61,795 bases of DNA from a virus. Within the stretch, counting starts at the first letter, position 1. The number at the start of each line of letters is the position of its first letter. A program made the translations under genes and the position numbers. Positions 1 through 61,795 of the stretch are shown piece by piece. The DNA lies in IMG/VR virus record IMGVR_UViG_3300031825_000009, positions 1-61,795 of that record; one strand, written 5' to 3'. The notes beneath the pieces are model-generated. The model saw only the letters and a list, made by a program, of their open reading frames with translations. It had not been told where the DNA came from and made no database searches.

Positions 1-2330
1 GTGATCTCGGCCTCAGTGTTCGCGGTGTGGATCGGGACCGTGAAGGTTCCGCTGCGCAGCCTCGATCTGGTCTGGGCCAGCGGGTCCCAACGATCCTCTG
101 CGACGCACTTGAAGTACCTCGGAGCCCGCTTCCCGCAGCGCACGGCGACGGTGAAGTCGGAACTCTCGGCGTACTCGAAGCTGATCCGAAGGAGCTGCGT
201 CTTGCCGGCCGTGACGGCTGTCGAGCCTTGGCCGGCATCCCGCTGCTTCCTGGGCCAGATCGTCGAGAGCCGGTAGGTCGAGGGGATGCGCTCTCCGATC
301 CAGAGCGGGGTGCTGTTCCAGTTGCCTTTGAACTGGATGGTGTAGCCGTTGACCGCGATCGGCTTGATCACGTCGCCGGCCTGGGTGACGCCGACGTAGT
401 CCGTGATCGGGGCGCCGTTCCGCATCCGACCGGCGAGGTAGGGCAGGCGGACGTTCGTGCGGACCAGCTTGGTGCCTGCTCCGAGGACGGTTCGCGGGAG
501 GTCGGACGACTTCACGCGGCGGTCCAGGTGCAGCGCCCCGGCGACGCCTGCGGTCCACTCGTCGCGAAAGGCCGGTTCGAGCGGGAGGGTCTCCAGGTAC
601 AGGCCGTCTCCGGCCCTGTTCACCGTGAGGTAGAGGTCATCGTCGATCGCCACAATCGAGAGAATGTTGGCGTCGGACCCGAAGTCCCACTCGGACCAAG
701 CTGACTGGATGCGCTGGCGCTCCGCCGTCAGGTGCTTGTAGACGTAGAGCTTCGAGGGAGCCCGCGACGAGAGGGCGAACAGGAGGCCGAAGTTCGGGAC
801 CGCGATCAGCCGCCGAAGGGGGCTCGGAATGTAGCGGGGGACGTGCTCGGTGATCGGGTCGCCGAAGGCCGTGTTGGTGTCCTTGTCGACCTGATATTCG
901 AGAATGTTCGTCCACCGCCCCGCCGAGGTCGGCAGGTACATGACGCTCCCCGATACGGCCGGCCGTACCGACGTCTGGATGGTGTAGCCGCTGATCGGCT
1001 TGATGCTCACCGTCTTGGCCGTCAGGAGGTCCCCGCCGGAAAGGCGGAGCTGGTTCTGGGCCGAGGTGAGGATCAGGTCGCCGTTGAGGGGCACGACGTG
1101 CTCAAGGAGCGTGACTTGCGTGTGCGTCGCGGTCACGTCGATCGGGTCCTCGTCGACCAGGGTGACGACGGTGGTCCTCCAGAAGTCGAAGAACTCGCCG
1201 GCCCGGCTCATGACGACACCCTCGTCGGATGCCAGCCCGAGCCGGTTCGCCTCGAAGAACACGTCGCTGATCCGCCGGCCGATGAAGCTCGGGGGCGGGT
1301 TGAGGTCCTCGTCCCCGACCTTGCGGGAAACCCACGATGCGGCCTTGAACAGGAAGGTGCCGTCGGCCTGCCGGACGAGCACATGGGGCATCGTGGCCGG
1401 GTCGATGGTGTTCTTGAGCCCGCCCTTGCGGGTCTCGTTCCAGACGCCATTGCCCTGGATGCCGTCGCCATCGAACCGGACGTAGTAGTTGTCGAAGCCG
1501 TTGTCCGTGTCGCCGGCCACCTCGATCGTGAAGCCGTTCGGCCCCTGCACCGGGAGGTCGGAGAACTTCTGCACGACGTCCTTGCAGCCCACCATTGCGG
1601 TGCCGTTGTAGCCGTCGTCCACGCGGAGCTTGAAGTCCCCGCTGTCCACCCGCCGGAGCCAGATCGTCTCGCCACCGACCAGCCCGCAGCGCCAGCGGCC
1701 GCCGTTGTACCCGGCCTTGCGGAGCTGCTCGTAGAGCTGTCGGGCGATGTAGGCCGTGTCGATTTTGCGGGCGTCGGCCGCCTTGTCCCCGTCCGGCGTT
1801 TCGAAGGACGCAACCTTGTTGCCGTTCACGTACACCCGGTAGGTGCGGCCGTAGTTGCCGGCCTTCACCGAGATGAGGGCCTCAGCCGGGCGAGCCGCCG
1901 TCACCGTCGGGTGCATCGCCGCCTTGACCTGCGTGTTGAGGACGAAGGTGTAGTCGGCCACCGTCACGGCGCGGAGCTTATCGATCGGCGACGCAGCCCC
2001 CAGGCGGAGGTAGCGGGCCGCCGCGGCGTTCTCGAACTTCACCACCTTCTTCGTCCCGTCGAGGCTGTAGACCCGGAGGTCTGCATTCGCGCCGAACACC
2101 ACGACATATCGCTCGCTGGTGTCCCGGTTGATCTCGTGGACGAAGGCGTTCTGCCCGAGGGCGGCGCCGAGCCGCGCGACGTGGATCGTCGGCGGGCGCT
2201 TGCGGAGCCCGTCCGAGGAGGTGGAGTACCAGTTGACCTGGGCGTCGGCCTGCGTCGGCAGGCGAAGCTCCTGGGGCTGCTGGCTGATCCCGTTGACGAA
2301 GTGCGGGATGGTCCCGCTGACCATCGGCAT
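1..2330 (-). CDS. Tail tubular protein B (T7 gp12-like nozzle), 3' part cut by window edge
   Basis: This is the T7 gp12 family protein that forms the tail nozzle below the portal and gp11 ring. About 776 residues are present and the frame runs off the left edge without a stop. The start MPMVSGTIPHFVNGISQQP matches the family hallmark, a short N-terminus followed by G-G/N-ISQQP, and is followed by a conserved region ending in LRKRPP. The ATG at 2328-2330 overlaps the TGA of the upstream tail tubular A gene (ATGA), which supports both the start and translational coupling. In T7 the next genes are internal core proteins and the tail fibre, which should lie to the left of this window. Assignment rests on the N-terminal signature and on gene order. 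Confidence 0.93.
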   Translation of the reverse strand, partial: MPMVSGTIPHFVNGISQQPQELRLPTQADAQVNWYSTSSDGLRKRPPTIHVARLGAALGQNAFVHEINRDTSERYVVVFGANADLRVYSLDGTKKVVKFENAAAARYLRLGAASPIDKLRAVTVADYTFVLNTQVKAAMHPTVTAARPAEALISVKAGNYGRTYRVYVNGNKVASFETPDGDKAADARKIDTAYIARQLYEQLRKAGYNGGRWRCGLVGGETIWLRRVDSGDFKLRVDDGYNGTAMVGCKDVVQKFSDLPVQGPNGFTIEVAGDTDNGFDNYYVRFDGDGIQGNGVWNETRKGGLKNTIDPATMPHVLVRQADGTFLFKAASWVSRKVGDEDLNPPPSFIGRRISDVFFEANRLGLASDEGVVMSRAGEFFDFWRTTVVTLVDEDPIDVTATHTQVTLLEHVVPLNGDLILTSAQNQLRLSGGDLLTAKTVSIKPISGYTIQTSVRPAVSGSVMYLPTSAGRWTNILEYQVDKDTNTAFGDPITEHVPRYIPSPLRRLIAVPNFGLLFALSSRAPSKLYVYKHLTAERQRIQSAWSEWDFGSDANILSIVAIDDDLYLTVNRAGDGLYLETLPLEPAFRDEWTAGVAGALHLDRRVKSSDLPRTVLGAGTKLVRTNVRLPYLAGRMRNGAPITDYVGVTQAGDVIKPIAVNGYTIQFKGNWNSTPLWIGERIPSTYRLSTIWPRKQRDAGQGSTAVTAGKTQLLRISFEYAESSDFTVAVRCGKRAPRYFKCVAEDRWDPLAQTRSRLRSGTFTVPIHTANTEAEI

Positions 2331-3388
2331 CAGACGACCAGCCGGCCCCACGGGCGGACCACGACGCCACTGTAGCCGTCGAGGAGGGACACGCCGCTCT
2401 GGGCGATGCGCTCCAGGTCGTAGCGCTTCAGGCGATCTCGGGCCTCTCTGAGCCGCTTCTCGGCGACCGCAAGGGATGCCTGGGAGCCCCCGGTGGAGGC
2501 GGCCAGCGCCAGCGAGGCGGAGGCTACGGCAGCATCCTGGGCGGCCCTCGGCAGCTCGCCCCAGACGAGGCTCCAGACGGCCTTCACCGTGATGGCCTTC
2601 TCGAACACAAAGGAGCCGGTGGTCGTGTTGATCAGCCGGCGCTCGGTGCCCACGAGCCGCACGGCCACGGGTGCCAGGAGCGGATCGGTGCAGTCGACAT
2701 GGAGGACGCCGCTCGGGAGGACGATGTGGCCGGCCTCGTTGGGCGTGAGCACGAGGCCCTTGGTGGTGTTGAAGAACCACCCCTCGGCGAGGATGCTCTC
2801 GACCTCCGGGACGAGGAGGCGCTGGCTGCGCCGCGGGAGCGGGCCTAGGCGGTCCTCGAATGCCTTCTCGATCTCCTCGCGCTCCAGCCGCAGGCGGGCG
2901 TAGCGGAGGCGCCGGTCAGCCGCTTCGAGGAGCTTCTCCTCGGCCGCCGACGACAGGATGATGTCCAAGATGGCCTGGGCGACCGCCACGTCCTGCACGA
3001 TGCGGGGCATCTCGTCCCACGCCAGCAGCCACGTCACCTGGACGGTGATCGGGCTGGTGAACGCCAGCGAATGCGTGTCCGATCGGAAGAGGGTGCGGAC
3101 GCCCGCGTACCTGCGCTCGGAGACCGTCAGATCCGGCGGGTTAGTGACCGCGACCTGGATGGCCTTGTTCGGCACCAGGATGCGGCCGTTGGGCTGCGGG
3201 GCCAGGGTAAGCCCGCTGGTGGTGTTGAAGTACCAGCCCTCGGCCATGAGGCTTTCGGCGCTGGTCGTCAGGAGGAGTTGAGCCCGCTCAGCCAGGGGAC
3301 CACCCTGGGCGACGGACGCTACCGCCTCTTCCTGGAGGCCGGCCAGCACAAGGTTGACGGCCTCAAGCATCGTGAGTTGTTCGGCCAT
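2330..3388 (-). CDS. Tail tubular protein A (T7 gp11-like gatekeeper) with internal duplication
   Basis: This belongs to the T7 gp11 family, which forms a ring under the portal and gates the DNA channel. The family is usually about 200 residues; this protein has 352. The extra length is a second copy of the same fold. AEGWYFNTT at residues 49-57 recurs as AEGWFFNTT at 201-209, SPITVQVTWLLAWDEMPRIVQD near 112-133 recurs as KAITVKAVWSLVWGELPRAAQD near 264-285, and an AERR/AEKR-type helix follows each. The offset is about 152 residues. The ATG has GGAGG three bases upstream. A terminator separates it from the capsid gene. Homology and position are clear; the structural effect of the duplication is inference. 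Confidence 0.92.
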   Translation of the reverse strand: MAEQLTMLEAVNLVLAGLQEEAVASVAQGGPLAERAQLLLTTSAESLMAEGWYFNTTSGLTLAPQPNGRILVPNKAIQVAVTNPPDLTVSERRYAGVRTLFRSDTHSLAFTSPITVQVTWLLAWDEMPRIVQDVAVAQAILDIILSSAAEEKLLEAADRRLRYARLRLEREEIEKAFEDRLGPLPRRSQRLLVPEVESILAEGWFFNTTKGLVLTPNEAGHIVLPSGVLHVDCTDPLLAPVAVRLVGTERRLINTTTGSFVFEKAITVKAVWSLVWGELPRAAQDAAVASASLALAASTGGSQASLAVAEKRLREARDRLKRYDLERIAQSGVSLLDGYSGVVVRPWGRLVV

Positions 3389-3400
3389 TGGCCTCCGAAG

Positions 3401-3434
3401 AAAAAACAGCCGGAGCCCCCGAAGGAGCCCCGGC
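3401..3434 (-). terminator. Rho-independent terminator after the capsid gene (T-phi-like)
   Basis: Read on the minus strand, GCCGGGGCTCC-TTCG-GGGGCTCCGGC forms an 11-bp stem with two G-U pairs closed by a UUCG tetraloop, followed after two bases by TTTTTT. It lies between the major capsid gene and tail tubular A. T7 places its main terminator T-phi in the same position. Confidence 0.88.
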
Positions 3435-3477
3435 CGAAGTTGGTGGAGACGTAGAAGAGAGTTAGGCCGCCCCTAGA

Positions 3478-4413
3478 TCAGGGGGCCGTGGCCGCGCGAA
3501 GCTCGACGGCCGCCTTCGGCTGAAGGATGCCGTGGCCCATCGCGTACTTGGCCACCATCAGGGTGCCCTGGTGGCGGACGCTGTACTCGCTCTCCATCGC
3601 GAGGTCGAGGAGCTTCACGGTGCCCACCGCGGTCTTGTTCATGACGAGGCCGACGGTGTTCGTGAAGTCGCCCTGGTAGGCGGTCGGGCCGGCGTTGACG
3701 TTGGTCGACGGCAGGTTGTTCGTCTTGACGACGGTCAGGCCCGCGACGGCCTCGAACTTGCCGGTCGAGTACGCACCCGAGCCGCCCCAATCCTTGTTCA
3801 GGATCTTGGTGTTCTGGGCGGCGAGGTAATACTGCGCCGGGCGGAGGAACACGTAGCGCTCGCCGTCCGGGACGTTCTTCTCGTCGAGCGTCTGCTGCGC
3901 CGAGAACATGCCCGCGGCCAGCTTGTCGCTGTCCGTGTCGAAGTCCGCGTTGTAGAGGATCGAGCCGCCGGCATCGCCGGCGATGGTCGCCGAAGCGCGG
4001 GCGGCGAGAACGCCGACCTGGGCCACGTTCTTGTCGAACGCCTGCGCGAGGGCGTCGCCGAGCTGGCGGGAATACTCGCCGCGAACGTCGTAGTGGTTCA
4101 TCGCCTCGTCGATGTTCGGGATAGCGACGTTCGCGATCAGGAGGTCATCGATCGTGATCACCCGCTCGGAGTGGGCGATCGAGGCGCCGGCGATCTCGGC
4201 GCCCGGCGTGTGGTAGGACGCGGTCGTCTTGCCGGTGGCCGGGAACTGCGCCGACTTTCCGTTCTCGATCATGCGGACGGTATGCTTGTCGAGGAAGACA
4301 GTCGCGGCATTGAACGACACGATGACCTCTCCGCCGAACTGCTTGAGGAAGAGGGCCTTCTTGTCGACGCCGCCGTTGTCGGCGCCGAGACGGGAGACAG
4401 TGAGGTTGCTCAC
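3478..4413 (-). CDS. Major capsid protein (T7 gp10-like)
   Basis: This is the HK97-fold major capsid protein of T7-like phages, 311 residues from the chosen GTG. KKALFLKQFGGEV near residue 17 matches the T7 segment DKLALFLKVFGGEV. GKSAQFP, VITIDDLLIANV and DEAMNHYDVRGEYSRQLG are also family signatures. The frame stays open upstream to a TTG at 4482, but the GTG at 4413 (MSNLTVSRLGADNGG) gives the family's usual spacing of about 18 residues before the conserved block, so it was preferred. The Shine-Dalgarno sequence is weak at both. A 176-bp non-coding gap upstream (4414-4589) is where a phage late promoter would be expected. It holds a GATC-containing imperfect hairpin near 4560-4590, but I could not recognise a promoter. 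Confidence 0.94.
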   Translation of the reverse strand: MSNLTVSRLGADNGGVDKKALFLKQFGGEVIVSFNAATVFLDKHTVRMIENGKSAQFPATGKTTASYHTPGAEIAGASIAHSERVITIDDLLIANVAIPNIDEAMNHYDVRGEYSRQLGDALAQAFDKNVAQVGVLAARASATIAGDAGGSILYNADFDTDSDKLAAGMFSAQQTLDEKNVPDGERYVFLRPAQYYLAAQNTKILNKDWGGSGAYSTGKFEAVAGLTVVKTNNLPSTNVNAGPTAYQGDFTNTVGLVMNKTAVGTVKLLDLAMESEYSVRHQGTLMVAKYAMGHGILQPKAAVELRAATAP

Positions 4414-4589
4414 GTAGTGTGGTTTCCAGTGTGCGGGGTTGAGGGGGAACGTGTCCGCCTCGGTCCGTCCGCTGGAACGCAAGGATTGTCCTTCGCTTCG
4501 CCCCCTCGGGGACTTGGCGTCGGGTCGCTCGGTTCTGTCGGTAGGTCCGGGGAACCGTAGTCGCCGATCAGAAGATCAGCGCGACTTGC

Positions 4590-4835
4590 TCAGACGGTTC
4601 CGGGGATGCTCACTGGAATGAGGGCCGGGGCGTACCTTTCGGCAGAGGCCCCGGCCATGTCGTGTATGGGCGTAGCTACCCCTCTCGGGATAAACGGTCG
4701 CCAAGGAGAAGTGGGCGCCGCGAGTGTGCCGAACGGCAGGGAAACCCCGCCGTCCGCGTCATCCTCGTCCGACAGGGGGATGGGTTCGCCTCCCCACATG
4801 CCGTCCCAAGGATCGTCGTTCGGGTCCTCGATCAC
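4590..4835 (-). CDS. Hypothetical protein, 81 aa
   Basis: A small acidic, proline-rich protein (MIEDPNDDPWDGMWGGEPIP at the start) that I do not recognise. The GTG start at 4833-4835 overlaps the TGA of the holin-like gene (GTGA), so it is probably coupled to the lysis genes. Near its 3' end the sequence forms an 8-bp inverted repeat, GCCGGGGC/GCCCCGGC at 4623-4654, without a U-tract. This could be an RNA-processing or folding element just upstream of the capsid gene leader. No transmembrane segment or known motif is visible. Confidence 0.6.
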   Translation of the reverse strand: MIEDPNDDPWDGMWGGEPIPLSDEDDADGGVSLPFGTLAAPTSPWRPFIPRGVATPIHDMAGASAERYAPALIPVSIPGTV

Positions 4836-5035
4836 GCCGGCTTGGCGGGACCCTTGTCGTCCGGCCAGAAGACCTGGATGGCGCCGGCTACGGCGACCGC
4901 GAGGGCCACGAGCGCCTCCATCTGGTCCGGACCGATGGCAACGCCGAAGACGGCGGCCACGGCCACGAGGCCCTGCCACGTCGACCGCTCCTTGGCGCGG
5001 GAGGCGACGAAGCGGGCGAGCTTCTTGAAGTCCAC
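4832..5035 (-). CDS. Putative holin, 67 aa with two membrane segments
   Basis: Begins MDFKKLARFVASRAKERSTW, a basic N-terminus, followed by two hydrophobic stretches, QGLVAVAAVFGVAIG and ALVALAVAVAGAIQVFW, separated by a short PDQME turn, and ends in a charged lysine-rich tail. This is the layout of small phage holins. The GTG start is preceded by AAGGAG with good spacing. It lies directly downstream of the endolysin gene, which supports a lysis role. Holin assignment is by topology and context only. Confidence 0.7.
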   Translation of the reverse strand: MDFKKLARFVASRAKERSTWQGLVAVAAVFGVAIGPDQMEALVALAVAVAGAIQVFWPDDKGPAKPA

Positions 5036-5043
5036 GGTTCTCC

Positions 5044-5580
5044 TTACTTCTCGTTGGTCGAAATGGCCCCGGACGCGGCGAGGATCACCGGCCGAACATT
5101 CGCCGGCTGGGCGATGCGCCACTTCGGGCGGCGAACGGCGATGCACCGGCTCTTGGCGATGCGCGTGATGCACACCCTGTCGCTCTGGTTGCCCCCGAGG
5201 ACATGGTAGTAGCCGGCGCTGTCCTCGCCGACGTAGAGGCCGACGTGTCCACCGCCGTCCCGGACGAAGACCAAAATGTCGCCGAGGGAGGCGCGGTCGG
5301 CGGGCTGGCCGAACGTCGACCAGTTGCGAGCCCAGAGCGGGTCCTTGACCGGCTCCCAGGTGGCCCGCTTCGCGATGACTGCCGCGAACAGGCCACACCA
5401 CGGGATGCTGTCCGCGGAGTAGACGGACGAGAGGCCGACCTCCTTCGCCCAGGCCATGATGGTCGGGCTGTTGCCCGAGCCGGGAACCTCGACGGTCCCG
5501 TAGAGGGCGAGCGCCTCAAGAAGGATGCGCGGGCCGGGCTCCTTCGAGAGCCAAGCGTAGGCGGACGGGAGGGCCGCCAT
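5044..5580 (-). CDS. Endolysin, CHAP-type / TIGR02594-like peptidase
   Basis: A 178-residue protein starting MAALPSAYAWLSKEPGP. It has SIPWCGLFAAVIAKR carrying the candidate catalytic cysteine and GGGHVGLYVGED carrying the catalytic histidine, the two signatures of CHAP/NlpC-type cell-wall amidases of the TIGR02594 group. It lacks a signal peptide, consistent with export through a holin; the putative holin gene follows 8 bp downstream. The ATG at 5578-5580 overlaps the scaffold gene stop (ATGA). In T7 itself the lysozyme is gp3.5, upstream of gene 4. Here a different lysis enzyme sits between scaffold and capsid. Confidence 0.85.
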   Translation of the reverse strand: MAALPSAYAWLSKEPGPRILLEALALYGTVEVPGSGNSPTIMAWAKEVGLSSVYSADSIPWCGLFAAVIAKRATWEPVKDPLWARNWSTFGQPADRASLGDILVFVRDGGGHVGLYVGEDSAGYYHVLGGNQSDRVCITRIAKSRCIAVRRPKWRIAQPANVRPVILAASGAISTNEK

Positions 5581-6347
5581 CAGATGCGCGACCGCGAGAG
5601 CTTGTCGACCACGTCCTGCCGGAACGCCGGGTCGGTCTTGTACTTCGGGTTCGCGATGTCGGCGAGCCACTCGGCTTGCGAGCGGTAGACACCGCCGCCA
5701 CCGGCCCCGACGCGCGGGGTGTCGAGGTAGGCCGGCTCCTTGCCGTTGGCCGCCTCGTAGGCGACCTTGAGGGCACGGACCTGAGCCTGAAGCTCGGCCA
5801 TCGAGCCGGTCGCAGACGCCTTGTTGAAGGCCGCGATCTGCTCCTTCGAGTAGCCGGTGGCCGCCCAGGCGAGCATGGCCTTGGCCTGCTCCTCGCCCCC
5901 GACCTCGGCGTAGAGGTCAGCGACGATGCGCTCGCCCTCGGCCCGCTTCGAGCCGATGTAGTCGTCGACCAGGGCCTTCGGGATGCCGGCCGCTTCGAGC
6001 TTGGCATAGCTCGCCTCGGACAGGGCGCCAGCGGTCTGGACCTCAGTGGCGAGGGCGTCGTAGTCGATCCCCTTGGCCGCAAGATCGGCCTCGACCTTCT
6101 GGTCTCCGGGGACCTTCTCGGGCGGAGTGTCCGTGGCAGCCGGCGGCGTATCCTCGGCCGCGGGCGGCGGAGCCTCTTCCCGGCCGGCCGTGCCCTGCTT
6201 GCGCTCCAGCTCGGAGTACGCCTTGGCGAGGTCCTCGGGGCTCTTGAACTTCTCCGGGAGCCACGCCGGGCGGTCTGTGGCCGGCGGCGGCGGGGCGTCG
6301 GGGCCGGTCGGCTCCGGCACGAACTCGACGCGGGTGACCTCACCCAT
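5580..6347 (-). CDS. Capsid assembly scaffolding protein (T7 gp9-like)
   Basis: A 255-residue acidic, Ala/Pro-rich protein. RPAWLPEKFKSPEDLAKAYS near residue 27 is the family N-terminal signature, and the C-terminal block AYLDTPRVG followed by YRSQAEWLADIANPKYKTDP and QDVVDKLSRS is typical of T7-like scaffolds. The low-complexity APPPAAEDTPPAATDTPP region after the first block is also typical. It directs procapsid assembly and is lost at maturation in the family. The ATG overlaps the end of a possible small reading frame upstream. It lies between portal and capsid as in T7, but with lysis genes inserted after it. Confidence 0.93.
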   Translation of the reverse strand: MGEVTRVEFVPEPTGPDAPPPPATDRPAWLPEKFKSPEDLAKAYSELERKQGTAGREEAPPPAAEDTPPAATDTPPEKVPGDQKVEADLAAKGIDYDALATEVQTAGALSEASYAKLEAAGIPKALVDDYIGSKRAEGERIVADLYAEVGGEEQAKAMLAWAATGYSKEQIAAFNKASATGSMAELQAQVRALKVAYEAANGKEPAYLDTPRVGAGGGGVYRSQAEWLADIANPKYKTDPAFRQDVVDKLSRSRI

Positions 6348-6504
6348 AGGTGACCACCGCGATGCCGTTGGAGTGGACCTTGCGGGTGGCCTTGCGGCCG
6401 TCCTCGGTGGTGATCTCGGTCACGGCCAGGGCCGGTCCGGCCACCGGGGCCGTCGGGGTCTCGGCAGACGCCTCGGGGGCGTCCGCGGCAGGCTTACGCG
6501 CTAT
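6340..6504 (-). CDS. Possible small protein between portal and scaffold, AUA start
   Basis: A 54-codon frame bridges the portal stop and scaffold start, ending in a conserved-looking segment (VTEITTEDGRKATRKVHSNG). It contains no ATG or TTG, and the only GTG codons lie late. An ATA at 6502-6504 is preceded by GGAG at seven bases. Its TGA overlaps the scaffold ATG region. It may instead be non-coding, or start at GTG 6444 or 6423. Confidence 0.35.
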   Translation of the reverse strand: MARKPAADAPEASAETPTAPVAGPALAVTEITTEDGRKATRKVHSNGIAVVTYG

Positions 6505-8041
6505 TGCTCGTCTCCATTTGCTTCTGGGCCATTCCGCCCATTTGGTTGATGGCGTTCGGCCCGAGCTTCTCGGCGAGCTGCATGAGCATGGCCTGCTGCT
6601 GCTGGGCCTGGACTTCCTCCTTGGACAGGAGGAGGCCGTCGATCTCGATCCCGAGGGCGACCGCCCGCCGGGTCAGGTAGTCCTGCCAGTCGATGTACTG
6701 CGCGAGCTGCGGCGCGATCTGGACGGTGGCTGCGAGCGCGTCGAGGCGGTCGAGGTCCTGCCCGCGGCCGATCGCTTCGAGGCCCGTCACGACCGCCGGC
6801 TTGATCTCCGGCGGCAGCGGCGGAAGCTCGCCCTGCTTCTGGAGCTGGAACATGCGGCGGTTGATGAACGGGAGCTGGAGCTCGACGGACATGAGGGAGT
6901 AGATTCCTCCCATCGCGTCGTCCAGCTCGCGGGCCATGAAGCGGATCTCCTCCGCCGTCACCCGCTCGCCATTCCGCTGGATCGCGGTGTTGAGGAGGAA
7001 CGCGAAGGAGAGGCGCTGCTCCAGGGCCGCGACGCGCTCCAGGGTGACCCTGAAGTCCGCGTACTTCTCGACCTGGAACGCCTTGACGGCGTCGTGCTCG
7101 GCGACGACGAAGCCGCCGTTGACGCAGCCTGTGAGGTCGTCCGGTCGGACCGTGGCGCCGGGCTTGATCAGGTTGATGATGCGGGCCGCGATCTGGGCGG
7201 CATCATCGAGCGCCTTGGACTGCGTCTCCAGGGTCGCGAGATCGCCGATGTACTCCTCGACGAAGCCGCGGCCGTAGTCCTCGCCGTCGACCTTCATCCA
7301 GCGAACGGCGATCCACGGGGTCTTGTCGGTCGGGAAGGTGCCGATGGAGCCGGGGACGACGATGCCCTCGATCTCCTGGTGCGTCTTGTACCGCTTCTTC
7401 GGCCCTTCGAGCTGGACGTAGGTGTAGACGTCCACCGTGTCGACCTCGGGGGTCTTGGCGTCAGCGGGCTTCACAACGTCCACGGCGGCCCGAACCTTCT
7501 CGGGGAGCGTCTCTCGGGCGACCGCCTCCTTCACGACGATCTCCAGGACCGTGCCGTCCGGGGACCGCTTCACGACGTACTTGTCGAGGCGGAACACGCG
7601 GAGGCCGCCGGAGGGCGGAAGGTAGAGAAGGACGTTGCCGGAGACGGCCAGGAGGCGGAAGGCTTCGTAGAAGGAGACCCGCAGGGCCTCGGCGTCCATC
7701 GTCTGGATGACCTTGCGGACGATCTTGGCGAGCCCGCGATCGACCTCGGCCTTCATGCCCTGCTGCTTCGTCAGCTCCTCAAGGGTCATCTCGTCGATGG
7801 CCAGCTTGAAGAAGGGGACGTTGGGCGGGAACTGGCTGATCAGGAGCTTCGCGGCGATGTTGTTTAGGCCGCGAGCCCCGATGCTCTGGTACGGGCTCGG
7901 CAGGGCGGCCCCAGGCTGGAGGCCCTCCGGAGGGAACAGGGCCGGGATAGTGAGCGTTGCGCACTTCCGGGCCATGTCCAGGTAGGGCTGTCGTGTCGCC
8001 TGGAGCCGGGCATACCGAGCGGAGGCGATGCCCTCGCTCAA
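6494..8041 (-). CDS. Portal / head-tail connector (T7 gp8-like)
   Basis: A 515-residue connector protein of the T7 gp8 family, the dodecameric portal through which DNA is packaged. Typical signatures are the N-terminal RYARLQATRQPYLDMARKCA, the GEDYGRGFVEEYIGDLATLE block in the middle, RVTAEEIRFMARELDDAMGG, and a glutamine-rich C-terminus. The start is TTG at 8041, overlapping the TGA of the gp7.3-like gene (TTGA). This continues the 4-nt overlap pattern of the block. Length and gene order agree with T7. Confidence 0.95.
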   Translation of the reverse strand: MSEGIASARYARLQATRQPYLDMARKCATLTIPALFPPEGLQPGAALPSPYQSIGARGLNNIAAKLLISQFPPNVPFFKLAIDEMTLEELTKQQGMKAEVDRGLAKIVRKVIQTMDAEALRVSFYEAFRLLAVSGNVLLYLPPSGGLRVFRLDKYVVKRSPDGTVLEIVVKEAVARETLPEKVRAAVDVVKPADAKTPEVDTVDVYTYVQLEGPKKRYKTHQEIEGIVVPGSIGTFPTDKTPWIAVRWMKVDGEDYGRGFVEEYIGDLATLETQSKALDDAAQIAARIINLIKPGATVRPDDLTGCVNGGFVVAEHDAVKAFQVEKYADFRVTLERVAALEQRLSFAFLLNTAIQRNGERVTAEEIRFMARELDDAMGGIYSLMSVELQLPFINRRMFQLQKQGELPPLPPEIKPAVVTGLEAIGRGQDLDRLDALAATVQIAPQLAQYIDWQDYLTRRAVALGIEIDGLLLSKEEVQAQQQQAMLMQLAEKLGPNAINQMGGMAQKQMETSNSA

Positions 8042-8253
8042 GTCGGGATATTGAGCCCTGTACGACCCATGCCGCTGCCGGCGGCTAGGTCGATCTTGAG
8101 GGCGTTACGCCCGGACCGCTTGGTCGAGGTCACGCGCTTGGCGGCGGCGCTGTCGCCGGTGCCGAAGTTCGGCGGGGTGGCCGGATCGCTCGGCGGAGCC
8201 GGCGCTGGGGCCGGGGCTTCTGCCTGCTTGATGCTCGGCTTCGTGGGGCACAC
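8038..8253 (-). CDS. T7 gp7.3-like virion/tail assembly protein, 71 aa
   Basis: A small protein starting MCPTKPSIKQ, with a Pro/Ala-rich middle and a C-terminus SGRNALKID then MGRTGLNIPT. The basic stretch followed by a glycine-rich end resembles the C-terminus of T7 gp7.3, and the gene is immediately upstream of the portal as in T7. GTG start at 8251-8253 overlaps the preceding TAG by one base. Assigned by position and C-terminal similarity. Confidence 0.65.
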   Translation of the reverse strand: MCPTKPSIKQAEAPAPAPAPPSDPATPPNFGTGDSAAAKRVTSTKRSGRNALKIDLAAGSGMGRTGLNIPT

Positions 8254-8462
8254 TAGGTGGATGGCTCCTGTTGCTTGCGGTAGATCTCCAGGAGCCGAGC
8301 CGCGAGGCCCCGCTCTCCGACCATGATCCAGATCTTCCGGTCCGGCATCTCCGGGTCCGGGAGCTTCTCCGGGTAGTTCTGTGAGAGCCAGTCGGCCAGC
8401 TCTGGAGTGATCTTCGGGAGGTCGGGCTGGCGGAGGGTGGCCCCTATTCCGCTGACTTTCAC
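8253..8462 (-). CDS. Hypothetical protein, 69 aa
   Basis: Starts MKVSGIGATLRQPDLPKITP and ends LEIYRKQQEPST. No motif recognised. GTG start overlaps the MazG gene stop (GTGA), and its own TAG touches the next start, so it is one link in a translationally coupled chain between nucleotide-metabolism and head genes. Confidence 0.65.
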   Translation of the reverse strand: MKVSGIGATLRQPDLPKITPELADWLSQNYPEKLPDPEMPDRKIWIMVGERGLAARLLEIYRKQQEPST

Positions 8463-8794
8463 CGATGGTCTCCGCTGCCGCCAAGGACACCGCGGCGGGC
8501 GCGGTCTCGGGTCTTCTCGGTGTTCATCTGGGCGACCGTGCTGAGCTTGTAGCCCAGCAAGCGGGCGGTGTTGGCGACGTACCAAAGGACGTCCCCAAGC
8601 TCCTCGGCGGTGACCATGCGGTCCCACTCGGTGAACCGGCCGCCCCGGTCCCGGTAGACCTTCTTGACCTTCTCGGCGACCTCTCCCGCCTCTCCGCAGA
8701 GGCCGAAGACGCTCGCCGGGAGCATGTGCTCCGGGACGGTGACGACGTCGTGCTCGGCCGCGGCGTCCTGGAAGGCGTCGAAGTCGTTGGTCAC
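8459..8794 (-). CDS. MazG-like nucleotide pyrophosphohydrolase
   Basis: A 111-residue all-alpha NTP pyrophosphohydrolase of the MazG superfamily. GEAGEVAEKVKK supplies the ExxxE metal-binding helix and EELGDVLWYVANTARLLG the second ExxxD helix. Such phage enzymes hydrolyse (d)NTPs or alarmone-type nucleotides and are thought to adjust the host nucleotide pool during replication. GTG start overlaps the upstream TGA. It lies next to a DUF3310 gene and the exonuclease, an arrangement common in T7-like and cyanophage genomes. Substrate is unknown. Confidence 0.88.
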   Translation of the reverse strand: MTNDFDAFQDAAAEHDVVTVPEHMLPASVFGLCGEAGEVAEKVKKVYRDRGGRFTEWDRMVTAEELGDVLWYVANTARLLGYKLSTVAQMNTEKTRDRARRGVLGGSGDHR

Positions 8795-9018
8795 GACGCC
8801 TCCAGGGCGGAGATGTAGACGTCGAGCGCGTGCCGGGCCTTCTTCAGGTCCTCGACACCGCCCTTGTCCTGCCAGCGGGTGACGTACTTGACGACGGCAC
8901 CCTCGACGAAGCCGAGCTTGTTGGCGATGCAGTAGACGATCGGCTGGATCGCCAGCTTGGTGTAGTGGTCCCCGCCGACCTGTTCGGCCAGCGGGGAGGT
9001 CTTCGAAGCGTGCGTCAT
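8791..9018 (-). CDS. DUF3310 protein (T7 gp1.7-like nucleotide kinase family)
   Basis: A 75-residue protein with the DUF3310 signature GGDHYTKLAIQPIVYC, then GFVEGAVVKYVTRWQDKGG and a leucine/aspartate-rich helix ending DVYISALEA. The family includes T7 gp1.7, a nucleoside-monophosphate kinase, but this protein is only the core domain. ATG overlaps the exonuclease stop (ATGA). Function beyond the family is inference. Confidence 0.85.
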   Translation of the reverse strand: MTHASKTSPLAEQVGGDHYTKLAIQPIVYCIANKLGFVEGAVVKYVTRWQDKGGVEDLKKARHALDVYISALEAS

Positions 9019-9803
9019 CAACCTCCAGGAGGGATCCAAAGTATCGGTTCGTTCTTCCGGTAGTCGTACTCGCCGTGCCGGAGGATGCGGGCGACGCGGG
9101 CCTGTACGAGCGCCTCCTCGGGACCGAGCTTGGCCTTTCGGAAGGCTTCCAGGACGGCGGCCCACGCCTCCTCGACGGTCCCCCACGGCGGGCTGACGCC
9201 GAACAAGATCGCTTCCGCCTTGACCGGGCCGACGCCGGGGCACCCTGCGTAGCCGTCGGTGGCGTCCCCGGTGAGGGTCTGCGTGAGGTGCCAGAAGTCC
9301 GCATCCCGGAGGGACACCTCGACGACCCCGAGGTCCGCTTTCTTCCAGTTGAAGTGCAGGCCGGGGATAGTCGCGAGGTCCTTGTCGAGGCTCACGACGA
9401 TCTTCTCGGCTCCGGGATAGAGCCGCGGGTTCGTGGCGAGGATGCCGAGGACGTCGTCAGCCTCGATGCCCGGCTTGGACCGGGCGCCCGGCTTGGCGAG
9501 GAGGTACGCCTCCAGCTCCTTGCGGATCATCGGCGGCCGGGTCTTGGCCCGGTGGGCCTTGTAGGTCGGCAGGATCGTCTTGCGGAAGTTCCGGCGGGCC
9601 GGGTCGCTCATGCAGTAGACGATCTCGTCCACCGACAGCTTGTCCCGGATGCCGGCCTCCCACTGCTCGATCAGGCCCTTGGCCTCCTCCTCGTCGGCGG
9701 TCACGGACCAGACGCCCTCGTCCCACTCGATCGCCTTCTCGACCTGGGCGGCGTACTGGTAGGCGACGATGTCCCCGTCGATCAGGGCGACGCGGTGCGT
9801 CAC
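9018..9803 (-). CDS. 5'-3' exonuclease (T7 gp6-like, FEN family)
   Basis: A 261-residue FEN/PIN-fold nuclease. The N-terminal THRVALIDGDIVAYQYA has the first acidic metal ligands (DGD). RRNFRKTILPTYKAHRAKTRP is the family clamp region, PGIEADDVLG and VSLDKDLATIPG carry further aspartates, and TGDATDGYAGCPGVGPVKAE includes the helix-hairpin-helix. In T7 this enzyme degrades host DNA, removes RNA primers and assists concatemer formation. GTG start at 9801-9803 overlaps the preceding TGA (GTGA). About 40 residues shorter than T7 gp6. Confidence 0.93.
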   Translation of the reverse strand: MTHRVALIDGDIVAYQYAAQVEKAIEWDEGVWSVTADEEEAKGLIEQWEAGIRDKLSVDEIVYCMSDPARRNFRKTILPTYKAHRAKTRPPMIRKELEAYLLAKPGARSKPGIEADDVLGILATNPRLYPGAEKIVVSLDKDLATIPGLHFNWKKADLGVVEVSLRDADFWHLTQTLTGDATDGYAGCPGVGPVKAEAILFGVSPPWGTVEEAWAAVLEAFRKAKLGPEEALVQARVARILRHGEYDYRKNEPILWIPPGG

Positions 9804-9994
9804 GCTTCCCGGAAACCCCGGCTGATGTCCCGGCAGGGCAGGTAGAAGCCGCTCGCCGGATCGGGGCAGTAGCGGACCGCTGACGGCCTCTCCGGCGGCA
9901 CCTTGTGAACCTCCTGCATCGCGGCTACCGGGAGCCACGCGAGCGCCATAGCGCCCGCATAGCCCAGCAGGAGGCCCGCCAGCCGTCCAATCAC
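9800..9994 (-). CDS. Small membrane-anchored hypothetical protein, 64 aa
   Basis: Starts MIGRLAGLLLGYAGAMALAW, one hydrophobic helix, then a soluble tail with two cysteines (RYCPDPASGFYLPCRD). GTG start overlaps the stop of the upstream 24-codon gene. No lipobox is evident. It could be a small inner-membrane or spanin-like protein, but no family was recognised. Confidence 0.55.
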   Translation of the reverse strand: MIGRLAGLLLGYAGAMALAWLPVAAMQEVHKVPPERPSAVRYCPDPASGFYLPCRDISRGFREA

Positions 9995-10065
9995 GACTGC
10001 TGCGCCAAGCTCACGGCTACGGCGAAGAGGACGAGGGCGATCAAGGCGCGGGTGGCGAGGTCCAT
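9991..10065 (-). CDS. 24-aa membrane peptide
   Basis: Reads MDLATRALIALVLFAVAVSL and four more residues, then TGA: essentially one membrane helix. The ATG overlaps the upstream TGA (ATGA) and its TGA overlaps the next GTG (GTGA), so it fits exactly into the coupled gene chain, the main argument that it is real. Confidence 0.5.
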   Translation of the reverse strand: MDLATRALIALVLFAVAVSLAQQS

Positions 10066-10280
10066 CAGCGGCGAGCCCAGATGGCGGCGTACTGCTCGGC
10101 CAGCTCGATGCGGACCTCGATCAGGTCCTCGAAGGTGTCCTGGGCCACGACGACGGCGTCGACCGCAACGGCGGCGATGAACTGGGCCAGCGCTGCGGCA
10201 GCGAGAAAGAGGGCGGCGGCCGGGATGCTGGCCACGAGGGCCAGCCGGCGGAGGTAGAGGTTCTCGATCTTGGTGATCAT
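10065..10280 (-). CDS. Small membrane protein, 71 aa
   Basis: Begins MITKIENLYLRRLALVASIP and contains one long or two short hydrophobic segments (AALFLAAAALAQFIAAVAVDAVVV), followed by an acidic helical tail. ATG overlaps the TGA of the HNH-like gene. Not recognised. Confidence 0.55.
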   Translation of the reverse strand: MITKIENLYLRRLALVASIPAAALFLAAAALAQFIAAVAVDAVVVAQDTFEDLIEVRIELAEQYAAIWARR

Positions 10281-10678
10281 GAGGCTCCTTTGAGCAAGTT
10301 GGGGGCGTAGAAGCGGGCCATCGCAGCCAGCTCCGACCGTGATGCGGACGACTTCAGGCGGTTCGCCCGCCACGAGACGACGACCACGTTGCCCTTGATG
10401 TACCCGTGCTCCGGGATGATCTTGTCGAGGGACGGGGTGGCGTTCGTGCGGGGGCCGCCGGAGCGGTTGAGGGTGATCCCGAGGATCGGGCAGCGGTCCG
10501 GGATGACGATGTCGTCCAGGTCGATGCCGAAGGGGAGCCCGTCCCGCTTGGCCCGGTAGCGGGCGGAGCTGAGGAGGCGGCGCTCTATCGCGCGGTCAGT
10601 GGGTGTCTTTCCAGGACTGGCCGATGACGGACTGGCCGTCGAGGGGACACCCGAAGTCGAAGTGCGTGCCAGCGTCAA
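10277..10678 (-). CDS. HNH-endonuclease-like phage protein
   Basis: The core reads RYRAKRDGLPFGIDLDDIV, then DRCPILGITL, SLDKIIPEHGYIKGNVVVVS and WRANRLKS. This matches a widespread group of small phage proteins related to HNH nucleases (one C-P-x-L-G step, then D-x-x-P-x-x-G-Y), often encoded near DNA polymerase. The classical His-Asn-His residues are not all visible, so nuclease activity is uncertain. The only standard start is an ATG at 10678 inside the end of the polymerase gene, giving an 83-bp overlap and about 25 N-terminal residues that look like read-through of another frame. The true start may be later and non-canonical. Confidence 0.65.
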   Translation of the reverse strand: MTLARTSTSGVPSTASPSSASPGKTPTDRAIERRLLSSARYRAKRDGLPFGIDLDDIVIPDRCPILGITLNRSGGPRTNATPSLDKIIPEHGYIKGNVVVVSWRANRLKSSASRSELAAMARFYAPNLLKGAS

Positions 10679-12560
10679 TGATCGCTTGTTCTGCGGTCTT
10701 TCCGACGAAATCGGCCCACTTCTCTGCTACGTCGATCTGCCACTCGTCATGGACGTTCGCGGCAAACTCATAGTCCACGCCGGGGACGAGCCCGGCTTCT
10801 TGTAGGCGCTTGTCCAGGAAGACGAGGGCCTGCTTCATGAGGATCGCCCCGGCGCTCTGGAGGAGCGTGTTGAGGGCGGCGTGAGCGGACCGGACGTGCA
10901 GCTTGCGCCCGTCCAGCCCGATGAGAAAGCCGCGGGTTTCCACCCGCTTTGCGATCCGCTGCACGAGGGTCCCGAGGGCCGGGAGGCTCCGCAGGAAGGT
11001 CTTGCGGGACCGCTCACCAGCGGCGGCAGCGACCTTGTCGACGCGGCTCCCGTCACGGCGCTTGGTCCAGTGATCCGGGTTCGTCGGGTCGCCCCGCTTC
11101 CCCATGATCCAGCCGAGCTTCTCGTTCCCGGCCCCGTAGATGAAGGCATAGAACCAGGTCTTGGCGATGTCCCGGCCCTTGGTCGGGGTGCCGTCGACTA
11201 GGTACTCCGCCTTCGGGTCCAGCCCGAGCGCCCGGCAGTTGACCGAGTGCATGTCCGTCCCGAGGTCCTTGTTCCCCTCCAGGACGGTCTTGATGTAGGC
11301 GCCACCGTCGATCGGAGCGAGGTAGCCGGCGAGGCAGCGCAGTTCCAGGGCGTCGGCATCGCAGCCCACGAGGCGTCCGAGAGAGTGCTCGAAGAGGTCC
11401 CGGCACTCGTGCCCATAGGGAGAGCCGCTCGACGGCACTTGGCCCATGTTGGGCTCCATGTGCGTCATGCGGCCGGTTACGGCGCCGTTGGTGACGATCG
11501 ACCCGTGGAGGCGCCCGTTGCGCTCCATCTTGAGCCACGCCATGCGGCCCTCGGCGAGCATCCCGATGCGCTTCTGGATCATCAGGTACTCGGAAAGCGG
11601 CTTGGCCTCCGGGTAGGGGAGCGTCGAGAGGACGGTGTCGTCGACCGTCGGCTTGCCGTCCTTACCGAACTCGGCGGGCTCCCATCCCCGCAGCTTGATG
11701 AGCCGGTCGGCGATGTGGTCGCGCGAGGACGGGTTGAAGTCGATCAGCTCGATCTTCTGGTAGACGGCCTCTTCGTGGTAGGTGGTCGGAGAGTGGACAC
11801 CCTTCCGCATGACGCGGGTCTTCTTGACGGTGACCACCTCTCGGCCACGGAACCAAGGTGGGAAGATCGTGCGGAGGTCCCGCTCCAGGTCGCAGCGCTT
11901 CTGGACCAGATGGCCGTAGAGCTTGCGGGCCTTCTCGACGTTGAACCGGAACCCCCAGGCTTCCTGCCGCAGGACGATCCGGGCGACGTCGTGCTCCAGC
12001 TCGATGCACTGTTCGGAGAACGGGATCGGGTCCTTGTCGCCCACGCCGGCAAGGCGGAGCAGGGCCTTCTTCCAGAGCCGCACGGTGACCCGCACGTCCT
12101 GGTCCATGTAGTCCTGCATCTCCTGGGACCAGCGATCCCAGGGGCCTTCGAACTCGCCCTTGTAGAGCCCGAGCCGGTGGCCGAACGCTTCGAGGCTGTA
12201 CTTGCCGATCAGCCTGGACGGGAACTGTCCATTCTCACGGCGGCGGAAGTCGGTGTCCTTGATGTCCGCCCATAGGACCCGAGCCATGAGCATCGTGTCG
12301 CGGGCCTGAGCGGACGTCCGCCACTCCGGGTAGACCTTCTGGATCGCTCGAAGGTCGAAGCCGACGATGTTGTGCCCGACGATCAGGTCGGCGTCGGCGA
12401 GGAGCCGTAGGCCGTGCTCGATCGGAAAGTAGTTCGGGCTGTCGTCCGTGCAGGAGATCAGCTCGTCCGTGTCGAGGTCGATCAGGGCGAGGCAGTGGAC
12501 GCGGGTGAGGTCTTCGAGGAAGCCGTCGGTCTCGACGTCGAAAGCGAAGCGGCGGCCTAT
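10596..12560 (-). CDS. DNA polymerase I family (T7 gp5-like), apparent AUA start
   Basis: A family A replicative polymerase with 3'-5' exonuclease, 654 residues against 704 in T7. RRFAFDVETDGF at the N-terminus is exonuclease motif I, VGHNIVGFDL motif II, and MDQDVRVTVRLWKK includes motif III. The polymerase part has GCDADALELRCLAGYL (motif A), KTWFYAFIYGAG (motif B) and FAANVHDEWQID (motif C). It ends CPLDGQSVIGQSWKDTH, like the T7 C-terminus. There is no in-frame ATG, GTG or TTG before residue 90. The frame opens naturally at ATA 12558-12560, overlapping the upstream stop (ATAG) and preceded by AAGGTGG at eight bases. AUA is therefore the likely start. Confidence 0.95.
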   Translation of the reverse strand: MGRRFAFDVETDGFLEDLTRVHCLALIDLDTDELISCTDDSPNYFPIEHGLRLLADADLIVGHNIVGFDLRAIQKVYPEWRTSAQARDTMLMARVLWADIKDTDFRRRENGQFPSRLIGKYSLEAFGHRLGLYKGEFEGPWDRWSQEMQDYMDQDVRVTVRLWKKALLRLAGVGDKDPIPFSEQCIELEHDVARIVLRQEAWGFRFNVEKARKLYGHLVQKRCDLERDLRTIFPPWFRGREVVTVKKTRVMRKGVHSPTTYHEEAVYQKIELIDFNPSSRDHIADRLIKLRGWEPAEFGKDGKPTVDDTVLSTLPYPEAKPLSEYLMIQKRIGMLAEGRMAWLKMERNGRLHGSIVTNGAVTGRMTHMEPNMGQVPSSGSPYGHECRDLFEHSLGRLVGCDADALELRCLAGYLAPIDGGAYIKTVLEGNKDLGTDMHSVNCRALGLDPKAEYLVDGTPTKGRDIAKTWFYAFIYGAGNEKLGWIMGKRGDPTNPDHWTKRRDGSRVDKVAAAAGERSRKTFLRSLPALGTLVQRIAKRVETRGFLIGLDGRKLHVRSAHAALNTLLQSAGAILMKQALVFLDKRLQEAGLVPGVDYEFAANVHDEWQIDVAEKWADFVGKTAEQAIIDAGTHFDFGCPLDGQSVIGQSWKDTH

Positions 12561-12784
12561 CGGGGTACCACCTTGAACGTCTTGCGGGCGGCCGCCGCCT
12601 TCCGGTTCATGCTCTTCCGAGCAAGCTGGAGTGCGACCGCGTTGTGGTAGGTCTTGGCCCGGCCGAAGGTCTCCCGCGCGGCGGCGACGAGGTCGCTCTC
12701 CAGGACGGTGGCCTTGACGAGGTCAGAAGGAGCCGGTCTCGGCGCCGGCTGCGGGATCACCATAAGTGCCGAACCCGTGGTCAT
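12557..12784 (-). CDS. Hypothetical protein between helicase and polymerase, 75 aa
   Basis: Starts MTTGSALMVIPQPAPRPAPS inside the 3' end of the helicase gene, with a strong Shine-Dalgarno (AAAGGAGG, seven bases before ATG 12784), and ends with a basic helix (RKSMNRKAAAARKTFKVVPR). The overlap with the helicase is 62 bp. Its TAG overlaps the presumed ATA start of DNA polymerase. No family recognised. Confidence 0.65.
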   Translation of the reverse strand: MTTGSALMVIPQPAPRPAPSDLVKATVLESDLVAAARETFGRAKTYHNAVALQLARKSMNRKAAAARKTFKVVPR

Positions 12785-14390
12785 CGGATGCCTCCTTTGT
12801 GGGGTCGCCCTCCAGCTCCACCAGCCGCCCTCGGCCGGGGTCGTACCCGAAGAACACGCACTGGCCGGTCGATTGGCCGGTGTAGCGGTCCTTGAGGACG
12901 CGGAAGGTGGTCGTGGAGCGGGCGACGAGGTCCTCGGCCTGCTGATTTCTCTCCAGGCCGAACATGAAGTGGCACCAGAAGCCGATGGCCCTGGAGCCCT
13001 TGAAGTGCCGGATCATCACCCGGCCGCCCTCCTCGTGGGGCTTGCCCTCGGGGGTGGCGAGGTGGCTGACGAGGTGGATGACGACGTCCAGTTCCTTCAC
13101 CAGGGCGCCCATCTCGGACATGATCCGCTCAAGCGCCGTGCGTTCGTCGTCCTCCGCCGCGGCAAGCGCGGTGAGGTGGTCGACGTAGAACAGGCGGACA
13201 CCGGCCGAGTGGGCCAGGAAGCGGATGATGGTCTGGATGACCGACCAGTCCGTCGCCCCGAAGCTGTCGTAGAGGTAGAGCTTGCCGCTCCCCTCCAGGC
13301 TGTCGAGCGCTTCGATCAGCTCGGGGCCGGTCCAGCTCCCGTCCGGGACGTGGAACCGCTTGCCGGCCAGCTTCCCGGCGATCCGCTTGATCGTCTCGAC
13401 GGGCTGCTGTTCCAGGGCGAAGACCGCCACCGGCTCCTTCAGGTGCGTGATGTCGAACTGGATCTGCTCGGTGAGGAAGTCCGTCTTGCCGACGCCGGTG
13501 CCGGCGCCGAAGGCGTAAATCTCGCCGGTCCTGCGGCCGTAGGTCAGCTTGGTGAGCTGAGGGGTCCACCAGGGGAGGCCCATGACCGGGTCTTCGAGGA
13601 CCCTGTCGCGGACGTCCGAGATCGTCACGACCCCGTCCGGGCGGAACTCTCGGGCGCCCCAGATGGCGGAGATGATCTCGCCCTCCCGGCCGGCCTTGAG
13701 CATCTCGCTCGCGTCCTTCAGGGGGAGCTTGGCGATCTTGCAGCGCCCCGGCGGGAAGAGCTGAGCGCAGTCCTGGGCGGCGGACCGGCCGACGTCGTCC
13801 TCGTCGAACATGAGGACAACCGTGTCGAACCGGAGAAGCCACTGGAGCGCCTTGGATAGGGACTTGCGGGCGCCCTGAGCGCCGTTCGGGACCGACACCA
13901 CGGGCCACTTGTTGCCCTGGGCCTGGGAGACCGACAGCGCGTCGATCTCACCCTCGGTGATGACGATCATCTTGCCGGCGTCGCGCCAAAGGTGCTGGCC
14001 GTAGAGGCCCGCCGCCTTGGTGTCGCCGAGGAACCGGAAGTCCTTGTTCTTGAACCGGACCTTCTGGGCGACGATGCGCCCGGTATCGGGGTCCCGGTAG
14101 TTGGCGACCTGGACAGTCTGGCCGCCGAGGTTGCTGACCGTGTAGCCCCACTTGCGGCAGGTCTCGTCGGTCAGCCTGCGGGCCGAGAGGGGCTGGGCCT
14201 CTCCCGGCTCGATCAGGTCAGATGACAGGCGATGCGTCTCCTTTCGGTCTGGTCGATCCTGCCCGTCGCCGGGCTCGTAGTGGCCGCACCCGAAGCAGTA
14301 GGCGTGGCCGTCGGAGTACCGGGCGAGGTTGTCGCGGGAGCCGCACGCTGGGCACGGCTCCTTGTGGAGGAAGGAGCTGTCGTCCTGGAT
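12723..14390 (-). CDS. Primase-helicase (T7 gp4-like), start abnormal
   Basis: Bifunctional DNA primase and hexameric replicative helicase. At the N-terminus a C4 zinc ribbon is visible: CPACGSRDNLARYSDGHAYC then FGC. The TOPRIM primase motifs are TEGEIDALSV and LMFDEDDVGR. The RecA-like helicase has Walker A GAGTGVGKTDF, Walker B region RLFYVDHLTAL and the RHFKGSRAIGFWCHFMFGLE C-terminal motif. About 555 residues, close to T7 gp4A (566). The upstream gene's TGA forms a GTGA overlap, but that GTG is one base out of frame. No ATG/GTG/TTG lies in frame between the upstream stop and the zinc ribbon. ATC at 14388-14390 would give an N-terminus aligning with T7. A one-base deletion in the CCCC run at 14396-14399 is the alternative. 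Confidence 0.93.
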   Translation of the reverse strand: MQDDSSFLHKEPCPACGSRDNLARYSDGHAYCFGCGHYEPGDGQDRPDRKETHRLSSDLIEPGEAQPLSARRLTDETCRKWGYTVSNLGGQTVQVANYRDPDTGRIVAQKVRFKNKDFRFLGDTKAAGLYGQHLWRDAGKMIVITEGEIDALSVSQAQGNKWPVVSVPNGAQGARKSLSKALQWLLRFDTVVLMFDEDDVGRSAAQDCAQLFPPGRCKIAKLPLKDASEMLKAGREGEIISAIWGAREFRPDGVVTISDVRDRVLEDPVMGLPWWTPQLTKLTYGRRTGEIYAFGAGTGVGKTDFLTEQIQFDITHLKEPVAVFALEQQPVETIKRIAGKLAGKRFHVPDGSWTGPELIEALDSLEGSGKLYLYDSFGATDWSVIQTIIRFLAHSAGVRLFYVDHLTALAAAEDDERTALERIMSEMGALVKELDVVIHLVSHLATPEGKPHEEGGRVMIRHFKGSRAIGFWCHFMFGLERNQQAEDLVARSTTTFRVLKDRYTGQSTGQCVFFGYDPGRGRLVELEGDPTKEASDDHGFGTYGDPAAGAETGSF

Positions 14391-14400
14391 CGTGTGGGGC

Positions 14401-14811
14401 TCACTCGATCATGGGGAGGCTGCCGAAGTCGTAGCTGCGCCCCGTCGGCGTCGGCTCGATGCGGACAACCCGGAGGGCCGTCGCGGGATCGCGCACCATC
14501 AGCACGAATGGCTGGGAGGCGGCCGCGGCATCGGGATCGCAGACGATCCGGCACGACTGGCGGGCCATCAGGTCCGCGTCCGGGCCGCCCGTGGTCGAGA
14601 TCCAGGTCCAGCGCCCTGGCAGGGTCACGGCAGGGGTGATCAGCTCGGCCTCGCCCGTTTCCGGGTCGGGCTCGCCGCGGACTTCCTCGGCGAGGTAGAC
14701 CGTCACGCCGGCGATCACGTGGCCGGTCAGGCGGCCCTCGACGACGCGGTCGGCGAGATCGGCCAGCAGCGCGGCCTCGTCGGGGTGGCAGAGGAGGTGA
14801 TCGGCGCTCAC
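14401..14811 (-). CDS. Hypothetical protein, 136 aa, fibre-module partner
   Basis: Starts MSADHLLCHPDEAALLADLA and contains TLPGRWTWISTTGG. No domain was recognised. GTG start overlaps the stop of the fibre-like gene (GTGA) and its own TGA abuts the primase-helicase, so it belongs transcriptionally to the fibre-like module. It may be a chaperone or a virion component, but nothing in the sequence proves this. Confidence 0.6.
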   Translation of the reverse strand: MSADHLLCHPDEAALLADLADRVVEGRLTGHVIAGVTVYLAEEVRGEPDPETGEAELITPAVTLPGRWTWISTTGGPDADLMARQSCRIVCDPDAAAASQPFVLMVRDPATALRVVRIEPTPTGRSYDFGSLPMIE

Positions 14812-16076
14812 GCGGCGTTCACCCATGCCTGGAGGTCGGCGTCGGCTAGCTGCGCCGGGCGATAGCTCAATCGCTCCAGCCAGCCGTCGAGTTGTAGCCC
14901 GAAATACTGCTGACCGATGTAGAGAGTGGCGGGTGACGCGACAGGGGTCGTGAGCGTCCCGTTTGTTGCCGGCGAGCCGCCGTTGCGGCTGATCTTGAGC
15001 CCGGCTGGCCCGTAGGAGCAGGCGATCACCTCGCGCTGCCCTGCCACCGCCACGCCAGCCTCGATGCGCCCCACCTCGGCGCCCGCCGACGTCAAAATCC
15101 ATGCGAGGTTGTTAGCGCCGGTGGTGGCGCGGAGGAACAACTGCGCCGTGCCGGCCGCATTCGAGATCGAGAACACGTCCCGACCCGCGGCCGTCAGCGC
15201 GGGGATCTTGTAGACGGCCCGGATCGTCCCGGCGGACTGACTGCCCCACGGCTCGAACGGCAGCAACACCCCGTCCGCGTAGCGCACCGCCGTAGAAGCG
15301 CCGGTCGGCATGTAGCTCGTTGGCGTGCCGCGCAGTTCAACCTGCACACCCCACACGTCGGCACACGAGACGCCGTTCCCGGTATAGCTGTTGTTTCCGG
15401 AGGGGTCCCAAAGGCCGATGTAGACGTTTCCGGTCGTGTTCGTCTTCGTGATCGTCGCCCGGACGCGGTAGACGCCCGGACCCCAGGGCTTGACGGACGC
15501 CGTAACTCCGGCCGACGAGACGACTGCGCCCGTCGCCGGGTTGAATACGCCAGAACCTTCGCCGTGGGCGGTCAGGAACACATGCCGAGCCGGCCCGATG
15601 CCGGTCGCTCGGACGAACGCCGTGATCGTCAGGACGTCGCCGATGACCAGCGTGCCGATATTCTGGAAGACGTAGTGCTGGCCGGCGGCGGTGCCCTCGG
15701 TGATCCGCCCGAACGCCTGGACGCCGTCGGGTGCCGTAGCACCAGCGACGACAGTCGCCCCGCCCTTGCCCCATGCGGCATTGGCGAGGTCGCCCGAGCG
15801 CAGCACTCTGTTCTCGGACTGCGGCTCGAGTTGAAGGCCAAGCGCCGCACCGGCATCGTCGTGGTCGCGGGAGATGGCGTTGTTGCCCGCCGCCTGAAGC
15901 ACGCCGAAAGCGTCCTTGAAGCCGCGTGCGGACGGTCGCGAGACGCTGAGAGCGACGTCCGGCCGGGTGTTCCGGCCCGCCACCCACATGCGCCACTTCA
16001 GGAAGTCGATGTCGAGCGTTCGGCCGTCCTGCGGCGCCCACCGGCCGGCCCGCCTGGGGCCGATCATGGGGAGCAT
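14808..16076 (-). CDS. Fibre/spike-like protein with lectin-type beta domains
   Basis: A 422-residue, glycine-, alanine- and threonine-rich beta protein. The middle (NRVLRSGDLANAAWGKGGAT, then GTAAGQHYVFQNIG, RVRATITKTNTTGNVYIGLW, SCADVWGVQVELRGTPTSYM) has the pattern of the phage head-spike/tail-fibre carbohydrate-binding-like domain found in many virion fibres. The C-terminal third (RDVFSISNAAGTAQLFLRAT, LYIGQQYFGLQLDGWLERLS) resembles a concanavalin/LamG-type jelly roll. Such proteins usually decorate heads or tails and bind surface glycans. It is out of place here, between DNA-metabolism genes. Start could also be ATG 16067. Confidence 0.7.
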   Translation of the reverse strand: MLPMIGPRRAGRWAPQDGRTLDIDFLKWRMWVAGRNTRPDVALSVSRPSARGFKDAFGVLQAAGNNAISRDHDDAGAALGLQLEPQSENRVLRSGDLANAAWGKGGATVVAGATAPDGVQAFGRITEGTAAGQHYVFQNIGTLVIGDVLTITAFVRATGIGPARHVFLTAHGEGSGVFNPATGAVVSSAGVTASVKPWGPGVYRVRATITKTNTTGNVYIGLWDPSGNNSYTGNGVSCADVWGVQVELRGTPTSYMPTGASTAVRYADGVLLPFEPWGSQSAGTIRAVYKIPALTAAGRDVFSISNAAGTAQLFLRATTGANNLAWILTSAGAEVGRIEAGVAVAGQREVIACSYGPAGLKISRNGGSPATNGTLTTPVASPATLYIGQQYFGLQLDGWLERLSYRPAQLADADLQAWVNAA

Positions 16077-16081
16077 CCGGG

Positions 16082-16390
16082 TCAGAACGCCGTGATGTTG
16101 AGCGAGGCGGCCGTGACGCCAGCGGCGCCGATCGCCGCGATCTTCTCCCCGCCGGCAACCGCGAAGTACGCCTCCTGCCCACCGATCAGGAGGGTCGAGG
16201 ACGTGGTCGCGGTCGGGTTCGCGCCGGCCACAACGTGGACGTTGTCGGTGGCGACGAGGCGGACGAGGCGGGCGCCAGCCTGGAGGGCGGCGCTCTGGGC
16301 GCTGGTGCCGGTCACGGCGAGGGTCTGGCTGGTGCTCCCCGGAAGGACCGGGGCCTGCATAAGGTTCTGGTGAATGTCACGGCCGAGCAT
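16082..16390 (-). CDS. Small probable virion accessory protein, 102 aa
   Basis: Starts MLGRDIHQNLMQAPVLPGST and is rich in Ala, Thr, Val and Gly with alternating hydrophobics (TSSTLLIGGQEAYFAVAGGE, VTAASLNITAF), suggesting a beta protein such as a capsid decoration or adaptor. It lies 5 bp upstream of the fibre-like gene. No family was named with confidence. Confidence 0.55.
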   Translation of the reverse strand: MLGRDIHQNLMQAPVLPGSTSQTLAVTGTSAQSAALQAGARLVRLVATDNVHVVAGANPTATTSSTLLIGGQEAYFAVAGGEKIAAIGAAGVTAASLNITAF

Positions 16391-16431
16391 GCGGCGCTGG
16401 TGTCCTTTCTGAGAGGGAGTGGAAGGAGGGA

Positions 16432-16466
16432 GGCCGGCCCCGCGGAGGGAGCCGCTAGGACCGGCC
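16432..16466 (-). other. Intergenic GC-rich hairpin upstream of the fibre-like module
   Basis: On the minus strand GGCCGGTCC pairs with GGGGCCGGCC (9 bp, one G-U), closed by a loop that itself contains GCGG/CCGC. There is no U-tract, so an RNA-processing site or attenuator is more likely than a terminator. Confidence 0.45.
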
Positions 16467-16476
16467 AGTGTAGGTG

Positions 16477-17874
16477 TTAGGACGCCTCGGCGCGGCGGGC
16501 GTCGAAGGCTTCGAAGACGTGGAAAGTCCGGCCAGGGAACTTCTTGGCGAGACGGTAGGCTTCCCGCGCGGCGTCGTACCGGTTCTGGTGAACCTTCGGG
16601 GCGGGCGCCGGGGCGAGCTTGCCGCCGACCTCCTCGATCACGATGCAGCCGTCGAACCGGGCGGCGGCCTCGACCACCGGCTCCAGCTTGGGCAGCTTCA
16701 CGAGGCGGCCACCAGCGTACTCGTCGATCCACCAGCCGCGGCCGCTGGGAACATTCCCGTGGCAGGTGTGGCCACGGTCCCACCCATCGATCTCCACGCC
16801 GGGGAAGGCGACGAAGCCGGCGGACAGGCACCGGAAGACCCCCTCGTGGCCGTCGCTGCGGGAGCCCGGCCAGACGATCAGGACACGGTCGCCATTCTTG
16901 AGGTCCTTCGGGTCGGCCTGGGCCAGCTCGAAGTCCTCCGGGGAGTAGCCGCCGTCCATCTGCGAATTGTGGTCCTTGATCCAGCGGACGTAGAGGAACT
17001 TGTTCAGCCTGTTGGGCACCTTCTCGATGACCGCCAGGGCGCCCTTGCTGGCGGACATACCACGGTTGTTGACGAGGCGGACGACGTCGCCCTTCTCGAA
17101 CGTCGGCTTGGCGGGCTCGGTCGGGAGCTTCTTCAGGCCATACCGCGGGACGTACCAGCAGTGGCCGTCCTTGAAGCGCTTGCCGCTCTTCGTTCCGCCG
17201 AGGCCGTCGTGGCCGCCGACGTGCTGGTCACACTCCACGAGCGGGTTGGACGAGCTGCGGGCGAAGTCGACGACCGTTCCCGTGACTCCGAGGGCCGCCC
17301 GGTTCGTCCCGATGCGGCCGACGATCTGGACCCGATCCCCCACCTTGAAGCCGCCCGAGGCGGGCGCCGTCTTCTGGGCCTCCTTCACCTCCTCCGGGAG
17401 GCGCTCGACGAGGGTCTGGGAGGGATCGCGGTTGATGCGCTGGCCGTCCAGGCTGTACCAGCGGCGGCTCATCGACGTGCGGTCGGCACTGGTCCCGAGG
17501 GAGACGACCCGAGCGCCGACCGGGTAGCCGCCGCTGTCGTGGGGCTCGAACTCCCTCACCTCGACGATCGTGCCGTCGGCCTGCTTGAAGCGGCGCCCGA
17601 CGTCGTCCTTGGTGATCTCCAGGGGCGCCGTGGCGACGTGCTTGAGCTGGGCCTGCGGGACATTCCAGCAGGTGCCGTCGGCGAACTCCTTGCCCGCCCG
17701 GCCGCAACCGTTGTGTCCATCGAAGCCGGGACCGAAGTCGACGAGGAAGGTGCTCCAGCGGCCGCTCGGGGTGTCCTTCACGACGCCATCGCGGTCGATG
17801 TTCCGCCCGTCGTAGTTACCCACGCCGCGGACCTTGTCGCCGACCTTGAACACGTTCGAATGCTCGTTCGTCAT
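16477..17874 (-). CDS. Protein with four repeated SH3/KOW-like modules, unknown function
   Basis: A 465-residue protein built from about four repeats, each opening with an F/L-x-x-GD-x-V beta strand: FKVGDKVRGVG near residue 9, FKVGDRVQIVG near 176, FEKGDVVRLVN near 260, LKNGDRVLIVW near 330. Repeats 1, 2 and 4 continue to an acidic-glycine segment and a conserved Cys/Gly/Trp step (GFDGHNGCGR to GTCWNVP; GGHDGLGG to GHCWYVP; GWDRGHTCHGN to GRGWWID). The opening resembles small SH3 or KOW barrels that bind RNA or proteins. I know no named function. It occupies the place where T7 carries lysozyme gp3.5. A helix rich in Arg/Ala closes the protein. Confidence 0.75.
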   Translation of the reverse strand: MTNEHSNVFKVGDKVRGVGNYDGRNIDRDGVVKDTPSGRWSTFLVDFGPGFDGHNGCGRAGKEFADGTCWNVPQAQLKHVATAPLEITKDDVGRRFKQADGTIVEVREFEPHDSGGYPVGARVVSLGTSADRTSMSRRWYSLDGQRINRDPSQTLVERLPEEVKEAQKTAPASGGFKVGDRVQIVGRIGTNRAALGVTGTVVDFARSSSNPLVECDQHVGGHDGLGGTKSGKRFKDGHCWYVPRYGLKKLPTEPAKPTFEKGDVVRLVNNRGMSASKGALAVIEKVPNRLNKFLYVRWIKDHNSQMDGGYSPEDFELAQADPKDLKNGDRVLIVWPGSRSDGHEGVFRCLSAGFVAFPGVEIDGWDRGHTCHGNVPSGRGWWIDEYAGGRLVKLPKLEPVVEAAARFDGCIVIEEVGGKLAPAPAPKVHQNRYDAAREAYRLAKKFPGRTFHVFEAFDARRAEAS

Positions 17875-17930
17875 GCTGAGCTTGCTCTCGTTCTGCTTGC
17901 GTTCGTTCTGGGGAGGTTCTTGGTCGACCG

Positions 17931-18503
17931 TCAGCGGGTCTCGGGGGAGACCGGGGCGACGAGGTCGAAGTCGGACTTCTTGTGGGTGTGGCTCATGGCG
18001 CCGGGGGTGTGCCGGGCGGTGCCGTCGGCATTCCAGACGAAGCCGTCGCCGACCTTCTGGATGAAGCCGGGGTAGTGGAACGTCTTCATCGGGCCGTAGA
18101 CCTCGCCGTTCCTGGCGCGGTACTTCTTGCCCACCCTGACGACGATCGGGGCCGCCGGGGCGGGCTGCTTCTCGCGCTCGATCTTGTCGCCGATCTGGCG
18201 GGTCTTGAGGTCCTGCCCGTAGCTCACCGGCTTCTGGCCGACGAGGTAGTAGCGGGCGTAGCGCTGGCCGTTGACGTCCATCTTCGGGACCGAGACGATG
18301 TCGTAGCCGGCCGCCTTCAGGTCGCAGATGCGCCGGCTCAGGGAGCGGCAGCGGTAGAGCGCCTGGGCTTCGATGGCCGAGATGTGGCCCGGCCCGCCGG
18401 CCGCCGGCATCAGGTGCCGAAGGATCAGCTCGTTCATGGACTTGGCGTTGACGCGCTGGAACGGGCTGGCCTTGACGGCCCTGGTCTTCGGCTTCGTGGT
18501 CAT
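17931..18503 (-). CDS. HTH-domain phage protein
   Basis: A 190-residue protein. After a basic N-terminus, residues about 25-90 (ELILRHLMPAAGGPGHISAI, AQALYRCRSLSRRICDLKAA, GYDIVSVPKM, YARYYLV) form a winged-helix pattern seen in small phage DNA-binding proteins. The C-terminal half (VGKKYRARNGEVYGPMKTFH, DGFVWNADGTARH) is a separate unrecognised small domain. ATG has AGGGAA upstream. A DNA-binding, possibly regulatory role is inference. Region 17875-17930 before the next gene contains repeated GAACG-type motifs but no recognised promoter. Confidence 0.65.
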   Translation of the reverse strand: MTTKPKTRAVKASPFQRVNAKSMNELILRHLMPAAGGPGHISAIEAQALYRCRSLSRRICDLKAAGYDIVSVPKMDVNGQRYARYYLVGQKPVSYGQDLKTRQIGDKIEREKQPAPAAPIVVRVGKKYRARNGEVYGPMKTFHYPGFIQKVGDGFVWNADGTARHTPGAMSHTHKKSDFDLVAPVSPETR

Positions 18504-18559
18504 GGGTGTTCGTTCCCTGTTGAGGGTGCCTAGAGAGGCTCGATGGGTGGGGGTGAAGG

Positions 18560-18588
18560 GGCGGCCCCAGGAAGGTCCCAGGGCCGCC
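18560..18588 (-). other. Strong intergenic hairpin between endonuclease and HTH gene
   Basis: GGCGGCCC and GGGCCGCC form a perfect 8-bp stem with a 13-base loop directly downstream of the endonuclease stop on the minus strand. No U-run follows. It could be a processing site of the kind T7 has between early and middle genes, or a weak terminator. Confidence 0.5.
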
Positions 18589-18594
18589 GTGAGG

Positions 18595-18987
18595 TCAGTG
18601 CTTGGTGGCCGCCTCGATCGCCTTCCAGCGGGCTTCGCTGTAGGGCTCGGCGAACCACTCGGGAGGGATGCGGGCGTCCGCGAAGCGGAACCCGTAGCGC
18701 CGGCACCAGTCGGCGTAGGTCGTCTTCGACGCCTTCGTCAGACGAGACGAGGAGCGGCTGAAGACGAACCGCAGGTCCAGGTCAGGGTGCTGCTCCTGGA
18801 GAAGCTTGTGCTTCTGGCGATCCTCGGTGAGGAAGCGCCCCTTGGTTTCGACGATGATGCCGTTGGGAAGGATGAAGTCCGGCCGATACGTCGAGGGCTT
18901 GCTCGGCTTGACGTAGGCGAGGCGGACTTCCTCGTACTTCACCTGGAGGCCCGCCGCGGCGATCTGGGCCGCGACGGTGTCCTCCAA
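18595..18987 (-). CDS. Endonuclease I, Holliday-junction resolvase (T7 gp3-like)
   Basis: T7 endonuclease I resolves branched DNA and breaks down host DNA. Here RPDFILPNGIIVETKG contains the catalytic Asp and the Glu-x-Lys pair, and DRQKHKLLQEQHPDLDLRFV and RFADARIPPEWFAEP follow as in T7. The only standard start (TTG 18987) would put the catalytic Glu of SGLED at residue 2 and cut off the conserved YRSG before it. The frame stays open upstream through AAGYRSG and into the end of the SSB gene (to about 19050) without ATG, GTG or TTG. The real start is therefore probably upstream and non-canonical, for example an ACG at 19050 five bases after AAGGA. Confidence 0.92.
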   Translation of the reverse strand: MEDTVAAQIAAAGLQVKYEEVRLAYVKPSKPSTYRPDFILPNGIIVETKGRFLTEDRQKHKLLQEQHPDLDLRFVFSRSSSRLTKASKTTYADWCRRYGFRFADARIPPEWFAEPYSEARWKAIEAATKH

Positions 18988-19027
18988 GCCGGAGCGATAG
19001 CCGGCGGCTAGGCCCCGTGCGTCGGGC

Positions 19028-19768
19028 TTAGAAGTTGCCCGAGCCGTCGTCTTCGTCCTTGGGCGAGGTGCTGCCGTCGTCGGCCTGGGCGCCCTCGGCG
19101 GCCGGAGCCTCCGGGTTGCCGTCCTCGTCGTAGCTCTCGAAGCCGTCGTCGTAGGTCTCGAAGCCCTCGGTCGGGTTGACCTCGACGCCGGTGCCCTGGA
19201 CCAGCTTGATGATCTGGGCAGCGACCAGCTTGACGCTGACGCCGACCTTCTTCTGGCCGGACCAGTAGTCGGCCTCGGCCGTGAAGTTGACGGCCATCGT
19301 CGATCCGGACCACGGGACCGCCTTGGTCGGCTTGCCCTTGCCGTCGACCACGACCGGCCGCTGGTTCACGACGTTCTCGACGCCGGTCTTCTTGTCCTTC
19401 CAGCGGCGGACAGCGTTCATCTTGAACTCGCACGAGATCTCGCCGGTGGGCTCGGCCTCGTCGTCGAGCACCTCGCGGAACGGCGAGCGGGCCATCTCGG
19501 CCTCCTTCAGGGCCACGAGGAGCTTCTTCTTCTCCTTCGGGTCCTTCTCGGCGGCCGCGGCGGCCTTCATCTCGGCCATCTTGTCGGTCGCCATCTTCTC
19601 GACCTTCTCGCGGATCGGGGAGATGACCTCGGCCGGCCAGATCAGCGTGACCTTGTAGACCCCGTCCTTGTTGAACTTGGTGTCCGGGACGTCGAGGCGC
19701 GGGTAGAGGGCGCGGCCCGGCGGGGTCGTGAACTTCACGCGGTTCCGGGGCTTGTAGGCTTCGGCTAT
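19028..19768 (-). CDS. Single-stranded DNA-binding protein (T7 gp2.5-like), likely AUA start
   Basis: A gp2.5-type SSB. VYKVTLIWP, CEFKMNAVRRWKDKKTG, RPVVVDGKGKPTKAVPW and VGVSVKLVAAQIIKLV follow the T7 order. The C-terminus is strongly acidic and ends in phenylalanine (DEDDGSGNF), the tail that contacts polymerase and helicase in T7. The only standard upstream start is TTG 19807, which has no ribosome site. ATA at 19766-19768 follows AAAGGA at about nine bases and gives MAEAYKPRNRVKFTTPPG, close to the expected family N-terminus. I prefer ATA; 246 residues. Confidence 0.9.
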   Translation of the reverse strand: MAEAYKPRNRVKFTTPPGRALYPRLDVPDTKFNKDGVYKVTLIWPAEVISPIREKVEKMATDKMAEMKAAAAAEKDPKEKKKLLVALKEAEMARSPFREVLDDEAEPTGEISCEFKMNAVRRWKDKKTGVENVVNQRPVVVDGKGKPTKAVPWSGSTMAVNFTAEADYWSGQKKVGVSVKLVAAQIIKLVQGTGVEVNPTEGFETYDDGFESYDEDGNPEAPAAEGAQADDGSTSPKDEDDGSGNF

Positions 19769-19793
19769 GTGCTTGGTTCCTTTCAGGGGGTTC

Positions 19794-19976
19794 TCAAGCG
19801 CGACCAACGACCCCGGTGGGGACGACTAGAAAGTGCGGGTCGCTCTTGATGGTTTCAGCGTCCTCGGGACGGGCCGGCCGTTCGTGGTGAGTGTCCTCGA
19901 ACATGCGCAGCAGGGCCGCACGGGACGCTTTCGTGCGGCTTGTCTCGGGTCCAGTCAGAAAGACGGCCCAGGTCAG
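19794..19976 (-). CDS. Hypothetical protein, 60 aa, possible CTG start
   Basis: Reads MTWAVFLTGPETSRTKASRA if started at CTG 19976, which overlaps the upstream TGA (CTGA) in the same way as the GTGA/ATGA junctions elsewhere. The only ATG (19908 region, MFEDTHHERP) would leave about 36 residues. No family recognised. Confidence 0.45.
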   Translation of the reverse strand: MTWAVFLTGPETSRTKASRAALLRMFEDTHHERPARPEDAETIKSDPHFLVVPTGVVGRA

Positions 19977-20134
19977 AGGCGCTCGCTCGCCGTGGCCTCG
20001 TAAGCCTGGATGATCCGCTCGACGTCGAGGCCCTCGGCGAGGCACTCGGCGATCAGGTCGACCGGGACATGGGCGCGGTCGCCGTACTTGCGGAGGAGCT
20101 TGCGGAGGCGGCGCTCGTTGACAGAGACCCGCAT
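19973..20134 (-). CDS. Hypothetical protein, 53 aa
   Basis: Starts MRVSVNERRLRKLLRKYGDR and ends AYEATASERL. A compact basic helical protein with no recognised domain. ATG overlaps the upstream TGA (ATGA) and its TGA overlaps the next frame, so it fits the coupled chain. Confidence 0.6.
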   Translation of the reverse strand: MRVSVNERRLRKLLRKYGDRAHVPVDLIAECLAEGLDVERIIQAYEATASERL

Positions 20135-20415
20135 CACCGGCGACCCCGCACGTCGCGGACGATCTCCTCGCGGACGTACTCCAGAGCGGCAGCGATCTCC
20201 GGCTGGTCCTTGGAGGCGTCGAGGAGGTTCTTGGCGGCGGTCATGACGTCGAATGCGGACGCCTTGCTGGCCGCGCAGATGGCGATGAAGAGGAGCGCCG
20301 CGGCGTGGGCCTGAAGTTCCGCCTGGAAGTTCTGGAGACGGGACACGGCGGCCATCAAGGCGGCGCCGACCGCCTTCGGGCTGGCGTGGTTGAGCTTGTC
20401 GGGGTCGAGGATCAC
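20134..20415 (-). CDS. Hypothetical helical protein, 93 aa
   Basis: Starts MILDPDKLNHASPKAVGAAL and is alanine-rich and helical throughout, ending VREEIVRDVRGRR. GTG start overlaps the antirepressor gene stop (GTGA). No function suggested by motifs. Confidence 0.6.
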   Translation of the reverse strand: MILDPDKLNHASPKAVGAALMAAVSRLQNFQAELQAHAAALLFIAICAASKASAFDVMTAAKNLLDASKDQPEIAAALEYVREEIVRDVRGRR

Positions 20416-21338
20416 GGCAGCACCGGCTCCTCGATCACATGACCCTTGAGGAGCGTCAGCTTGCCCTCGGTGTAGAGCTTGGCGACTTCCTTCAGGCCGT
20501 CCTCGGTGACGTAGATGTCCACCGTGCCGAAATACTCGTTCACCCGCTCGGTGAAGAGCTTCTCCCGGAACTGGTGGTAGACCCGGTACGGGGAGGCGCT
20601 GTTGAGCCGGTAGAAGTACCCGAGGTTCTTCAGGTCCCGCTTGATCAGGTTCGAGTTGAGGCCGGGAAGGTAGCGGCCGAGGTGGCCGATGCGCTTCTTG
20701 GTCTTCCCGACGACCTGGGACACCCGCCCCAGCTCGTCCTCGGCCTGCCGCTTCGCCGCCCGCGCCGCCTCGGCCTCCGCCTTGGTCCGCGCGTGGGCCT
20801 CCAGCTCTTCGGCCAGCTTGAGCGACATGGCCGCGTTCTGCCGCAGCGCCGAGGCGAAGTCAGGCGGCAACGGGATCGGCTCGCCTTCCGGGAGCATGTA
20901 GCCGCCGGTCTTGCGGATGGACGGCAGGACCTCCCGCGTCACCCACTCCTGGAACGGCTTCGCGGCCGGCTTGTTGGATCGCATGATGAGCTTGTAGAGG
21001 CCGCTCTCGGAGACGGTCCGGTAGATGGTGTAGGGCTTGTGGGTGCCAGGGGAGGTTTCGATCGAAACGAAACCCAGCTCGTCTGCGGAAAGTGCGCGTG
21101 TGGCGTCGGTCACGTTCGCCTTTCCGGCGTGCGTCACGCGATAGCCGAGCGTCTTGCAGACGTCAGCGACCACGAACCACGGAGCCCCGTCGATCGTCAC
21201 CACGCGAACGGTGTGCGTCTTGGAGACGCCGTCGATGAGGGCCTGGAAGTCGAACCGCCGGACGGGCGACGCTTCGCTGGTCCCGGCGCTGAACTTGGAG
21301 ACCTTCGGGGCCTCCTTGGTGGCGGTGTGGGCGATCAC
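20412..21338 (-). CDS. BRO-N domain antirepressor-like protein
   Basis: A 308-residue protein. Residues about 25-135 are a BRO-N/ANT-type domain: HTVRVVTIDGAPWFVVADVC, KTLGYRVTHAGKANV, TVSESGLYKLIMRSNKPAAK, FQEWVTREVLPSIRKTGGYM. A charged coiled-coil follows (residues about 175-215), then a C-terminal winged-helix-like domain (LGYFYRLNSASPYRVYHQFR, VYVTEDGLKEVAKLY-like). Such proteins act as antirepressors or developmental switches in temperate phages, which fits a T7-like phage capable of lysogeny. GTG start overlaps the upstream TGA. No repressor gene for this phage is in the window. Confidence 0.85.
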   Translation of the reverse strand: MIAHTATKEAPKVSKFSAGTSEASPVRRFDFQALIDGVSKTHTVRVVTIDGAPWFVVADVCKTLGYRVTHAGKANVTDATRALSADELGFVSIETSPGTHKPYTIYRTVSESGLYKLIMRSNKPAAKPFQEWVTREVLPSIRKTGGYMLPEGEPIPLPPDFASALRQNAAMSLKLAEELEAHARTKAEAEAARAAKRQAEDELGRVSQVVGKTKKRIGHLGRYLPGLNSNLIKRDLKNLGYFYRLNSASPYRVYHQFREKLFTERVNEYFGTVDIYVTEDGLKEVAKLYTEGKLTLLKGHVIEEPVLP

Positions 21339-21733
21339 TGCTTGCTCTCCTTGCGCTTGGTGATGGTGTCCGCCGCCCGCTTCTTGGCCGCCCGCAGGGC
21401 TCCGGCCTCGATGTCGTGGCGGCTGGGGGCCGTGGCCGCGTAGCCCCGGCGTCGGGCGTCGCGGGACTTTGCCGCGGACCGGCCGCGCGTCTTGGGGGCG
21501 GCCTGCTTGCGCCGGGCGTCCAGCTCTTCGCGGACCTTGAACGGCAGGCGGCGGCTGTTCTTCGGGAGGACCTCGGTGTCCATCATGGCGAGGACCGCGG
21601 CCTTCCGAAGCTCGGACTTCTCGGCGCCCGTCATGCGGCTGCGGTCGAACGTCAGGCCGGCGACGCCGACCTCGTCGTGCGCCGCTCCGAGGCGGATCGT
21701 CAGGGCGTAGGAATGCTTGTGCTTGCTCGGCAC
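21335..21733 (-). CDS. Basic hypothetical protein, 132 aa
   Basis: Starts MPSKHKHSYALTIRLGAAHD, with a C-terminal half very rich in Arg, Lys and Ala (KTRGRSAAKSRDARRRGY). It is probably nucleic-acid binding by charge, but no domain is recognised. GTG 21733 start; its TGA overlaps the BRO-N gene. First gene after RNA polymerase. Confidence 0.55.
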   Translation of the reverse strand: MPSKHKHSYALTIRLGAAHDEVGVAGLTFDRSRMTGAEKSELRKAAVLAMMDTEVLPKNSRRLPFKVREELDARRKQAAPKTRGRSAAKSRDARRRGYAATAPSRHDIEAGALRAAKKRAADTITKRKESKQ

Positions 21734-21784
21734 TCGCGAACTCCAGATTGGTGTGTGAGGGGGCGCGAAGCGTTGGCGGAGGGT

Positions 21785-21803
21785 GGCCCCCATTGCGGGG
21801 GCC
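21785..21803 (-). other. Perfect 7-bp hairpin between RNA polymerase and the next gene
   Basis: GGCCCCC-GCAAT-GGGGGCC on the minus strand, directly after the RNA polymerase gene. There is no U-tract, so processing or pausing is more likely than termination. Confidence 0.5.
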
Positions 21804-21821
21804 GGCTCCTCGGCGCCTTGG

Positions 21822-24383
21822 CTACGCGAAGAAGAACGGGGACGAGAGGACCTCGGACAGGTCCAGCGTTCCCTGAGGTGGCAGCTCCGGGACCTCCTTG
21901 CGAAGGTCCTCGGGGAGCTGGCCGAGGAGGCGCTCGCGGAACTCGGCGAGCGGGTCGTGGTCGGTGTACATGCCGACGAAGGCGGCCCGAAGCTCGCGGG
22001 CGAGCGTGTCCGTGTCGGCGGCATGGGTGCCGTAGCTGTCGTGGACCATCGCGAACGACGCGATGCCGGCGGCTTTGGCCCGGAGGACCGTGAGCGTCAG
22101 CGCTGCCGCGTCCAGCGAGTGGACGAAGTTCGGAGCGATGGCGCTCGCCTGCCTGAGCTTGGCGATCTCCCCGGTGTCCTCCCGCACGAGCGGGCGGACG
22201 ATCTGCCCGTGAATGCGGGTCTTGACGCGCCGGTCGTGGTGGGCGGCGTAGCGCTGGTAGACCAGGAACCCGGACGGGGCGGCCCAGGTCAGCGGAATGT
22301 CCGCCTTTCCGGCCACTCGGGCGGCCGCCTGGAGCCACGACATGCCGACCCTCGCGGCCACCACGACTTGGCCGATCGAGGCCCAGACGAGCGACCCGAG
22401 CCAGCCGACGGCGGCGCTCCACTCCTCCTCGGGGACGTCGAGCGAGGCGCCGGCTGCGATCTTCTCGCGGACCGCGTCCCGCACGTAGTCGCGGCAGGAG
22501 GTGATGGTGCCGCCGTAGGGGAGGACCATGACCGACCGCTTGGTGATCTTGCGGTCGATCCCGAAGTCGAGGAAGGCGTGCGCCCAGGATCGCGTCGTCT
22601 CCTCCTCCACGCATTCATGGAGGGGGCGTGTGGCCACGTCCAGCAGGCGCTCCTCAACTACCTTGGCGACCTCCCCGTACACGTCCTGGGGCCGATCGCT
22701 CGGCACGAGGTTGACGGCTCGGCCGCCGACCGGGTCCCGGAGCATGGCCGAGTAGTGCTGGAGGCCGTTGCAGGAGCCGTCGAGGGCGATCGGCAGGGAC
22801 GAGCGAAACGCCAGCCCCTCGCGGAGGTAGCCGGACCACTCGTGGCAGGCCGCCAGGAACGACCAGGGGCTATCCGCGCCGGTCCACCAGCGGTTCGCGA
22901 GCGGGTCTGCGGCGACCGCCTGGATGGCCTCCCGGTGCCCGTCCACCCACGCTCGGCGGGCGTCGAAGGGGACCTTGTCCTCGCCCCAGGTGTTCGCCGT
23001 GTGGACCGCGAGCCAGTTGGCGGCGGCCTCCGTGCCCAGGGGCTTGCCCTCGGCGAACGTCAGGAGGCCCTTGGCGAGGTCGTCGCCCTGGGGCTGAAGC
23101 CACCGCGGCAGGGCATAGAGCCGCCCGCGGAAGTCCAGGTTGTGCGGGAAGTACATGGCCTCCCGCTCGGCGTAGTCCTCGGCGATCCGCAGGCACTCGG
23201 CGACGCTGCGCCGTTGGGTGACCAGCTCGGACCTGAGCCGGTAGACGTCGTGCGCCTCCCGTCGCCAGACCCGCCGGGCCTCCTCGTTGGTCTCGATGTC
23301 CTCCGGCTTGGCCGGGACCGGCGGATCGTCCCGCGGCGGCAGGATCGGAATGTCGAGCCCGCCGTCCCAGATGGCCTTGGCGACCTCCAGGACAGGGCGG
23401 TTCACCCGCCAAGGGGTCTCCTGGACGGCGTTGAGGGCGCCGGTGACGCGGCTCAGGTCCGCCTCGGCGGTCAGAAGCCGGCCATGCTCGGCCCGGTTCG
23501 AGAACTTCACGAGGCCGGCCCGCTGGAGCCTCTCGGTCCAGTAGCCGCCGCTCCGGAGCCCGGTCCAGGGCTTCGGCGGGATGACACACGGCCGGGCGGC
23601 GGGGGCGAGCCCCTCGACACGGCGGTTGTAGTCCGTCACCCAGGAGGCAGCCGCCGGCTCCAGGGCGAGCATGGTGGTCGTCTTGGGCACGCCGCGGACC
23701 ATCTTCCGCGCGGTGTCGAGTCGCACCATGCCGGTGGCGTCGATCAGCAACTCGACCAGCTTCGCCCCGACGATGACGCGCTCGCCGGCCGTCCACCGGG
23801 TGGGCTCGATCCCCTCCCGGAACATGGCGACCGAGATGGCCCGGCGCTTGTGGATCTCGTTCGAGGTCGTCTCGCGGAAGCGCCGCTCCCACCAGCGCCA
23901 GAGCGACGGGTGGGCCGCCTCGAAGCGGGCGACGGACGCCTCGACCTCCAGAGCCGTGCAGATCGCGTTGGCGACCGGAGCGAGTGGCTGCGGGCCGGAT
24001 GCGAGGCCGTCGAGGACGTGGCGGGCGGTGAGGTAGGCGATCTCGTCGGGGTCCATGTCCCCGACCAGGAGGACCGCCGTGTGGCGCGGCCCTGGGCGGC
24101 CGCTGCGGGCGTCCTCGAAGAACGATCGGATGGCCTCGGAGAGCGGTCCGACGACCGTCGTCAAGAGGCGCCTGTAGCCGGCGGCCTGGGTGGGGTGACC
24201 GCGTTCCTCGGCCCGCTTCAGGCGGTAGCGGAACACGTCGATCCCCTCGTCGTACATGCGGTCCTCGATCTCCTCTTGGACCGGCCAGAGCGGGTGGTCG
24301 GTAGGCGAACAGAACGTGATCGCGGGGCTTTCCTTTCTCGCAATTTCAAGACCGCTAGGCCACGCCTTACGCCACGGTGGCAC
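21822..24383 (-). CDS. Single-subunit DNA-dependent RNA polymerase (T7 gp1-like)
   Basis: The defining enzyme of Autographiviridae, transcribing the phage middle and late genes. PCVIPPKPWTGLRSGGYW, NLDFRGRLYALPRWLQPQGD, ALDGSCNGLQHYSAMLRDPV (catalytic Asp), TKRSVMVLPYGG (with the catalytic Lys/Tyr region) and APNFVHSLDAAALTL then FAMVHDSYGTHAAD (second catalytic Asp) all align with T7. It ends SSPFFFA, like the T7 FAFA foot. From GTG 24383 it is 853 residues (T7: 883). That GTG has no ribosome site. ATC at 24318-24320, ten bases after GAAAGGA, would give 832 residues and may be the true start. Its 5' end is about 120 bp from the tRNA 3' end. Confidence 0.96.
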   Translation of the reverse strand: MPPWRKAWPSGLEIARKESPAITFCSPTDHPLWPVQEEIEDRMYDEGIDVFRYRLKRAEERGHPTQAAGYRRLLTTVVGPLSEAIRSFFEDARSGRPGPRHTAVLLVGDMDPDEIAYLTARHVLDGLASGPQPLAPVANAICTALEVEASVARFEAAHPSLWRWWERRFRETTSNEIHKRRAISVAMFREGIEPTRWTAGERVIVGAKLVELLIDATGMVRLDTARKMVRGVPKTTTMLALEPAAASWVTDYNRRVEGLAPAARPCVIPPKPWTGLRSGGYWTERLQRAGLVKFSNRAEHGRLLTAEADLSRVTGALNAVQETPWRVNRPVLEVAKAIWDGGLDIPILPPRDDPPVPAKPEDIETNEEARRVWRREAHDVYRLRSELVTQRRSVAECLRIAEDYAEREAMYFPHNLDFRGRLYALPRWLQPQGDDLAKGLLTFAEGKPLGTEAAANWLAVHTANTWGEDKVPFDARRAWVDGHREAIQAVAADPLANRWWTGADSPWSFLAACHEWSGYLREGLAFRSSLPIALDGSCNGLQHYSAMLRDPVGGRAVNLVPSDRPQDVYGEVAKVVEERLLDVATRPLHECVEEETTRSWAHAFLDFGIDRKITKRSVMVLPYGGTITSCRDYVRDAVREKIAAGASLDVPEEEWSAAVGWLGSLVWASIGQVVVAARVGMSWLQAAARVAGKADIPLTWAAPSGFLVYQRYAAHHDRRVKTRIHGQIVRPLVREDTGEIAKLRQASAIAPNFVHSLDAAALTLTVLRAKAAGIASFAMVHDSYGTHAADTDTLARELRAAFVGMYTDHDPLAEFRERLLGQLPEDLRKEVPELPPQGTLDLSEVLSSPFFFA

Positions 24384-24435
24384 CGCCTAGCGGCCTCAAT
24401 GCCACCAAATCCGCTCCATTTCTGGAGCCATCAGT

Positions 24436-24464
24436 GCAAAGCGAAAGAGCCGCCCAGAGGCGGC
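24436..24464 (-). terminator. Terminator downstream of tRNA-Cys
   Basis: On the minus strand GCCGCC-TCTG-GGCGGC is followed by TCTTTCGCTTT. It lies 40 bp beyond the tRNA 3' end and before RNA polymerase, so it probably ends tRNA transcription. If the tRNA 3' end is the attachment site, this terminator was delivered by or shared with the T7-like phage. Confidence 0.65.
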
Positions 24465-24503
24465 CCTTAAACCATTGATCGCTGATCATTTCCAGATTTG
24501 GAG

Positions 24504-24577
24504 TGGAGGTGACGGCCGGATTTGAACCGGCGTACACGGATTTGCAGTCCGCTGCGTAACCACTCCGCCACGTCACC
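24504..24577 (-). tRNA. tRNA-Cys (anticodon GCA)
   Basis: Acceptor stem GGTGACG/CGTCACC, anticodon stem-loop GCGGA-CTGCAAA-TCCGT with anticodon GCA, T-stem GCCGG-TTCAAAT-CCGGC, and CCA encoded at 24504-24506. The gene is complete. Its 3' end faces the T7-like block and its 5' end faces the siphophage integrase 106 bp away. tRNA 3' ends are the usual attachment sites of T7-like lysogens. Confidence 0.96.
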
Positions 24578-24682
24578 ATCCGGGGCGGATGTCTAAAGCA
24601 GCTCAAAAGGATAGGCAAGCGCCGTCTCGGCCGGGTGCGGGGCGTTTAGAAGCGCTCGCCGTGGCGCATTTGGAAATGTCGT

Positions 24683-25903
24683 TCACCGCCCGTTCGCTAG
24701 CCGGTGGGCATGCCTCTTGCGTGTCGCACCGAGTGCGCGTGCCAGGGTCCGCTTCGCATAGCGCTCATAGGCGGCCTGGCTCTTGTGGGCGGAGAGCGCC
24801 CTCCCCTGCCCGTCCGTCAGTCCGGCCTCCTCGAGCTCGGTCATGCCGCCGTGCCGGCAGGCGTCGAGGGTGAAGGTCGCGGGCAGCCCGAGCTCGGCCC
24901 GGAGGCGGCGGACGATCCGCGCCATCTGGAAGATCGTGAAGGCGACCGCCGGCTCCTTCGGCCGGAGGATCATCGGGACGCCGCGGCGCGGAAGGGCCGC
25001 GAGGACGGCCTCGGCCTCCTCATAGAACAGCACGCGCCCGCCATCCTCGCCCGTCTCCTCGAGGGGGTGCAGGACGGCCTCGCCGGTCTTGTGGTGCTCG
25101 ATGCGGATGGCAGTCGGCGTCTCCCGGCTCCGATAGTCGGACCAGCGCACATAGCCGGCCAGCACGTTCTCCGGGCGCTGCAGCCACTCGAAGCAGATCA
25201 CGGCCGCCGCGGCCGCCTCGGGCTCGCCGGCCTCGATCGCGCCCCAGGCGAAGGTGTAGACCTCGTCTCGCGTCGCTGCGGGCTTCGCCGCCCTGGTGCG
25301 CCGATCGACGGTGACGCCGACCCACGGGTTGGGCACGGCCCGGTCGAACTGATCAGGGTAGAGGCGGCGCACGACTTCCCAGGCGCGCTTCGAGATCGTG
25401 ACCGCCTTCTCGCCCTGCCGATGACGCCGACCGCGCCCGCCGGCGACGATGGCGGCATAGAGCTTGTCGGCCGACCGCGGCGTGATGCTGCGGACCGGCC
25501 GGTCGCCGACCGTGTCGCCGGCCTTGGTGGGAAGCTCGGTCACGAGCCGCATGATGGTCTCATAGTCGGCGCGGGACCGCGGCGACACCCGCTCGAGATA
25601 GGCCTTCGAGCGCTTGTACTCGCGGAAGAGCCAATCGACGGTGCCGAACCGCGCGGGGCCGACCCGGGTATCCCCGCCGCCGTCGCGCCTCGCCTTCCAG
25701 GCGTCGAACAGCTCGTTGAGGATGAGCGCCTTGCCGCCCTTGCCGTCGCGGCCGCACGCCGCCTCATAGTCCGTGCCGAGCGGCTCGTTCGGAAGCGTGC
25801 AGCCGAGCTTGCGGTGATAGGTCGGAACCGTCCAGTAGAGCCCGACCCTGCCGCCGGCCAGCGGCCGCGTCGAGACGAAGCGCGGCAGCGGCAGCGCGAC
25901 CAT
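24683..25903 (-). CDS. Tyrosine recombinase integrase
   Basis: A 406-residue phage integrase. An N-terminal arm/core region (LFREYKRSKAYLERVSPRSR, YETIMRLVTELPTKAG) is followed by the catalytic domain: WLQRPENVLAGYVRW with the first Arg, LDACRHGGMTELEEAGL with the second Arg and neighbouring His, SAHKSQAAYERYAK with the His-x-Ser and the nucleophilic Tyr. ATG 25903 overlaps the excisionase-like gene stop (ATGA). The frame is open further upstream but that part does not resemble protein. It lies at the outer edge of the siphophage left arm, so it almost certainly belongs to that phage rather than to the T7-like one. The 105 bp to the tRNA (24578-24682) must hold its attachment site; I cannot mark the core without the other prophage end. 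Confidence 0.93.
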   Translation of the reverse strand: MVALPLPRFVSTRPLAGGRVGLYWTVPTYHRKLGCTLPNEPLGTDYEAACGRDGKGGKALILNELFDAWKARRDGGGDTRVGPARFGTVDWLFREYKRSKAYLERVSPRSRADYETIMRLVTELPTKAGDTVGDRPVRSITPRSADKLYAAIVAGGRGRRHRQGEKAVTISKRAWEVVRRLYPDQFDRAVPNPWVGVTVDRRTRAAKPAATRDEVYTFAWGAIEAGEPEAAAAAVICFEWLQRPENVLAGYVRWSDYRSRETPTAIRIEHHKTGEAVLHPLEETGEDGGRVLFYEEAEAVLAALPRRGVPMILRPKEPAVAFTIFQMARIVRRLRAELGLPATFTLDACRHGGMTELEEAGLTDGQGRALSAHKSQAAYERYAKRTLARALGATRKRHAHRLANGR

Positions 25904-26139
25904 CAGAGATCGTCCGCGAGGTCGCGGACGGCGCCGTGATCCTCCGGCAGAATCGCCCGGTCCAGATCGTCCCGCAGCCACAGCTTGCGACGCCCCTCGT
26001 TGACACAGGGGCGCGGATACTCGCGCCCGACGCGCTTCATGAAAGCCTCGACCGTCGGCTCGCCGCAATAGCCCGCGGCGAGATCGGCCGGCATGCGGCG
26101 CGGCCAGGAACCCGGGGGGATGGCGGCTTCGCGAGCCAT
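25903..26139 (-). CDS. Excisionase-like / AlpA-type DNA-binding protein
   Basis: A 78-residue protein, PRRMPADLAAGYCGEPTVEA then FMKRVGREYPRPCVNEGRRK and WLRDDLDRAI. This is the small winged-helix pattern of phage excisionase/AlpA-like proteins, here with R-V-G-R-E-Y-P typical of alphaproteobacterial prophages. It sits directly upstream of and overlapping the integrase. A GTG three bases earlier is an alternative start. Role in excision is inferred from position and fold. Confidence 0.75.
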   Translation of the reverse strand: MAREAAIPPGSWPRRMPADLAAGYCGEPTVEAFMKRVGREYPRPCVNEGRRKLWLRDDLDRAILPEDHGAVRDLADDL

Positions 26140-26420
26140 CACGTGATCCTCTGCAGGGTGGCGATCGCCGCCTCGGCGGCGGCGGGGAGATCGGACGGGG
26201 CGGCGCGGCCGAGGCGCCCGATCGCCTCATCGCGAACGAGGCGGATGCGGGCAACGGCGCCGCGCGCGTCCGCCGGGCAATGGCCGGGCCGCGGCGCGGC
26301 GGCCTCGGCCCAGGCCGCCGCCAGCGCATCGACCCGCGCGAGCTCGGCGGAGAGCCGGCGCTCGATCCCGGCCGGCAAGGCGGCCGGCCGGGTCGACGGT
26401 CTGGCGGCGGCGCGCGCCAT
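26139..26420 (-). CDS. Hypothetical protein, 93 aa
   Basis: Starts MARAAARPSTRPAALPAGIE and is alanine/arginine-rich and helical. Its TGA overlaps the start of the excisionase-like gene and it begins 3 bp after the DUF2303 gene, so it belongs to the leftward early operon. Not recognised. Confidence 0.55.
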   Translation of the reverse strand: MARAAARPSTRPAALPAGIERRLSAELARVDALAAAWAEAAAPRPGHCPADARGAVARIRLVRDEAIGRLGRAAPSDLPAAAEAAIATLQRIT

Positions 26421-26423
26421 CGG

Positions 26424-27434
26424 TCAGGACTCCGGCGCGCCTTCGAAGACGGGCAGGCCGGTGCGGTTCGCGACCAACAGGAGGTCGTTGCGCACCCGCT
26501 CGGTGACGAAGAACTCCGGCCGCCAGATCTGGATGGTCCACCGGACCCGGCTGCCGGAGACGCGGTAGCGCAGGCGGGCCGGGATGCGCGCGAGATCGCC
26601 CATGAAGAACGGGGCGATCTGCAGCATGAACAGGCCGGGCACCTTGAGCGGCTTGCCGCTCGCGTCCTTGTGGCTCTCTTCCCACTGCAGCTGCCCCTCG
26701 CCGGTCTGCAGCGTGACGGCGGACTTCACGACCGAGTCGACGTTGACCTGCAGGCCGCGGGCGAGCTGGATGAGGTCGGCCGGCGTCGCGAGGGTGGTGC
26801 CGAACTGACGCTCGAGCTCGACCCGCTCGAAGTCCGTCGGGCTCGACAGTTCGGCGATGCGATCCTCGAGGAAGGCGGCGAACTCGCCCTGCTCCATCGG
26901 CTCGCCGTTCATCTTGATCCAGGCCTTCCACTCCTCGGAGAGCGGGAACGGGTAGACGATGCGGTGCCTCAGGTTCTCGGCCGCGCCCACCTCGACGGCG
27001 CCACCCTCGGGCGCCGCACCGTTGAGGCGGTGATAGTCGACGACGGTGGTGAGGCTCGGCTTCGTCCAGTCGGAATCGGCGAAGACGGCGGTGTGCTCGG
27101 TCATGTGCCGGGCGGTGAGATCGATGAAGGACCGCAGCGTCTGCGCCTTGGCGGTGCCCGCCTTGGCGCGCGGCTTAGTGCGCCACGCGCCGAGGAGTTG
27201 GCTGAGGTCGCGCACCTCCGGCTTGTCGCCGCGCACGACGGCGACCGGGATCACGGCCGGCAGGCCGAGCCCGGCGTCGCCGGGCGGGGGCTCGACGGTG
27301 GTGATCGAAATGCCGGACGCCTCGGCGCCGAGCTTGGCGAGCGCCTCGACGGCGGTCTCGCCGATGTTGAGGACGTCGGACGGCCAGGGCGCGAGTGGCT
27401 CGATGCGGTCGGGGGGCGTGGGGTCGGTGGTCAC
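26424..27434 (-). CDS. DUF2303 family protein (YfdQ-like)
   Basis: A 336-residue protein of the DUF2303/YfdQ family common in leftward early operons of siphophages. Recognisable blocks are QTLRSFIDLTARHMTEHTAV, LTTVVDYHRLNG, RHRIVYPFPLSEEWKAWIKM, EFAAFLEDRIAEL and FMLQIAPFFMGDLARIPARL. The function is not established; it is often near recombination or anti-host genes. The next gene upstream (27478-27822) is its usual partner. Confidence 0.85.
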   Translation of the reverse strand: MTTDPTPPDRIEPLAPWPSDVLNIGETAVEALAKLGAEASGISITTVEPPPGDAGLGLPAVIPVAVVRGDKPEVRDLSQLLGAWRTKPRAKAGTAKAQTLRSFIDLTARHMTEHTAVFADSDWTKPSLTTVVDYHRLNGAAPEGGAVEVGAAENLRHRIVYPFPLSEEWKAWIKMNGEPMEQGEFAAFLEDRIAELSSPTDFERVELERQFGTTLATPADLIQLARGLQVNVDSVVKSAVTLQTGEGQLQWEESHKDASGKPLKVPGLFMLQIAPFFMGDLARIPARLRYRVSGSRVRWTIQIWRPEFFVTERVRNDLLLVANRTGLPVFEGAPES

Positions 27435-27477
27435 GGGTGGTCTCCTCTCGGTCGGGGCTCGGGAAAGGGGCGCGCGG

Positions 27478-27822
27478 TCAGGCGCTCTCGGTCTCGGCGC
27501 GGACGGCGCGGGGGGCGAACATGTCGGTCTGCTGCGGGTGCTCGGTCGACAGCGAGCCGTCGTCGAGAACCCAATAGAAATTCGACCCGCGGACCGGCTT
27601 CGGGCGCTTCGAATCGATGGCGGCCGAGATGGTGGCGGTCGCGTCCGAGACCTCGATGTCGAGGGTCAGGGTCACCTTGCCCTTCACCTTGGACTTCGGC
27701 CGGTCGCCGGCCAGATCCTTCAGGGCGGCGAGGGTGCCGGTGATCTCGCTCGAGAGGGCGGCGGCGACGTCGCCGCCCTCGAGCATGCCGATGATCATGG
27801 TGGCGTCGCGGATCTTCTTCAT
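27478..27822 (-). CDS. Hypothetical phage early protein, 114 aa
   Basis: Starts MKKIRDATMIIGMLEGGDVA, contains VKGKVTLTLDIEVSDATATI and ends with RGSNFYWVLDDGSLSTEHPQ and an acidic tail. This type commonly accompanies DUF2303 genes. No biochemical function known to me. Confidence 0.7.
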   Translation of the reverse strand: MKKIRDATMIIGMLEGGDVAAALSSEITGTLAALKDLAGDRPKSKVKGKVTLTLDIEVSDATATISAAIDSKRPKPVRGSNFYWVLDDGSLSTEHPQQTDMFAPRAVRAETESA

Positions 27823-27841
27823 GGGGGGCTCCCGTTGGTCG

Positions 27842-27869
27842 CGGCAGTGGGCAGTCGGCGGTGGGCAGT
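27842..27869. repeat. Four tandem heptads of SGGCAGT type (copy 1)
   Basis: CGGCAGT GGGCAGT CGGCGGT GGGCAGT. The same four-unit array recurs at 28413-28440 and 28987-29014. This copy is intergenic, just after the stop of the next gene. Confidence 0.85.
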
Positions 27870-27874
27870 CGGGG

Positions 27875-28456
27875 TCAGAGGGCGGCGAGCGGCGCTGCCG
27901 CCGCCGGGCTTCGGACGGCGGCGGCCATGGCGGCGGCGTCGAGGGCCGGCCACCACGGGGCGAGGGTCGCCGCGAGCGTGCGGGCGGCGGCGTGGGGATC
28001 GTCGAGGGCGGCCTCGAAGGCGATGCGGATGAGCGGCGTGCCGCTCGCCTTCACCGCCCGGCGCATCGCCTCCTGCGCGCGGTGCGCGGCGACGACGGCG
28101 GCCGAGGGCGGCGCGGCGCCGGCGGCGGCGAGCTCCGGCCGGGCGGTGAGGAGGGCGCCCATGCGCCGGCGGGCGTGGGCGACGAGGCCGCGCTCGACGA
28201 CCACGGCGAGGCGCGGCCACGCGAGGGCCGCGACGACCGGAACCGCCATGGGCTCGCGGACGACGACGGCGACGCCGCGCGCGCCGCCGGCGCCGGTGAG
28301 CGCGGCGGCCTCGACGACCGGGACGCCGCCGGCGGCGAGCATGGTCGCGACGAGGCCGGCGCCGCCGTGTGGCGGGGCGGCGAGGATGAGGAGGGGGCGG
28401 GCGCCGGAGGCGCGGCAATGGGCAGTGGGCAGTCGGCAGTCGGGGGCGCGGGTCAT
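27875..28456 (-). CDS. P-loop/sulfotransferase-like accessory protein
   Basis: A 193-residue Ala-rich protein. After an N-terminal CRLPTAHCRASG stretch that is simply the translation of a heptad repeat, it has RPLLILAAPPHGGAGLVATM, a pattern like the nucleotide/PAPS-binding loop of sulfotransferase-type P-loop proteins (P-x-H-G-G-A-G), then GGVPVVEAAAL, repeated hydrophobic strands and PLIRIAFEAALDDPHAAART near the end, which resembles the sulfotransferase segment following the second substrate-binding region. ATG overlaps the upstream gene (ATGA). The assignment is tentative. Confidence 0.5.
   Translation of the reverse strand: MTRAPDCRLPTAHCRASGARPLLILAAPPHGGAGLVATMLAAGGVPVVEAAALTGAGGARGVAVVVREPMAVPVVAALAWPRLAVVVERGLVAHARRRMGALLTARPELAAAGAAPPSAAVVAAHRAQEAMRRAVKASGTPLIRIAFEAALDDPHAAARTLAATLAPWWPALDAAAMAAAVRSPAAAAPLAAL
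28413..28440. repeat. Four tandem heptads of SGGCAGT type (copy 2)
   Basis: CGGCAAT GGGCAGT GGGCAGT CGGCAGT, lying inside the first codons of the P-loop-like gene, so the repeat is translated there as CRLPTAHC. Confidence 0.85.
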
Positions 28457-28974
28457 TCGCAGCCCCTGCCGATGTCGCCCTTGTCGTCGGGCGCGACGAA
28501 CTGCTGCCAGGGGCGGAAGCCCTGCGGGCACCAGAAGCCCCATTCGCGGACGCGCGGGCCGGTGAGGAAGAGGGTGAGCGCGGGCCGGGCCACCACCTCG
28601 AGGCGGTGGGCGAAGCGCGGGCCGCGCCAGACGACGTCGCCGGCGGCGACGACGCGGGTCCGGTGCAGGGCCGGGTCGCGCGGGTCGTCGCCGGGGCGCA
28701 CCCAGATGCTTCGCGGCGCGTAGGTCTCGCGCATCATGCCGGCGAGGCAGATCGACAGGGACGGCCACGGGTGGTCGTGCAGGGCGCGGTCGTCGTCGTC
28801 GCGGCGGAAGTCGTGCAGGTAGACGTTGCCGACCGCGTTGCGGCGGAGGCCGTGCCAGCGCAGCAGATAGGGGTTCTCAGTGCCGCCGACGACGAAGTCG
28901 GGCGCGCGGGCGGCCATCGCCCGTTCGGCGCGGGCGCGCAGGCGGCGGAGGACGGGGGCGGGAACGCGGATCAT
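28453..28974 (-). CDS. Cupin-like protein
   Basis: A 173-residue protein. HDFRRDDDDRALHDHPWPSL supplies a cluster of His/Asp residues like a cupin metal site, followed by beta-strand stretches (SICLAGMMRETYAPRSIWVR, RVVAAGDVVWRGPRFAHRLE with a further His, ALTLFLTGPRVREWGFWCPQ). This family occurs in alphaproteobacterial prophages and plasmids without a known role. ATG overlaps the upstream stop. Enzyme activity is not proven by the sequence. Confidence 0.7.
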   Translation of the reverse strand: MIRVPAPVLRRLRARAERAMAARAPDFVVGGTENPYLLRWHGLRRNAVGNVYLHDFRRDDDDRALHDHPWPSLSICLAGMMRETYAPRSIWVRPGDDPRDPALHRTRVVAAGDVVWRGPRFAHRLEVVARPALTLFLTGPRVREWGFWCPQGFRPWQQFVAPDDKGDIGRGCE

Positions 28975-29186
28975 GGGGCCTCCGGCGGGCAGTCGGCAGC
29001 GGGCAGTCGGCAGTCGGGAAAGAGGAGCGGGAGGCGGTCGGCGCGCTTCGCGGACTCGGCCGTGCAGTCGCGGACGCCGCGCGCGATCACCGCCACGCTG
29101 AGGCCGACGCCGCCGAAGAGCACCGCGCTCGCGGCGACGACGGCGACGAACAGCGCGGCGGCGATGGCCACATCGCGCGGCATCAT
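28971..29186 (-). CDS. Small membrane protein, 71 aa
   Basis: Starts MMPRDVAIAAALFVAVVAAS, with one long hydrophobic segment. Its C-terminus (FPDCRLPAADCPPEAP) is translated from heptad-repeat DNA. ATG 29186 overlaps the upstream TGA. Unknown function. Confidence 0.5.
   Translation of the reverse strand: MMPRDVAIAAALFVAVVAASAVLFGGVGLSVAVIARGVRDCTAESAKRADRLPLLFPDCRLPAADCPPEAP
28987..29014. repeat. Four tandem heptads of SGGCAGT type (copy 3)
   Basis: GGGCAGT CGGCAGC GGGCAGT CGGCAGT, inside the 3' end of the small membrane protein gene, close to the next gene start. Confidence 0.85.
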
Positions 29187-29383
29187 GGCAGCACCCCAAC
29201 GGCGGCGAGGACGGCCGCGACGATCGCGAGGGTGAGGGCCGCGGAGACGAGGCCGGCCGCGAGATCCTGCGCGAGGCCGGCGGCGGCGCGGAGAAAGGCC
29301 CCGCGGGGCGGACGCCCCGCGGGGAAGTGCACCGCGGCGGGCATCGGCGCCACGGTGAGGGAGCGGGGGGACGGGGCGGCCAT
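29183..29383 (-). CDS. Small membrane protein, 66 aa
   Basis: Starts MAAPSPRSLTVAPMPAAVHF and ends with one hydrophobic helix (LVSAALTLAIVAAVLAAVGVLP). Overlaps the next gene by ATGA. Not recognised. Confidence 0.5.
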   Translation of the reverse strand: MAAPSPRSLTVAPMPAAVHFPAGRPPRGAFLRAAAGLAQDLAAGLVSAALTLAIVAAVLAAVGVLP

Positions 29384-29388
29384 GGTCG

Positions 29389-29670
29389 TCAGGCCGCGAC
29401 GGCGCGGGCCGCCTCGCGGCGGGCGAGCTTTTCGCCGGCGCGCTTGGCCGCCTCGGGAGCGAGCTCGATGATCTCGGCGGCCGAGAAGCCGTCGCGGGCG
29501 AGGTCGTCGGCAGTGACGGCGGCGCCGAGATCGGCCTCCGCCATGCGCTCGACCATCAAGGCGAGGAGCGCGCCCGGCCCGGCGATGCGGGCGGTGGCGA
29601 CGCGCTGGTGCAGCGGCGCCGGGGCGTAGGGCCGGAAGCCGAGAGGCGGCTGAGTAGTGTGGAGGCGCAT
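29389..29670 (-). CDS. First gene of the leftward early operon, hypothetical 93 aa
   Basis: Starts MRLHTTQPPLGFRPYAPAPL and ends with a helical ITADD/EAAKRAGEKLARREA-type region. It begins about 30 bp downstream of the left operator cluster, so it is the first gene under the leftward promoter. Function unknown. Confidence 0.6.
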   Translation of the reverse strand: MRLHTTQPPLGFRPYAPAPLHQRVATARIAGPGALLALMVERMAEADLGAAVTADDLARDGFSAAEIIELAPEAAKRAGEKLARREAARAVAA

Positions 29671-29703
29671 GACCCATCTCCGAAGTGGCGATGGGTAGGC
29701 ACG

Positions 29704-29764
29704 ATAGGACTTTCCCTATCGCAGTCAATAGGCAAAAACCTATCGCATGCCCACCAGCGATAGG
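29704..29764. promoter_or_regulatory. Left operator cluster (OL) of the siphophage repressor
   Basis: Two 16-bp inverted repeats ATAGG-N6-CCTAT at 29704-29719 (ATAGGACTTTCCCTAT) and 29728-29743 (ATAGGCAAAAACCTAT), with centres 24 bp apart, plus a half-site ATAGG at 29760-29764. The same motif occurs three times at the cI/cro junction. They lie between a leftward and a rightward gene and should contain the leftward promoter. Confidence 0.85.
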
Positions 29765-29853
29765 GCCCGATCCGGGGCGACGCTGTACTTCGCGCACCAC
29801 GTGCGAATCGGGTAGTGTGTTCCTCGGTGATTGCAGCCGGGGGAGGCCCGCGC

Positions 29854-30168
29854 GTGGCCGAGAGCACTATCGACCGAATCCGCTTGATCAGCGTCGAAAG
29901 CGGTCAAGGCAGGGCAAATGAGGCCGCATGGATCGTTAAGATGGGATACTTCGTCTCAGGCAGCGAGCCAATGGCGCTTGTTACGTGGCATTTGGCCAAG
30001 AAAGATTTCGACGAGGGGGATGTTGTGCGAGTGGCACGACATTATTTTCATAAACTAGCTGGGCATCTTTCTGAGGAAACTCGACCTTGGGAGATTCCAT
30101 CGAGCGAGCTTGAAACTCTGAAGAAGGGAGCCAAGCTCCAGCCTCCCAACAAACCTGCTACGTCATAG
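29854..30168 (+). CDS. Hypothetical cargo protein, 104 aa, lower GC
   Basis: Starts MAESTIDRIRLISVESGQGR and ends LQPPNKPATS. The GTG at 29854 follows GGGGGAGG at eight bases and was preferred to an earlier GTG at 29815. Base composition drops clearly within the gene (for example around 29990-30060), unlike the neighbouring phage genes, which suggests acquired cargo. It lies to the right of OL and is transcribed away from the leftward operon. No family recognised. Confidence 0.6.
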   Translation: MAESTIDRIRLISVESGQGRANEAAWIVKMGYFVSGSEPMALVTWHLAKKDFDEGDVVRVARHYFHKLAGHLSEETRPWEIPSSELETLKKGAKLQPPNKPATS

Positions 30169-30194
30169 GCTCAAGCTTCAATGAGAAGCCAGGT

Positions 30195-30377
30195 TCATTG
30201 TCCGGGCTTTTCCGTCTTCGGCTTACCAGCCTTGTGCTTGTCGGTTGGCGGTGCCGCCTTGGCGATGCGCCGGAGAACAGCGTTGAAGCACGCTTCGTCG
30301 TTGCTAAAGTCGAGGTCCCGCGCGGCGGCTTGAAATTTCGCAGACTGCGATTCTCCGGACTTCTTGGCTTGGCTCAT
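30195..30377 (-). CDS. Hypothetical protein, 60 aa
   Basis: Starts MSQAKKSGESQSAKFQAAAR and contains DLDFSNDEACFNAVLRRIAK, ending with a Lys/Pro-rich tail. Small genes of this kind are frequent in alphaproteobacterial genomes and mobile elements. Function unknown. Confidence 0.6.
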   Translation of the reverse strand: MSQAKKSGESQSAKFQAAARDLDFSNDEACFNAVLRRIAKAAPPTDKHKAGKPKTEKPGQ

Positions 30378-30427
30378 GCCCGAACCTCAATATCGCATGT
30401 TCGTTGATGATACCGGCAATGTGCATA

Positions 30428-30619
30428 CACAGCCCCGACTTCAATCCGATAGAGCTGGCCTTCTCGAAGATGAAGGCCATCCTCAGGAAGGCGGCCGCCC
30501 GCACCCTCCCGGACCTCTGGGATGCGATCCGAGGCGCCATCGACGCCGTCACTCCGGGCGATGCACGCAGCTTCTTCACCGCCTGCGGCTATGAACCCGA
30601 ATGATCCGAATCTGCTCTA
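30428..30619 (+). mobile_element. Remnant (3' end) of an IS630-family element
   Basis: About 190 bp almost identical to the last part of the complete element at 31037-32092, differing at only a few bases (for example GATGCG for GACGCG). It retains the transposase end [16 protein letters not shown] and the right terminal sequence ending CTGCTCTAG. The left part is lost, so it is non-autonomous debris of an earlier insertion. Confidence 0.9.
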
Positions 30620-30679
30620 GCACTGATCTGCGTTTGTGACATACTTCCCGCGGCGATTGTGCCGCAAGGGGAGGGCGTT

Positions 30680-31039
30680 ATGCCGGCTTCGCTCATAATA
30701 GAGACTGGACGATACACTTACGCAAATTACCTGCCATATGCTGGCAAAAAGAGTGCTCAAATTAAACTGGATAAATTCAAGGGCAAGTTTACTGAAATAA
30801 CGGATATCGTTGCTGGCATAGAAGGAATGCGTATCGCCAGTGTCGGCTACAATGCGGAGGAAGAAAAAGGAAGAAATAATCCATTAGTCCCTAACGAAAA
30901 CGATGTGATGTCCTCGGACACGGAGTTTAGTGTCAGGGGGCACGTGCTCGATGACAAACTATCGTGCGTAGTCGAAATTGTGGTAACGAGAGGGTACTTA
31001 CAGAACATAACTTTCACCTACATCATAATTGGACACTAG
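30680..31039 (+). CDS. Low-GC cargo protein, 119 aa, unknown
   Basis: Starts MPASLIIETGRYTYANYLPY, with KKSAQIKLDKFKGKFTEITD and ends VTRGYLQNITFTYIIIGH. AAGGGGAGG lies just before the ATG. AT-rich compared with the prophage backbone, so probably acquired cargo. The IS630 element inserted exactly at its TAG stop codon (31037-31039). The TA target duplication recreates TAG, so the protein itself is unchanged. No family recognised. Confidence 0.65.
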   Translation: MPASLIIETGRYTYANYLPYAGKKSAQIKLDKFKGKFTEITDIVAGIEGMRIASVGYNAEEEKGRNNPLVPNENDVMSSDTEFSVRGHVLDDKLSCVVEIVVTRGYLQNITFTYIIIGH

Positions 31040-32092
31040 AGCACATTCATCCGGGATTGAATCGGCTGGGGATTCCCTTGGCGAGTGATTTCTGATTCAC
31101 CGTGTGGACTGGCGAAGGAGGCCGGCTCGCATGGCGAACGCTCTTTCACTCGATCTTCGGCAGAGGGTTGTTGCAGCGGTCGAGGCCGGCGCGTCACGGC
31201 GGCAGGCGGCGGAGCGGTTCGGCGTCGGCGTCTCCTCTGCCATCCGCTGGGTTGCCCAGTCACAGGCGACGGGAGACCTCGAGCCGCGGCGGCGGGGCGG
31301 ATGTCGCCCGAGCCGCATCGACGGGCACGCCGATCTCATCAAGGACTGGATCGGCAGAGAGTTGGATCTGACGCTGGCGGAGATCGCCGAGAGGCTCGGC
31401 GAAGCCGTCGGCTACCGGCCGCCGCCGAGCGTGATGCACGACTTCTTCAAGCGCCGCGGCGTGACGCGCAAAAAAAGACGGCCCACGCCGCCGAGCAGGA
31501 CCGGCCGGACGTAGCGCACCGGCGACACACCTGGTTCGACGGCCAGCCGGACCTCGATCCCGAGCGCCTCGTCTCCATCGACGAAAGCGGCACCTCCACC
31601 AAGATGGCCCGCCTCTATGGCCGCGCGTCCCGGGGCGAGCGATGCCGGGCGCCGGTTCCGCACGGGCACTGGAAGACGACGACGTTCGTCGGGGGCCTCA
31701 CCCTTGCGGGCATCGTCGCGCCGATGACCATCGACGGCGCGATGACCGGCGCCGCCTTCCTCGCCTATGTCGAGCAGGTTCTGGTCCCGACCCTCAGGCC
31801 GGGCGACGTCGTCGTCCTTGACAATCTGCCGGCCCACAAGCCGGGCGCCATTCGCGAGGTCATTGAGGCCGCAGGAGCCGTCATGCACTTCCTGCCGCCA
31901 TACAGCCGCGACTTCAATCCGATAGAGCTGGCCTTCTCGAAGATGAAGGCCATCCTCAGGAAGGCGGCCGCCCGCACCCTCCCGGACCTCTGGGACGCGA
32001 TCCGAGGCGCCATCGACGCCGTCACTCCGGGCGATGCACGCAGCTTCTTCACCGCCTGCGGCCATGAACCCGAATGATCCGAATCTGCTCTA
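31037..32092 (+). mobile_element. Complete IS630-family insertion sequence
   Basis: Bounded by TA dinucleotides at 31037-31038 and 32091-32092, with terminal inverted repeats TAGAGCA..ATTC (left) and GAATCTGCTCTA (right). TA target duplication and a two-frame DDE transposase are typical of IS630/Tc1-mariner elements. All catalytic residues are present, so it may be active. Confidence 0.9.
31131..32077 (+). CDS. IS630-family transposase, two frames joined by -1 frameshift
   Basis: Frame A (31131-31514) encodes the HTH DNA-binding part, [20 protein letters not shown] then [20 protein letters not shown]. Frame B (from about 31470 to 32077) encodes the DDE catalytic domain: [22 protein letters not shown] and [12 protein letters not shown] give Asp, Asp and Glu. 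They overlap at a run of seven A (CGC AAA AAA AGA around 31470), a standard -1 slippery site that would fuse RRGVTRKK to [10 protein letters not shown]. The ATG has GAAGGAGG upstream. An inactivating indel is possible but the A-run overlap is the usual arrangement in this family. Confidence 0.88.
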
Positions 32093-32162
32093 GGTCCCTG
32101 AATCGGAAGTTAGCTCACTCCGCATGGTTCCAAAGTATATAGTCACCACATTCAGAGGCTGG

Positions 32163-32516
32163 TCAGTCGAAGTACGATCCGTCGTTCACGGTCGCGAGGG
32201 AATCGCCGGACTGAAGTCCTTCGATCGTGATCATGCCGCGGCCGCCATCGTGGACCTGGCAGAATGCAGCGAGGGCGATCATGACCTTGTCGTCGTGCGG
32301 CACATGAGGCCAGACGCGGTCGTCAACAATCAGGTTTTGACCCCGCCCGCGATCGACGATGCCCGCCGTCTTCGCCGTCGAGAGAATACGATCACCTTGC
32401 TCTCTGGAGAGTTTGCCGCAGATGTCGCGCCCACGTGCCCCGTCATCGTCGCCGACGTAGATGAATAACAAGGCGATCATGGCAACGAGGAAAATGGTGC
32501 CCAGAAGTGCTCGCAA
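32163..32516 (-). CDS. Membrane-anchored small protein downstream of the repressor
   Basis: A 117-residue protein, MRALLGTIFLVAMIALLFIY then VGDDDGARGRDICGKLSREQ: an N-terminal membrane helix or signal anchor followed by a hydrophilic domain with two cysteines. TTG start follows GGGGAG. It begins 27 bp after the repressor stop on the same strand, so it is likely co-transcribed from the lysogenic promoter, the position of rexAB in lambda. No family recognised; an exclusion role is inference. Confidence 0.6.
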   Translation of the reverse strand: MRALLGTIFLVAMIALLFIYVGDDDGARGRDICGKLSREQGDRILSTAKTAGIVDRGRGQNLIVDDRVWPHVPHDDKVMIALAAFCQVHDGGRGMITIEGLQSGDSLATVNDGSYFD

Positions 32517-32543
32517 TTGAGCTCCCCTCTTCTTAGATCGGCA

Positions 32544-33305
32544 TCAGTCCGTCGTAAATCGTCCGATGACGCGTCCAACGATGGAGATTTCTTCGAGCAC
32601 GCGCTCGCGCGGTGTATGCCGCGGGTTGTCTGACTGCACCAGAACCCGTATCGGCTCTTCGCCGATGACCGAAACAACCTCGAGCCGCTTGACTTCGACC
32701 CCGCCGAACGCGTCGGCCAACGCATAGACGCCTGGGGGCGATGGCCGTCGGTGGGTGATGTCGACGAAGACGACGTCACCGTTGCGGATCGTGGGCATCA
32801 TCGAGTCGCCGGCGACGGGGAAGCACGCGACACTGCTCGCCTTCGCGTTCAGCTGAGACCGCAACAGCCATGGCGGCAGCCGCCACCAGTCCCGCAACTC
32901 CTCGGCGGCATAGGTGTGGCCGTTGGAACCCGCCTCCTGAGTGACGATCGACAATGTGCCCGGCCCGAGCCCGCCGGTGACGAGAACCTCAGGGATGGCG
33001 TCGTCGGGAATGCCGCGCCGACCGGTCTCGCTGCCGATGGTCGGAGGATGCTCGGGCGCGCGCTCCTGGAATGAGCGCACGGGCGCACCGAGAGAGACCT
33101 CGTCGACGCCGAGAATGTCCGCGAGCCGCTGCCGGTCGGTCTCCTTCAGATGCCGCGGGACGCCCCTGTTCAGGAACTGTTGGATGAAGGCCGGGTTGCG
33201 GCCGATCTCCCGCGACAGCGTCGACATGTCGATCTCGCGATCCTCGATGAGGGTCGCGAGGAACACGCGAGCGGGCGAGCGGTCGAACAGTTTGGTCGGA
33301 GCCAT
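32544..33305 (-). CDS. CI/LexA-type phage repressor with S24 peptidase domain
   Basis: A 253-residue repressor. N-terminal HTH: FLATLIEDREIDMSTLSREI, GRNPAFIQQFLNRG, LADILGVDEVSLG. C-terminal LexA/CI autoprotease domain: PEVLVTGGLGPG (near the Ala-Gly-like cleavage region), VACFPVAGDSMMPTIRNGDV with the catalytic Ser, and GVEVKRLEVV with the catalytic Lys. It should hold the lysogenic state and respond to RecA activation. ATG 33305 lies inside an operator, so the protein can repress its own start. A TTG at 33326 is an alternative. Operators flank the gene on the right and recur at OL. Confidence 0.94.
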   Translation of the reverse strand: MAPTKLFDRSPARVFLATLIEDREIDMSTLSREIGRNPAFIQQFLNRGVPRHLKETDRQRLADILGVDEVSLGAPVRSFQERAPEHPPTIGSETGRRGIPDDAIPEVLVTGGLGPGTLSIVTQEAGSNGHTYAAEELRDWWRLPPWLLRSQLNAKASSVACFPVAGDSMMPTIRNGDVVFVDITHRRPSPPGVYALADAFGGVEVKRLEVVSVIGEEPIRVLVQSDNPRHTPRERVLEEISIVGRVIGRFTTD

Positions 33306-33379
33306 AGGAGAAATCCTATTGATCAACCCGCTTGCACGCGAATAGGATTATGCCTATCTTCGGATAGGAAGTTGCCTAC
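33304..33379. promoter_or_regulatory. Right operator cluster (OR) between repressor and cro-position gene
   Basis: Three 16-bp sites of the ATAGG-N6-CCTAT type: 33304-33319 (ATAGGAGAAATCCTAT), 33342-33357 (ATAGGATTATGCCTAT) and 33364-33379 (ATAGGAAGTTGCCTAC). The first overlaps the repressor start codon. Divergent promoters must lie here. This is the lambda OR layout with three sites. Confidence 0.9.
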
Positions 33380-33389
33380 GGGACGCGCG

Positions 33390-33614
33390 ATGAGCTTCGT
33401 TGACACATTCAGAACGGCGGTTGAGGCGTTCCTCGTCGAGACCGGGATGTCCGCGACCGCGCTCGGCGTGGCCGCCGTCAAGGATCCCAACTTCGTCGGA
33501 GATCTGCGCAGCGGGCGCGACCCGCGCGGGTCGACGATCGACGCTGTGATGACGTTCATGACCAGCGAGCGCGCTCGCAGGGCATCCTCCCCCGCCGCCG
33601 AGGCCGCCGAATGA
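33390..33614 (+). CDS. Cro-position small HTH-like protein, 74 aa
   Basis: Starts MSFVDTFRTAVEAFLVETGM, then SATALGVAAVKDPNFVGDLR and STIDAVMTFM. This has the size and helix pattern of a minimal HTH domain with the recognition helix near DPNFVGDLRSG. It is the first gene to the right of OR, divergent from the repressor, which is the cro position. Function by position and weak similarity. Confidence 0.75.
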   Translation: MSFVDTFRTAVEAFLVETGMSATALGVAAVKDPNFVGDLRSGRDPRGSTIDAVMTFMTSERARRASSPAAEAAE

Positions 33615-33671
33615 GCCGGCTGGACGCCCTCGCCCGCACGCTCGGCCGGCGGGCCGCCCGGCGGGCGCGGC

Positions 33672-33944
33672 TCATGGCGGCGGACCGACCGCGGACGCTT
33701 CCATGGCGGCCGCGGCCGTCTCGAAGGCGAGCTGCAGCGCCTCGGCGAGGGGCGGCGCATCGGCTGCTGCGGCGGCTGCGGCGTCTCCTGCCGTGCGCAG
33801 CCCGTCGGCGGTGGCGAACATGACGGCCGGGACCGCCTCGCCGGTGACGACGCCGGCCGCGACGAGGGCATCGAGCAGGGCGCGCGCGGCGAGCGCCTGG
33901 ACCGTTTCGAGCGCGGCGATGCGCGCGGCCATCCCGATCGACAT
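33672..33944 (-). CDS. Hypothetical alanine-rich protein, 90 aa
   Basis: Starts MSIGMAARIAALETVQALAA and continues as an Ala/Val-rich helical protein ending ASAVGPPP. The composition is more protein-like than the overlapping plus-strand frame (33611-33823), which is mostly arginine. It would be transcribed against the rightward operon, so it is uncertain. Confidence 0.45.
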   Translation of the reverse strand: MSIGMAARIAALETVQALAARALLDALVAAGVVTGEAVPAVMFATADGLRTAGDAAAAAAADAPPLAEALQLAFETAAAAMEASAVGPPP

Positions 33945-34063
33945 CGTGGGTTCCCTCCCGCCGCGCCGGGAGCGCGGGCCGCCGTGACCTGACGATCCGG
34001 CCACCCGCCGACTGAAGCACCGCCGAACCGGTTTCGCAGCGAAAAAACGCGAGGGCGATTTTC

Positions 34064-34540
34064 GTGGACAGCAGAGCTTTGCCCGCCGGCCTGATTCCGG
34101 CGCTGAAGGAGGCGACCCGCGCCGCGGTGCTCGCCGCCGGCGGCGTCAAGCGCGTGTGCGAGATCACCCGGCTCTCGGCGCCCTACCTCTCGAAGTGCCA
34201 GGGCGACGCCTATCCGGACCTGCTGCCGCCGTGGGCGATGGCACTCGTCGAATTCCACGCCCAGGCCCCCGTCTTCGCCAACGCCTTCGCCTCGCTCACG
34301 TCGCACCGGGTGATGCCGATCGCCGAAGGCGGCGGCGACGACAGCGGCGGGCACATCGCCGACCTCGCCGCGGTGGCGATGGCGGCCGCGGCGGTGACCG
34401 CCACGATGGCCGAAAACGCCGCCGACGGCGTGGTGACCGCGCGCGAGGCGAAGGGCGAGATGCGCCAGATCGGCGCGCTCGAGCGGGTGATGGACCGGCG
34501 CAAGCGCCGGCTCGCCGTGGTGGTGGGAGGCGGGGCATGA
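34064..34540 (+). CDS. Putative phage regulator, CII-like
   Basis: A 158-residue protein. LPAGLIPALKEATRAAVLAA then GGVKRVCEITRLSAPYLSKC gives an HTH with the recognition helix in RLSAPYLSKCQG, followed by a conserved stretch (YPDLLPPWAMALVEFHAQAP) similar to phage CII/CP76-type regulators. The C-terminal half is an Ala-rich helix with KGEMRQIGALERVMDRRKRR. GTG start. Located after the cro gene, where lambda has cII. A 119-bp gap (33945-34063) precedes it. Confidence 0.65.
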   Translation: MDSRALPAGLIPALKEATRAAVLAAGGVKRVCEITRLSAPYLSKCQGDAYPDLLPPWAMALVEFHAQAPVFANAFASLTSHRVMPIAEGGGDDSGGHIADLAAVAMAAAAVTATMAENAADGVVTAREAKGEMRQIGALERVMDRRKRRLAVVVGGGA

Positions 34541-34572
34541 GCGGCACCCCCTGCTGGCGCAGGGTTCGGCGC

Positions 34573-35571
34573 TCAACCATTCCTGCGCCGACAGCCACGT
34601 GGCGGGGCGATATCGTCTACAATCTCTCCAATTCTATCGTCACTCTCCCGGTCAATGTAGTACGCATAAACCATATTCTTTTCATTATTCATGAACTGAT
34701 GAATATCCGGTTTATTCGAGCATTCGAAATGAACTATTTTACTTCTAAGCTCGGTCGCGGGAGAGAATCTAATATCAACCTTCTCGTTTTCATAACTCCA
34801 TATAGAACCAACGACGCGGTTACTCGCGAATCGAACAACTCCGGTCACTCTGCTGAGATTGAAATATATTGTACCCCCATATATCTCAGTCTCTCTGGAA
34901 TTCATATCTGCGTCTATAATATTAAGTTCTTCGGCATTTATTTCTACCACATTTCCAGAAAATCTCACGTTTCTAATACTCCCGAAGAGTCGAATTTTGC
35001 AGTAATATTTGCAGTATATCTCCGCCCAGGAGAGGTCGGCATTTCTTGCGTCAATGCCATTTCCGGAGAGCACGTCAATCTTCGCGCCTCGGAGATTGGC
35101 ACTTTGAATATTCACCGAATCCATTCCTGCATTCGTGAGCTTGGCTCCCCTGAGGTCTGCCCCCTTCAGTTGAGCATTCGTCAGGTCCGCTCCATTGAGG
35201 TTAAGCCCGACCAGATAGGCGCCGGCCGCTCCCTCGGTGGGCGGGCTCAAGTCGATGCCGCTCAAAGACTGTGCGGCGCCACCGAAGAGACCGAGCCACG
35301 GTGGGCTCGCCAGATACTCCATCGCCTCGACCTTTCCGGAGTTGCCGGGCGCCGGGGTCGTGAGGAGTTGCCATGCGCGGGCGCGCCGCTCGGCCGGGCG
35401 CTCGCTGAGATCGATGACGAAAGCGGCGACCGCGATGACGACGGCGAACACCTCCGCGAGCCGGAAGGCGCGAACGACGCTGCTGCCCTCGGCGCGATCG
35501 AACCATGTCCGGCGCGGAGAAGTCTCCTTCGGAGATCCACGGCTTTCGCCGGGTTCCGGCAGTGCGGTCAT
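34573..35571 (-). CDS. Membrane-anchored pentapeptide-repeat protein (cargo gene)
   Basis: A 332-residue protein. A cytoplasmic N-terminus is followed by one membrane helix (RLAEVFAVVIAVAAFVIDLS) and then a pentapeptide-repeat run, LNLNGADLTNAQLKGADLRG then AKLTNAG and SANLRGAKIDVL, which builds a right-handed quadrilateral helix. The last half (about residues 185-320) has beta-helix-like NVRFSGNVVEINAEELNIID patterns. The 3' half is AT-rich, unlike the phage backbone, and it runs opposite to the surrounding operon. All this suggests a cargo gene expressed in the lysogen. An exclusion or defence role is inference; no known defence family is identified. Confidence 0.75.
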   Translation of the reverse strand: MTALPEPGESRGSPKETSPRRTWFDRAEGSSVVRAFRLAEVFAVVIAVAAFVIDLSERPAERRARAWQLLTTPAPGNSGKVEAMEYLASPPWLGLFGGAAQSLSGIDLSPPTEGAAGAYLVGLNLNGADLTNAQLKGADLRGAKLTNAGMDSVNIQSANLRGAKIDVLSGNGIDARNADLSWAEIYCKYYCKIRLFGSIRNVRFSGNVVEINAEELNIIDADMNSRETEIYGGTIYFNLSRVTGVVRFASNRVVGSIWSYENEKVDIRFSPATELRSKIVHFECSNKPDIHQFMNNEKNMVYAYYIDRESDDRIGEIVDDIAPPRGCRRRNG

Positions 35572-35642
35572 GACGTCCCCCCCTTCGCGACCACCGTCAC
35601 GCTACTCGCGAGCCGGCCCTCAGCAAAGCGGGAAGCACCGTG

Positions 35643-37613
35643 ATGCGCGCCGCGACGGACCTTTTCGGGGCGATCGCCGGGCCGCGGCCAGCGCCGGGCG
35701 ACGAGCTCATCGTCGACTCGTTCGCCGGCGGCGGCGGGGCCTCGACCGGGATCGAGATGGCGCTCGGCCGCTCGCCCGACGTCGCCATCAACCACGATTC
35801 CTGGGCGCTCCGGGTCCACGCTGCGAACCACCCGGCAACCTGGCACCTCTCGAAGAACGTCTGGCAGGTCGACCCGCTCGAGGCCGTGCGCGGCCATGCC
35901 GTCGGCCTCGCCTGGTTCTCGCCGGACTGCAAGCACTTCTCGAAGGCGAAGGGCGGCAAGCCGGTGCGCAAGAGCGTGCGCGATCTCGCCTGGGTGGTGG
36001 TGCTGTGGGCGAAGCGGGTCCGGCCGCGCGTCATCATCCTGGAAAACGTCGAGGAATTCCGCGACTGGGGGCCGATCACCGCCGAGGGGCGGCCCTGCCC
36101 GGAGCGCAAGGGCGAGACCTTCGCGCGGTGGGTGGGGGAATTGAAGCGGCTCGGCTACCGGGTCGAGCACCGCGAGTTGCGCGCCTGCGACTACGGCGCG
36201 CCGACGACGCGCAAGCGGCTGTTCCTGATCGCCCGGCGCGACGGGCGGCCGATCGTCTGGCCGGCGGCGACGCACGGGCGGCCCGACGACCCGGAGGTGC
36301 TGGCCGGCCGCAAGCGGCCGTGGCGGACCGCGGCGGAAATCATCGACTGGTCGCTGCCGTGCCCCTCGATCTTCGCCTCGAGCGCGGAGATCAGGGCGGC
36401 GCTCGGGGTCACCGCCAAGCGGCCGCTCGCCGAGGCGACCATGGCGCGAATTGCGAAAGGCGTGTGGCGCTACGTGGTGACGGCGAAGCGGCCGTTCATC
36501 GTGCCGGTGACGCACGCCGGCGACCTGCGCGTGCACTCGGCCGACGAGCCGCTGCGGACGATCACCACGGCCATGCGCGGTGAGCTGGCGGTGGTGGCGC
36601 CGGCGCTCGCCGCGCCGTTCGCGAGCTACGGCCAGCAGGGCGGCGCCTCGCGGCCGCTCGACGCGCCGCACTCGACGATCACGGCGAGCCGGAAGGATAC
36701 GAACGGGCTCGTCGTGCCCACTCTCGTCCCGGTCGATCTCGTCGCCGGGGCGATGGTGCAGACGGGCTATGGCGAGCGCAAAGGGCAGGCCCCGCGGGCG
36801 CTCGACGTCGAGGCGCCGATCGGCACGCAGGTCGCCGGGGCGACGAAGCACGCCGTGGTCGCGGCGCACCTCTCGATCATGCGCAACTCGGACAAGCCAT
36901 TCACGGCGGCCGACGAGCCGATGCACACGATCACGGCCGAAGGGGCACGCCCGGCCCTCGTCTCGGCCTTCCTCGCGCAGCATAACACCGGCGTCGTCGG
37001 GCACGAGGCCGGCAAGCCGCTCTCGACGATCACCTCGGGCGGGATGCACGGCGTCTCGCAGCAGGCGATCGTGGCGGCGCACCTGCAGCGGCAGTTCTCG
37101 CGCTCGGTCGGGGCGGAGGCCGGCGAGCCGCTGCGCACCGATTCCGAGCGCGGCAAGGATGCCGTGGTCGCGGCGCACCTCCTCAACCTGCACGGCGGCG
37201 ACCGGCGCGACCGCGCCGCCGACGAGCCGGTGCCGACCATCGCCGCCGGCGGCAACCACGTCGCGGAAGTCCGCGCCTTCCTGATGCGCTACTACGGCGA
37301 GGGCGGGCAGTGGTCGGCCTGCGACGAGCCGGTGCCGACGGACACGGTGAAGCCGCGCTTCGGGCTCGTGACCGTTTCCGGCGTCGAGTACCAGATCGTC
37401 GACATCGGCATGCGGATGCTGACGCCGCGCGAGCGCTTCGACGCGCAGGGTTTTCCGCCCGGCTACATCATCGACACGACGCTCGACGGCAAGCCGATCA
37501 CCGCGGAGATCCAGGGCCGGCTCGTCGGCAACTCGGTCTGCCCGCCGATGGCCGCCGCCCTCGTCGCCGCCAACTGCGCCGACCTCGCGGTCGCGCAGGA
37601 GGCGGCGGAGTGA
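35643..37613 (+). CDS. C5-cytosine DNA methyltransferase with repeat-rich target domain
   Basis: A 656-residue methyltransferase. Motif I DSFAGGGGASTGIEMALG binds AdoMet. Motif IV is FSPDCKHFSKAKGG, with the catalytic Cys in an S-P-D-C variant of the usual P-C. Motif VI is ENVEEF, motif VIII YGAPTTRKRLFLIARRD, and motifs IX-X lie in MRMLTPRERFDAQGFPPGY and GRLVGNSVCPPMA. Between VIII and IX, residues about 295-565 contain eight spaced copies of a (A/C)DEPxxTIT-like motif (ADEPLRTIT, DAPHSTIT, ADEPMHTIT, GKPLSTIT, GEPLRTDS, ADEPVPTIA, DEPVPTDT and a weaker one). This gives an unusually long, repetitive recognition region. It likely protects phage DNA from host restriction. A GTG just before the ATG is possible. 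Confidence 0.93.
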   Translation: MRAATDLFGAIAGPRPAPGDELIVDSFAGGGGASTGIEMALGRSPDVAINHDSWALRVHAANHPATWHLSKNVWQVDPLEAVRGHAVGLAWFSPDCKHFSKAKGGKPVRKSVRDLAWVVVLWAKRVRPRVIILENVEEFRDWGPITAEGRPCPERKGETFARWVGELKRLGYRVEHRELRACDYGAPTTRKRLFLIARRDGRPIVWPAATHGRPDDPEVLAGRKRPWRTAAEIIDWSLPCPSIFASSAEIRAALGVTAKRPLAEATMARIAKGVWRYVVTAKRPFIVPVTHAGDLRVHSADEPLRTITTAMRGELAVVAPALAAPFASYGQQGGASRPLDAPHSTITASRKDTNGLVVPTLVPVDLVAGAMVQTGYGERKGQAPRALDVEAPIGTQVAGATKHAVVAAHLSIMRNSDKPFTAADEPMHTITAEGARPALVSAFLAQHNTGVVGHEAGKPLSTITSGGMHGVSQQAIVAAHLQRQFSRSVGAEAGEPLRTDSERGKDAVVAAHLLNLHGGDRRDRAADEPVPTIAAGGNHVAEVRAFLMRYYGEGGQWSACDEPVPTDTVKPRFGLVTVSGVEYQIVDIGMRMLTPRERFDAQGFPPGYIIDTTLDGKPITAEIQGRLVGNSVCPPMAAALVAANCADLAVAQEAAE

Positions 37614-37699
37614 CGGCGACATTGGCTTCCAGCTCAGAAGGCGCTGAATTGCGCACCCACTCTTCAGGGCCGTCAGGAGACAATAGGGCTCCCGAATAC

Positions 37700-38497
37700 T
37701 CAACCTCGATCGATCTCAGCGTCTATTTTTCTTACAAGCGAGTAAACCCTTCTTTCTTCGGAGGACGCCGCACTTTTAATTTTGACTATCGCCTCGTGCA
37801 ATTCGCTCAAGCTCTTCTCACATTTCGCGATAAATCGACCCGCACTATTGCTTCCGGACGGAAGATTCCAATATTCACTACTTATCCCCTCCAATACGAC
37901 CCCGTAGGCGCGGGTTACAACCCTCTCAAGATTGTCCGCAGCATCCATGATTCCGCTGGAGGCCGCATCAATCCTTGCACTATCAACCAATTCGAGGATC
38001 GAATTGGACGCCTCGTACGCATTCACTATCGTTATTTCATCTTTTGTGATGAATTCATCACGGGACGTATCTTCTCCATTAGGCTGATAAGCCATTCTTG
38101 TTCTGTTTATAGTAAAATTCATTATTCTTATGAATTTATCAATATCCTTGTTCTTTCTTTTTATCTCTACCCTGTACTTCAAAATAGATGCTCTTGTCTT
38201 CTTCAAATCCGTGCGTCGATTAATGTTAAACTGGTGCCAGACCGGTCGGGTGGCAACATACGCCGCGATCAACGTGAGCGCACCGCCGAGCGCCGTCGCT
38301 GCGACACCAAGCCATTCACGCGCGCATTGGATAGTGTTCTCGGAATCCGCTTTTCCGCACAGCGCAGGAATTCCGACATTGTCTTCAAAATAGAACCTAC
38401 AAATCAGCATTCCGAGAATGGTGCTAAATACGCCGCACGCTACGATCGGAATAATCCCGCCCGGATTTTCCTTCTTGCTCAATACTATCACTCCCAT
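37700..38497 (-). CDS. Two-TM protein with cytoplasmic coiled coil (cargo gene)
   Basis: A 265-residue protein. Two hydrophobic segments (GGIIPIVACGVFSTILGMLI and LGVAATALGGALTLIAAYVA) bracket a short periplasmic loop with cysteines. Then comes a long charged cytoplasmic part (KKTRASILKYRVEIKRKNKD and AGRFIAKCEKSLSELHEAIV) predicted to be helical. It is AT-rich and opposite to the surrounding phage genes. The topology resembles phage and prophage exclusion or sensor proteins, but no family is recognised. TTG 38482 is an alternative start. The 272 bp after it (38498-38770) show no gene I can support. Confidence 0.65.
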   Translation of the reverse strand: MGVIVLSKKENPGGIIPIVACGVFSTILGMLICRFYFEDNVGIPALCGKADSENTIQCAREWLGVAATALGGALTLIAAYVATRPVWHQFNINRRTDLKKTRASILKYRVEIKRKNKDIDKFIRIMNFTINRTRMAYQPNGEDTSRDEFITKDEITIVNAYEASNSILELVDSARIDAASSGIMDAADNLERVVTRAYGVVLEGISSEYWNLPSGSNSAGRFIAKCEKSLSELHEAIVKIKSAASSEERRVYSLVRKIDAEIDRG

Positions 38498-38770
38498 TCT
38501 TCTATTTCGCTGCCTAAAGAATGTAGATTTCTGTCAAACATCCGGCGTCTAGGTGGTGCGATGCCCCGCATCGCTCGGGGGAGCGTCGTCGATGAGGCGC
38601 GACAAGCAGGTATTGCGAGTGGACAGTCGTGCCGCGTCGTAGGGGCAAAGGAGCGCCAGGTTGATTTCATCGGGCCGCGGCCTGCGAACGAGGTGCGCTG
38701 CGATGCGAAAGGCGGCTGCATCTATGGCCAAGCGAAAGACGCCCGAGCGTTTACCGCCCGGGCGTCCATG

Positions 38771-39217
38771 TCAGGCGGCGACCGCCTCGACGATGAGGCG
38801 CACGCCGAGGGCGCGTGCGGCCTTGTCGAGCCGATCGAGCTTCGTGTTGTGCGACGGATCGAGGATCCGCCGCACCTCGCCTTCATCGAGGCCGAGCCGT
38901 GCCGCGAGCGCGACCTTGCTCACGCGGCTCGCCCGCCATGCGGACCAGACGGCCAGCTTGGCGGCGAAGGGGGCCGGCAGCGGAACGGCCACCTCCCCCT
39001 CGATGGGCGCGCTCGGGACCGGGATGTCCATCCCGTCCTTCATGCGCCCGCCGATCGCCACGACGAGGGCATCCTCGGCCTGATCCAGCGCCTCGGCTTC
39101 GGTCCGGCCGGCGGTGATCACCTCCGGCAGATCACGGCACGAGACGAGGATTTCGTCACCTTCGCCCGACCGTTCCAAGCGGACCGGCCATGCGAAGGAC
39201 CGCGGGTGCTCAGACAT
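38771..39217 (-). CDS. hicB: HicB-type antitoxin
   Basis: A 148-residue antitoxin. The N-terminal partial RNase-H-like fold has LERSGEGDEILVSCRDLPEV, ITAGRTEAEALDQAEDALVV and AIGGRMKDGMDIPVPS. The C-terminal DNA-binding HTH (SKVALAARLGLDEGEVRRIL, then THKLDRLDKAARALGVRL-like) is the usual HicB arrangement. It neutralises HicA and represses the operon. ATG 39217 has GGAG upstream. It lies 51 bp downstream of hicA. Confidence 0.92.
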   Translation of the reverse strand: MSEHPRSFAWPVRLERSGEGDEILVSCRDLPEVITAGRTEAEALDQAEDALVVAIGGRMKDGMDIPVPSAPIEGEVAVPLPAPFAAKLAVWSAWRASRVSKVALAARLGLDEGEVRRILDPSHNTKLDRLDKAARALGVRLIVEAVAA

Positions 39218-39268
39218 CAATTCCGATCTCCTTTCATCGGCGGCGTCCGTGAGGGGGCTCGCGCCCCC

Positions 39269-39475
39269 TCACAACTCCGCCGGATCAATTCCGACCTGTT
39301 CGCAGATCCGGCGAATGTGCATCGGGCTCAAGTCGCCGTCCTGCACCGTCGTTACCCGGCCTCCGAACCTGACCCGGTAGTGGCTGCCTTTGCCCAAGGT
39401 CTTGTCGACCTCGATTTCCAGCCCCCGCTTCCGGGCCAACCGGCGGAGCTTCCGGATCAGCTGATCTCTCAGCAT
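39269..39475 (-). CDS. hicA: HicA-type mRNA interferase toxin
   Basis: A 68-residue dsRBD-like toxin. LRRLARKRGLEIEVDKTLGK, GSHYRVRFGGRVTTV and LSPMHIRRICEQVGI match the HicA fold, with the catalytic His in KGSHY. It cleaves mRNAs when unbound. Encoded before hicB on the minus strand, as usual, and preceded by palindromic operator sites. In a prophage it can act as an addiction or abortive-infection module. Confidence 0.92.
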   Translation of the reverse strand: MLRDQLIRKLRRLARKRGLEIEVDKTLGKGSHYRVRFGGRVTTVQDGDLSPMHIRRICEQVGIDPAEL

Positions 39476-39505
39476 GGGGTCGCTCCCGTTCAGTTTGTAG
39501 GGTCA

Positions 39506-39558
39506 ATATCGGACAAAAATGTCCGCCCGTCAAGCGTGATCGGCGCTTTTTGTCCGAT
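39506..39558. promoter_or_regulatory. Candidate hicAB operator
   Basis: ATCGGACAAAAATGTCCG contains the palindrome CGGACA-AAAA-TGTCCG at 39510-39525, and the same ATCGGACAAAAA recurs in reverse as TTTTTGTCCGAT ending at 39558. They lie just upstream of hicA, where the HicB HTH should bind. The second site is close to the primase start on the other strand, so both directions could be controlled. Confidence 0.7.
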
Positions 39559-39576
39559 TTTTTCGGAGCGCACGGC

Positions 39577-40647
39577 ATGACCTCGCGCGATGACGGCGAC
39601 GTCATCCGCGGGCGGCTCGTCGACGAGCTCGAGCGGCTGCTCGACGCCTATTGCCCTGGGTGGCTCGAGGTGCGCGGCGAAGGCTATCTCGCGCCGAAGA
39701 GCCGGGGCGACCTCGGCTCCTGGCGGGTGACGCTCGACGGGCAGCGGCGCGGGCTCTGGTATCGCCACAGCCAAGGCCTCGGCGGCGACGTGCTGGCGCT
39801 TCTCGCCTATTGCCTGTCCGGCAGCGTCAAGGTGGACGCGCGCACCTTCGAGGAGGCGCGGCGCTTCCTCGGCATCGAGGGGCGGCCGGACCCGGCCGAG
39901 GCCGAGAGGCGCCGGCGCGAGGCGGAGGCGCGGCGCGCCGCGCACGCCCGCGACGCCGCCGAGGCGCGGCTGCGCGAGACGATGAAGGCGCGCGACATCT
40001 GGCGCGCCGCCCGGCCGGCGGCGGGGACGCCGGTCGCCCGGTGGCTCGCCGCGCGCGGGCTCGACCTCGCCGCCGTGCCGCCGACGCTGCGGTTTCACCC
40101 GCGCCTGCCCTACTGGTGGTCGCCGCCGCGCGCCAAAGGCGAGGCGCCGCCGCGGCCCGTCGTCATCCACGACGGCCCGGCGATGGTCGGCCTCGTGACG
40201 CACGGGGAGACGGGGCGGCTCGTCGGGGTGCACCTGACGTGGCTCGCCGAGGATGGGCGGGCGAAGGCGGCGATCACCGCGCCGGACGGCAGGCCGCAGC
40301 TCGCCCGCAAGATGCGCGGCGCGCCGCGGGGCGGACACGTGCGCCTGGCGCCGCCGGCGGCGGCGATCGTGGTGGCCGAGGGGGTCGAGACCGCGCTCGC
40401 CGTGATGGCGGCGACGGGGCTGCCGACCTTCGCCGCGCTCTCGCTCGGCAACCTCGCCGCGCCCCTACCGGCCGGCGTCGGCGCCGTAGTGCTGGCGGTC
40501 GATGCCGACGAGGCCGACCCGGCCCGCGCCGAGACGACGAAGCGCGCCGCGGCCGAGGCGCACGCCGCCCGCGGGCTCGCCGTGAGCATCGCCCGGCCGC
40601 CGGCGGGGCACGACTTCAACTCGCTCTATCGAGGCGGGACGCGATGA
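39577..40647 (+). CDS. Toprim-domain DNA primase
   Basis: A 356-residue phage primase. The N-terminal part has a degenerate zinc/primase-like region (LRQGSWRVTL-type beta strands, GLGGDVLALLAYCLSG). A charged helix precedes PAAGTPVARWLAARGLDLAA and TLRFHPRLPYWW (DUF7146-like). The Toprim domain is VVAEGVETALAVMAATGLPT (catalytic Glu) and VVLAVDADEADPA (D-x-D). It ends with the GHDFNSLYRGG typical of this group. ATG 39577 is preceded by CGGAG. Its TGA overlaps the helicase ATG (ATGA), so both are co-translated for phage replication. Confidence 0.9.
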   Translation: MTSRDDGDVIRGRLVDELERLLDAYCPGWLEVRGEGYLAPKSRGDLGSWRVTLDGQRRGLWYRHSQGLGGDVLALLAYCLSGSVKVDARTFEEARRFLGIEGRPDPAEAERRRREAEARRAAHARDAAEARLRETMKARDIWRAARPAAGTPVARWLAARGLDLAAVPPTLRFHPRLPYWWSPPRAKGEAPPRPVVIHDGPAMVGLVTHGETGRLVGVHLTWLAEDGRAKAAITAPDGRPQLARKMRGAPRGGHVRLAPPAAAIVVAEGVETALAVMAATGLPTFAALSLGNLAAPLPAGVGAVVLAVDADEADPARAETTKRAAAEAHAARGLAVSIARPPAGHDFNSLYRGGTR

Positions 40648-42458
40648 CGGACCACGACGACCTCGCCGGACCCGACGCCGTGCGCGACGCCATCGCGGCG
40701 GCCGAGCCCTACGCCGCGCGGCCCGCCCGCCCCGCAGCCCCGGCCGACCTCGGCGGCGCCTTCGCCGACGACGAGGCCGAGGGTAGCGAGGCGCCCTCGG
40801 AAACGCTGGGGGGCGCCGGGGGGCGCGCGGGCGCGATCGACATGGCGGTCGTGGGGGAGTGCGCGGCGCTCGACCACTCCGACACCGACAACGGGCGGCG
40901 GCTCATCGCGCACTTCGGCGCGGATCTGCGCGTCTTCCAGACCTCCGGCGAGCGCAATGCGGGCTTCGTGGTGTGGGCCGGAACGCACTGGAACCTCGAC
41001 ACCGGCAAGGACGCCGCCTTCGCGATGGCACAACGGGTGGGCGGGCTCATCGCGCTCGAGGCCGACCACCTCGCCCAGACGCCGGCCGAGGCGCGGGCGA
41101 TCGACGAGGGCGAGGCGGCCGCCGAGGCGCTCGCCCGGATGGAACCGCGGCGGGCCGAGTGGTCGGATGCCGACAAGGCGACGGCGCGGCGGCTGGAGCG
41201 CGCCATCGACGCCGCCGATGCCGCCCGCGACGCGCTCGACAAGCGGAAGGCGGCGCGGCGGAAATTCGGCGTCTCCTCGAAGAACGCGGCGCGGCTGAAG
41301 GCGATGCTGGAATGCGCCGCGCCGATGCTGCTGACGCCGCCGGAGGCCTTCAACCGCGACCCGCTGGTGGTGGCGACGCGCACGCACACCCTGCGCTTCC
41401 GCCGCACGCCCGACCTCGAATGCCCGGATCCCGACGGGCTGCGCTGGACGGCCGAGTGCATCGCGAGCGACGGGCACCGGCGCGACGACCTCGTGACGCG
41501 CATCGTCGACCTCGCTTTTGACGACGCGGCGGCGTGCCCGCTCTTCGACGCCTTCCTGCTGCGCTTCCTGCCTGTCGATTCGGTCCGCCGCTTCGTGCAG
41601 GTGGTGGCGGGGCTCGGGCTCCTCGGCTCGACGGTGCAGAAGCTCGTCTTCCACTACGGCGAGGGGGCGAACGGCAAGAGCGTGTTCCTGCAGACGATCG
41701 CCAACGTGCTCGGCGCGCTCGCCTCGACGCTCTCGCCCGACGCCATCACCGGATCGAACCAGCGGCAGGGCAACCAGGCGAGCCCGGAGCTCGCCCGGCT
41801 CTTCGGCAAGCGCTTCGTCCGCGTCTCGGAACTGCCGGAGGGCATTCCGCTGCAGGAGGAACTGGTGAAGCGCCTTTCGGGCGGCGAGGACATTCCCGTC
41901 CGAAACCTCTTCCAGGGCATCTTCGACTTCCACCCGGAATTCATCGCCCACATGTCGGGCAACGGCTATCCGCGTATCGAGGGCACGAACAACGGCATCT
42001 GGCGCCGTATGGCGGTGGTGCACTGGCCGGTGACGCTGGCCGAGGACGAACAGAAGCCCTTCGACGAGGTGATCGACGGCTTCCGCCCGGAATATTCCGG
42101 CATCCTCAACTGGCTGGTGCAGGGCGCGCTGATCTACCTCGCCGAGGGGCTCTACGTGCCGCCGGAGGTGAAGGCGGCGACGAAGGAATACCGCGACGAG
42201 ATGGACCCGATCGGGCCGTTCTGCGAGGCGTGCGTCGAGGTCTTTCCCGAAGGCATCGTCCAGGCGCGCGAGATGTATGAAGCCTATGTGTCGTGGGCGA
42301 TGGCGAACGGCGTCAAGCCTATTCACGAGACGCGGTTCGGAAAGACGATGAAGACACGATTCCGGCGCGACGATGAGCGCATCCGCCGCTACCACGACTG
42401 CCGATTGCACGACGTGCCGCTGCGACCGGACACACCCCGCAACCCCCGGGAGGATTGA
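40644..42458 (+). CDS. D5/P4-type primase-helicase, SF3 ATPase
   Basis: A 604-residue replicative helicase. An N-terminal region (GRRLIAHFGADLRVFQTSGE, NAGFVVWAGTHWNLDTGKDA) resembles D5 N-terminal domains. The SF3 ATPase core has Walker A YGEGANGKSVFLQTIANVLG, RLFGKRFVRVSELPEG (B region), GGEDIPVRNLFQGIFDFHPE (C) and MSGNGYPRIEGTNNGIWRRM. The end (IVQAREMYEAYVSWAMANGV, KPIHETRFGKTMKTRF) is a winged-helix domain. ATG overlaps the primase stop. Works with the upstream primase at the phage origin. Confidence 0.93.
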   Translation: MTDHDDLAGPDAVRDAIAAAEPYAARPARPAAPADLGGAFADDEAEGSEAPSETLGGAGGRAGAIDMAVVGECAALDHSDTDNGRRLIAHFGADLRVFQTSGERNAGFVVWAGTHWNLDTGKDAAFAMAQRVGGLIALEADHLAQTPAEARAIDEGEAAAEALARMEPRRAEWSDADKATARRLERAIDAADAARDALDKRKAARRKFGVSSKNAARLKAMLECAAPMLLTPPEAFNRDPLVVATRTHTLRFRRTPDLECPDPDGLRWTAECIASDGHRRDDLVTRIVDLAFDDAAACPLFDAFLLRFLPVDSVRRFVQVVAGLGLLGSTVQKLVFHYGEGANGKSVFLQTIANVLGALASTLSPDAITGSNQRQGNQASPELARLFGKRFVRVSELPEGIPLQEELVKRLSGGEDIPVRNLFQGIFDFHPEFIAHMSGNGYPRIEGTNNGIWRRMAVVHWPVTLAEDEQKPFDEVIDGFRPEYSGILNWLVQGALIYLAEGLYVPPEVKAATKEYRDEMDPIGPFCEACVEVFPEGIVQAREMYEAYVSWAMANGVKPIHETRFGKTMKTRFRRDDERIRRYHDCRLHDVPLRPDTPRNPRED

Positions 42459-42474
42459 CCGGCGACTGCGGCCG

Positions 42475-42785
42475 ACCCTCGCGCCCGCTGCGGTTGTCGA
42501 GGGTCGCGAGGGTTCGCGAGGGTTTGAGGCAAACCCTCGCGCGACGAAACAGCGAGCCGGGCCAATGGCTTCAGGACGGCTTGCGAGGGTTGCGAGGGTT
42601 TTCGCGCCCGTACGCATGGCGAATGGGGTCACGGGGCCGAAGGACGATCGAATTCCAAGTCTTCATGTGTATAGACAGTCAAACCCTCGCAACCCTCGCA
42701 GAGGATATGCAGATGATTGATATCGATAGGGAAAATGACCGCGAGGGTTCGTTCGTGGACCCTCGCGGACCCTCGCGACCCTCGC
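42475..42785. repeat. Array of twelve GCGAGGGT octamers in both orientations
   Basis: Exact copies of GCGAGGGT or its complement start at 42475, 42506, 42516, 42533, 42583, 42592, 42683, 42692, 42741, 42759, 42769 and 42778, with one near copy at 42497. TGCGAGGGTTGCGAGGGTT at 42582-42600 is a perfect 19-bp inverted match to 42682-42700. The array fills the gap after the helicase and runs into the first codons of the NusG-like gene. It could be a replication origin (iterons) or an RNA/DNA site for the NusG-like protein. Confidence 0.9.
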
Positions 42786-43492
42786 AGGACGCCCGCGGCG
42801 TGCGCCTCGTCGACCCGGACAGCGTCGACCCGGCGATCAAGGCGTGGTGGTTCGGCCGCCTCGCCGAGGCGGCGGGGCGGCGGGCGGCCGAGCGGGCGCG
42901 CGAGGCGGCGGGCGACGGCCGCGGCGCGTGGCATCTGGTGCAGACCGTGCCGCGCGGCGAGGTGCTGGCCGCCGGGGCGCTCGGCGAGGCGGGGTTCGGC
43001 GTGTTCCTGCCGCGCTACCGGGCGAGCGTGCCGGTGGGCCGCTTGGTGCCCGGGCGGACGCGGCGGGTGATCGCCGTCGAGCGGGCGCTGTTCGCGGGCT
43101 ATCTCTTCGTCCGCGTCGAGCCGGGACAGGGCTGCTACGGCGTCGGCAAGGCGCGCGGCGTGGCGCGAATCGTGGCGACGGGGGAGGGGCCGGCTGTCGT
43201 TCCCGACGTGGTGGTCGGGGCGCTCATGGCCGAGGCGGACGCGGCGGGGCTGATGGCGCCGCCGCCGGACGGGCCGAGCGGCGCCGTGCTCTGGGCGGTC
43301 GGCGAGGTGGTCCGGATGATCGGCGGTCCGCTCGCCGGGTTCGAAGGGCCGGTGACGGCTGTTGACGAACGGGGCGCGGTGCGGGTAGATCTTGCGCTGT
43401 TCGGTCGCGCGGTTGCGGTGACCGCGTCTGCTGAAGATGTCGCCAAGGTGACGTCTTCGCCTCGGAAGAGACCGAGGCAGAAGCGACGGTAG
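42713..43492 (+). CDS. NusG-like transcription antitermination protein
   Basis: A 259-residue NusG paralogue. The N-terminal domain has GAWHLVQTVPRGEVLAAGAL, GFGVFLPRYRASVPVGRLV, ALFAGYLFVRVEPGQGCYGV (the NusG LFPGYLFV signature) and VARIVATGEGPAVVPDVVV. The C-terminal KOW domain is GEVVRMIGGPLAGFEGPVTA. ATG 42713 has GAGG eight bases before; ATG 42707 is also possible. The first 30 residues are partly encoded by octamer-repeat DNA. It precedes a terminator and the whole late operon, so a Q-like antitermination role for late genes is likely by position. Confidence 0.85.
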   Translation: MIDIDRENDREGSFVDPRGPSRPSQDARGVRLVDPDSVDPAIKAWWFGRLAEAAGRRAAERAREAAGDGRGAWHLVQTVPRGEVLAAGALGEAGFGVFLPRYRASVPVGRLVPGRTRRVIAVERALFAGYLFVRVEPGQGCYGVGKARGVARIVATGEGPAVVPDVVVGALMAEADAAGLMAPPPDGPSGAVLWAVGEVVRMIGGPLAGFEGPVTAVDERGAVRVDLALFGRAVAVTASAEDVAKVTSSPRKRPRQKRR

Positions 43493-43847
43493 GGGCGGCG
43501 ACGGTGACCTCCGGTCCGCCCCAGCAACGCCGGGTGCAATAGACCGGCCTTCCTCCGGGGTGCGATGCACTCGGAGTGCGGCGCTAGAAATCATCATCAT
43601 CGACTGACCGAGCCCGGCCGGCCCAGCCCGCCGGGCTTTCGCGTATCAAAGGACATGGGGCCGCCGCATCGGGGCGGGCGCCCTCGGCCGCCGCGGCGAT
43701 GCGCGACCGCGCGGCGGGCGTCTCGCCCCCGCCCCTACCCTCACGGGTCCTTCCCCCACCCCTGCCCGAATGCGGGCAAACACAGGGCGGGGGTTTTCTG
43801 GTTTTGCAGCCATTTCCGCGGGTTGACGCGGTTGACGAGGTGGACGG
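43493..43847 (+). other. Late leader region, no supported gene
   Basis: A 355-bp stretch between the NusG-like gene and terminase. A plus-strand frame at 43565-43858 is Arg/Pro-rich and not protein-like. The region contains a weak hairpin (AGCCC-GCC-GGGCT), the terminator at 43753-43805 and the GGTTGACG repeats at its end. A cos site is expected here. Confidence 0.5.
43753..43805 (+). terminator. Terminator-like hairpin upstream of the late operon
   Basis: CCCCCACCC pairs with GGGCGGGGG around an inner perfect hairpin TGCCCG-AATG-CGGGCA, followed by TTTTCTGGTTTT. It lies between the antiterminator-like gene and terminase, where a Q-type antiterminator would act. Confidence 0.7.
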
Positions 43848-43861
43848 ATGTCGGTTGACGC
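43821..43861. repeat. Tandem GGTTGACGM nonamers at the terminase start (possible cosB/pac)
   Basis: GGTTGACGC, GGTTGACGA and GGTGGACGG run end to end at 43821-43847, directly before the ATG, and GGTTGACGC occurs again at 43853-43861. Nu1-type small terminases bind repeated sites next to their own gene in lambda, so these are candidate terminase-binding sites. Confidence 0.65.
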
Positions 43862-44453
43862 GGCCGGTGCGCCGCTGATGCTCTCGGTCTCCGAGGTCGC
43901 CCGGATGAAGGGCGTCTCGAAGGAGGCCGTGTCGAAGCGGGTGAAGCGCTTCGAGGCGCAGGGCCTCATCGCGACGCGGACCGAGCGCGGCCAGAAGCTG
44001 GTGCCGCTCGCCGAGTACGACCGGCTCATCGATGAGACGACCGACTTCGCCAAGCTGCGGGGCGAGACGGCGCCGGCCGCCGCACGGGCGCCGGCGCGGT
44101 CGACCGACGAGAACCCGGTCTACGTCCAAGAGCAGGCCCGCAAGCTCCGGTACGAAGCGGACCTGAAGCAGATCGCGCTCAAGCGCCAGCTGGGCGAGAT
44201 CGTCGCCATCGCGGACGTCGAGCGGGCGATGGCGCGGTGCGCGGAGGTGATCGTCCGGCGCATCGATCGGCTGCCGGGGCTCGCCGACGAGCTCGCGGGC
44301 GCCGTGGGCAAGGGCGGCGTCGACGCCGCGCGGGCATGGCTGCGGGACACCGCACGGGATCTCCGGCAGGCGCTCGCCGATTCGATGCGCCTCCTCGAGG
44401 GCGAGGAGGCGGCCGCCGGCCAGGGCGATGACAGCGACGAGGAAGACGCATGA
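43848..44453 (+). CDS. Terminase small subunit (Nu1-like)
   Basis: A 201-residue protein. The N-terminal winged HTH (LMLSVSEVARMKGVSKEAVS, KRVKRFEAQGLI) fits DNA recognition at cos. QARKLRYEADLKQIALKRQL then GEIVAIADVERAMARCAEVI is the Nu1-family helical region, and the end is acidic. It starts the late operon; its TGA overlaps the large subunit ATG (ATGA). Confidence 0.88.
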   Translation: MSVDAAGAPLMLSVSEVARMKGVSKEAVSKRVKRFEAQGLIATRTERGQKLVPLAEYDRLIDETTDFAKLRGETAPAAARAPARSTDENPVYVQEQARKLRYEADLKQIALKRQLGEIVAIADVERAMARCAEVIVRRIDRLPGLADELAGAVGKGGVDAARAWLRDTARDLRQALADSMRLLEGEEAAAGQGDDSDEEDA

Positions 44454-46423
44454 TCCGGCCGACCCGCAGCGCGATCGCGATCGTCGCCGGTGCGCTCGCC
44501 GCTGTGCTTGCGCCGCCGCCGCCGATGCTGCCGTCGGCGTGGGCGCGCGAGCACCTCGTCGTGCCGGATGGCCCGCGTGCCGGCGAGCGCTGGGATCCGA
44601 CGCTCACGCCCTATGTGGTCGAGATCCTCGACAACCTCGCGCCCGAGGCGCCGTGGACCGAGATCGCCGTCCGCAAGAGCGCGCAGACCGGCCTCACAAC
44701 GCTGATGATCGCCTGGCTCGCCAGCGTCATCGACGCGGCGCCCTGCCGGATGATGATCGTCCTGCCGACGATCGACCTCCTGCAGGAGTTCAATCGCGAA
44801 AAGCTCTCGCCGGCCTTCGAGGCGACGAAGCCCGTCGCCGCCAAGCTCTTTCCGCAGTCGCGGACCTCGGCCGGCTCGACGCTGTTCTCGAAGCGCTTCC
44901 CCGGCGGCTCGCTGGTGCTCGCGAACGCCAACTCGGTCAACGACCTCTCGTCGAAGACGATCAAGTACGTCGGATGCGACGAGATCGACCGGTGGCCGGA
45001 GGATCTGGACGGCCAGGGCGACCCGATGGGCATGGTCGAGGCCCGATACATGTCGTTCCGGGCCTCGCGGGACTACAAGAAATTCGCCATCTCGACGCCG
45101 ACGATCGAGGGCGCGAGCCGGATCGACGAGGCGTTCCACGCCGGCGACCAGCGCTATTGGCACATCGACTGCCCGGGCTGCGGCGAGGCGATCCGCATCG
45201 AGTTCAAGCACCTGAAGTTCGCCCGCGAGAAGCCCTACGGGGCGCACTACGTGGCGCCGTGCTGCGGCACGGTGATCGAGGGGCACGAAAAGAACGCTCT
45301 GGTGCGCGCCGGGCGGTTCATCGCGACGGAACCGGGCATCGGCCGGGCGCCGAGCTACCACGTCGACACCCTCGTCTCGCTGCTCGTGCCGTGGGACGAC
45401 GTCGCCGAGGACTGGTGGAAGTCGCAGGGCGACGAGAAGAAGCTGAAGCGCTTCTTCAACCTGTGGCTCGGCCTCCCCTACCGGATGCGCGGCGACGCGC
45501 CCGAGTGGGAGCGCCTGATGGAACGGCGGATCGACTACGCGCCCCGCACGATCCCGGCCGGCGGGCTCATCTTCACCGGCTTCGCCGACGTGCAGGGCAG
45601 CGGAATCTACGTCGAAACGGTCGCGCACGGCCGTGATCAGGTGTCGTGGACGATCGAGGCGTTCTTCATCGAAGGCGAGACGGACGATGCGACCGGCGGC
45701 GCCTTCGCCGAGCTCGCCAAGGTCATCGAGCGGACCTATCCCGACGCCTTCGGCAACCGGTGGACCTTCGACGCCTTCGGCGTGGATGCCGGCTACAACC
45801 AGCACGTCGTCACGACCTTCGTCCGCGGCCGCCCGAACGTCTACGCCTGCAAGGGCCAGCCGGGATGGTTCGCGCCGGCGATCGGCGTCGCGACGCCGGT
45901 CGACATCAACTATCGGGGCAAGCGCACCAAGCACGGCTGCCTGCTCTGGCCGATCGGCAACTGGTCCCTGAAGGGCATCTTCTACTCGCGGCTGAGGAAG
46001 GAAGGCCGCCAAGCGGGCGCGGAGATCGACCCGCCCGGCTATTGCCACTTCGGAACCTTCCTCGACCAGGGCTATTTCCAGCAGATCACCGCCGAATCGC
46101 TCGACACCGTCAAGAAGAACGGCCGCACGACGCGCGAGTGGCGCGAGCACGGGCCGAACCACTGGCTCGACTGCCGCATCGGCAACATGGCGCTCGCCGA
46201 GCTTCCGCACATCGGGCTCTCGCGGATGACGGACGACGATTGGAAAGCGCTCGCCAAGGCGCGCGGCGTGCCGGAGACCGCCTTCGACGACCTCTTCGCG
46301 CCCCGTCCCGTCGCCCCGCGGGCGGACACCGAGGCCGAGCCGGCCGCCGTCAACGCGGCGCCGGTCAAGAAGCCCCTCGCCGCCGCCGTCGCCGCGCTCG
46401 CGGCGCTCAACCGCAACGCCTGA
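44450..46423 (+). CDS. Terminase large subunit (GpA family)
   Basis: A 657-residue packaging ATPase/nuclease of the lambda GpA family, which cuts at cos. PSAWAREHLVVPDGPRAGER is the family N-terminus. The ATPase region is EIAVRKSAQTGLTTLMIAWL (deviant Walker A) and KYVGCDEIDRWPEDLDGQGD (Walker B). A zinc-finger-like CPGCGEAIRIEF...CCGTV lies near residues 240-280. The nuclease part includes RWTFDAFGVDAGYNQH. A GpA-type enzyme implies cohesive-end packaging for this phage. Confidence 0.95.
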   Translation: MIRPTRSAIAIVAGALAAVLAPPPPMLPSAWAREHLVVPDGPRAGERWDPTLTPYVVEILDNLAPEAPWTEIAVRKSAQTGLTTLMIAWLASVIDAAPCRMMIVLPTIDLLQEFNREKLSPAFEATKPVAAKLFPQSRTSAGSTLFSKRFPGGSLVLANANSVNDLSSKTIKYVGCDEIDRWPEDLDGQGDPMGMVEARYMSFRASRDYKKFAISTPTIEGASRIDEAFHAGDQRYWHIDCPGCGEAIRIEFKHLKFAREKPYGAHYVAPCCGTVIEGHEKNALVRAGRFIATEPGIGRAPSYHVDTLVSLLVPWDDVAEDWWKSQGDEKKLKRFFNLWLGLPYRMRGDAPEWERLMERRIDYAPRTIPAGGLIFTGFADVQGSGIYVETVAHGRDQVSWTIEAFFIEGETDDATGGAFAELAKVIERTYPDAFGNRWTFDAFGVDAGYNQHVVTTFVRGRPNVYACKGQPGWFAPAIGVATPVDINYRGKRTKHGCLLWPIGNWSLKGIFYSRLRKEGRQAGAEIDPPGYCHFGTFLDQGYFQQITAESLDTVKKNGRTTREWREHGPNHWLDCRIGNMALAELPHIGLSRMTDDDWKALAKARGVPETAFDDLFAPRPVAPRADTEAEPAAVNAAPVKKPLAAAVAALAALNRNA

Positions 46424-46430
46424 GGTTCCG

Positions 46431-46670
46431 ATGACGCTCGAAGAGATCGACGCGGCAATCGCCGCGCTCGAGACGGCGCGCCGCGCCCGCCTGACGGGCA
46501 CCCAGGTGGTGAAGAGCAGCTATCCCGACCTGGGCTCGGTCGAGATGGCGGCGGCGACCGTCGAGGAGATCAACATGGAGATCGCCCGGCTGCGGCTCAT
46601 GCGGTCGCGGATGGCCGGAGGCCCCTCCGGCATCGGTCCCGTCCGCGTCGGCTTCGGAGGCCGGCTGTGA
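46431..46670 (+). CDS. Head-tail joining protein (gpW-like)
   Basis: A 79-residue protein: MTLEEIDAAIAALETARRAR then SSYPDLGSVEMAAATVEEIN and LRLMRSRMAGG. This is the gpW pattern of two helices with a central small hairpin, inserted between terminase and portal as in lambda. Confidence 0.85.
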   Translation: MTLEEIDAAIAALETARRARLTGTQVVKSSYPDLGSVEMAAATVEEINMEIARLRLMRSRMAGGPSGIGPVRVGFGGRL

Positions 46671-48274
46671 ACGAGCCCCTCCCGCCGGTGACCGAGACCG
46701 CGGCGCCGCGCCCCGAAGCCTCGGCGGCGCGATCGGCGCACGCCGCCGGCGATCTCGGCGCGCAGGCGGTCGCCGGATGGATGCCGGCGCTCAACTCGGC
46801 GGACACGGATTGGCTGCCGGAGCGCGACCTGTCCGTCGCGCGAATCCGCGACCTCGTGCGGAACGAGGGATGGGCGCAGTCGGCGGTCGATCGGCTCGTC
46901 GACATGACGGTCGGCGCGACGTTCCGCCTGTCGGCGAAGCCCGATGCCCGCGGCCTCGGCATCCCGGAAGAGGCGGCGAAGGAGTTCGCGCAGGAGATCG
47001 AGGCGAAGTGGCGGTCGTTCGCCGAGGATCCGACGTTCCGGAACGATGCGCAGCGCCGCCTTCCCTTCGTCGGGCAGATCGGACTGCTCGCGCGCGAGAT
47101 GGTGCAGGCCGGCGAGGGCCTCGCCCAGCTGCGCTGGATCCCCCGCGCGGGCTGGCCGTATGCGACGTGCCTGCAGGTGATCGACGTCGACCGGCTGTCG
47201 AACCCCTACGGCAAGTCGGACGATGAGCAGCTGCGCGGCGGCGTCGAGCTCGACGAGAACGGCGCTCCGATCGCCTACCACCTGCGCGGCAGCCATCCCG
47301 GCGAGCGCTGGACCAGCCCCGCCGCCTACCGTTGGGACCGGATTCCGCGCTGGGATGACGTCTACGGCTGGGAACGGCCGAAGATGCTCCACATCTTCGA
47401 GCCGCACCGGCCGGACCAGACGCGGGGCGTGTCGCGTCTCGTCGCCTCGCTCGTCAAGACGCGGCTGCTGTCGCGTCATTCCGAGGCCGAGGTGAAGGCC
47501 GCGGCGATCAACGGCTCAATCGTCGGGGCGATCTACACGCAACTCGGGCAGGAGTTCGCCGCCGAAGTGCTCGGCGGAGACCACTCCCGCGCCGGCGTCG
47601 ATTGGGTGGGCCTCAACGAGGCGCGGGGCGCCTTCTACGGCGACCGTCGCGTGCTCGACGACGCGCGGTTCCTGACGCTCTTTCCGAGCGACAAGCTCGA
47701 GATGAACGTCAACCCGCGCAACACGGTCGGCTTTCCGGCCTTTCAGACCGCGTTCCTGCAGAACTTCGCGGCCTCGCTCGGCCTGTCCTACGAACAGCTG
47801 TCGATGGACTGGTCGCGGACCAACTATTCGAGCGCTCGGGCGGCGCTCAACGAGGTGTGGCGGGCGATCGGGCGGCTTCGGGCGACGATCACATGGGGTG
47901 CGGCGCAGCCGATCTATACCGCGTGGCTCGAGGACGCCCTCGACACCGGCGACATCGTGGCTCCGCCCGGGGCGCCGGACTTCTACGAAGCACCGGCGGC
48001 CTATGTCCGCTCGGAATGGATCGGCCCGGCCCGCGGCTACGTCGACCCGGTGAAGGAAGCCCAGGCCGCGGCGCTCCGGATCAAGGCCCGCATCTCGACG
48101 CTCGAGCGCGAGATCGCTGAACAGGGCGGAGACATCAACCTGGTGCTGCCGCAGCTCGCCCGCGAGGCGGCCGCCCTCGGCGCGCTCGGGCTCTCGGCGG
48201 CCGAAACCGACCTCGCGGTCGTGGCACCGACAGATGGACCGGCGGCCGATCGGCGGCCGGCCGAGGAAGGGTAG
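46667..48274 (+). CDS. Portal protein (lambda gpB family)
   Basis: A 535-residue portal: RDLVRNEGWAQSAVDRLVDM, GEGLAQLRWIPRAGWPYATC, PKMLHIFEPHRPDQTRGVSR and SYEQLSMDWSRTNYSSARAA are lambda portal family signatures. It forms the dodecameric DNA entry ring. GTG start overlaps the gpW stop (GTGA). Confidence 0.95.
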   Translation: MNEPLPPVTETAAPRPEASAARSAHAAGDLGAQAVAGWMPALNSADTDWLPERDLSVARIRDLVRNEGWAQSAVDRLVDMTVGATFRLSAKPDARGLGIPEEAAKEFAQEIEAKWRSFAEDPTFRNDAQRRLPFVGQIGLLAREMVQAGEGLAQLRWIPRAGWPYATCLQVIDVDRLSNPYGKSDDEQLRGGVELDENGAPIAYHLRGSHPGERWTSPAAYRWDRIPRWDDVYGWERPKMLHIFEPHRPDQTRGVSRLVASLVKTRLLSRHSEAEVKAAAINGSIVGAIYTQLGQEFAAEVLGGDHSRAGVDWVGLNEARGAFYGDRRVLDDARFLTLFPSDKLEMNVNPRNTVGFPAFQTAFLQNFAASLGLSYEQLSMDWSRTNYSSARAALNEVWRAIGRLRATITWGAAQPIYTAWLEDALDTGDIVAPPGAPDFYEAPAAYVRSEWIGPARGYVDPVKEAQAAALRIKARISTLEREIAEQGGDINLVLPQLAREAAALGALGLSAAETDLAVVAPTDGPAADRRPAEEG

Positions 48275-48279
48275 ACAGC

Positions 48280-49767
48280 ATGTCGCGCGACGCATCGGCG
48301 GCCGCCCGGTTCTTCGGGCGGGCGGTCCTGCTCGACCCGCAGCACGGCCGGGACCAGGTCGCGGCGCTCCTCGCCCGCTGCAGCGAGCGCGAGCCGGTGC
48401 TCGGCCGTCTCGGCCGGATGCTCGGTCTCGCGCGTGCCGGCGACGACGGCGAGCGGCCGGACCGCCCCGCTGCCTGGACGCCGCCCTATCTCCGCGCCCG
48501 GTCGACGGTCCGCCCGTCGGGGCTCGTCGTCGCCGAGGGTGTCGCCGTCCTCGACGTGCGCGGGCCGCTGCTCGACCGCGCGCTCGTCTGGTGGGACGGC
48601 GAGGTGTGGTGCGACGGCTACGACCGCGTTTCCGCCGCGCTCGACGAGGCACGGCTCGACCCGGTGATCCGGGCCGTGCTCATCCGATTCGACACGCCCG
48701 GCGGCCTCGTCGACGGACTCGAAGGGTGCGCCCGATCCATCCGCGCCGTCTCGGCGGCGGGGAAGCCGGTTCACGGCTACGTGGGCGCCATGGCGCTCTC
48801 GGCCGGCTATTGGCTCGCCGCGGCCTGCGACCGGATCGTCTCGTCGCCGGAAGGTCTCACCGGCTCGGTCGGCGTCATCATCCTGCACATGGAGATGAGC
48901 GGGTGGCTCGCCGAGACGGGGATCACCGTCACGCCGATCACCTTCGGCGCGAAGAAGGCGGACGGCTCGCCCTATGCGCCGCTCTCCGAGACGGCCCGCA
49001 CCGACATGCAGGGGATGGTCGACGAGCTCGGCCTTCGCTTCGCGGGCCACGTGGCCGGTCGGCGCGGCCTCGCCGTCGCCGACGTGGTCGCGCTTCAGGC
49101 CGGCGTGCTGATGCCGAGCGGCGCCACGCCGGCCGCCCTCATCGACGAAGTCGCCTTCGAGGACGAGGCCTTCGCCTCGCTCCTCTCGACCCTCGGGACG
49201 AGCGGTTCCGAGGACGCATCCCCCCCAGCACAGGAGGCCGATATGGGCCTGAGGGACAAGATCACGGCCATTCTTTCCGGCCGCGGCTCCGCCAACGCGA
49301 AGCTCAAGCGCCTCGGCGCGGCTGTGGCCGAGGACGAAGATGAGAAGACCGCCGCCGGCGCCGAGGACGACGAGGACGAAACGTCGGCCGAGGGCGAGGA
49401 GGACAAGCCGGTGGACGACGAGGAGACCGCCGCCGAGGGCGAGGACGACAAGCCCGAGGACGAATACGAGGACGGGCCGGCGGCCGGCGCCAGCCTGAAG
49501 ACGGCGAAGGCGATCCTCGACCTGCCCTCGGCGAAGGGACGCGAGAAGCTCGCCCGCGAGCTGGCGTTCGCCGGCTTGTCGGTGAAGACGGCCGACCGGC
49601 TGCTCTCGGCGGCGCCGAAGGCCGGCGGCCGCCTGACCGAGGCGATGGCGGGGCGCGACGTGAATCCCGGCAGCGGCGCCGGCGCGGGCGGCAAGGGCGA
49701 CACCGCCGACCGCATGGCGTCGAACTTCGCGGCCGCCGGCGGCTCCACGCGGCTCCGCAAGGCCTGA
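48280..49767 (+). CDS. S49 head-maturation protease with C-terminal scaffold region (gpC-like)
   Basis: A 495-residue protein. The protease domain (about residues 75-300) is SppA/S49-like: LIRFDTPGGLVDGLEGCARS, KPVHGYVGAMALSAGYWLAA with the catalytic Ser, and DRIVSSPEGLTGSVGVIILH. After about residue 320 it becomes acidic and scaffold-like with repeats of Glu/Asp (DDEDETSAEGEEDKPVDDEE) and a helical end. In lambda the same arrangement gives protease gpC and scaffold Nu3 from one frame. Confidence 0.93.
   Translation: MSRDASAAARFFGRAVLLDPQHGRDQVAALLARCSEREPVLGRLGRMLGLARAGDDGERPDRPAAWTPPYLRARSTVRPSGLVVAEGVAVLDVRGPLLDRALVWWDGEVWCDGYDRVSAALDEARLDPVIRAVLIRFDTPGGLVDGLEGCARSIRAVSAAGKPVHGYVGAMALSAGYWLAAACDRIVSSPEGLTGSVGVIILHMEMSGWLAETGITVTPITFGAKKADGSPYAPLSETARTDMQGMVDELGLRFAGHVAGRRGLAVADVVALQAGVLMPSGATPAALIDEVAFEDEAFASLLSTLGTSGSEDASPPAQEADMGLRDKITAILSGRGSANAKLKRLGAAVAEDEDEKTAAGAEDDEDETSAEGEEDKPVDDEETAAEGEDDKPEDEYEDGPAAGASLKTAKAILDLPSAKGREKLARELAFAGLSVKTADRLLSAAPKAGGRLTEAMAGRDVNPGSGAGAGGKGDTADRMASNFAAAGGSTRLRKA
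49243..49767 (+). CDS. Nested in-frame scaffold protein (Nu3-like)
   Basis: An internal ATG at 49243 in the protease frame is preceded by GGAGG at five bases and opens MGLRDKITAILSGRGSANAK, giving a 174-residue acidic scaffold. This mirrors the lambda C/Nu3 nested arrangement. The strong ribosome site is the evidence for separate expression. Confidence 0.75.
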   Translation: MGLRDKITAILSGRGSANAKLKRLGAAVAEDEDEKTAAGAEDDEDETSAEGEEDKPVDDEETAAEGEDDKPEDEYEDGPAAGASLKTAKAILDLPSAKGREKLARELAFAGLSVKTADRLLSAAPKAGGRLTEAMAGRDVNPGSGAGAGGKGDTADRMASNFAAAGGSTRLRKA

Positions 49768-49821
49768 CCCGAACTCCCCCGCAGCCCGGCCGGACCCGGC
49801 CGACGACAGAGGACCACCAAC

Positions 49822-50181
49822 ATGGCGGAGACCTTCACCTATTCCCCCGACGACCTCATCGTCGGGGACATGCCCGTCTTCAGCGAGCCGGAGACGATCG
49901 CCGCGGGCCAAAACCTCGCCCGCGGCTCCGTTCTCGGCCGCGTCACGGCGAGCAAGAAGCTGATCCTGTCGCTTTTGGCCGCGAGCGACGGCTCGCAGAC
50001 GCCGGTCGCGATCCTCGTCGCCGCGACCGATGCGAGCGGCGGCGACGTCTCGGCGCCGGTCTACAAGGCCGGCCACTTCGACGAGACCAAGCTCGTCTAC
50101 GGCGCCGGCCACACGGCCGAGACCGTGAAGCTCGCCTTCGGCGGCAAGGGCATCTTCCTGCGCGAGCCGCTCGCGCTCTGA
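49822..50181 (+). CDS. Head decoration protein (gpD-like)
   Basis: A 119-residue protein: SEPETIAAGQNLARGSVLGR, VTASKKLILSLLAASDGSQT, PVAILVAATDASGGDVSAPV and YKAGHFDETKLVYGAG follow the gpD fold that trimerises on the expanded capsid. Position between scaffold and major capsid agrees with lambda. Confidence 0.93.
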   Translation: MAETFTYSPDDLIVGDMPVFSEPETIAAGQNLARGSVLGRVTASKKLILSLLAASDGSQTPVAILVAATDASGGDVSAPVYKAGHFDETKLVYGAGHTAETVKLAFGGKGIFLREPLAL

Positions 50182-50241
50182 CGACATCGGCGCCGGCGGT
50201 CGGCGCCGCCTTCCCCGCATCTCATCAAAAGGAGATCCGAC

Positions 50242-51276
50242 ATGCCCGTCGGCGCCTATGACACCCGCACGCTGCTGAAGGTGATCGAGGAGAAGCTCGA
50301 CCGTCCGAAGACGTTCCTGCTCGACACCTTCTTCCCGACGATCCAGACCTTCGACACCGAGTCGATCGACTTCGACATCCTGAAGACGAAGGCGAAGCTC
50401 GCGCCGTTCGTCCATCCGGACGCGACCGCTCGGCCGACGCGCACGGGCGGCTACGAGACGAAGACCTTCAAGCCGGCCTACATCAAGATGCTCGAGGCGG
50501 TGAAGCCCGGCCGGGCGCTGAAGCGGCGCGCCGGCGAGCGCTACATGGGCGAGATGTCGCCCGAGGCGCGCATGGACGCCATCATCACCGACGTCCTCGA
50601 CGCGCAGCGCAAGGCGATCCTGCGGCGCAAGGAGTGGATGGCGGCGCAGGCGGTCCGCTTCGGGCAGGTCGTCGTCGAAGGGCCGGACTATCCGAAGCAG
50701 ATCGTCGACTACGACCGGCACGAGGATCTGACCGTCACGCTGCTGACCACCGCCCGCTGGGGCGAGAGCGGCGTCGACCCGCTCGACGACATCGAGACCT
50801 GGGCGGGCCTCGTGCAGGATCACTGCGGCGTCGCCGGCACGATGATCACGTTCGCGCCGGGGGCGTGGAAGATCGCCCGACAGTCCGAGCGGCTGATGAA
50901 GCTGCTCGACCTCCGCCGGCAGGCCTCGGGCAACGTCGAACTCGGGCCGGTATCGGTCGACAACACGATCACCGGCGCTCGCTACGTCGGCACGATCGGC
51001 GAGCTCGACTTCCACGTCTACCAGCAGAGCTACGACGAGGAGAACGGCACGGCGGCGAAGTTCCTCGACGACTTCAACGTCATCGTCGGGTCGTCGTTCG
51101 TCGAAGGCGTGCAGGCGCACGGCGCCATCGAGGACGTCGAGGTGCTGCGCCCGCTCGAGATCCTCCCCGACGTCTACGACGAGAAGAACCCGTCGCGGCG
51201 CTTCGTGAAGTCCGAGTCGGCGCCGCTCGTCGTGCCGACCCGCGTCAACGCGGCGCTCTGCGCCAAGGTGCGCTGA
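50242..51276 (+). CDS. Major capsid protein (gpE family)
   Basis: A 344-residue lambda-type major capsid. LDTFFPTIQTFDTESIDFDI, KLAPFVHPDATARPTRTGGY, TKTFKPAYIKMLEAVKPGRA and FVEGVQAHGAIEDVEVLRPL are family blocks. Good Shine-Dalgarno (AAAGGAG). Confidence 0.95.
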   Translation: MPVGAYDTRTLLKVIEEKLDRPKTFLLDTFFPTIQTFDTESIDFDILKTKAKLAPFVHPDATARPTRTGGYETKTFKPAYIKMLEAVKPGRALKRRAGERYMGEMSPEARMDAIITDVLDAQRKAILRRKEWMAAQAVRFGQVVVEGPDYPKQIVDYDRHEDLTVTLLTTARWGESGVDPLDDIETWAGLVQDHCGVAGTMITFAPGAWKIARQSERLMKLLDLRRQASGNVELGPVSVDNTITGARYVGTIGELDFHVYQQSYDEENGTAAKFLDDFNVIVGSSFVEGVQAHGAIEDVEVLRPLEILPDVYDEKNPSRRFVKSESAPLVVPTRVNAALCAKVR

Positions 51277-51338
51277 GGCGCGACGCCGGCCGGCGCGCCC
51301 GCGCCGGCCTCCCCCTTCCCGAACGATGAGGACCGGAG

Positions 51339-51551
51339 ATGAGCGCCAAGAAGGCGAAGACGGTCGAGCGGCTGGTGCTGATCGGCACGGTGCGGCTCGG
51401 CGAGCAGACGGCCCGCAAGGGCGACGTGGTGGATCTGTCGGAAGCGGATGCGGCGGCCCTCGACGCCACCGGCATCGTCGGCCCGGTGCCGGCCGCGCCC
51501 GCGCGCGTCGCGATCGAGACCGCCGACGCCGACGAGGGCGGCGCGGCCTGA
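51339..51551 (+). CDS. Small head-completion or hypothetical protein, 70 aa
   Basis: MSAKKAKTVERLVLIGTVRL then ARKGDVVDLSEADAAALDAT: a compact beta/alpha protein similar in position to lambda FI. Its TGA overlaps the next ATG. Function inferred only from place. Confidence 0.6.
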   Translation: MSAKKAKTVERLVLIGTVRLGEQTARKGDVVDLSEADAAALDATGIVGPVPAAPARVAIETADADEGGAA

Positions 51552-51865
51552 TGGCCGAGCTCGACCCTGCGACCCGGACGGTGGACGTGCAGTTCGCCGT
51601 CTGGGGCCGACCCGGCAGCTACCAGCCGGCGGAGGGGCCGGCCGTCGCCTGCAGCGTGATCGTGACGCGGCCGCAGGAGATCGACGAGCTCGGCCAGTCG
51701 AGGCTCGTGCGCGAGCGCCGGCACGCCAAGGTCAGGGCCGCGGAGGCGACGCCGGCGGAAGGCGGCTGCTTCGTGGTCGGGACCGCCGACTATCGCGTGA
51801 TCGCGGCGCCGCGAAAGGCCGACCCGCTCGGGCTCGTCTGGACGTGCGAGGTCGCGCCGGCATGA
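51551..51865 (+). CDS. Head-tail joining protein (FII/phage_attach-like)
   Basis: A 104-residue protein: TVDVQFAVWGRPGSYQPAEG, VACSVIVTRPQEIDELG and GCFVVGTADYRVIAAPRKAD, DPLGLVWTCEV. This is the small beta-barrel pattern of gpFII-like head-tail adaptors. Start ATG overlaps the preceding TGA (TGATG). Confidence 0.8.
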   Translation: MAELDPATRTVDVQFAVWGRPGSYQPAEGPAVACSVIVTRPQEIDELGQSRLVRERRHAKVRAAEATPAEGGCFVVGTADYRVIAAPRKADPLGLVWTCEVAPA

Positions 51866-52533
51866 GGTTCGACCTGGCGATCGAGGGGAACCTCCGCGCG
51901 CACCTCGAGGGGCGCGAGGCGGTGCTGCGGGGCGGGCTCTACAAGGCCGCCGGGCTCGCGGCCGGGGTGGTGAAGGACCGCTACCGCGCCGCGATCGTCG
52001 GCGCCGGCCTTGGCGAGCGGCTGGGGCGGACGGTGCGCGGCGTGGTCTATCCGCGCAAGGGCACCCGCACCCTTGAGCCGTCGGCCTTCGTCTACACGAA
52101 GGCGCCGGAGCTCATCCGCGTGTTCGCCCACGGGGCGACGATCCGGCCGGTGAAGGGCGGCGTCTATCTCTGGATCCCGACCGAGAACGTGCCGGGCTTC
52201 GGAAACCGGAAGACGCTCTCGCCCACCGAGGTCGAGGACCGCTTCGGCGACTTCGAATACGTGCCCTCGCTCACCCGGCCGGGTGTCGTGCTCGCGACGG
52301 TCGACGGCATCCGCGCCAAGAACAAGTCCGGCTGGCGCAGAGCCTCGGCGGGCCGGAAGAAGCAGGGCCGAAACGCGGTGCGCATCGTGATGTTCATCCT
52401 CGTCCGGCAGGTGCGCCTCAAGAAGCGGATCGACTTCGACCGCCTCGTCGCCGACGCCACGGCGGCCTGGCCCGACATCGTCGCGCGGTCACTCGCCGAG
52501 GCCTTCCGCAACGAACAGGAGCCGGCGCGATGA
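51862..52533 (+). CDS. Minor tail/tail-completion protein (DUF6441-like)
   Basis: A 223-residue protein: AAGLAAGVVKDRYRAAIVGA, YPRKGTRTLEPSAFVYTKAP, VKGGVYLWIPTENVPGFGNR, FILVRQVRLKKRIDFDRL. The pattern matches DUF6441-type tail-completion proteins. ATG overlaps the upstream TGA (ATGA). Analogous in place to lambda gpZ. Confidence 0.8.
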   Translation: MRFDLAIEGNLRAHLEGREAVLRGGLYKAAGLAAGVVKDRYRAAIVGAGLGERLGRTVRGVVYPRKGTRTLEPSAFVYTKAPELIRVFAHGATIRPVKGGVYLWIPTENVPGFGNRKTLSPTEVEDRFGDFEYVPSLTRPGVVLATVDGIRAKNKSGWRRASAGRKKQGRNAVRIVMFILVRQVRLKKRIDFDRLVADATAAWPDIVARSLAEAFRNEQEPAR

Positions 52534-52991
52534 CGCGGACCGAGGCGGCGCTCGTCGCCCTCAAGGCGTCGCTCGCCGCGGCTGCGGCCGCCGCGACGCC
52601 GCCCCTGCCGGCGCCGACGCGCAACCGCGAGATCGCGACGGTGCTCGCCGACCTCGCCGGCGGCGGCGCGCTCCTCAACCTCACCGACGGCGACGGCGAG
52701 GTGACGGACCGCCTCCTCGGCGAGGAGGGCGACGTCTACGAGCTGGCGCACCGCGCCGCCATCGAGCTCATCGTCGAGAACGCGGACCAGGAAGAGCGGG
52801 ACGCGACCTTCGACGCCGGGCTCGAGGTGATCGCCGCCGCCGTCGAGGCGGACGGCACGCTCGGCGGCACCGTCTCGCACGCCGAGATCGAGGCGATCGC
52901 CCGCTCGGGGCTCGTCACCGACGGCGCGCCGCAGATCAAGGCAGCCGTCGTCACCGTGCGGCTGGCGTTCACCAGCCCGCGCCCGTTCTGA
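52530..52991 (+). CDS. Tail terminator (gpU-like)
   Basis: A 153-residue protein: MTRTEAALVALKASLAAAAA then RNREIATVLADLAGGGALLN, VYELAHRAAIELIVENADQE, DGAPQIKAAVVTVRLAFTSP. The strand-helix order and position fit tail terminators that cap the tube. Confidence 0.75.
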   Translation: MTRTEAALVALKASLAAAAAAATPPLPAPTRNREIATVLADLAGGGALLNLTDGDGEVTDRLLGEEGDVYELAHRAAIELIVENADQEERDATFDAGLEVIAAAVEADGTLGGTVSHAEIEAIARSGLVTDGAPQIKAAVVTVRLAFTSPRPF

Positions 52992-53001
52992 GGGACCACC
53001 C

Positions 53002-53214
53002 ATGGCCAAGACCGCAGCTTCGCCGGCACCCGCCGGCCCGCTCGTGCTCGTGCACGACCACGGCGACGTGCGCCGCGGCACCGTCGCCTCCGCCGGCGAC
53101 GACCTCGCCGCGCGCCTCCTAGCCGAGGGCGTCGCCCGGCCCGCCACCGCAACCGACCTCGCGACCTGGGGCCGCGCGCCCGTCGCCCTGAAGGAGAGCG
53201 TCGATGTCGACTGA
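53002..53214 (+). CDS. Hypothetical small tail-region protein, 70 aa
   Basis: MAKTAASPAPAGPLVLVHDH then GDVRRGTVASAGDDLAARLL: a small beta-type domain like the short hypothetical proteins before tail-tube genes. Overlaps the tube start by 11 bp. Confidence 0.6.
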   Translation: MAKTAASPAPAGPLVLVHDHGDVRRGTVASAGDDLAARLLAEGVARPATATDLATWGRAPVALKESVDVD

Positions 53215-54175
53215 CACCATCTTCACCGGCCGCGAGTCCCGCCTTCTCGTGAAGGACGAGGCGAGCTACGGCGTCGCGCCGTCCGGCAACTGGCTCGCGA
53301 CCTACTTCTATTCGTCGGGCCTCGCGGCGGCGCGGCCCTTCGAAGACGATCCGGTGATCGGGGTCGGCGGGGCGACGGCGCGCGACCCGTTCGACCCGGC
53401 GCCGGGCCTCACCGCGCACGGCGGCGCGCTCGTCGTGCCGCTCGACCTCGCCCACATCGGCTATTGGCTGAAGCTCGCCTTCGGCGCGCCCACGACCACC
53501 GGCACGACGGACAAGACGCACATCTTCACCTCCGGCGCCGCGCAGCTTCCGACCTACGCCGCCGAGATCAAGGCGGCGTCGGGCGAGTTCCGCCAGCACC
53601 TCGGCCTCGCGGCGCGGTCGATCCGCTTCGCCATCGCGAAGGAGGCGGGCTTCCGCCGCGTCGATCTCGACCTCGTCGGCAAGGGCGAGGCGAAGCTCGG
53701 CGCCAGCGGCGGCGGCGCCCCAGCGGTGGCGCTCGACCGGGTGCCGCTGCCGGGCGTCGTCGGCGTGGTTCGGTGGAACGGGACGGTGGTCGGCAAGGCG
53801 CTCGCCGCCGACCTCACCTATGCCACCGGCATGGACGGCGAGCGCTACCTCGACGGGGCGACGAACCCCGACGAAATCTCCGGCATCGTGCCGGCGGCCG
53901 ACCCGAGCCTCACCGGGTCGATCCGGGTCCGGGCGCCGGTCTCGACGCTCGACGACGCGGCGATCGCCGGCACGCCCGACGACCTCGAGATCGAATACGC
54001 CCTCTCGGCGACGCGCTCGCTCCTCATTGCCGCGCCGCGCGTCTTCCTCGAGCGCTCCGGCCGGCCGATCGACGGACCGGGCGGGCTCGAGCAGACGCTC
54101 AACCTGCGCGCCGCGCAGACCGCCGCCGCCGCGATGGCGACGGTGACGCTCAAGAACGCCGTCGGGAGCTACTGA
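53204..54175 (+). CDS. Major tail tube protein
   Basis: A 323-residue protein: TIFTGRESRLLVKDEASYGV, GGALVVPLDLAHIGYWLKLA, THIFTSGAAQLPTYAAEIKA, DEISGIVPAADPSLTGSIRV. This is the N-terminal domain of a siphophage tail tube with an extra C-terminal beta domain (LEIEYALSATRSLLIAAPRV). Position before the G/T chaperones confirms it. Confidence 0.9.
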   Translation: MSTDTIFTGRESRLLVKDEASYGVAPSGNWLATYFYSSGLAAARPFEDDPVIGVGGATARDPFDPAPGLTAHGGALVVPLDLAHIGYWLKLAFGAPTTTGTTDKTHIFTSGAAQLPTYAAEIKAASGEFRQHLGLAARSIRFAIAKEAGFRRVDLDLVGKGEAKLGASGGGAPAVALDRVPLPGVVGVVRWNGTVVGKALAADLTYATGMDGERYLDGATNPDEISGIVPAADPSLTGSIRVRAPVSTLDDAAIAGTPDDLEIEYALSATRSLLIAAPRVFLERSGRPIDGPGGLEQTLNLRAAQTAAAAMATVTLKNAVGSY

Positions 54176-54672
54176 TGCTGACGCTTCGCACCAGCCCGCC
54201 GCCCGCCGCCCTGGTGCGTCTGCCCGGCGGGGCGATGGTCGCCGTGGTGCCGGCGACGACCGCTGAGCACCACGCCTCGGCCGTCGCCGTCGAGCGCACC
54301 CTGGCGGCGCTGCGCAGGGGCGAAGAGGCGGCCGCAACCGCCGGGCTCGACGGTCCGACAGTCCTCGCCGACGACGACCTCGCGAGCGGCCTCGCGCACC
54401 ACCTCCTCGCCGTCGAGATCGGGGTGCGCTGCATCAAAGGATGGACGGGCATCGGCGACGAGGACGGAGTGCCGGTCACTCCCGGCCGCGATGCGATCCT
54501 CGCGCTCTGCCGGGAGCCGGCCATGGCCAGGGCGATCCTCGACGCGGCGCTCGCACCGCTGCACGGCCGGCGCGACGAGGGAAACGCATCCGCCGCCTCG
54601 CCGAGTGGCGCGGGCGAGGCGGCGGAAGCTACTGCCGAAGCTGCCGGGACGCCGGAGAGCCCTGCGCCGTAG
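54175..54672 (+). CDS. Tail assembly chaperone (gpG-like)
   Basis: A 165-residue chaperone: MLTLRTSPPPAALVRLPGGA, DGPTVLADDDLASGLAHHLL, VGVRCIKGWTGIGDEDG-like and a low-complexity Ala/Glu C-terminus ending GTPESPAP. It lies between tube and tape measure. A slippery heptamer near its end allows a longer product. Confidence 0.85.
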   Translation: MLTLRTSPPPAALVRLPGGAMVAVVPATTAEHHASAVAVERTLAALRRGEEAAATAGLDGPTVLADDDLASGLAHHLLAVEIGVRCIKGWTGIGDEDGVPVTPGRDAILALCREPAMARAILDAALAPLHGRRDEGNASAASPSGAGEAAEATAEAAGTPESPAP

Positions 54673-54953
54673 GGCGCCGCGGCGCCGACGGGCGGCTCTG
54701 CCCGGAACGCGAGCACGCACCGACGACCCGGGAGGGCGCTCTCGCGCTCGCGCTCGCCGATCGGAGCGGGCTGTGGCTCCGGGCCGGCATGGCGGGCCTC
54801 ATCGTGGGCCTCGACTGGGGCGCCGCCGCGGCCCTCGCCGCGGCAGAGCCCGACACAGACCGGGAGATGATCGGCCACTGCCTCGCCGAGGCGGAGGCGG
54901 GAATGCTGGCGGGCCTGGCGCTCGCGCGAGAAAGGGGACGAACCGATGGCTGA
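54175..54953 (+). CDS. Frameshifted chaperone fusion (gpGT-like)
   Basis: The heptamer GGGAAAC at 54579-54585 is in the correct phase (G GGA AAC) at the end of the G frame. A -1 shift reads on as GKRIRRLAEWRGRGGGSYCR, then CPEREHAPTTREGALALALA and LDWGAAAALAAAEPDTDREM, ending at 54953. Lambda uses GGGAAAG for the same purpose. The -1 frame is open and protein-like, so the fusion is well supported. Confidence 0.82.
54579..54585 (+). promoter_or_regulatory. Programmed -1 frameshift site GGGAAAC
   Basis: X-XXY-YYZ heptamer in phase with the G frame. The downstream -1 frame continues for 122 codons and overlaps the tape-measure start. Confidence 0.82.
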
Positions 54954-57273
54954 GCGCAGTGGCGGGGCGGTGACCATCCGACTCGCGGTCAAGGATGCCG
55001 AGAAGGTGCGCCAGGCGCTCGCCGGGATGGGCCGCGACGGCGCGAGCGCGTTGAAGCAGCTGGGCGACGCCGCGAAGACGCCGAACCGGGGCCTCGTCGC
55101 GCTCTCGGACGTGATGGGCGAGCTGCGCGGCCGCGCCGAGGGCATGGCGACCTCGCTCGGGCCGGCTGGCCTCGCGCTGTCGCGGCTCGGGCCGGGCGGG
55201 CTCGTCGCCGGCGCGGCGATCTTCGGCACGATCGCCGCGCTCAAGGGCGCCACGGCCTCGCTCATCGAGCTCAAAGGCGAGGCGGCGCGGGCCTCGATCG
55301 ATGTCGAGCCGTTCCAGGAGCTCAAATATGCGGCCGAGCAGTCGCGTGTGTCCGTCGACGCACTCAGCGACGGCGTGAAAGAACTGCAACTGCGCGCCGA
55401 CGAGTTCGTGGTGACCGGCCAGGGGGCCGCCGCCGAAGCCTTCAAGCGGCTCGGCTACTCGGCGGCGGACCTGCGGGCGAAGCTGCGCGACCCGGCGGCG
55501 CTGCTGCAGGAGATCATCGAGCGGGCGAAGGGCCTCGACCGGGCCGCGCAGGTGCGCGTGCTCGACGAGATCTTCGGTGGCACCGCGGCGGAGGAATTCC
55601 AAAAGTTCCTCGCCGCGAGCGCCCGGTCGCTCGCCGAGTTGCGCGACGAGGCGCGGGACGTCGGGGCCGTGCTCGATCGCGAGATCGTCGAACAGGCCTC
55701 GGAGATCGACCGAGCGTTTCAGGACGTATCCGATACCGTCGAACGGACGTTCAAACGCGCCGTCGTCGCGGCCACCGCCGAAGTCAAATATCTCGTCGAC
55801 CTGCTCCGGCCGGTCGAAGCGCGCCCCCTCGCCGCGATAGCCGAACAGATCGAGACGATCGAGGCGGCCATCGCCAAGGCGCGGACCTGGCCGGGCTCGG
55901 AGACGCTGGTCGAGAACTACGAGCAGCAGCTCGCCGGCCTGAAGGCCGAGATGGCGCGCCGGTCGTCGGCCGCCGCCACCGAGATCACCGTCACTGCCGG
56001 CTCGCCCGACCGGCTCGCCGGGCTCGACGACGATTTCCAGACGAAGCTCCGGCAGATGATCGCCGACGCGGCGGCGGAGGGCCTCGAGCTCGGCATCTCG
56101 TCGGGCCTCCGATCGACCGAGCAGCAGGCGCGGCTGTGGGCGGAGGCGCTGCAGAAATACGGTTCGCCGGCGGAAGCGCGCAAGCACGTCGCGCCGCCCG
56201 GCACCTCGAAGCACGAAAAGGGCGAGGCGGCCGACATCACCTTCGGCAGCCATGCCGCGCGCGAGTGGGCCGCCGCGAACGCCGGCGCCTACGGCCTCGG
56301 CTTCCCGGTGGCGACCGAGACGCCGCTCGGCGGCCCGGCGGCGGGGCATACGCATGCGCACATCGAGGAGGTGCGCGGCGACGCGAAGGTGCGCGACGAG
56401 GCGGCCGATGCGGCGAAGCGGCAGGGCGAGGCGATCGCCGGCGTGATGGCCGCGCTGCGCTTCGAGCAGGACCAGCTCGGGAGGACGGCCGAACAGCAGG
56501 AGCTCTATTCGCGGCTGAAGGAGGCGGGTGTCGACCTCTCGTCGGAGGCCGGCCAGGCGATCGCCGCCGAGGTGCGCGCTCTCTACGCCAAGAAAACGGC
56601 GCTCGAGGTTGCGACCGAGGCGCAGAAGAAGGCGGCCGAACAGGCAGAGGCCTTCGCCGAGGTCGCGCGCGACATGGGGCGCGACGCGCTCGGCGGCTTC
56701 CTGCACGACCTGAAGGATGGGGCGAGCGGCGCGGAGGCGTTCGCGAACGTGCTCGACCGGCTTTCCGACCGGCTGCTCGACCTCGGCGTCGATGCGCTGT
56801 TCGCGAAAGACGGGCTCGGTCAGCTGTTCGCGACTGGCGGACAGACGTCCTCGGGCGGCGGCCTTTGGTCGTGGCTCGGCGGTGGCCTCGGCTCGCTCGG
56901 GAGCGGCGGCGGGACGGCGACGGGGGCGCCGCTCAACCTTCTGCCGACGGGGCCGGCCTCGGCCTCGGAGACGCTGGCGGGGATGTCCGACATGGCGCCG
57001 CTGACCAGGATGTCGCCATCGCTTTCGACGAACTCGTCGCCGCCGCGGCCGACGATCGAACGGACCCTCGCCGGCGCCGGCGTGAGGGTCGAGGTGATCG
57101 ACCAACGCTCCGGCGGCGCCGACATCGAGCATCGCGTCGAGCGCGACGCCGACGGGCTCGAGGTGGTGCGGGCGATCGTGCGCGACGGGATCCGGGCCTA
57201 CGACCGCGACGTGCTGCCGAAGCGCATCCCGGGCGTCATGGCCGACGCCCGGCGGAACGGGAAATACCGCTGA
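54946..57273 (+). CDS. Tape measure protein with internal peptidase (M15/VanY-like) domain
   Basis: A 775-residue tail length regulator: an Ala-rich helical N-terminus, hydrophobic segments (GGLVAGAAIFGTIAAL), and ELKYAAEQSRVSVDALSDGV, typical of tape measures. Residues about 375-480 form a D-Ala-D-Ala carboxypeptidase-like domain: GISSGLRSTEQQARLWAEAL, PPGTSKHEKGEAADI (first Zn His and Asp) and AAGHTHAHIEEV (second Zn His). It may open peptidoglycan during DNA injection. The C-terminus (DILPKRIPGVMADARR-like) contacts the tail tip. At about 1.5 angstrom per residue the tail would be near 110 nm. Confidence 0.92.
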   Translation: MAERSGGAVTIRLAVKDAEKVRQALAGMGRDGASALKQLGDAAKTPNRGLVALSDVMGELRGRAEGMATSLGPAGLALSRLGPGGLVAGAAIFGTIAALKGATASLIELKGEAARASIDVEPFQELKYAAEQSRVSVDALSDGVKELQLRADEFVVTGQGAAAEAFKRLGYSAADLRAKLRDPAALLQEIIERAKGLDRAAQVRVLDEIFGGTAAEEFQKFLAASARSLAELRDEARDVGAVLDREIVEQASEIDRAFQDVSDTVERTFKRAVVAATAEVKYLVDLLRPVEARPLAAIAEQIETIEAAIAKARTWPGSETLVENYEQQLAGLKAEMARRSSAAATEITVTAGSPDRLAGLDDDFQTKLRQMIADAAAEGLELGISSGLRSTEQQARLWAEALQKYGSPAEARKHVAPPGTSKHEKGEAADITFGSHAAREWAAANAGAYGLGFPVATETPLGGPAAGHTHAHIEEVRGDAKVRDEAADAAKRQGEAIAGVMAALRFEQDQLGRTAEQQELYSRLKEAGVDLSSEAGQAIAAEVRALYAKKTALEVATEAQKKAAEQAEAFAEVARDMGRDALGGFLHDLKDGASGAEAFANVLDRLSDRLLDLGVDALFAKDGLGQLFATGGQTSSGGGLWSWLGGGLGSLGSGGGTATGAPLNLLPTGPASASETLAGMSDMAPLTRMSPSLSTNSSPPRPTIERTLAGAGVRVEVIDQRSGGADIEHRVERDADGLEVVRAIVRDGIRAYDRDVLPKRIPGVMADARRNGKYR

Positions 57274-57896
57274 TGGCGGTCACCTATCCGCTCGCCTTCC
57301 CGTCGATCGCGCGGTTCTCGTCGGTGCGCTTCGACCTCGTGCGCACCGACATCGTGACGCGCTTCCGCTCGGGCGACCAGCAGGCCGCCGAGGTGGCCGA
57401 TGCGCTGTGGTCGGCCGACTTCACCTCGGCAAAGCTCATGCCCGGCGACCATGAGGAGTGGAGCGCCTGGTGGGCGAGCCTCAGGGGACGGCTCGGCACC
57501 TTCCTCGCCTTCGACCCGAGCCGCCGGCGGCCGCGGATGCACCCGAACGGCATCGCCGGGTGGAACGGGGTCGGGTCCGTCACCGGACGCGGCGCCTTCG
57601 CGATCGCGGTCGAGGGGGTTCCTTCGACGCTGCAACTGCGGCCCGGCGACTATGTGGGGCTGCAGCAGGGGGCGCGGCGCGGCCTGCACCGCATCCTCGC
57701 CCCGGCGTCGGCCTCGGGCGGCGGGACGATCGCCCTCGACGTCGAGCCGGCGGTTCTGACGAGCGCCTTTCCGGTCGGGGCGACGGCCCGCTTCCACGAC
57801 GCGAGCTGCCTCATGCGGCTCGAGCCGGATTCGATCGAGGCGCCGCGGACGAAGAACCCGCCGCCGGTGCGCTTCCGCGGCCTGCAGGTGCTCTGA
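57273..57896 (+). CDS. Distal tail / tail tip protein
   Basis: A 207-residue protein: MAVTYPLAFPSIARFSSVRF, VADALWSADFTSAKLMPGDH, EEWSAWWASLRGRLGTFLAF and FRGLQVL at the end. Place and pattern match the first tail-tip gene after the tape measure in alphaproteobacterial siphophages and gene transfer agents. ATG overlaps the tape-measure TGA. Confidence 0.75.
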   Translation: MAVTYPLAFPSIARFSSVRFDLVRTDIVTRFRSGDQQAAEVADALWSADFTSAKLMPGDHEEWSAWWASLRGRLGTFLAFDPSRRRPRMHPNGIAGWNGVGSVTGRGAFAIAVEGVPSTLQLRPGDYVGLQQGARRGLHRILAPASASGGGTIALDVEPAVLTSAFPVGATARFHDASCLMRLEPDSIEAPRTKNPPPVRFRGLQVL

Positions 57897-58519
57897 TGTT
57901 TCAGGTCACGCCGGCCGCCCAAGCGCTGCTCGATGCCGGGACATGGGTGCAGCGCGGCTTCGTGATGTTCGACCTGCCGAGCGGCCAGTACGGCTTCTGG
58001 GACGGGGCCGGCACGCACGTGTACGCCGGCATCGACTTCGTCGGCGGCGCCTCGCTGATCGAGGTCGAGGCGATCGAGGGCGGCACCAGCCTCGCCGCCT
58101 CGTCGCTGGTGCTGCGGCTCCGGTCGATCGCTGACAGCGCGCTCACCCCGGACGTGCTCGCGTCGATCGAAGAGCAATCCTACCGGTTCCGGCCAGTCAC
58201 GTGCTGGATCGGGTTCTTCGACCCGACGACGCTCGACCGGGCGTCGATGGAGGTCGTCTATCGCGGCACGATCGACGACCTCGAGCACGAGGAAGAGGCC
58301 GATGGCTCGGCCTCGCTCAAGGCGACGCTGGCCAGCCGGGCCGTCGACTACGTGAAGAGCGGCACCTCGTTGCGAACGACCGAGGATCAGCAGCGGTTCT
58401 CGCCGGGCGACCGCTTCTTCGAGCACGTGGGCGAAATCGGCCACCAGAAGATCTGGTGGGGGCAGGACAACCCGCACGAGAACCGCGGCCGGCGCCGCCG
58501 CAAGTGGAACGACGACTGA
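57896..58519 (+). CDS. Tail tip/baseplate hub protein (DUF2163-like)
   Basis: A 207-residue protein: LDAGTWVQRGFVMFDLPSGQ, FVGGASLIEVEAIEGGTSLA, RPVTCWIGFFDPTTLDR, SASLKATLASRAVDYVKSGT and a C-terminus CDRFFEHVGEIGHQKIWWG-like. It resembles the DUF2163-type hub proteins of related tails. Starts by TGATG overlap. Confidence 0.75.
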   Translation: MFQVTPAAQALLDAGTWVQRGFVMFDLPSGQYGFWDGAGTHVYAGIDFVGGASLIEVEAIEGGTSLAASSLVLRLRSIADSALTPDVLASIEEQSYRFRPVTCWIGFFDPTTLDRASMEVVYRGTIDDLEHEEEADGSASLKATLASRAVDYVKSGTSLRTTEDQQRFSPGDRFFEHVGEIGHQKIWWGQDNPHENRGRRRRKWNDD

Positions 58520-58926
58520 TGGCACGCCTCGCCGATTGGGATGCGCGGCTGTTCGCGGTCGTCGAGGCGCACCAGAACGCCCCGTTCGCCTGGGGGCGCG
58601 CCGACTGCTTCACCTTCGCCATGGCGTGCGTCGCGGCGGTGACGGGCGGGAACCCCTACGCCGACGAGGCGGGCCGGTGGCGCTCGGCCGCCGGCGCCCG
58701 GCGGCGCCTTCGCGCGCGCGGCTTCGCCTCGATCGAGGCGGCGCTCGCCGCCGTCTTCCCCGAGATCGCGCCGGCGCTCGCGCAGCGCGGCGACCTCGCC
58801 ATCGTGCACGGGGCGCACGAGACGGTGACCGTCTCGCTCGGCGCCCGCTTCGTCTCGCTCGCACCGGCCGGCGGCCTCGCCGGGGTGCGGCTCGACCACG
58901 TCAGCAGGGCCTTCCGGGTCGGATAG
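58519..58926 (+). CDS. NlpC/P60-like tail tip protein (DUF6950-like)
   Basis: A 135-residue protein: APFAWGRADCFTFAMACVAA carries a catalytic-type Cys, and GDLAIVHGAHETVTVSLGAR a His. It corresponds to lambda gpK, a tail-associated peptidase. Here the domain is short. Starts by TGATG overlap. Confidence 0.8.
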   Translation: MARLADWDARLFAVVEAHQNAPFAWGRADCFTFAMACVAAVTGGNPYADEAGRWRSAAGARRRLRARGFASIEAALAAVFPEIAPALAQRGDLAIVHGAHETVTVSLGARFVSLAPAGGLAGVRLDHVSRAFRVG

Positions 58927-61795
58927 ATGATGCGCAGGATCCTCCTCGGGCTCGCGGCCCTCGTCGCGGCTGCCCTCGCGGCGACGCCGGCCGACGCCGG
59001 GCCGCTGCTCGCCGTCGCCGTGGCGGCCGCCGGAGCGGCGTTCGGGCTCGGCTCGTTCGGCACGGCGCTCATCGGGATCGGCGCGTCGTTCGGGCTGTCG
59101 CTGCTCGCCGGCATGCTGAAGCCCGACCCGCCGCGGCAGAAGGCGGCGCCGGGCGGCGCGAAGCTCGAGGTGCAGGCCTCCGGCGACGTGCCGCGGCAAT
59201 GGATCTTCGGACGCGCGGCGGTCGCGGGGCACCTCGTCTATCACAACGTCCACGGCAAGGACGAGAAGCACCTGCAGCTCGTCTACGTGCTCGCCGATTG
59301 CGAGTGCGACGGCCTCGCGAACGTGTGGGTGGACGGCGAGAAGAAGGGGCTCTTCGCGCGGGCGAGCGAGGGCGGCGCTCATGCCACCTATGGCATCGGC
59401 GGCTTCCGTCCGGATGCCGACGAGCCCGACATCGTGGTGCGGTTCTTCCGCGGCACGATGGACCAGACGGCCGATACCGAGCTTGTCGCGCATGCGCAGG
59501 AGATCGGCGGCGGCGACACGGCGAAGCGCTGGACCGCGCAGCACCGCGGCCGCGGCGTCTGCTACGTGTCGCTCACCCTCACCTATGACCCGGAGGTGTT
59601 CCCGGGCGGTCTGCCCGAGTTCCTGTGGGAGGTGCGCGGCGCGCGGCTCTACGACCCGCGCAAGGACTCGACCAACGGCGGCAGCGGCCCTCACCGTTGG
59701 AACAATGCGGCGACCTGGGAGTGGACCGAGAACCCGCCGGTCTGCGCGTACAACTACTATCGCGGCTGCTACCGCGGCGACGGCGTGCGCATCGGCGGAA
59801 TGGGCGTGCCCAGCCACGACCTGCCGACGGCCTCGTTCATCGGCGCCGCCAACATCTGCGACGAGGACGTGAACGGGCGGCCGCGCTACGTCTGCTCCGT
59901 CATCACCTCAGAGGAGACCGAGCACCGCGACGCGATCCAGGCGTTCCTCGACGCGATGGCAGGGCAGGCCTACGAGCTCGCCGGCACGTTCTGGATCGAG
60001 GCCGGGGCCGCGCAGAGCGTCGTCGCGACGCTCACGGACGGCGACCTCGTCGTCGGGGCGCCGACCACGTTCTCGTCGATGCTGCCGCGCAGCGAGACGG
60101 CCAACTACGTCACGGGCACGTACCTCGAGCCCGCCAAGGCGTGGTCGATGAACGGCTATGAGCCGTTGCAGGTGGACAGCTGGGAGGCGACGGACGGCGG
60201 CGAGCGGATCGAGATGCAGCTCGACCTGCCGTCGATCCCGAACAAGAAGCAGGCCCGGCGGGTGCGGCTCATCCGCGGCGAGGAAATGCGCTGCCAGGGG
60301 CGCAGGACGGTGACCGTCGGGTGGAAGTGGCTGGCGCTCGCGCCGGGTGATTGGGTGTCGTGGCCGAAGCACGGCATCAACACCTGGAAGATCGAGGGCC
60401 GGACGCTCAATCTGGCGGACCTCACGATCTCGCTCCGGCTCCGGGAGATCAGGGCCTCGGTCTACAACGGCGCGGTCGACGACGAGCCGGACGTCGTCGT
60501 CATTCCGCCCTTCGTGCCGACGCTGCCGATGACGGTCACCGGACTCACAGTGCAGGCCGGCCTGGTGGAGCGCACCGAGCCGCGCCAGAAGCTGCCGTGC
60601 CTCATCGTGAGATGGGACGAGATCACCGACCGGCGGGTGACGTCGGTCCCGGTCGAGGTGCGGGTGATCGGCGAGACCGAGGCCGAGCGCTTCGAGCAGA
60701 CGGACCCTAGCAAGGGGCGGCTCAAGATCACCCGCGGCATCCTGGCGGGCCAGGATTACGAGGTGCGCGCCACCATCACGACCCGGCCGGGGCGGCCGAC
60801 GACCTGGACCGGCTGGGTGTCGGTGACGACGGGCGAGGACTTCGTGGTGCCGCGCGCGCGGGACTCCGACATCGCCGACCTCGCCAAGCGACTCTATGAC
60901 GAGGCGATCGACCTCGACCAGCTCGACAAGGAGATCAAGGGGTTCCTGCGCGACATCGCCAATCTCGGCGCGCTCCTGTCCGACGTGCGGCGGGCGCCGG
61001 CGGTGCCGGGCTGGCCGGAAGGGCACGGCACGCGCGACAGCGTCGCGGCGCTGTTCCCCTTCCTCAACCCGCGCGACCTCATCGAGAGCCTCGGCGAGGC
61101 GGCGCTCGTCAACCAGGTGCAGATCTACGAAGAGGGGGTGAAGCGCGAGCAGCGGTTCGCCTCGGCCACGCGGGCGCTCTCGACACAGATCGTCGAGGAG
61201 GGCCGCATCCGGGCGCAGGAGGTGCTGCAGCTCGTCGCGCAGTACGACGGCGCGGCGGCGCAGATCGTGCAGATCTCGACGGCGCTCGCGTCGCTCGACG
61301 AAGCCTATGCGCAGCAGTTCACCGCGCTCACGGCCGAGATCGCCGCCGCGGCCGCGCAGATCATCATCGTCAACACCGCGCGGGTCGATGGCGACGAGGC
61401 GCTCGCGCAGCAGCTGCAGGAGCTTTCGGCCGCGTTCGGCGGCAACCTCGCTCTCATCAACACCGAGCTCACCGCCACCGTGAACGAGCTTCGGGCGACG
61501 GCGGACGCGCTCACGGCGCTCACCGCCGACTTCGGCGACTTCTCGGCGAGCGCCTCGACGCAACTCTCGACGCTCGCCTCGAAGGTCGAGAGCTACGCGG
61601 CGAGCCTCACGACGCTCACGGCGAGCGTCGGACGCAAGGTCTACGTGCAGCAGACGCCGCCGCCCGGTGGCGACTACGCCGTCGGCGACCTGTGGATACG
61701 CTCCGGCGACCTCGCGAAGTTCCGGTGGACCGGAACGCAATGGGTGGCGGCGACGGCCGGGTGGCTCGCGGCCAACGCCTCGTCGGTGCAGATCG
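58927..61795 (+). CDS. Host-specificity / tail tip protein J-like, 3' part cut by window edge
   Basis: At least 956 residues, running off the right edge. An N-terminal hydrophobic region (GLAALVAAALAATPADAGPL, LAVAVAAAGAAFGLGS) is followed by GPJ-like blocks QWIFGRAAVAGHLVYHNVHG, LQLVYVLADCECDGLANVWV, DGEKKGLFARASEG and GKRVRLIRGEEMRCQG-like. Then come fibronectin-type regions (VPVEVRVIGETEAERFEQTD, YEVRATITTRPGRP) and a long coiled coil with many STLA/LTA repeats. It contacts the host receptor. ATG 58930 is an alternative start. Confidence 0.93.
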   Translation, partial: MMRRILLGLAALVAAALAATPADAGPLLAVAVAAAGAAFGLGSFGTALIGIGASFGLSLLAGMLKPDPPRQKAAPGGAKLEVQASGDVPRQWIFGRAAVAGHLVYHNVHGKDEKHLQLVYVLADCECDGLANVWVDGEKKGLFARASEGGAHATYGIGGFRPDADEPDIVVRFFRGTMDQTADTELVAHAQEIGGGDTAKRWTAQHRGRGVCYVSLTLTYDPEVFPGGLPEFLWEVRGARLYDPRKDSTNGGSGPHRWNNAATWEWTENPPVCAYNYYRGCYRGDGVRIGGMGVPSHDLPTASFIGAANICDEDVNGRPRYVCSVITSEETEHRDAIQAFLDAMAGQAYELAGTFWIEAGAAQSVVATLTDGDLVVGAPTTFSSMLPRSETANYVTGTYLEPAKAWSMNGYEPLQVDSWEATDGGERIEMQLDLPSIPNKKQARRVRLIRGEEMRCQGRRTVTVGWKWLALAPGDWVSWPKHGINTWKIEGRTLNLADLTISLRLREIRASVYNGAVDDEPDVVVIPPFVPTLPMTVTGLTVQAGLVERTEPRQKLPCLIVRWDEITDRRVTSVPVEVRVIGETEAERFEQTDPSKGRLKITRGILAGQDYEVRATITTRPGRPTTWTGWVSVTTGEDFVVPRARDSDIADLAKRLYDEAIDLDQLDKEIKGFLRDIANLGALLSDVRRAPAVPGWPEGHGTRDSVAALFPFLNPRDLIESLGEAALVNQVQIYEEGVKREQRFASATRALSTQIVEEGRIRAQEVLQLVAQYDGAAAQIVQISTALASLDEAYAQQFTALTAEIAAAAAQIIIVNTARVDGDEALAQQLQELSAAFGGNLALINTELTATVNELRATADALTALTADFGDFSASASTQLSTLASKVESYAASLTTLTASVGRKVYVQQTPPPGGDYAVGDLWIRSGDLAKFRWTGTQWVAATAGWLAANASSVQI

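Follow-up and report, generated by a model that had tools for sequence, protein, structure and literature searches.

Putative AUA and AUC start codons in several genes, mostly for DNA replication, of a T7-like phage

Introduction

From which codons are phage genes translated when their reading frames offer no ATG, GTG or TTG ahead of the conserved N-terminus? This question is raised by the IMG/VR record IMGVR_UViG_3300031825_000009, a 61.8-kb virus contig analysed over its whole length of 61,795 nucleotides (hereafter the window). A preliminary description had proposed AUA, AUC and CUG starts in several genes of its T7-like block. Our analyses suggest that several genes, most of them for DNA replication, are translated from AUA or AUC, inefficiently and with rescue by SD sequences or by coupling, a reading to which we give a probability of roughly three in four. 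Overall, we regard these starts as a real, lineage-specific and probably functional feature.

Results

Genomic context

The T7-like genome runs from ~24.4 kb to the left end of the contig, with every gene on the minus strand. Its genes are, in order, those of RNA polymerase, an anti-repressor-like protein, SSB, endonuclease I, primase-helicase, DNA polymerase, endonuclease VII, exonuclease, MazG, portal, scaffold, endolysin, capsid and tail tube. The block hence has the order RNAP-SSB-EndoI-primase/helicase-polymerase-exo-portal-scaffold-capsid-tail, on one strand, of T7-like (Autographiviridae-type) phages. The RNA polymerase is of the single-subunit T7 type (phrog_414, E 3.5e-261; PF00940, 346 bits). 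Among annotated phages, the closest are Rhizobium phage Pasto and Mesorhizobium phage Lo5R7ANS (L101), two temperate T7-like phages listed with Bradyrhizobium and Mesorhizobium. Their gene order and proteins are similar (polymerases 49-51% identical), but they hold standard starts at the homologous positions.

Two copies of AATRGGGGCCACCCTCCGCCA are found on the minus strand at 8428-8448 and 21774-21794, where chance would yield none, and they are positioned like phage-polymerase promoters. ATA 8447, within g8253, was rejected as a start since it is part of this 21-bp promoter-like repeat. A tRNA-Cys gene lies at 24504-24577. The adjoining minus-strand ORF (24683-25906) has by eye a tyrosine-recombinase-like C-terminal motif, RHGG...HKS...Y, and no Pfam, PHROGs or NCBIfam match. 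To the right, a second tailed phage (26000-61795) has its own terminase and capsid, an S24 repressor and a VanY-type endolysin, and is interrupted by an IS630-type transposase (31085-32077).

DNA polymerase and primase-helicase

For each gene, the in-frame codons from the preceding stop to the conserved N-terminus were enumerated codon by codon. Coding boundaries were also placed by codon usage, with a codon table from the block's other genes and without homology. In the DNA polymerase and primase-helicase genes, no NUG start is compatible with the conserved N-terminus, and the sequence evidence makes a strong case for non-standard starts in both.

The frame of the T7 gp5-like DNA polymerase (10596..12560, minus strand; phrog_17/phrog_15971) opens at 12722, and its first ATG, GTG or TTG, at 12293 (codon 144), already falls within the exonuclease domain. 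The proposed start, ATA 12560-12558, shares bases with the upstream TAG (ATAG) and lies 7 nt after the SD AAGGTGG. The window reads ATA GGC CGC CGC TTC GCT TTC GAC where the relative L021 has ATG GGC CGA CGT TTA GTT TTC GAC. The codon-usage boundary falls at 12557, one codon downstream of the ATA, and the best standard start scores 111 bits worse. The preliminary description of this site is borne out, save that it had counted eight bases to the SD; none of its SD sequences or spacings is off by more than one base.

The T7 gp4-like primase-helicase (12723..14390, minus strand; phrog_239) is in a frame that opens at 14408. From its first standard codon, at 13970 (codon 147), the zinc-binding domain would be lost. 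As had been proposed, ATC 14390-14388 stands at the T7 gp4 start position; it is 10 nt past the upstream TGA, without an SD. The L127 gene starts with ATG ACC GAA GAA AGC TCC TTC...TGC, against ATC CAG GAC GAC AGC TCC TTC...TGC in the window, and both the ATG of L127 and L126 and this ATC are 12 codons ahead of the first zinc-site Cys. The codon-usage boundary is 4 codons upstream of the ATC, and the best standard start is 151 bits worse. In none of 152 relatives does this gene lack a standard start.

A putative helicase-only product similar to T7 gp4B (12723..14228, minus strand) could be made from an internal CTG (14228-14226) after GAAAGGAG, a strong SD. At most 3 codons from this site, the relatives L126, L127, L103, L034, L023 and L112 carry an ATG or GTG with an SD. 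This internal start, which had been overlooked, also seems weak.

Endonuclease VII and the 54-codon gene

Non-standard starts also have a good sequence-based case in two further genes. The 54-codon gene between portal and scaffold (6340..6504, minus strand) overlaps the end of the portal gene and has no other in-frame start upstream. Its ATA (6504-6502) was indeed found 7 nt after GGAG, as previously described. The window reads GGAGACGAGCA-ATA-GCG-CGT-AAG where Pasto gp39 reads GGAGACGCCCACAG-ATG-GCT-AAA, so that position and context are shared (GGAGACG..ATG GCT AAA in Pasto). Codon usage places the boundary at 6495, 3 codons downstream, and a standard start is 10 bits worse.

The endonuclease VII/HNH-like gene (10277..10588, minus strand; phrog_3322) was missing from the earlier list of cases, which was thus incomplete. 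Its ATA (10588-10586) is 7 nt past the DNA polymerase TGA, with no close SD, and the aligned codon in L116 is GTG. The codon-usage boundary, 10597, is 3 codons upstream, and the best standard start, TTG 10678, is 30 bits worse.

RNA polymerase, SSB and endonuclease I

The RNA polymerase gene (21822..24320, minus strand; phrog_414, PF00940) probably starts at ATC 24320-24318, with moderate confidence from its sequence context. AAAGGA lies 10 nt before this codon, the resulting N-terminal length agrees with relatives, and the codon-usage boundary is 6 codons downstream. The rival GTG 24383 is 15 bits worse. It had been described as lacking a ribosome site, but a weak GAGG is present. The GTG is within the stem of a long perfect hairpin in the leader (24345..24410, minus strand; folding energy z -2.1), and ATC 24320 is favoured because of this strong hairpin. 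RNA folding of the start regions showed nothing unusual at four sites and a strong hairpin only ahead of RNA polymerase. The hairpin might be a terminator, a processing site or an operator.

For the gp2.5-like SSB (19028..19768, minus strand; phrog_112), the probable start, again with moderate confidence, is ATA 19768-19766, 9 nt after AAAGGA. The sole standard codon upstream is TTG 19807, without an SD, in line with what had been noted. The start region, IAEAYKPRNRVKFTTPPG, aligns with MAKDTKKKLPQFTTPRG of Lo5R7ANS. Codon usage contests this choice, with TTG 19807 ahead of the ATA by 10 bits. However, codon usage misfits by 21 bits even in g16477, where no other start competes with the ATG, and the preference for TTG in SSB is therefore not decisive.

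The endonuclease I gene (T7 gp3-like; 18595..19011, minus strand; phrog_945) is less clear. TTG 18987 cuts off the conserved YRSG, as had been claimed, but no ATN or NTG codon before YRSG accounts for a start. The codon-usage boundary, at 19008, is seven codons before TTG 18987 and just after CTA 19011, with no ATN or NTG codon there; ACG or CTA is a possible start. Among relatives, the apparent endonuclease I start of L112 is a CTG overlapping the SSB stop (CTGA), and L037 has ATT where L103 has TTG.

A small gene had also been proposed at 19794..19976 (minus strand). The CTGA overlap at CTG 19976 is present, but we found no homolog and no SD, which leaves the gene unsupported.

Codon usage and relatives

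The codon-usage boundary is at most 4 codons from the proposed start in the polymerase, primase-helicase, endonuclease VII and 54-codon genes. Inside genes, AUA is nearly absent, with 3 occurrences in 7022 codons (0.43 per 1000), whereas it is found at the start sites of four among 30 genes (P ~1e-5 or less, a guide only as the window was picked for the feature). A comparison of internal AUA with Met in homologs, as a sign of an alternative code (AUA = Met), would have only these 3 codons to draw on. Anchored core genes without a standard start amount to 3/8 in the window versus 4/677 in relatives (P ~1e-5, also a guide only, the relatives being mutually related and the window picked for the feature). 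Automatic anchoring of those 677 genes missed some loci, such as the L104 polymerase, which by eye has no standard start. We rejected chance on the basis of the rarity of AUA, which argues against its fortuitous presence at starts, and of the rate in relatives.

The proposed codons coincide with homologous starts in L021, L127, Pasto gp39 and L101. The preliminary description had counted ATG or GTG at these places in related phages against its own reading. Such codons are indeed there; we read them instead as fixing the position of each start, the codon having changed in this lineage. Similar changes are found in other genomes. The exonuclease gene begins with ATA AGA ACA CTT CTG ATT GAC GGC GAT in L175, GTG AGA ACC CTC CTG ATT GAC GGC GAT in L130 and TTG AGA ACA CTA CTG ATC GAC GGG GAC in Lo5R7ANS, and with ATA ACA ACC in L104 versus TTG ACC ACC in L026. 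In the polymerase gene, L030 has ATC, preceded by GAGGT, where L101 and L033 have ATG; L029 has ATT or ATC after AAGGAGGT, and L120 has ATC. Unlike the infC-type start, whose non-canonical codon is conserved across relatives, the positions concerned mostly hold ATG, GTG or TTG in relatives. Together with the independent changes in L175, L104 and L030, the ATG and GTG of relatives indicate that the codons are lineage-specific. Weak starts thus appear to recur in this group by within-codon change, at ~1% per gene, the window being the extreme case.

Alternative explanations

Sequencing or assembly errors, or decay of a prophage copy, might have produced ATA and ATC in this record only, the true or ancestral starts being ATG. 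The aligned places in relatives do hold ATG, and searches of viral contigs (by pattern), phages and plasmids turned up no further record of this phage; a portal scan across viral contigs gave no match. Nevertheless, errors are blind to reading frames, and here start codons alone have changed: the ~7,000 internal codons contain no nonsense codon, all frames are open, and independent sister phages show the same type of change. On the coding strand, 68 ATGG tetramers are intact versus 6 ATAG, and a G-to-A error on ATGG was rejected on these counts. We consider error or decay unlikely; the earlier view of a real feature rather than a single error is supported. A host-wide relaxation of initiation, by a weak IF3 or an altered initiator tRNA, would make AUA and AUC ordinary starts and would explain why several genes are hit together. 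It is improbable, as the second phage of the contig has, by the same codon-usage method, a standard start beside every predicted gene boundary except that of the IS transposase, and related phages of other hosts show merely sporadic cases.

A more serious contender, although its chances are well short of even, is that standard starts lie elsewhere, at GTG 24383 or ATG 24257 for RNA polymerase, TTG 19807 for SSB, TTG 18987 for endonuclease I and TTG 10678 for endonuclease VII, with only the two or three clearest cases being non-standard. All these codons are in frame, the SSB TTG agrees with codon usage, and the endonuclease I TTG retains a Glu that we take to align with the catalytic E20 of T7. 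However, they have no SD, the weak GAGG of GTG 24383 apart; this GTG is held in the hairpin stem, codon usage disfavours the endonuclease VII and RNA polymerase candidates by 30 and 15 bits, and the explanation is inapplicable to polymerase or primase-helicase. The N-termini could instead come from programmed frameshifting or from a fusion to the preceding gene, with no need for new starts, given that upstream genes end at or near the starts and that a +1 shift at GAG-UGA leads into the primase-helicase frame. Yet there is no recognisable slippery site, relatives start independently at the same position, the polymerase frame upstream is non-coding (-1.2 bits per codon), and a separate device would be required for each gene, which makes this scenario scarcely credible.

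Discussion

We propose that, in this lineage, each AUA or AUC took the exact place of an ATG, GTG or TTG. The initiator fMet-tRNA would mismatch these codons at the third base, and initiation would be inefficient and disfavoured by IF3. An SD would rescue it for the polymerase, SSB, 54-codon and RNA polymerase genes. Re-initiation after a stop could serve the polymerase (ATAG), the primase-helicase (10 nt past the stop) and endonuclease VII (7 nt), and re-initiation inside an overlapping gene could serve the 54-codon gene within the portal end. Such starts can be functional. In Staphylococcus aureus, the AUA starts of infC, ccpN and citZ work, with ccpN and citZ reporters at ~10-30% of AUG (PMC13009471), and an ATG-to-ATA change in Escherichia coli rpoS gives up to 5-fold less protein, i.e. 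about a fifth or more is kept (PMC12864459). IF3 represses re-initiation without SD (PMC2268962) as well as rare starts such as the GTC of Streptomyces sigR (PMC5472188).

Low output may be a selected or a tolerated consequence. High transcription by the phage polymerase would make weak starts tolerable, and drift might then suffice; alternatively, weak starts would be useful if less replication enzyme were made in the lysogen. The data fit adaptive tuning and tolerated drift alike. In a more specific version, which we find rather unlikely, AUA and AUC would act as a translational lock that keeps leaky transcripts of the lysogen from yielding more than traces of polymerase or helicase until massive transcription by the phage RNA polymerase or a drop in IF3 overcomes it. 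As counterpoints to the mechanism, SSB, which is essential and needed in quantity, is an odd candidate for a weak start, an SD is missing ahead of both the primase-helicase ATC and the ATA of endonuclease VII, and endonuclease I is not explained by AUA or AUC.

If AUA/AUC initiation is genuine, a measurable share of T7-like genomes would have replication genes cut short or overlooked by standard gene-finding programs (4/677 anchored genes of relatives lack any standard start). Protein output from these genes would be weak and possibly controllable, phage expression could hinge on IF3, and siblings differing by one start-codon base would form a naturally occurring set on which the fidelity of initiation could be tested.

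Among known systems, pcnB in bacteria has a non-NUG start of the AUU/AUC/AUA type. The phage genes would share with pcnB and infC such a start with an SD and inefficient, IF3-discriminated initiation. In infC and pcnB, however, the codon is conserved and regulatory, and a single gene is concerned; the phage case involves several genes and a codon that is not conserved among relatives, and IF3 dependence is putative. For infC, the shared properties are documented (PMC13009471, PMC5472188). The ccpN, cvfC1 and citZ genes of S. aureus have AUA/AUU starts, AUA having been shown by retapamulin profiling and reporters (PMC13009471). They share the AUA start but are host genes with extended SDs, whereas the phage SDs are ordinary or absent. 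The sigR gene is similar in that a rare start lowers output in a high-GC genome, but it is a single regulator gene and experimentally proven. A search of the open-access literature returned no report of several AUA/AUC starts in one phage. Non-NUG starts are already known in single bacterial genes, and the use of AUA/AUC by several essential genes of one phage would be the new aspect.

What the first reader, a model, noticed from the sequence alone, without database searches (positions are those of the whole stretch)
34573..35571. Membrane-tethered pentapeptide-repeat cargo protein
One membrane helix then a pentapeptide run and a beta-helix-like tail, AT-rich and reversed relative to the lytic operon. 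Pentapeptide proteins can mimic DNA. A membrane-bound version in a prophage could sense or block incoming phage DNA. The divergent placement next to the methyltransferase suggests a combined restriction/anti-restriction island.
Basis: inference. Interest (0 to 1): 0.65.

Follow-up and report, generated by a model that had tools for sequence, protein, structure and literature searches.

The report
Membrane-tethered beta-solenoid prophage cargo protein
A dormant virus in a bacterial genome carries a backwards-inserted gene for a membrane-anchored, coil-shaped protein of a so far unnamed family that recurs in unrelated dormant viruses, probably sits just outside the inner membrane, and may shield the host cell from competing viruses.

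Summary
The ORF is real (34573-35571, minus strand, 332 aa): one membrane helix (35-53), a conserved neck (AWQLLTTPAPGNSGK...GIDLS), ten pentapeptide turns (118-167) and a degenerate beta-helix tail. It is antisense to the phage genes around it. Low G+C starts only at codon 146 (GC3 0.78 to 0.44), so the gene is a composition mosaic. No Pfam, NCBIfam or PADLOC model covers the neck. A search from the neck found 19 further members in 17 other loci, the two named ones in Hyphomicrobiales. Of these 18 loci, 13 are prophages or prophage edges; 12 of 15 prophage-borne genes are antisense to the flanking phage operon. One copy lies beside AbiC-, SIR2- and HNH-type defence genes. Charge bias and paired cysteines suggest, without proving, a periplasmic solenoid. 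Best reading: a cargo gene acting at the inner membrane as a superinfection-exclusion factor, like Ltp or SieA. Cargo status is well supported; function is inferred. The methyltransferase is an ordinary phage gene: none of 80 homologous loci examined carries the family, so the 'restriction/anti-restriction island' is not supported. DNA mimicry is possible but disfavoured.

The parts
34573..35571 (-). The gene: 332-aa membrane-anchored pentapeptide-repeat beta-solenoid protein
   Evidence: ORF; PF00805 E 2.2e-11; AF2 models
35577..35583 (-). G7 run 5 bases upstream of the ATG, Shine-Dalgarno-like
   Evidence: sequence read; a resemblance only
35413..35469 (-). Predicted membrane helix, residues 35-53
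   Evidence: Kyte-Doolittle mean 2.37; within AF2 helix 31-71
35245..35379 (-). Conserved neck, residues 65-109 (RAWQLLTTPAPGNSGKVEAMEYL...GIDLS)
   Evidence: shared by the family, alignments; no Pfam/NCBIfam model covers it in the window protein
35071..35220 (-). Ten uninterrupted pentapeptide turns, residues 118-167
   Evidence: PF00805
34720..35070 (-). Degenerate beta-helix tail, residues 168-284, low G+C
   Evidence: AF2 strands; pLDDT falls from about 92 to about 43 by residue 284
35133..35134 (-). Composition break inside the gene at codon 146/147
   Evidence: GC3 0.78 to 0.44, z 6.3, 0 of 5000 permutations
34780..34806 (-). SIWSYENEK (256-264), degenerate form of the family's C-terminal W-x-aromatic cap; W258
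   Evidence: W258 in a 90%-or-more conserved column; cap seen in 18 of 20 members with a post hoc pattern
34064..34540 (+). CII-like regulator, convergent with the gene, 32 bp between stops
   Evidence: phrog_101 E 6.5e-8
35640..37613 (+). Phage-type cytosine methyltransferase, divergent from the gene, 68 bp between starts
   Evidence: PF00145 E 1e-22; phrog_116 E 3e-93
37700..38497 (-). Second reversed AT-rich membrane cargo ORF (two hydrophobic segments)
   Evidence: GC 0.466; weak similarity to L071 ORF, E 7e-4
39550..40647 (+). Phage primase
   Evidence: phrog_510 E 1.5e-54
32544..33326 (-). S24-type phage repressor
   Evidence: PF00717 E 9.8e-11; phrog_4 E 3.5e-22

Best explanation
It is a prophage cargo ('moron') gene of a so far unnamed family. 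Shown by sequence and prediction: a one-helix membrane anchor, a conserved neck, a pentapeptide beta-solenoid of variable length and sequence, and antisense insertion into phage operons in many prophages. Inferred with moderate support: a short N-terminus in the cytoplasm, a single inner-membrane helix, and the solenoid in the periplasm held by disulfides. Inferred and untested: expressed from its own promoter in the lysogen, the solenoid binds a component of a superinfecting phage's DNA-delivery machinery (tape-measure or ejection protein), or a host factor it needs, and stops genome entry, so that lysogens keep rivals out. The variable tail would set the specificity.
For: Family: 20 genes in 18 loci reached from the window's neck. 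Prophage location: 4 loci lie in IMG/VR virus records (window; L083/L084; L100/L110), and phage hallmark genes flank others. Antisense to the flanking phage operon in 12 of 15 prophage-borne genes, often with tight junctions: 2 and 13 bp in L098, 11 bp in L099, 4 bp in L100. L102: 187 bp from putAbiC (PF16872 E 3e-21), near SIR2 (PDC-S25 E 2.5e-164) and HNH (PDC-M68A E 1e-27) genes. N-side charge exceeds C-side in 14 of 18 members with a helix call. Even cysteine count after the helix in 19 of 20 versus 114 of 199 control genes, p 4e-4. Precedents: Ltp, a membrane-tethered extracytoplasmic repeat protein (passages, PMC3952083); SieA, an inner-membrane injection blocker (abstract and passages, PMC10883804).
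Against: No functional data. The cysteine statistic is not robust to relatedness: single-linkage clustering leaves 7 groups, 6 all even, p 0.06; the window copy lacks the neck pair. Charge bias is contrary in L083 and L102 and tied in L101 and L127; the window itself is only +2 versus +1. Five loci (L101, L104, L108, L125, L127) are not shown to be prophages, and L126 is sense-oriented in a tail operon. Promoter and terminator scans found nothing. In Agrobacterium a Tn5 insertion in a pentapeptide-repeat gene, not known to be of this family, gave resistance to a phage, the opposite direction (passage, PMC10132094).
Confidence: 0.42

Rival explanations
1. Lysogenic conversion unrelated to phage defence: a periplasmic scaffold or envelope-modifying protein that changes host fitness.
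For: Same anatomy and antisense cargo layout; some copies are outside recognisable prophages, next to envelope or core genes (L101 near an MFS gene, L125 near an outer-membrane lipoprotein YfiO gene). Of the neighbours scanned at other loci, only those of L102 matched defence families.
Against: Recurrent slot shared with other reversed membrane ORFs near repressor/CII/primase genes, and the L102 defence neighbourhood.
Confidence: 0.25
2. Membrane-tethered abortive-infection or sensor component whose solenoid faces the cytoplasm, acting with a partner as in L102.
For: L102: same strand, 187 bp from putAbiC, with SIR2 and HNH defence-type genes near. Pentapeptide repeats occur fused to domains of predicted immune proteins (one passage, PMC10853773).
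Against: Only one such locus of 18; no conserved partner gene was seen next to the other members; charge bias and paired cysteines point outward.
Confidence: 0.16
3. Cytoplasmic DNA mimic (Qnr/MfpA-like) that shields DNA from restriction or binds gyrase.
For: Same quadrilateral fold: the model aligns to QnrB1 (2xty_B, Z 15.4, rmsd 3.0, 173 aligned) and MfpA (2bm4_A, Z 14.8, rmsd 3.5, 171 aligned). NCBIfam Qnr and MfpA models touch the repeats only, far below cutoff.
Against: Membrane anchor; net charge -1 over the last 205 residues; designed pentapeptide solenoids and HetL align at least as well. Two DNA-mimic pentapeptide proteins, McbG and QnrB, did not affect BREX (passage, PMC7261183).
Confidence: 0.07
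4. A decaying or chimeric copy without present function in this prophage.
For: Composition break at codon 146, tail without detected relatives in viral contigs, degenerate cap and missing neck cysteines.
Against: Open frame of 332 codons, ribosome-site-like G7, tail modelled as continuous beta-helix and conserved W258.
Confidence: 0.1

Closest known systems
Pentapeptide repeat proteins (PF00805 superfamily; HetL, NP275/276, Qnr, MfpA, designed beta1)
   Same: Repeat register and quadrilateral beta-helix
   Different: N-terminal membrane helix and conserved neck not covered by the models matched; tail degenerate; phage-borne
Thylakoid-lumen pentapeptide proteins (2f3l, 3n90)
   Same: Precedent for the fold outside the cytoplasm; aligned at Z 11.0 each, rmsd 2.6 and 3.1, 121 and 133 aligned
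   Different: Proteins of phototrophs, not phage cargo; a membrane tether was not looked for in them
Ltp superinfection-exclusion lipoprotein (phage TP-J34)
   Same: Membrane-tethered extracytoplasmic repeat domain encoded in a lysogeny module (passages, PMC3952083)
   Different: Lipid anchor, different repeats, Gram-positive host; no sequence relation tested here
SieA (phage P22)
   Same: Prophage-expressed inner-membrane protein; its types are under 30% identical to one another (abstract, PMC10883804)
   Different: No pentapeptide solenoid is mentioned in the passages read; no sequence relation tested

Membership tests
Pentapeptide repeat protein (PF00805) | Tandem A(D/N)LXX repeats above Pfam cutoff | tested here: met
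   43.5 bits against cutoff 20.2; ten turns in register
Pentapeptide repeat protein (PF00805) | Right-handed quadrilateral beta-helix | tested here: met
   predicted only: AF2; best 4ycq Z 17.4, rmsd 2.8, 172 aligned
New family defined here (anchor + neck + solenoid) | Neck shared with the other members | tested here: met
   match to the L100 member, 41% over 176 aa, E 1.7e-26; profile E 1.9e-31, but the window is a training row of that profile
New family defined here (anchor + neck + solenoid) | C-terminal W-x-aromatic cap with (P/L)P | tested here: inconclusive
   W258 and Y260 kept, PP absent in the window copy
Superinfection-exclusion protein | Blocks DNA entry of other phages from a lysogen | not testable with these tools
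   needs a wet experiment
Superinfection-exclusion protein | Extracytoplasmic or membrane location | tested here: inconclusive
   one helix; charge bias 14 of 18; cysteine parity 19 of 20 but 6 of 7 clusters
Qnr/MfpA-type DNA mimic | Match to a curated Qnr or MfpA model | tested here: not met
   best 19.4 bits for SmQnr (cutoff 460) and 19.3 for MfpA (cutoff 360)
Known anti-phage system (PADLOC 2023) | Match to a PADLOC model | tested here: not met
   0 families at E up to 1 for the window protein; 0 at E up to 0.01 for the L102 member and the second L100 member
Restriction-modification island | Restriction enzyme paired with the methyltransferase | tested here: not met
   none among the neighbouring ORFs scanned (10 proteins, 5, 7); not every ORF of the window was scanned

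The most novel reading that the evidence does not exclude
The family is a modular exclusion system of temperate phages: a constant inner-membrane anchor and neck carrying exchangeable periplasmic beta-solenoid heads, each aimed at a different rival phage's DNA-delivery protein. The window copy is caught after a head exchange, with the seam at codon 146 inside the solenoid.
Probability: 0.15. Interest if true: 0.75.

Novelty: new variant of a known kind. Interest (0 to 1): 0.5.

Why it matters
Pentapeptide-repeat proteins are very common but few have known roles, and the best known act on gyrase inside the cell (recalled). A dispersed family that phages repeatedly carry backwards in their own operons, with a membrane anchor and a probable periplasmic solenoid, would give the fold a new place and job, and would add an exclusion mechanism in Hyphomicrobiales, where little is known (recalled). 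It can be tested with a few clones.

Tried and rejected
Restriction/anti-restriction island: rejected. DNA mimic: kept only as a minor rival. Direct relatives by whole-protein patterns: none in viral contigs; tblastn in phages and plasmids gave only partial hits, none covering 80% of the query; the L100 neck had no match in either. Tail-only scan found no relative. Promoter and terminator scan empty. Two first-pass hits were dropped as false after reading their ORFs: L090 (looks like a glutamate synthase small subunit, recalled) and L107 (unrelated ORF over the match). The weak hit L071 5160-6422 (E 0.01) overlaps the methyltransferase on the other strand and was not counted. Foldseek against solved structures gave nothing at E 1e-3 or better; against viral models one hit at 9.6e-4, a pentapeptide protein. 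Transposase search in plasmids to learn the host: no match. Papers: nine of ten searches used; in their listings, and in the passages read of eight papers (over nine papers), nothing described this family; most subscription papers and all preprints are outside the library.

Frequencies, centre genome included: class 2 of 385 at E 1e-3, one being the centre and one false; order 6 of 397; family 3 of 151; phylum 3 of 398, one false, one the centre; family of G669 8 of 87; family of G464 1 of 4, the centre; order again with a wider profile 5 of 297; class of G930 1 of 48, the centre. These samples overlap and the first look caps candidates, so they are lower bounds.

Full report
What is there. 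The window is an IMG/VR virus record of 61,795 bases. The ORF at 34573-35571 (minus) encodes 332 aa. Residues 35-53 are hydrophobic. PF00805 matches at 117-147 (E 2.2e-11), and by eye in register the repeats run unbroken from 118 to 167. AlphaFold2 on 10 and on 20 family members gives helix 31-71, helix 80-88 and a beta-solenoid; in the second model pLDDT is 85 or more for most ten-residue blocks between residues 31 and 200, but about 27-51 over the last 60 residues.

Surroundings. The gene is convergent with a CII-like regulator (34064-34540; phrog_101 E 6.5e-8), 32 bp away, and divergent from a cytosine methyltransferase (35640-37613), 68 bp away. Further right are a second reversed AT-rich two-helix ORF (37700-38497), a HicB-like ORF (38771-39220; PF15919 E 5.7e-5, below cutoff) and primase (39550-40647); to the left an S24 repressor (32544-33326). 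A profile of the neck found no member in 4452 ORFs of the 80 methyltransferase loci kept (best E 0.01, an ORF overlapping the methyltransferase on the other strand). Some of those loci carry other reversed, lower-G+C membrane ORFs in the same neighbourhood, for instance L058 5249-5938, directly upstream of the methyltransferase, and L071 8720-9529 downstream of it, so the region looks like a general cargo slot. That screen also listed ORFs that are probably spurious and was not given a chance level.

Family. After dropping two false hits there are 20 genes in 18 loci: window, L083, L084, L098, L099, L100 (two genes), L101, L102, L103, L104, L108, L121, L122, L123 (two genes), L124, L125, L126, L127. 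The two extra genes (L100 11430-12644 and L123 13151-14359) are 40% identical to each other. Of 10 members scanned, 8 have pentapeptide Pfam hits and none has a model over the neck; L083 and L104 have no pentapeptide hit. The family is rare: 6 of 397 and 5 of 297 sampled genomes of the order, but 8 of 87 in one family.

Where the members sit. Prophage or prophage edge, 13 of 18 loci: window; L083 and L084 (beside a terminase); L098 (VRR-NUC, SNF2 and integrase, with a weak polymerase hit); L099 (primase, CII, S24 repressor; a neighbouring ORF has only a marginal methyltransferase hit); L100 (also an IMG/VR contig; CII-like neighbour E 5e-4, below cutoff); L102 (P2-type tail gene and endolysin-like gene on one side); L103 (terminase; weak S24 hit); L121-L124 (replication, terminase, primase, CII, tape measure or integrase genes); L126 (tail gene). 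Not shown to be prophage: L101, L104, L108, L125, and L127 (an integrase 7 kb away). Antisense to the flanking phage operon: window, L083, L084, L098, L099, both in L100, L121, L122, both in L123, L124: 12 of 15 prophage-borne genes. L126 is sense; L102 and L103 are not clear-cut. These orientations rest on my own heuristic gene calls and on assigning loci by eye from the named hits.

Defence neighbourhood. In L102 the member is 187 bp from putAbiC (PF16872 E 3e-21), on the same strand; a SIR2 gene (PADLOC PDC-S25, E 2.5e-164) and an HNH gene (PDC-M68A, E 1e-27) lie within 3 kb. The member itself has no PADLOC hit. This is one locus.

Topology. With a helix called in 18 of 20 members, net charge in the 20 residues before the helix exceeds that after it in 14, equals it in 2 and is lower in 2. 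After the helix, cysteine number is even in 19 of 20, against 114 of 199 control genes with two or more cysteines (Fisher p 4e-4). Members are related; by single-linkage clusters it is 6 of 7 (p 0.06). Many members have a cysteine pair in the neck; the window lacks it but has four cysteines (187, 191, 284, 327). Together this favours, and does not prove, a periplasmic solenoid.

Mosaic composition. In the window gene GC3 falls from 0.78 to 0.44 at codon 146 (0 of 5000 permutations). Among the other ten genes tested, L108 (32 of 5000) and L103 (107 of 5000) show weaker breaks and eight none. A recent exchange of the solenoid is one explanation; the tail alone found no relative in viral contigs, so no donor is known.

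Mechanism and known analogues. Ltp of phage TP-J34 is a membrane-tethered extracytoplasmic repeat protein that stops DNA injection by acting on the tape-measure protein (passages, PMC3952083). [quoted passage not shown] The present family works, by inference, like these; membership in either is not claimed. Against the DNA-mimic idea, McbG and QnrB did not affect BREX (passage, PMC7261183), though that tests only one system. A contrary lead: a Tn5 insertion in an Agrobacterium pentapeptide-repeat gene made cells resistant to phage OLIVR1 (passage, PMC10132094); whether it is of this family was not tested.

Verdict. Observation confirmed with one refinement; cargo reading supported; island and DNA-mimic readings not supported; exclusion function proposed at 0.42.

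Noticed in passing
window 1-24400 (-): A T7-like phage segment (single-subunit RNA polymerase 21822-24383, phrog_414 E 3.5e-261; head-tail adaptor 6494-8041; tail protein 2330-3388) ends beside tRNA-Cys 24504-24577, while 42-58 kb carries a siphovirus-type terminase and tape measure on the other strand: the record seems to hold two phages.
   Followed up: partly
window 30304-32077: Two similar copies of a DDE_3 transposase end (30404-30604 and the end of 31085-32077, PF13358 E 6e-33) lie between the two phage segments.
   Followed up: no
window 37700-38497 (-); L099 5347-6174; L071 8720-9529; L123 11716-12483: Two-helix reversed membrane ORFs recur in the same early regions; pairwise similarity is weak (L071-L099 E 1.8e-6, window-L071 E 7e-4) and they may be a second cargo family.
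   Followed up: partly
L102 6114-13077: Defence-type cluster at the end of a P2-like prophage: HNH (PDC-M68A), putAbiC, pentapeptide member, SIR2 (PDC-S25).
   Followed up: partly
window 38771-39475 (-): A HicB-like ORF (PF15919 E 5.7e-5, below cutoff) and an adjacent small ORF with a relative in L057 look like a HicAB toxin-antitoxin pair, also reversed.
   Followed up: no

Follow-up and report, generated by a model that had tools for sequence, protein, structure and literature searches.

A mirror-symmetric octamer array behind a D5-type helicase gene as the probable replication origin of a tailed phage

In PMC7581432 (citing Ubeda 2007), Rep of the staphylococcal islands SaPIbov1 and SaPI5 is described as a self-loading helicase whose C-terminal domain recognises short iterons directly 3' of its own gene, and its binding as two hexamers is put forward there as a proposal. 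The isolated C-terminal domain of Cch2, a D5-type helicase of SCCmec, binds repeats just 3' of its gene as well (PMC7581432). P4 alpha, as covered in PMC4234260 (citing Ziegelin and Lanka 1995 and Yeo 2002), has a Toprim primase and a D5-type helicase, and its C-terminal winged helix binds the origin repeats. In pRN1 and in the Bordetella phages BIP-1 and BPP-1, the origin lies 3' of a rep gene whose product is an SF3 helicase ending in a winged helix; in pRN1, 166 bp downstream of the rep gene are needed, and in BIP-1 no origin iterons were found and a stem-loop was proposed instead (PMC4234260). The Sfi21 origin is mentioned in a later paper (PMC6356513).

Here we set beside these systems an array of short repeats in a window of 61.8 kb, by which we mean the whole stretch of viral DNA that was analysed. 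Very probably, this array serves the tailed phage that carries it as replication origin and is read by the phage's own helicase.

Layout of the array and the genes upstream

The octamer GCGAGGGT occurs in 12 exact copies at 42475-42785, with both strands represented (Table 1), and an additional site at 42498 (CGAGGGT) keeps seven of the eight bases, lacking only the first, a G. The window as a whole holds 19 copies where 5.5 would be expected; the array accounts for 12 of them. No other 8-mer in the 61.8 kb matches 12 copies per 350 bp, and the clustering is far above chance. The runner-up, with eight copies, lies at 49.2 kb in a stretch of low complexity. Inside the head maturation protease gene (48280-49767), CGAGGACG is repeated eight times in direct orientation at 49158-49474, which is probably an acidic coding stretch of low complexity. 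Direct neighbours in the array are spaced 9-10 bp apart, and the first octamer begins 17 bp beyond the helicase stop codon (42456-42458). A perfect inverted repeat is formed by two 19-bp arms, TGCGAGGGTTGCGAGGGTT (42582-42600) and AACCCTCGCAACCCTCGCA (42682-42700), whose starts lie 100 bp apart. The twelve exact copies in mixed orientation, their spacing, the inverted repeat and the distance from the helicase had all been given in the original prediction and are confirmed here, with the imperfect 13th site coming in addition.

What that prediction missed is the mirror layout of the array. From left to right, the sites run one minus, three plus, one minus and two plus up to the centre, and then two minus, one plus and three minus beyond it. 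About a dyad centre at ~42641, sites lie at 46, 55, 104, 122, 132 and 141 bp on the left and at 46, 55, 103, 122, 132 and 141 bp on the right, with one further outer site unpaired. Mirror pairing within 2 bp holds for 12 of the 13 sites, which was reached in none of 2000 shuffles of the site gaps and orientations (maximum, 10). The GC content of the phage is ~0.69, and the central spacer and the AT-rich stretch to its right both lie below this value (Table 1). Cumulative GC skew makes no turn at the array and is uninformative as origin evidence.

Upstream of the array lie genes for a primase and a helicase. A profile search with the helicase put the SaPI5-type enzyme 7ola in first place. An AF2 model of the C-terminal half of the helicase (312 residues, 58 sequences, mean pLDDT 92.4) was compared with known structures using VIA-align, and the top matches were all D5-type helicases: ASFV PrimPol (Z 27.0), the SaPI5 primase-helicase 7ola (Z 24.2), poxvirus D5/E5 (Z ~21) and NrS-1 (Z 18). 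A C-terminal winged helix is indicated by a Pox_D5 match at the C-terminus and by a helix-helix-hairpin in the model. Elsewhere in the window, the ORF at 35640-37613 (657 aa) encodes a C-5 cytosine methyltransferase in which ~290 positions of the phrog_116 methyltransferase profile are spread over 634 residues. A second family matches the same ORF in four stretches apart from one another, and the ORF probably contains large inserts or several target-recognition domains.

Table 1. Coordinates of the array, its parts and the neighbouring genes in the window
Feature	Position	Strand	Support
Gene for the Toprim primase, not fused to the helicase; 3' end overlaps the helicase ATG	39550..40647	+	Pfam Toprim_3 1e-13, DUF7146 2e-26; PHROG 510 DNA primase 1.5e-54
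Helicase gene (D5-type SF3, C-terminal winged helix); product proposed as the initiator that binds the origin	40644..42458	+	Pfam D5_N 1.7e-11, Pox_D5 1.4e-7; PHROG 1156 8.6e-125
Winged-helix elements: recognition helix ETRFGKTMK, wing hairpin RRDDERIRRY	42325..42410 (approximate bounds)	+	Alignment, model secondary structure
Outermost left iteron, reversed, without mirror partner	42475..42482	-	
Left outer iteron triplet, first copy without its first G	42498..42523	+	
Left reversed single iteron	42533..42540	-	
Left inner iteron pair, 9 bp apart	42583..42599	+	
Central spacer around the dyad centre (~42641)	42600..42682	.	GC 0.54
Right inner iteron pair	42683..42699	-	
AT-rich stretch, proposed DNA-unwinding element	42700..42740	.	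GC 0.39; AT peak of relatives also at ~+80 from the dyad centre
Right reversed single iteron	42741..42748	+	
Right outer iteron triplet	42759..42785	-	
NusG-like gene, GTG start more likely (longer ORF from ATG 42707); neighbour, outside the origin system	42800..43492	+	PF02357 1.9e-8, KOW 3.5e-5

Arrays and C-termini of related helicases

Searches with the helicase and with a helicase alignment yielded ~100 loci, of which 82 could be scored for how often a single octamer recurs exactly within the first 600 bp beyond the helicase stop. At least four copies are present at 68 of these 82 loci and at least five at 51. By comparison, shuffles of the same 600-bp DNA gave a mean of ~2 and a maximum of 4, which was also the upper limit in coding DNA taken from each locus as a control. 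Three copies or fewer were counted at 14 of the 82 loci, some of them decayed (e.g., L021) and some degenerate. L021 (3290-3700), a decaying origin, is a Bradyrhizobium prophage remnant in which only two or three iterons are left behind the helicase gene. Among the loci are alphaproteobacterial phages and prophages (Bosea, Bradyrhizobium), a Schleiferilactobacillus prophage and phages related to those of Listeria; Bosea prophages with an array of this kind are represented by L022 and L024. The original prediction named absence of the array from close relatives that share these genes as a refutation; this does not hold, as most helicase relatives have an array. No clear array follows the helicase in the phiC31 early region (L115), Planctomyces pPL62-4 (L112) or a Thermaerobacter plasmid (L110), and when phage records were searched at the DNA level for sequences related to the array, the matches did not rise above chance.

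The octamer varies by group and includes GCGAGGGT, TGGAGGGT, TGCAGGGT, CACAGGGT, GCGATAGT, GCGACAGT, GCACCAGT, TGACAGTT, GGGAGGAT, GGTGTATA and TATGACGG, among others. Most loci of the alphaproteobacterial type have sites ~44, 53, 102 (reversed), 119, 130 and 139 bp either side of the centre, and these dyad positions match to a few bp between genomes despite the different octamers. Some relatives (e.g., L034 and L061) have one more direct copy in place of the reversed site at 102. The central 80 bp are more AT-rich than the flanks at all 38 loci with a resolved dyad. Genes 3' of the array vary among relatives and include NusG-like, VRR-NUC, Bro-N and other genes.

Circular replicons carry such arrays as well. 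On a 46-kb circular plasmid of Methylobacterium currus, the array directly follows a helicase of the same family. In a 57-kb circular phage-plasmid of Mesorhizobium, which has the same helicase family, and in Rhizobium phage RR1-A, a smaller array lies behind a Bro-N or antirepressor gene; thus, the array is separable from the helicase gene and can persist. The array lies farther downstream of the helicase at L027, L107 and L111. At two of these, L107 (13450-14571, GCGACAGT) and L111 (4665-6891, TGGACAGC), a Bro-N or antirepressor gene parts the array from the helicase, which suggests insertion between initiator and origin.

Which part of the helicase goes with the octamer? The octamers of 48 loci were compared with two parts of the helicase, and their similarity rises with C-terminal identity (rho 0.40, matched in 0 of 2000 permutations) more strongly than with identity of the ATPase part (0.25). 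In partial Mantel correlations on the same loci, which remove kinship in part, the value is 0.32 for the C-terminus given the ATPase and 0.04 for the converse. A group related to the Listeria phages PSA and B025 (L087, L088, L091, L097 and L098) shows the change at close range. The DNA of the ATPase part is 75-100% identical in this group, mostly >88% in the closest pairs; identity is ~50% over the last ~25 helicase codons and the first iterons, and it is high again in the next gene. Within the origin of these phages, the spacer DNA is largely conserved, and all iterons have been switched together (GGTGTATAGTT, AGGGCAGGTT, CAGTGCAGGTT, GGTGGAGGGTT).

The wing hairpin pairs with the octamer in several groups. 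R-[IVL]-R is found in the wing at most GCGAGGGT loci, including the window (ERIRRY), GNVY goes with TGGAGGGT, GR[IM]V with GCGATAGT, and GR(A)V or GRTN with GCACCAGT; L071 and L080 are exceptions. L030 and L034, whose ATPase parts are 98% identical, differ in their octamers, GCACCAGT and GCGATAGT, respectively. The C-terminal tail correlates with the octamer at least as well as the wing does. The recognition helix was also considered as the main specificity element and was rejected, as its identity adds nothing in a rank regression to which wing and tail do contribute, with kinship as a confounder. A wing-to-iteron code, for which kinship is partly controlled, is a candidate hypothesis. It is tempting to go further and propose that one 12-site dyad plan serves phages of several phyla, that the wing hairpin sets the variable iteron centre by a readable code, and that wing and iterons change jointly on a conserved backbone and so create new replication-specificity groups. 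We offer this wider proposal tentatively, and rate its chances as slightly short of even.

Readings of the array

The original prediction offered two readings of the array. One of them, iterons of a replication origin beside the primase and helicase, is strongly supported by the comparison of the 82 helicase loci. The array, the dyad, the AT-rich element, the helicase with its winged helix, their co-occurrence across the class and the covariation of octamer and C-terminus are read from sequence; binding, the two hexamers, melting and bidirectional replication are what we infer. The D5/SF3 AAA+ helicase encoded immediately upstream would serve as the phage's own initiator, with its C-terminal winged helix reading the octamer, whose core is TTGCGAGGGTT. 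With neighbouring iterons one helical turn apart, helicase subunits would gather along the same side of the double helix, and the two mirror half-arrays would assemble two opposed hexamers around the central spacer. Once the hexamers had assembled, the adjoining AT-rich stretch would open, the separately encoded Toprim primase would prime, and replication would proceed in both directions.

It is also conceivable, though very unlikely in our judgement, that the array is mainly an operator through which the helicase or another regulator controls downstream genes and does not initiate replication. The array does sit between genes, and autoregulation is frequent among initiators. However, an operator would need far less than a fixed dyad of twelve sites and an AT-rich element, the genes downstream differ between relatives, and the partner with which the octamer covaries is the helicase.

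The other reading of the original prediction concerned the NusG-like protein, which was to load on the array, as DNA or RNA, for antitermination or to control its own synthesis. The array is directly upstream of the NusG-like gene, and it was said to enter it. This last point is doubtful. An ORF from ATG 42707 does overlap the array, but the evidence favours the GTG at 42800 as the start: similarity to the NusG of virus record L006, the only close relative, begins at GVRLVDP, where this GTG sits, AGGA lies ~9 bases upstream of it, and GC3 is 0.55 over codons 42707-42739 versus 0.90 in the body of the gene. The stretch at 42707-42799 is open and of low GC3 and has no similarity to the L006 relative. 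With the start at 42800 the whole array is intergenic, as is probably the case, and gene callers would likely give the NusG-like gene a false N-terminal extension over the origin.

The role assigned to the NusG-like protein is unsupported. A NusG-domain protein was detected in only two of 34 array-bearing virus records (the window and L006) and in none of the other 32, some of the records being fragments. The NusG of L006 is 73% identical to that of the window, yet its helicase is only ~39% identical and its iterons are GGGAGGAT; because L006 keeps NusG with another helicase and other iterons, the array does not follow the NusG gene. A search of phage records at 1e-5 returned no relatives of the NusG-like protein, and 42000-44000 has no Rfam match at E values up to 0.1. 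Moreover, the helical spacing and tandem same-strand copies fit binding to double-stranded DNA. Altogether, we regard a NusG-loading or antitermination element as highly improbable, although the array may overlap the 5' end of the gene. A packaging (pac or cos) site is scarcely credible: the terminase genes do lie ~1 kb downstream (small subunit start, 43848; large subunit start, 44450), but the octamer tracks the helicase C-terminus, and in Latilactobacillus phage TMW 1.591 P1, where a like array comes after the primase, the following 2.9 kb contain no annotated terminase.

Comparison with described origins

Reading such arrays as replication origins would assign an origin and its likely reader protein, from sequence alone, to many unannotated phages, prophages and phage-plasmids, and it predicts which phages and plasmids compete for, or cross-use, one origin. 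Natural sets of close phages that differ chiefly in the helicase wing and the iterons make the recognition rules of self-loading SF3 helicases, to which the poxvirus and ASFV primase-helicases belong, directly testable.

The locus resembles the SaPI origins, as they are described in PMC7581432, in having iterons 3' of the helicase gene, and 7ola is a close structural match to the helicase. The systems differ in that the SaPI5 enzyme has a fused AEP-type primase, whereas the Toprim protein is separate here, and in that the SaPI systems are staphylococcal islands, whereas here the iteron is GC-rich and the genome is that of a tailed phage. Cch2 of SCCmec has three 5-bp iterons, compared to the twelve octamers in a dyad found here. 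With P4, the locus shares a D5-type helicase, a C-terminal winged helix, a Toprim primase and origin repeats. Primase and helicase are one protein in P4; that fusion is absent here, where they are encoded by two ORFs (39550-40647 and 40644-42458). P4 also has a second, distant iteron site, crr, whereas no second octamer cluster lies elsewhere in this window, which may be an incomplete contig.

BPP-1 (L116, NC_005357), which is nearly identical to BIP-1, carries four exact copies of AACGAGGCAA at ~1100-1215, downstream of the primase. They form two mirrored pairs, 9 bp apart within each pair, that match the inner pairs of the window array; by this inner-pair geometry, BPP-1 has a reduced form of the array.

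In all, the locus appears to belong to the iteron origins of self-loading D5/SF3 helicases, of the SaPI Rep and P4 alpha type, as it combines an adjacent helicase, a winged helix, downstream iterons, opposed iteron sets with an AT-rich element and iterons matched to the C-terminus. It probably works as the SaPI and P4 origins do. Iteron origins of self-loading helicases are already known; what is new here is the conserved 12-site layout and the candidate wing-to-iteron code.
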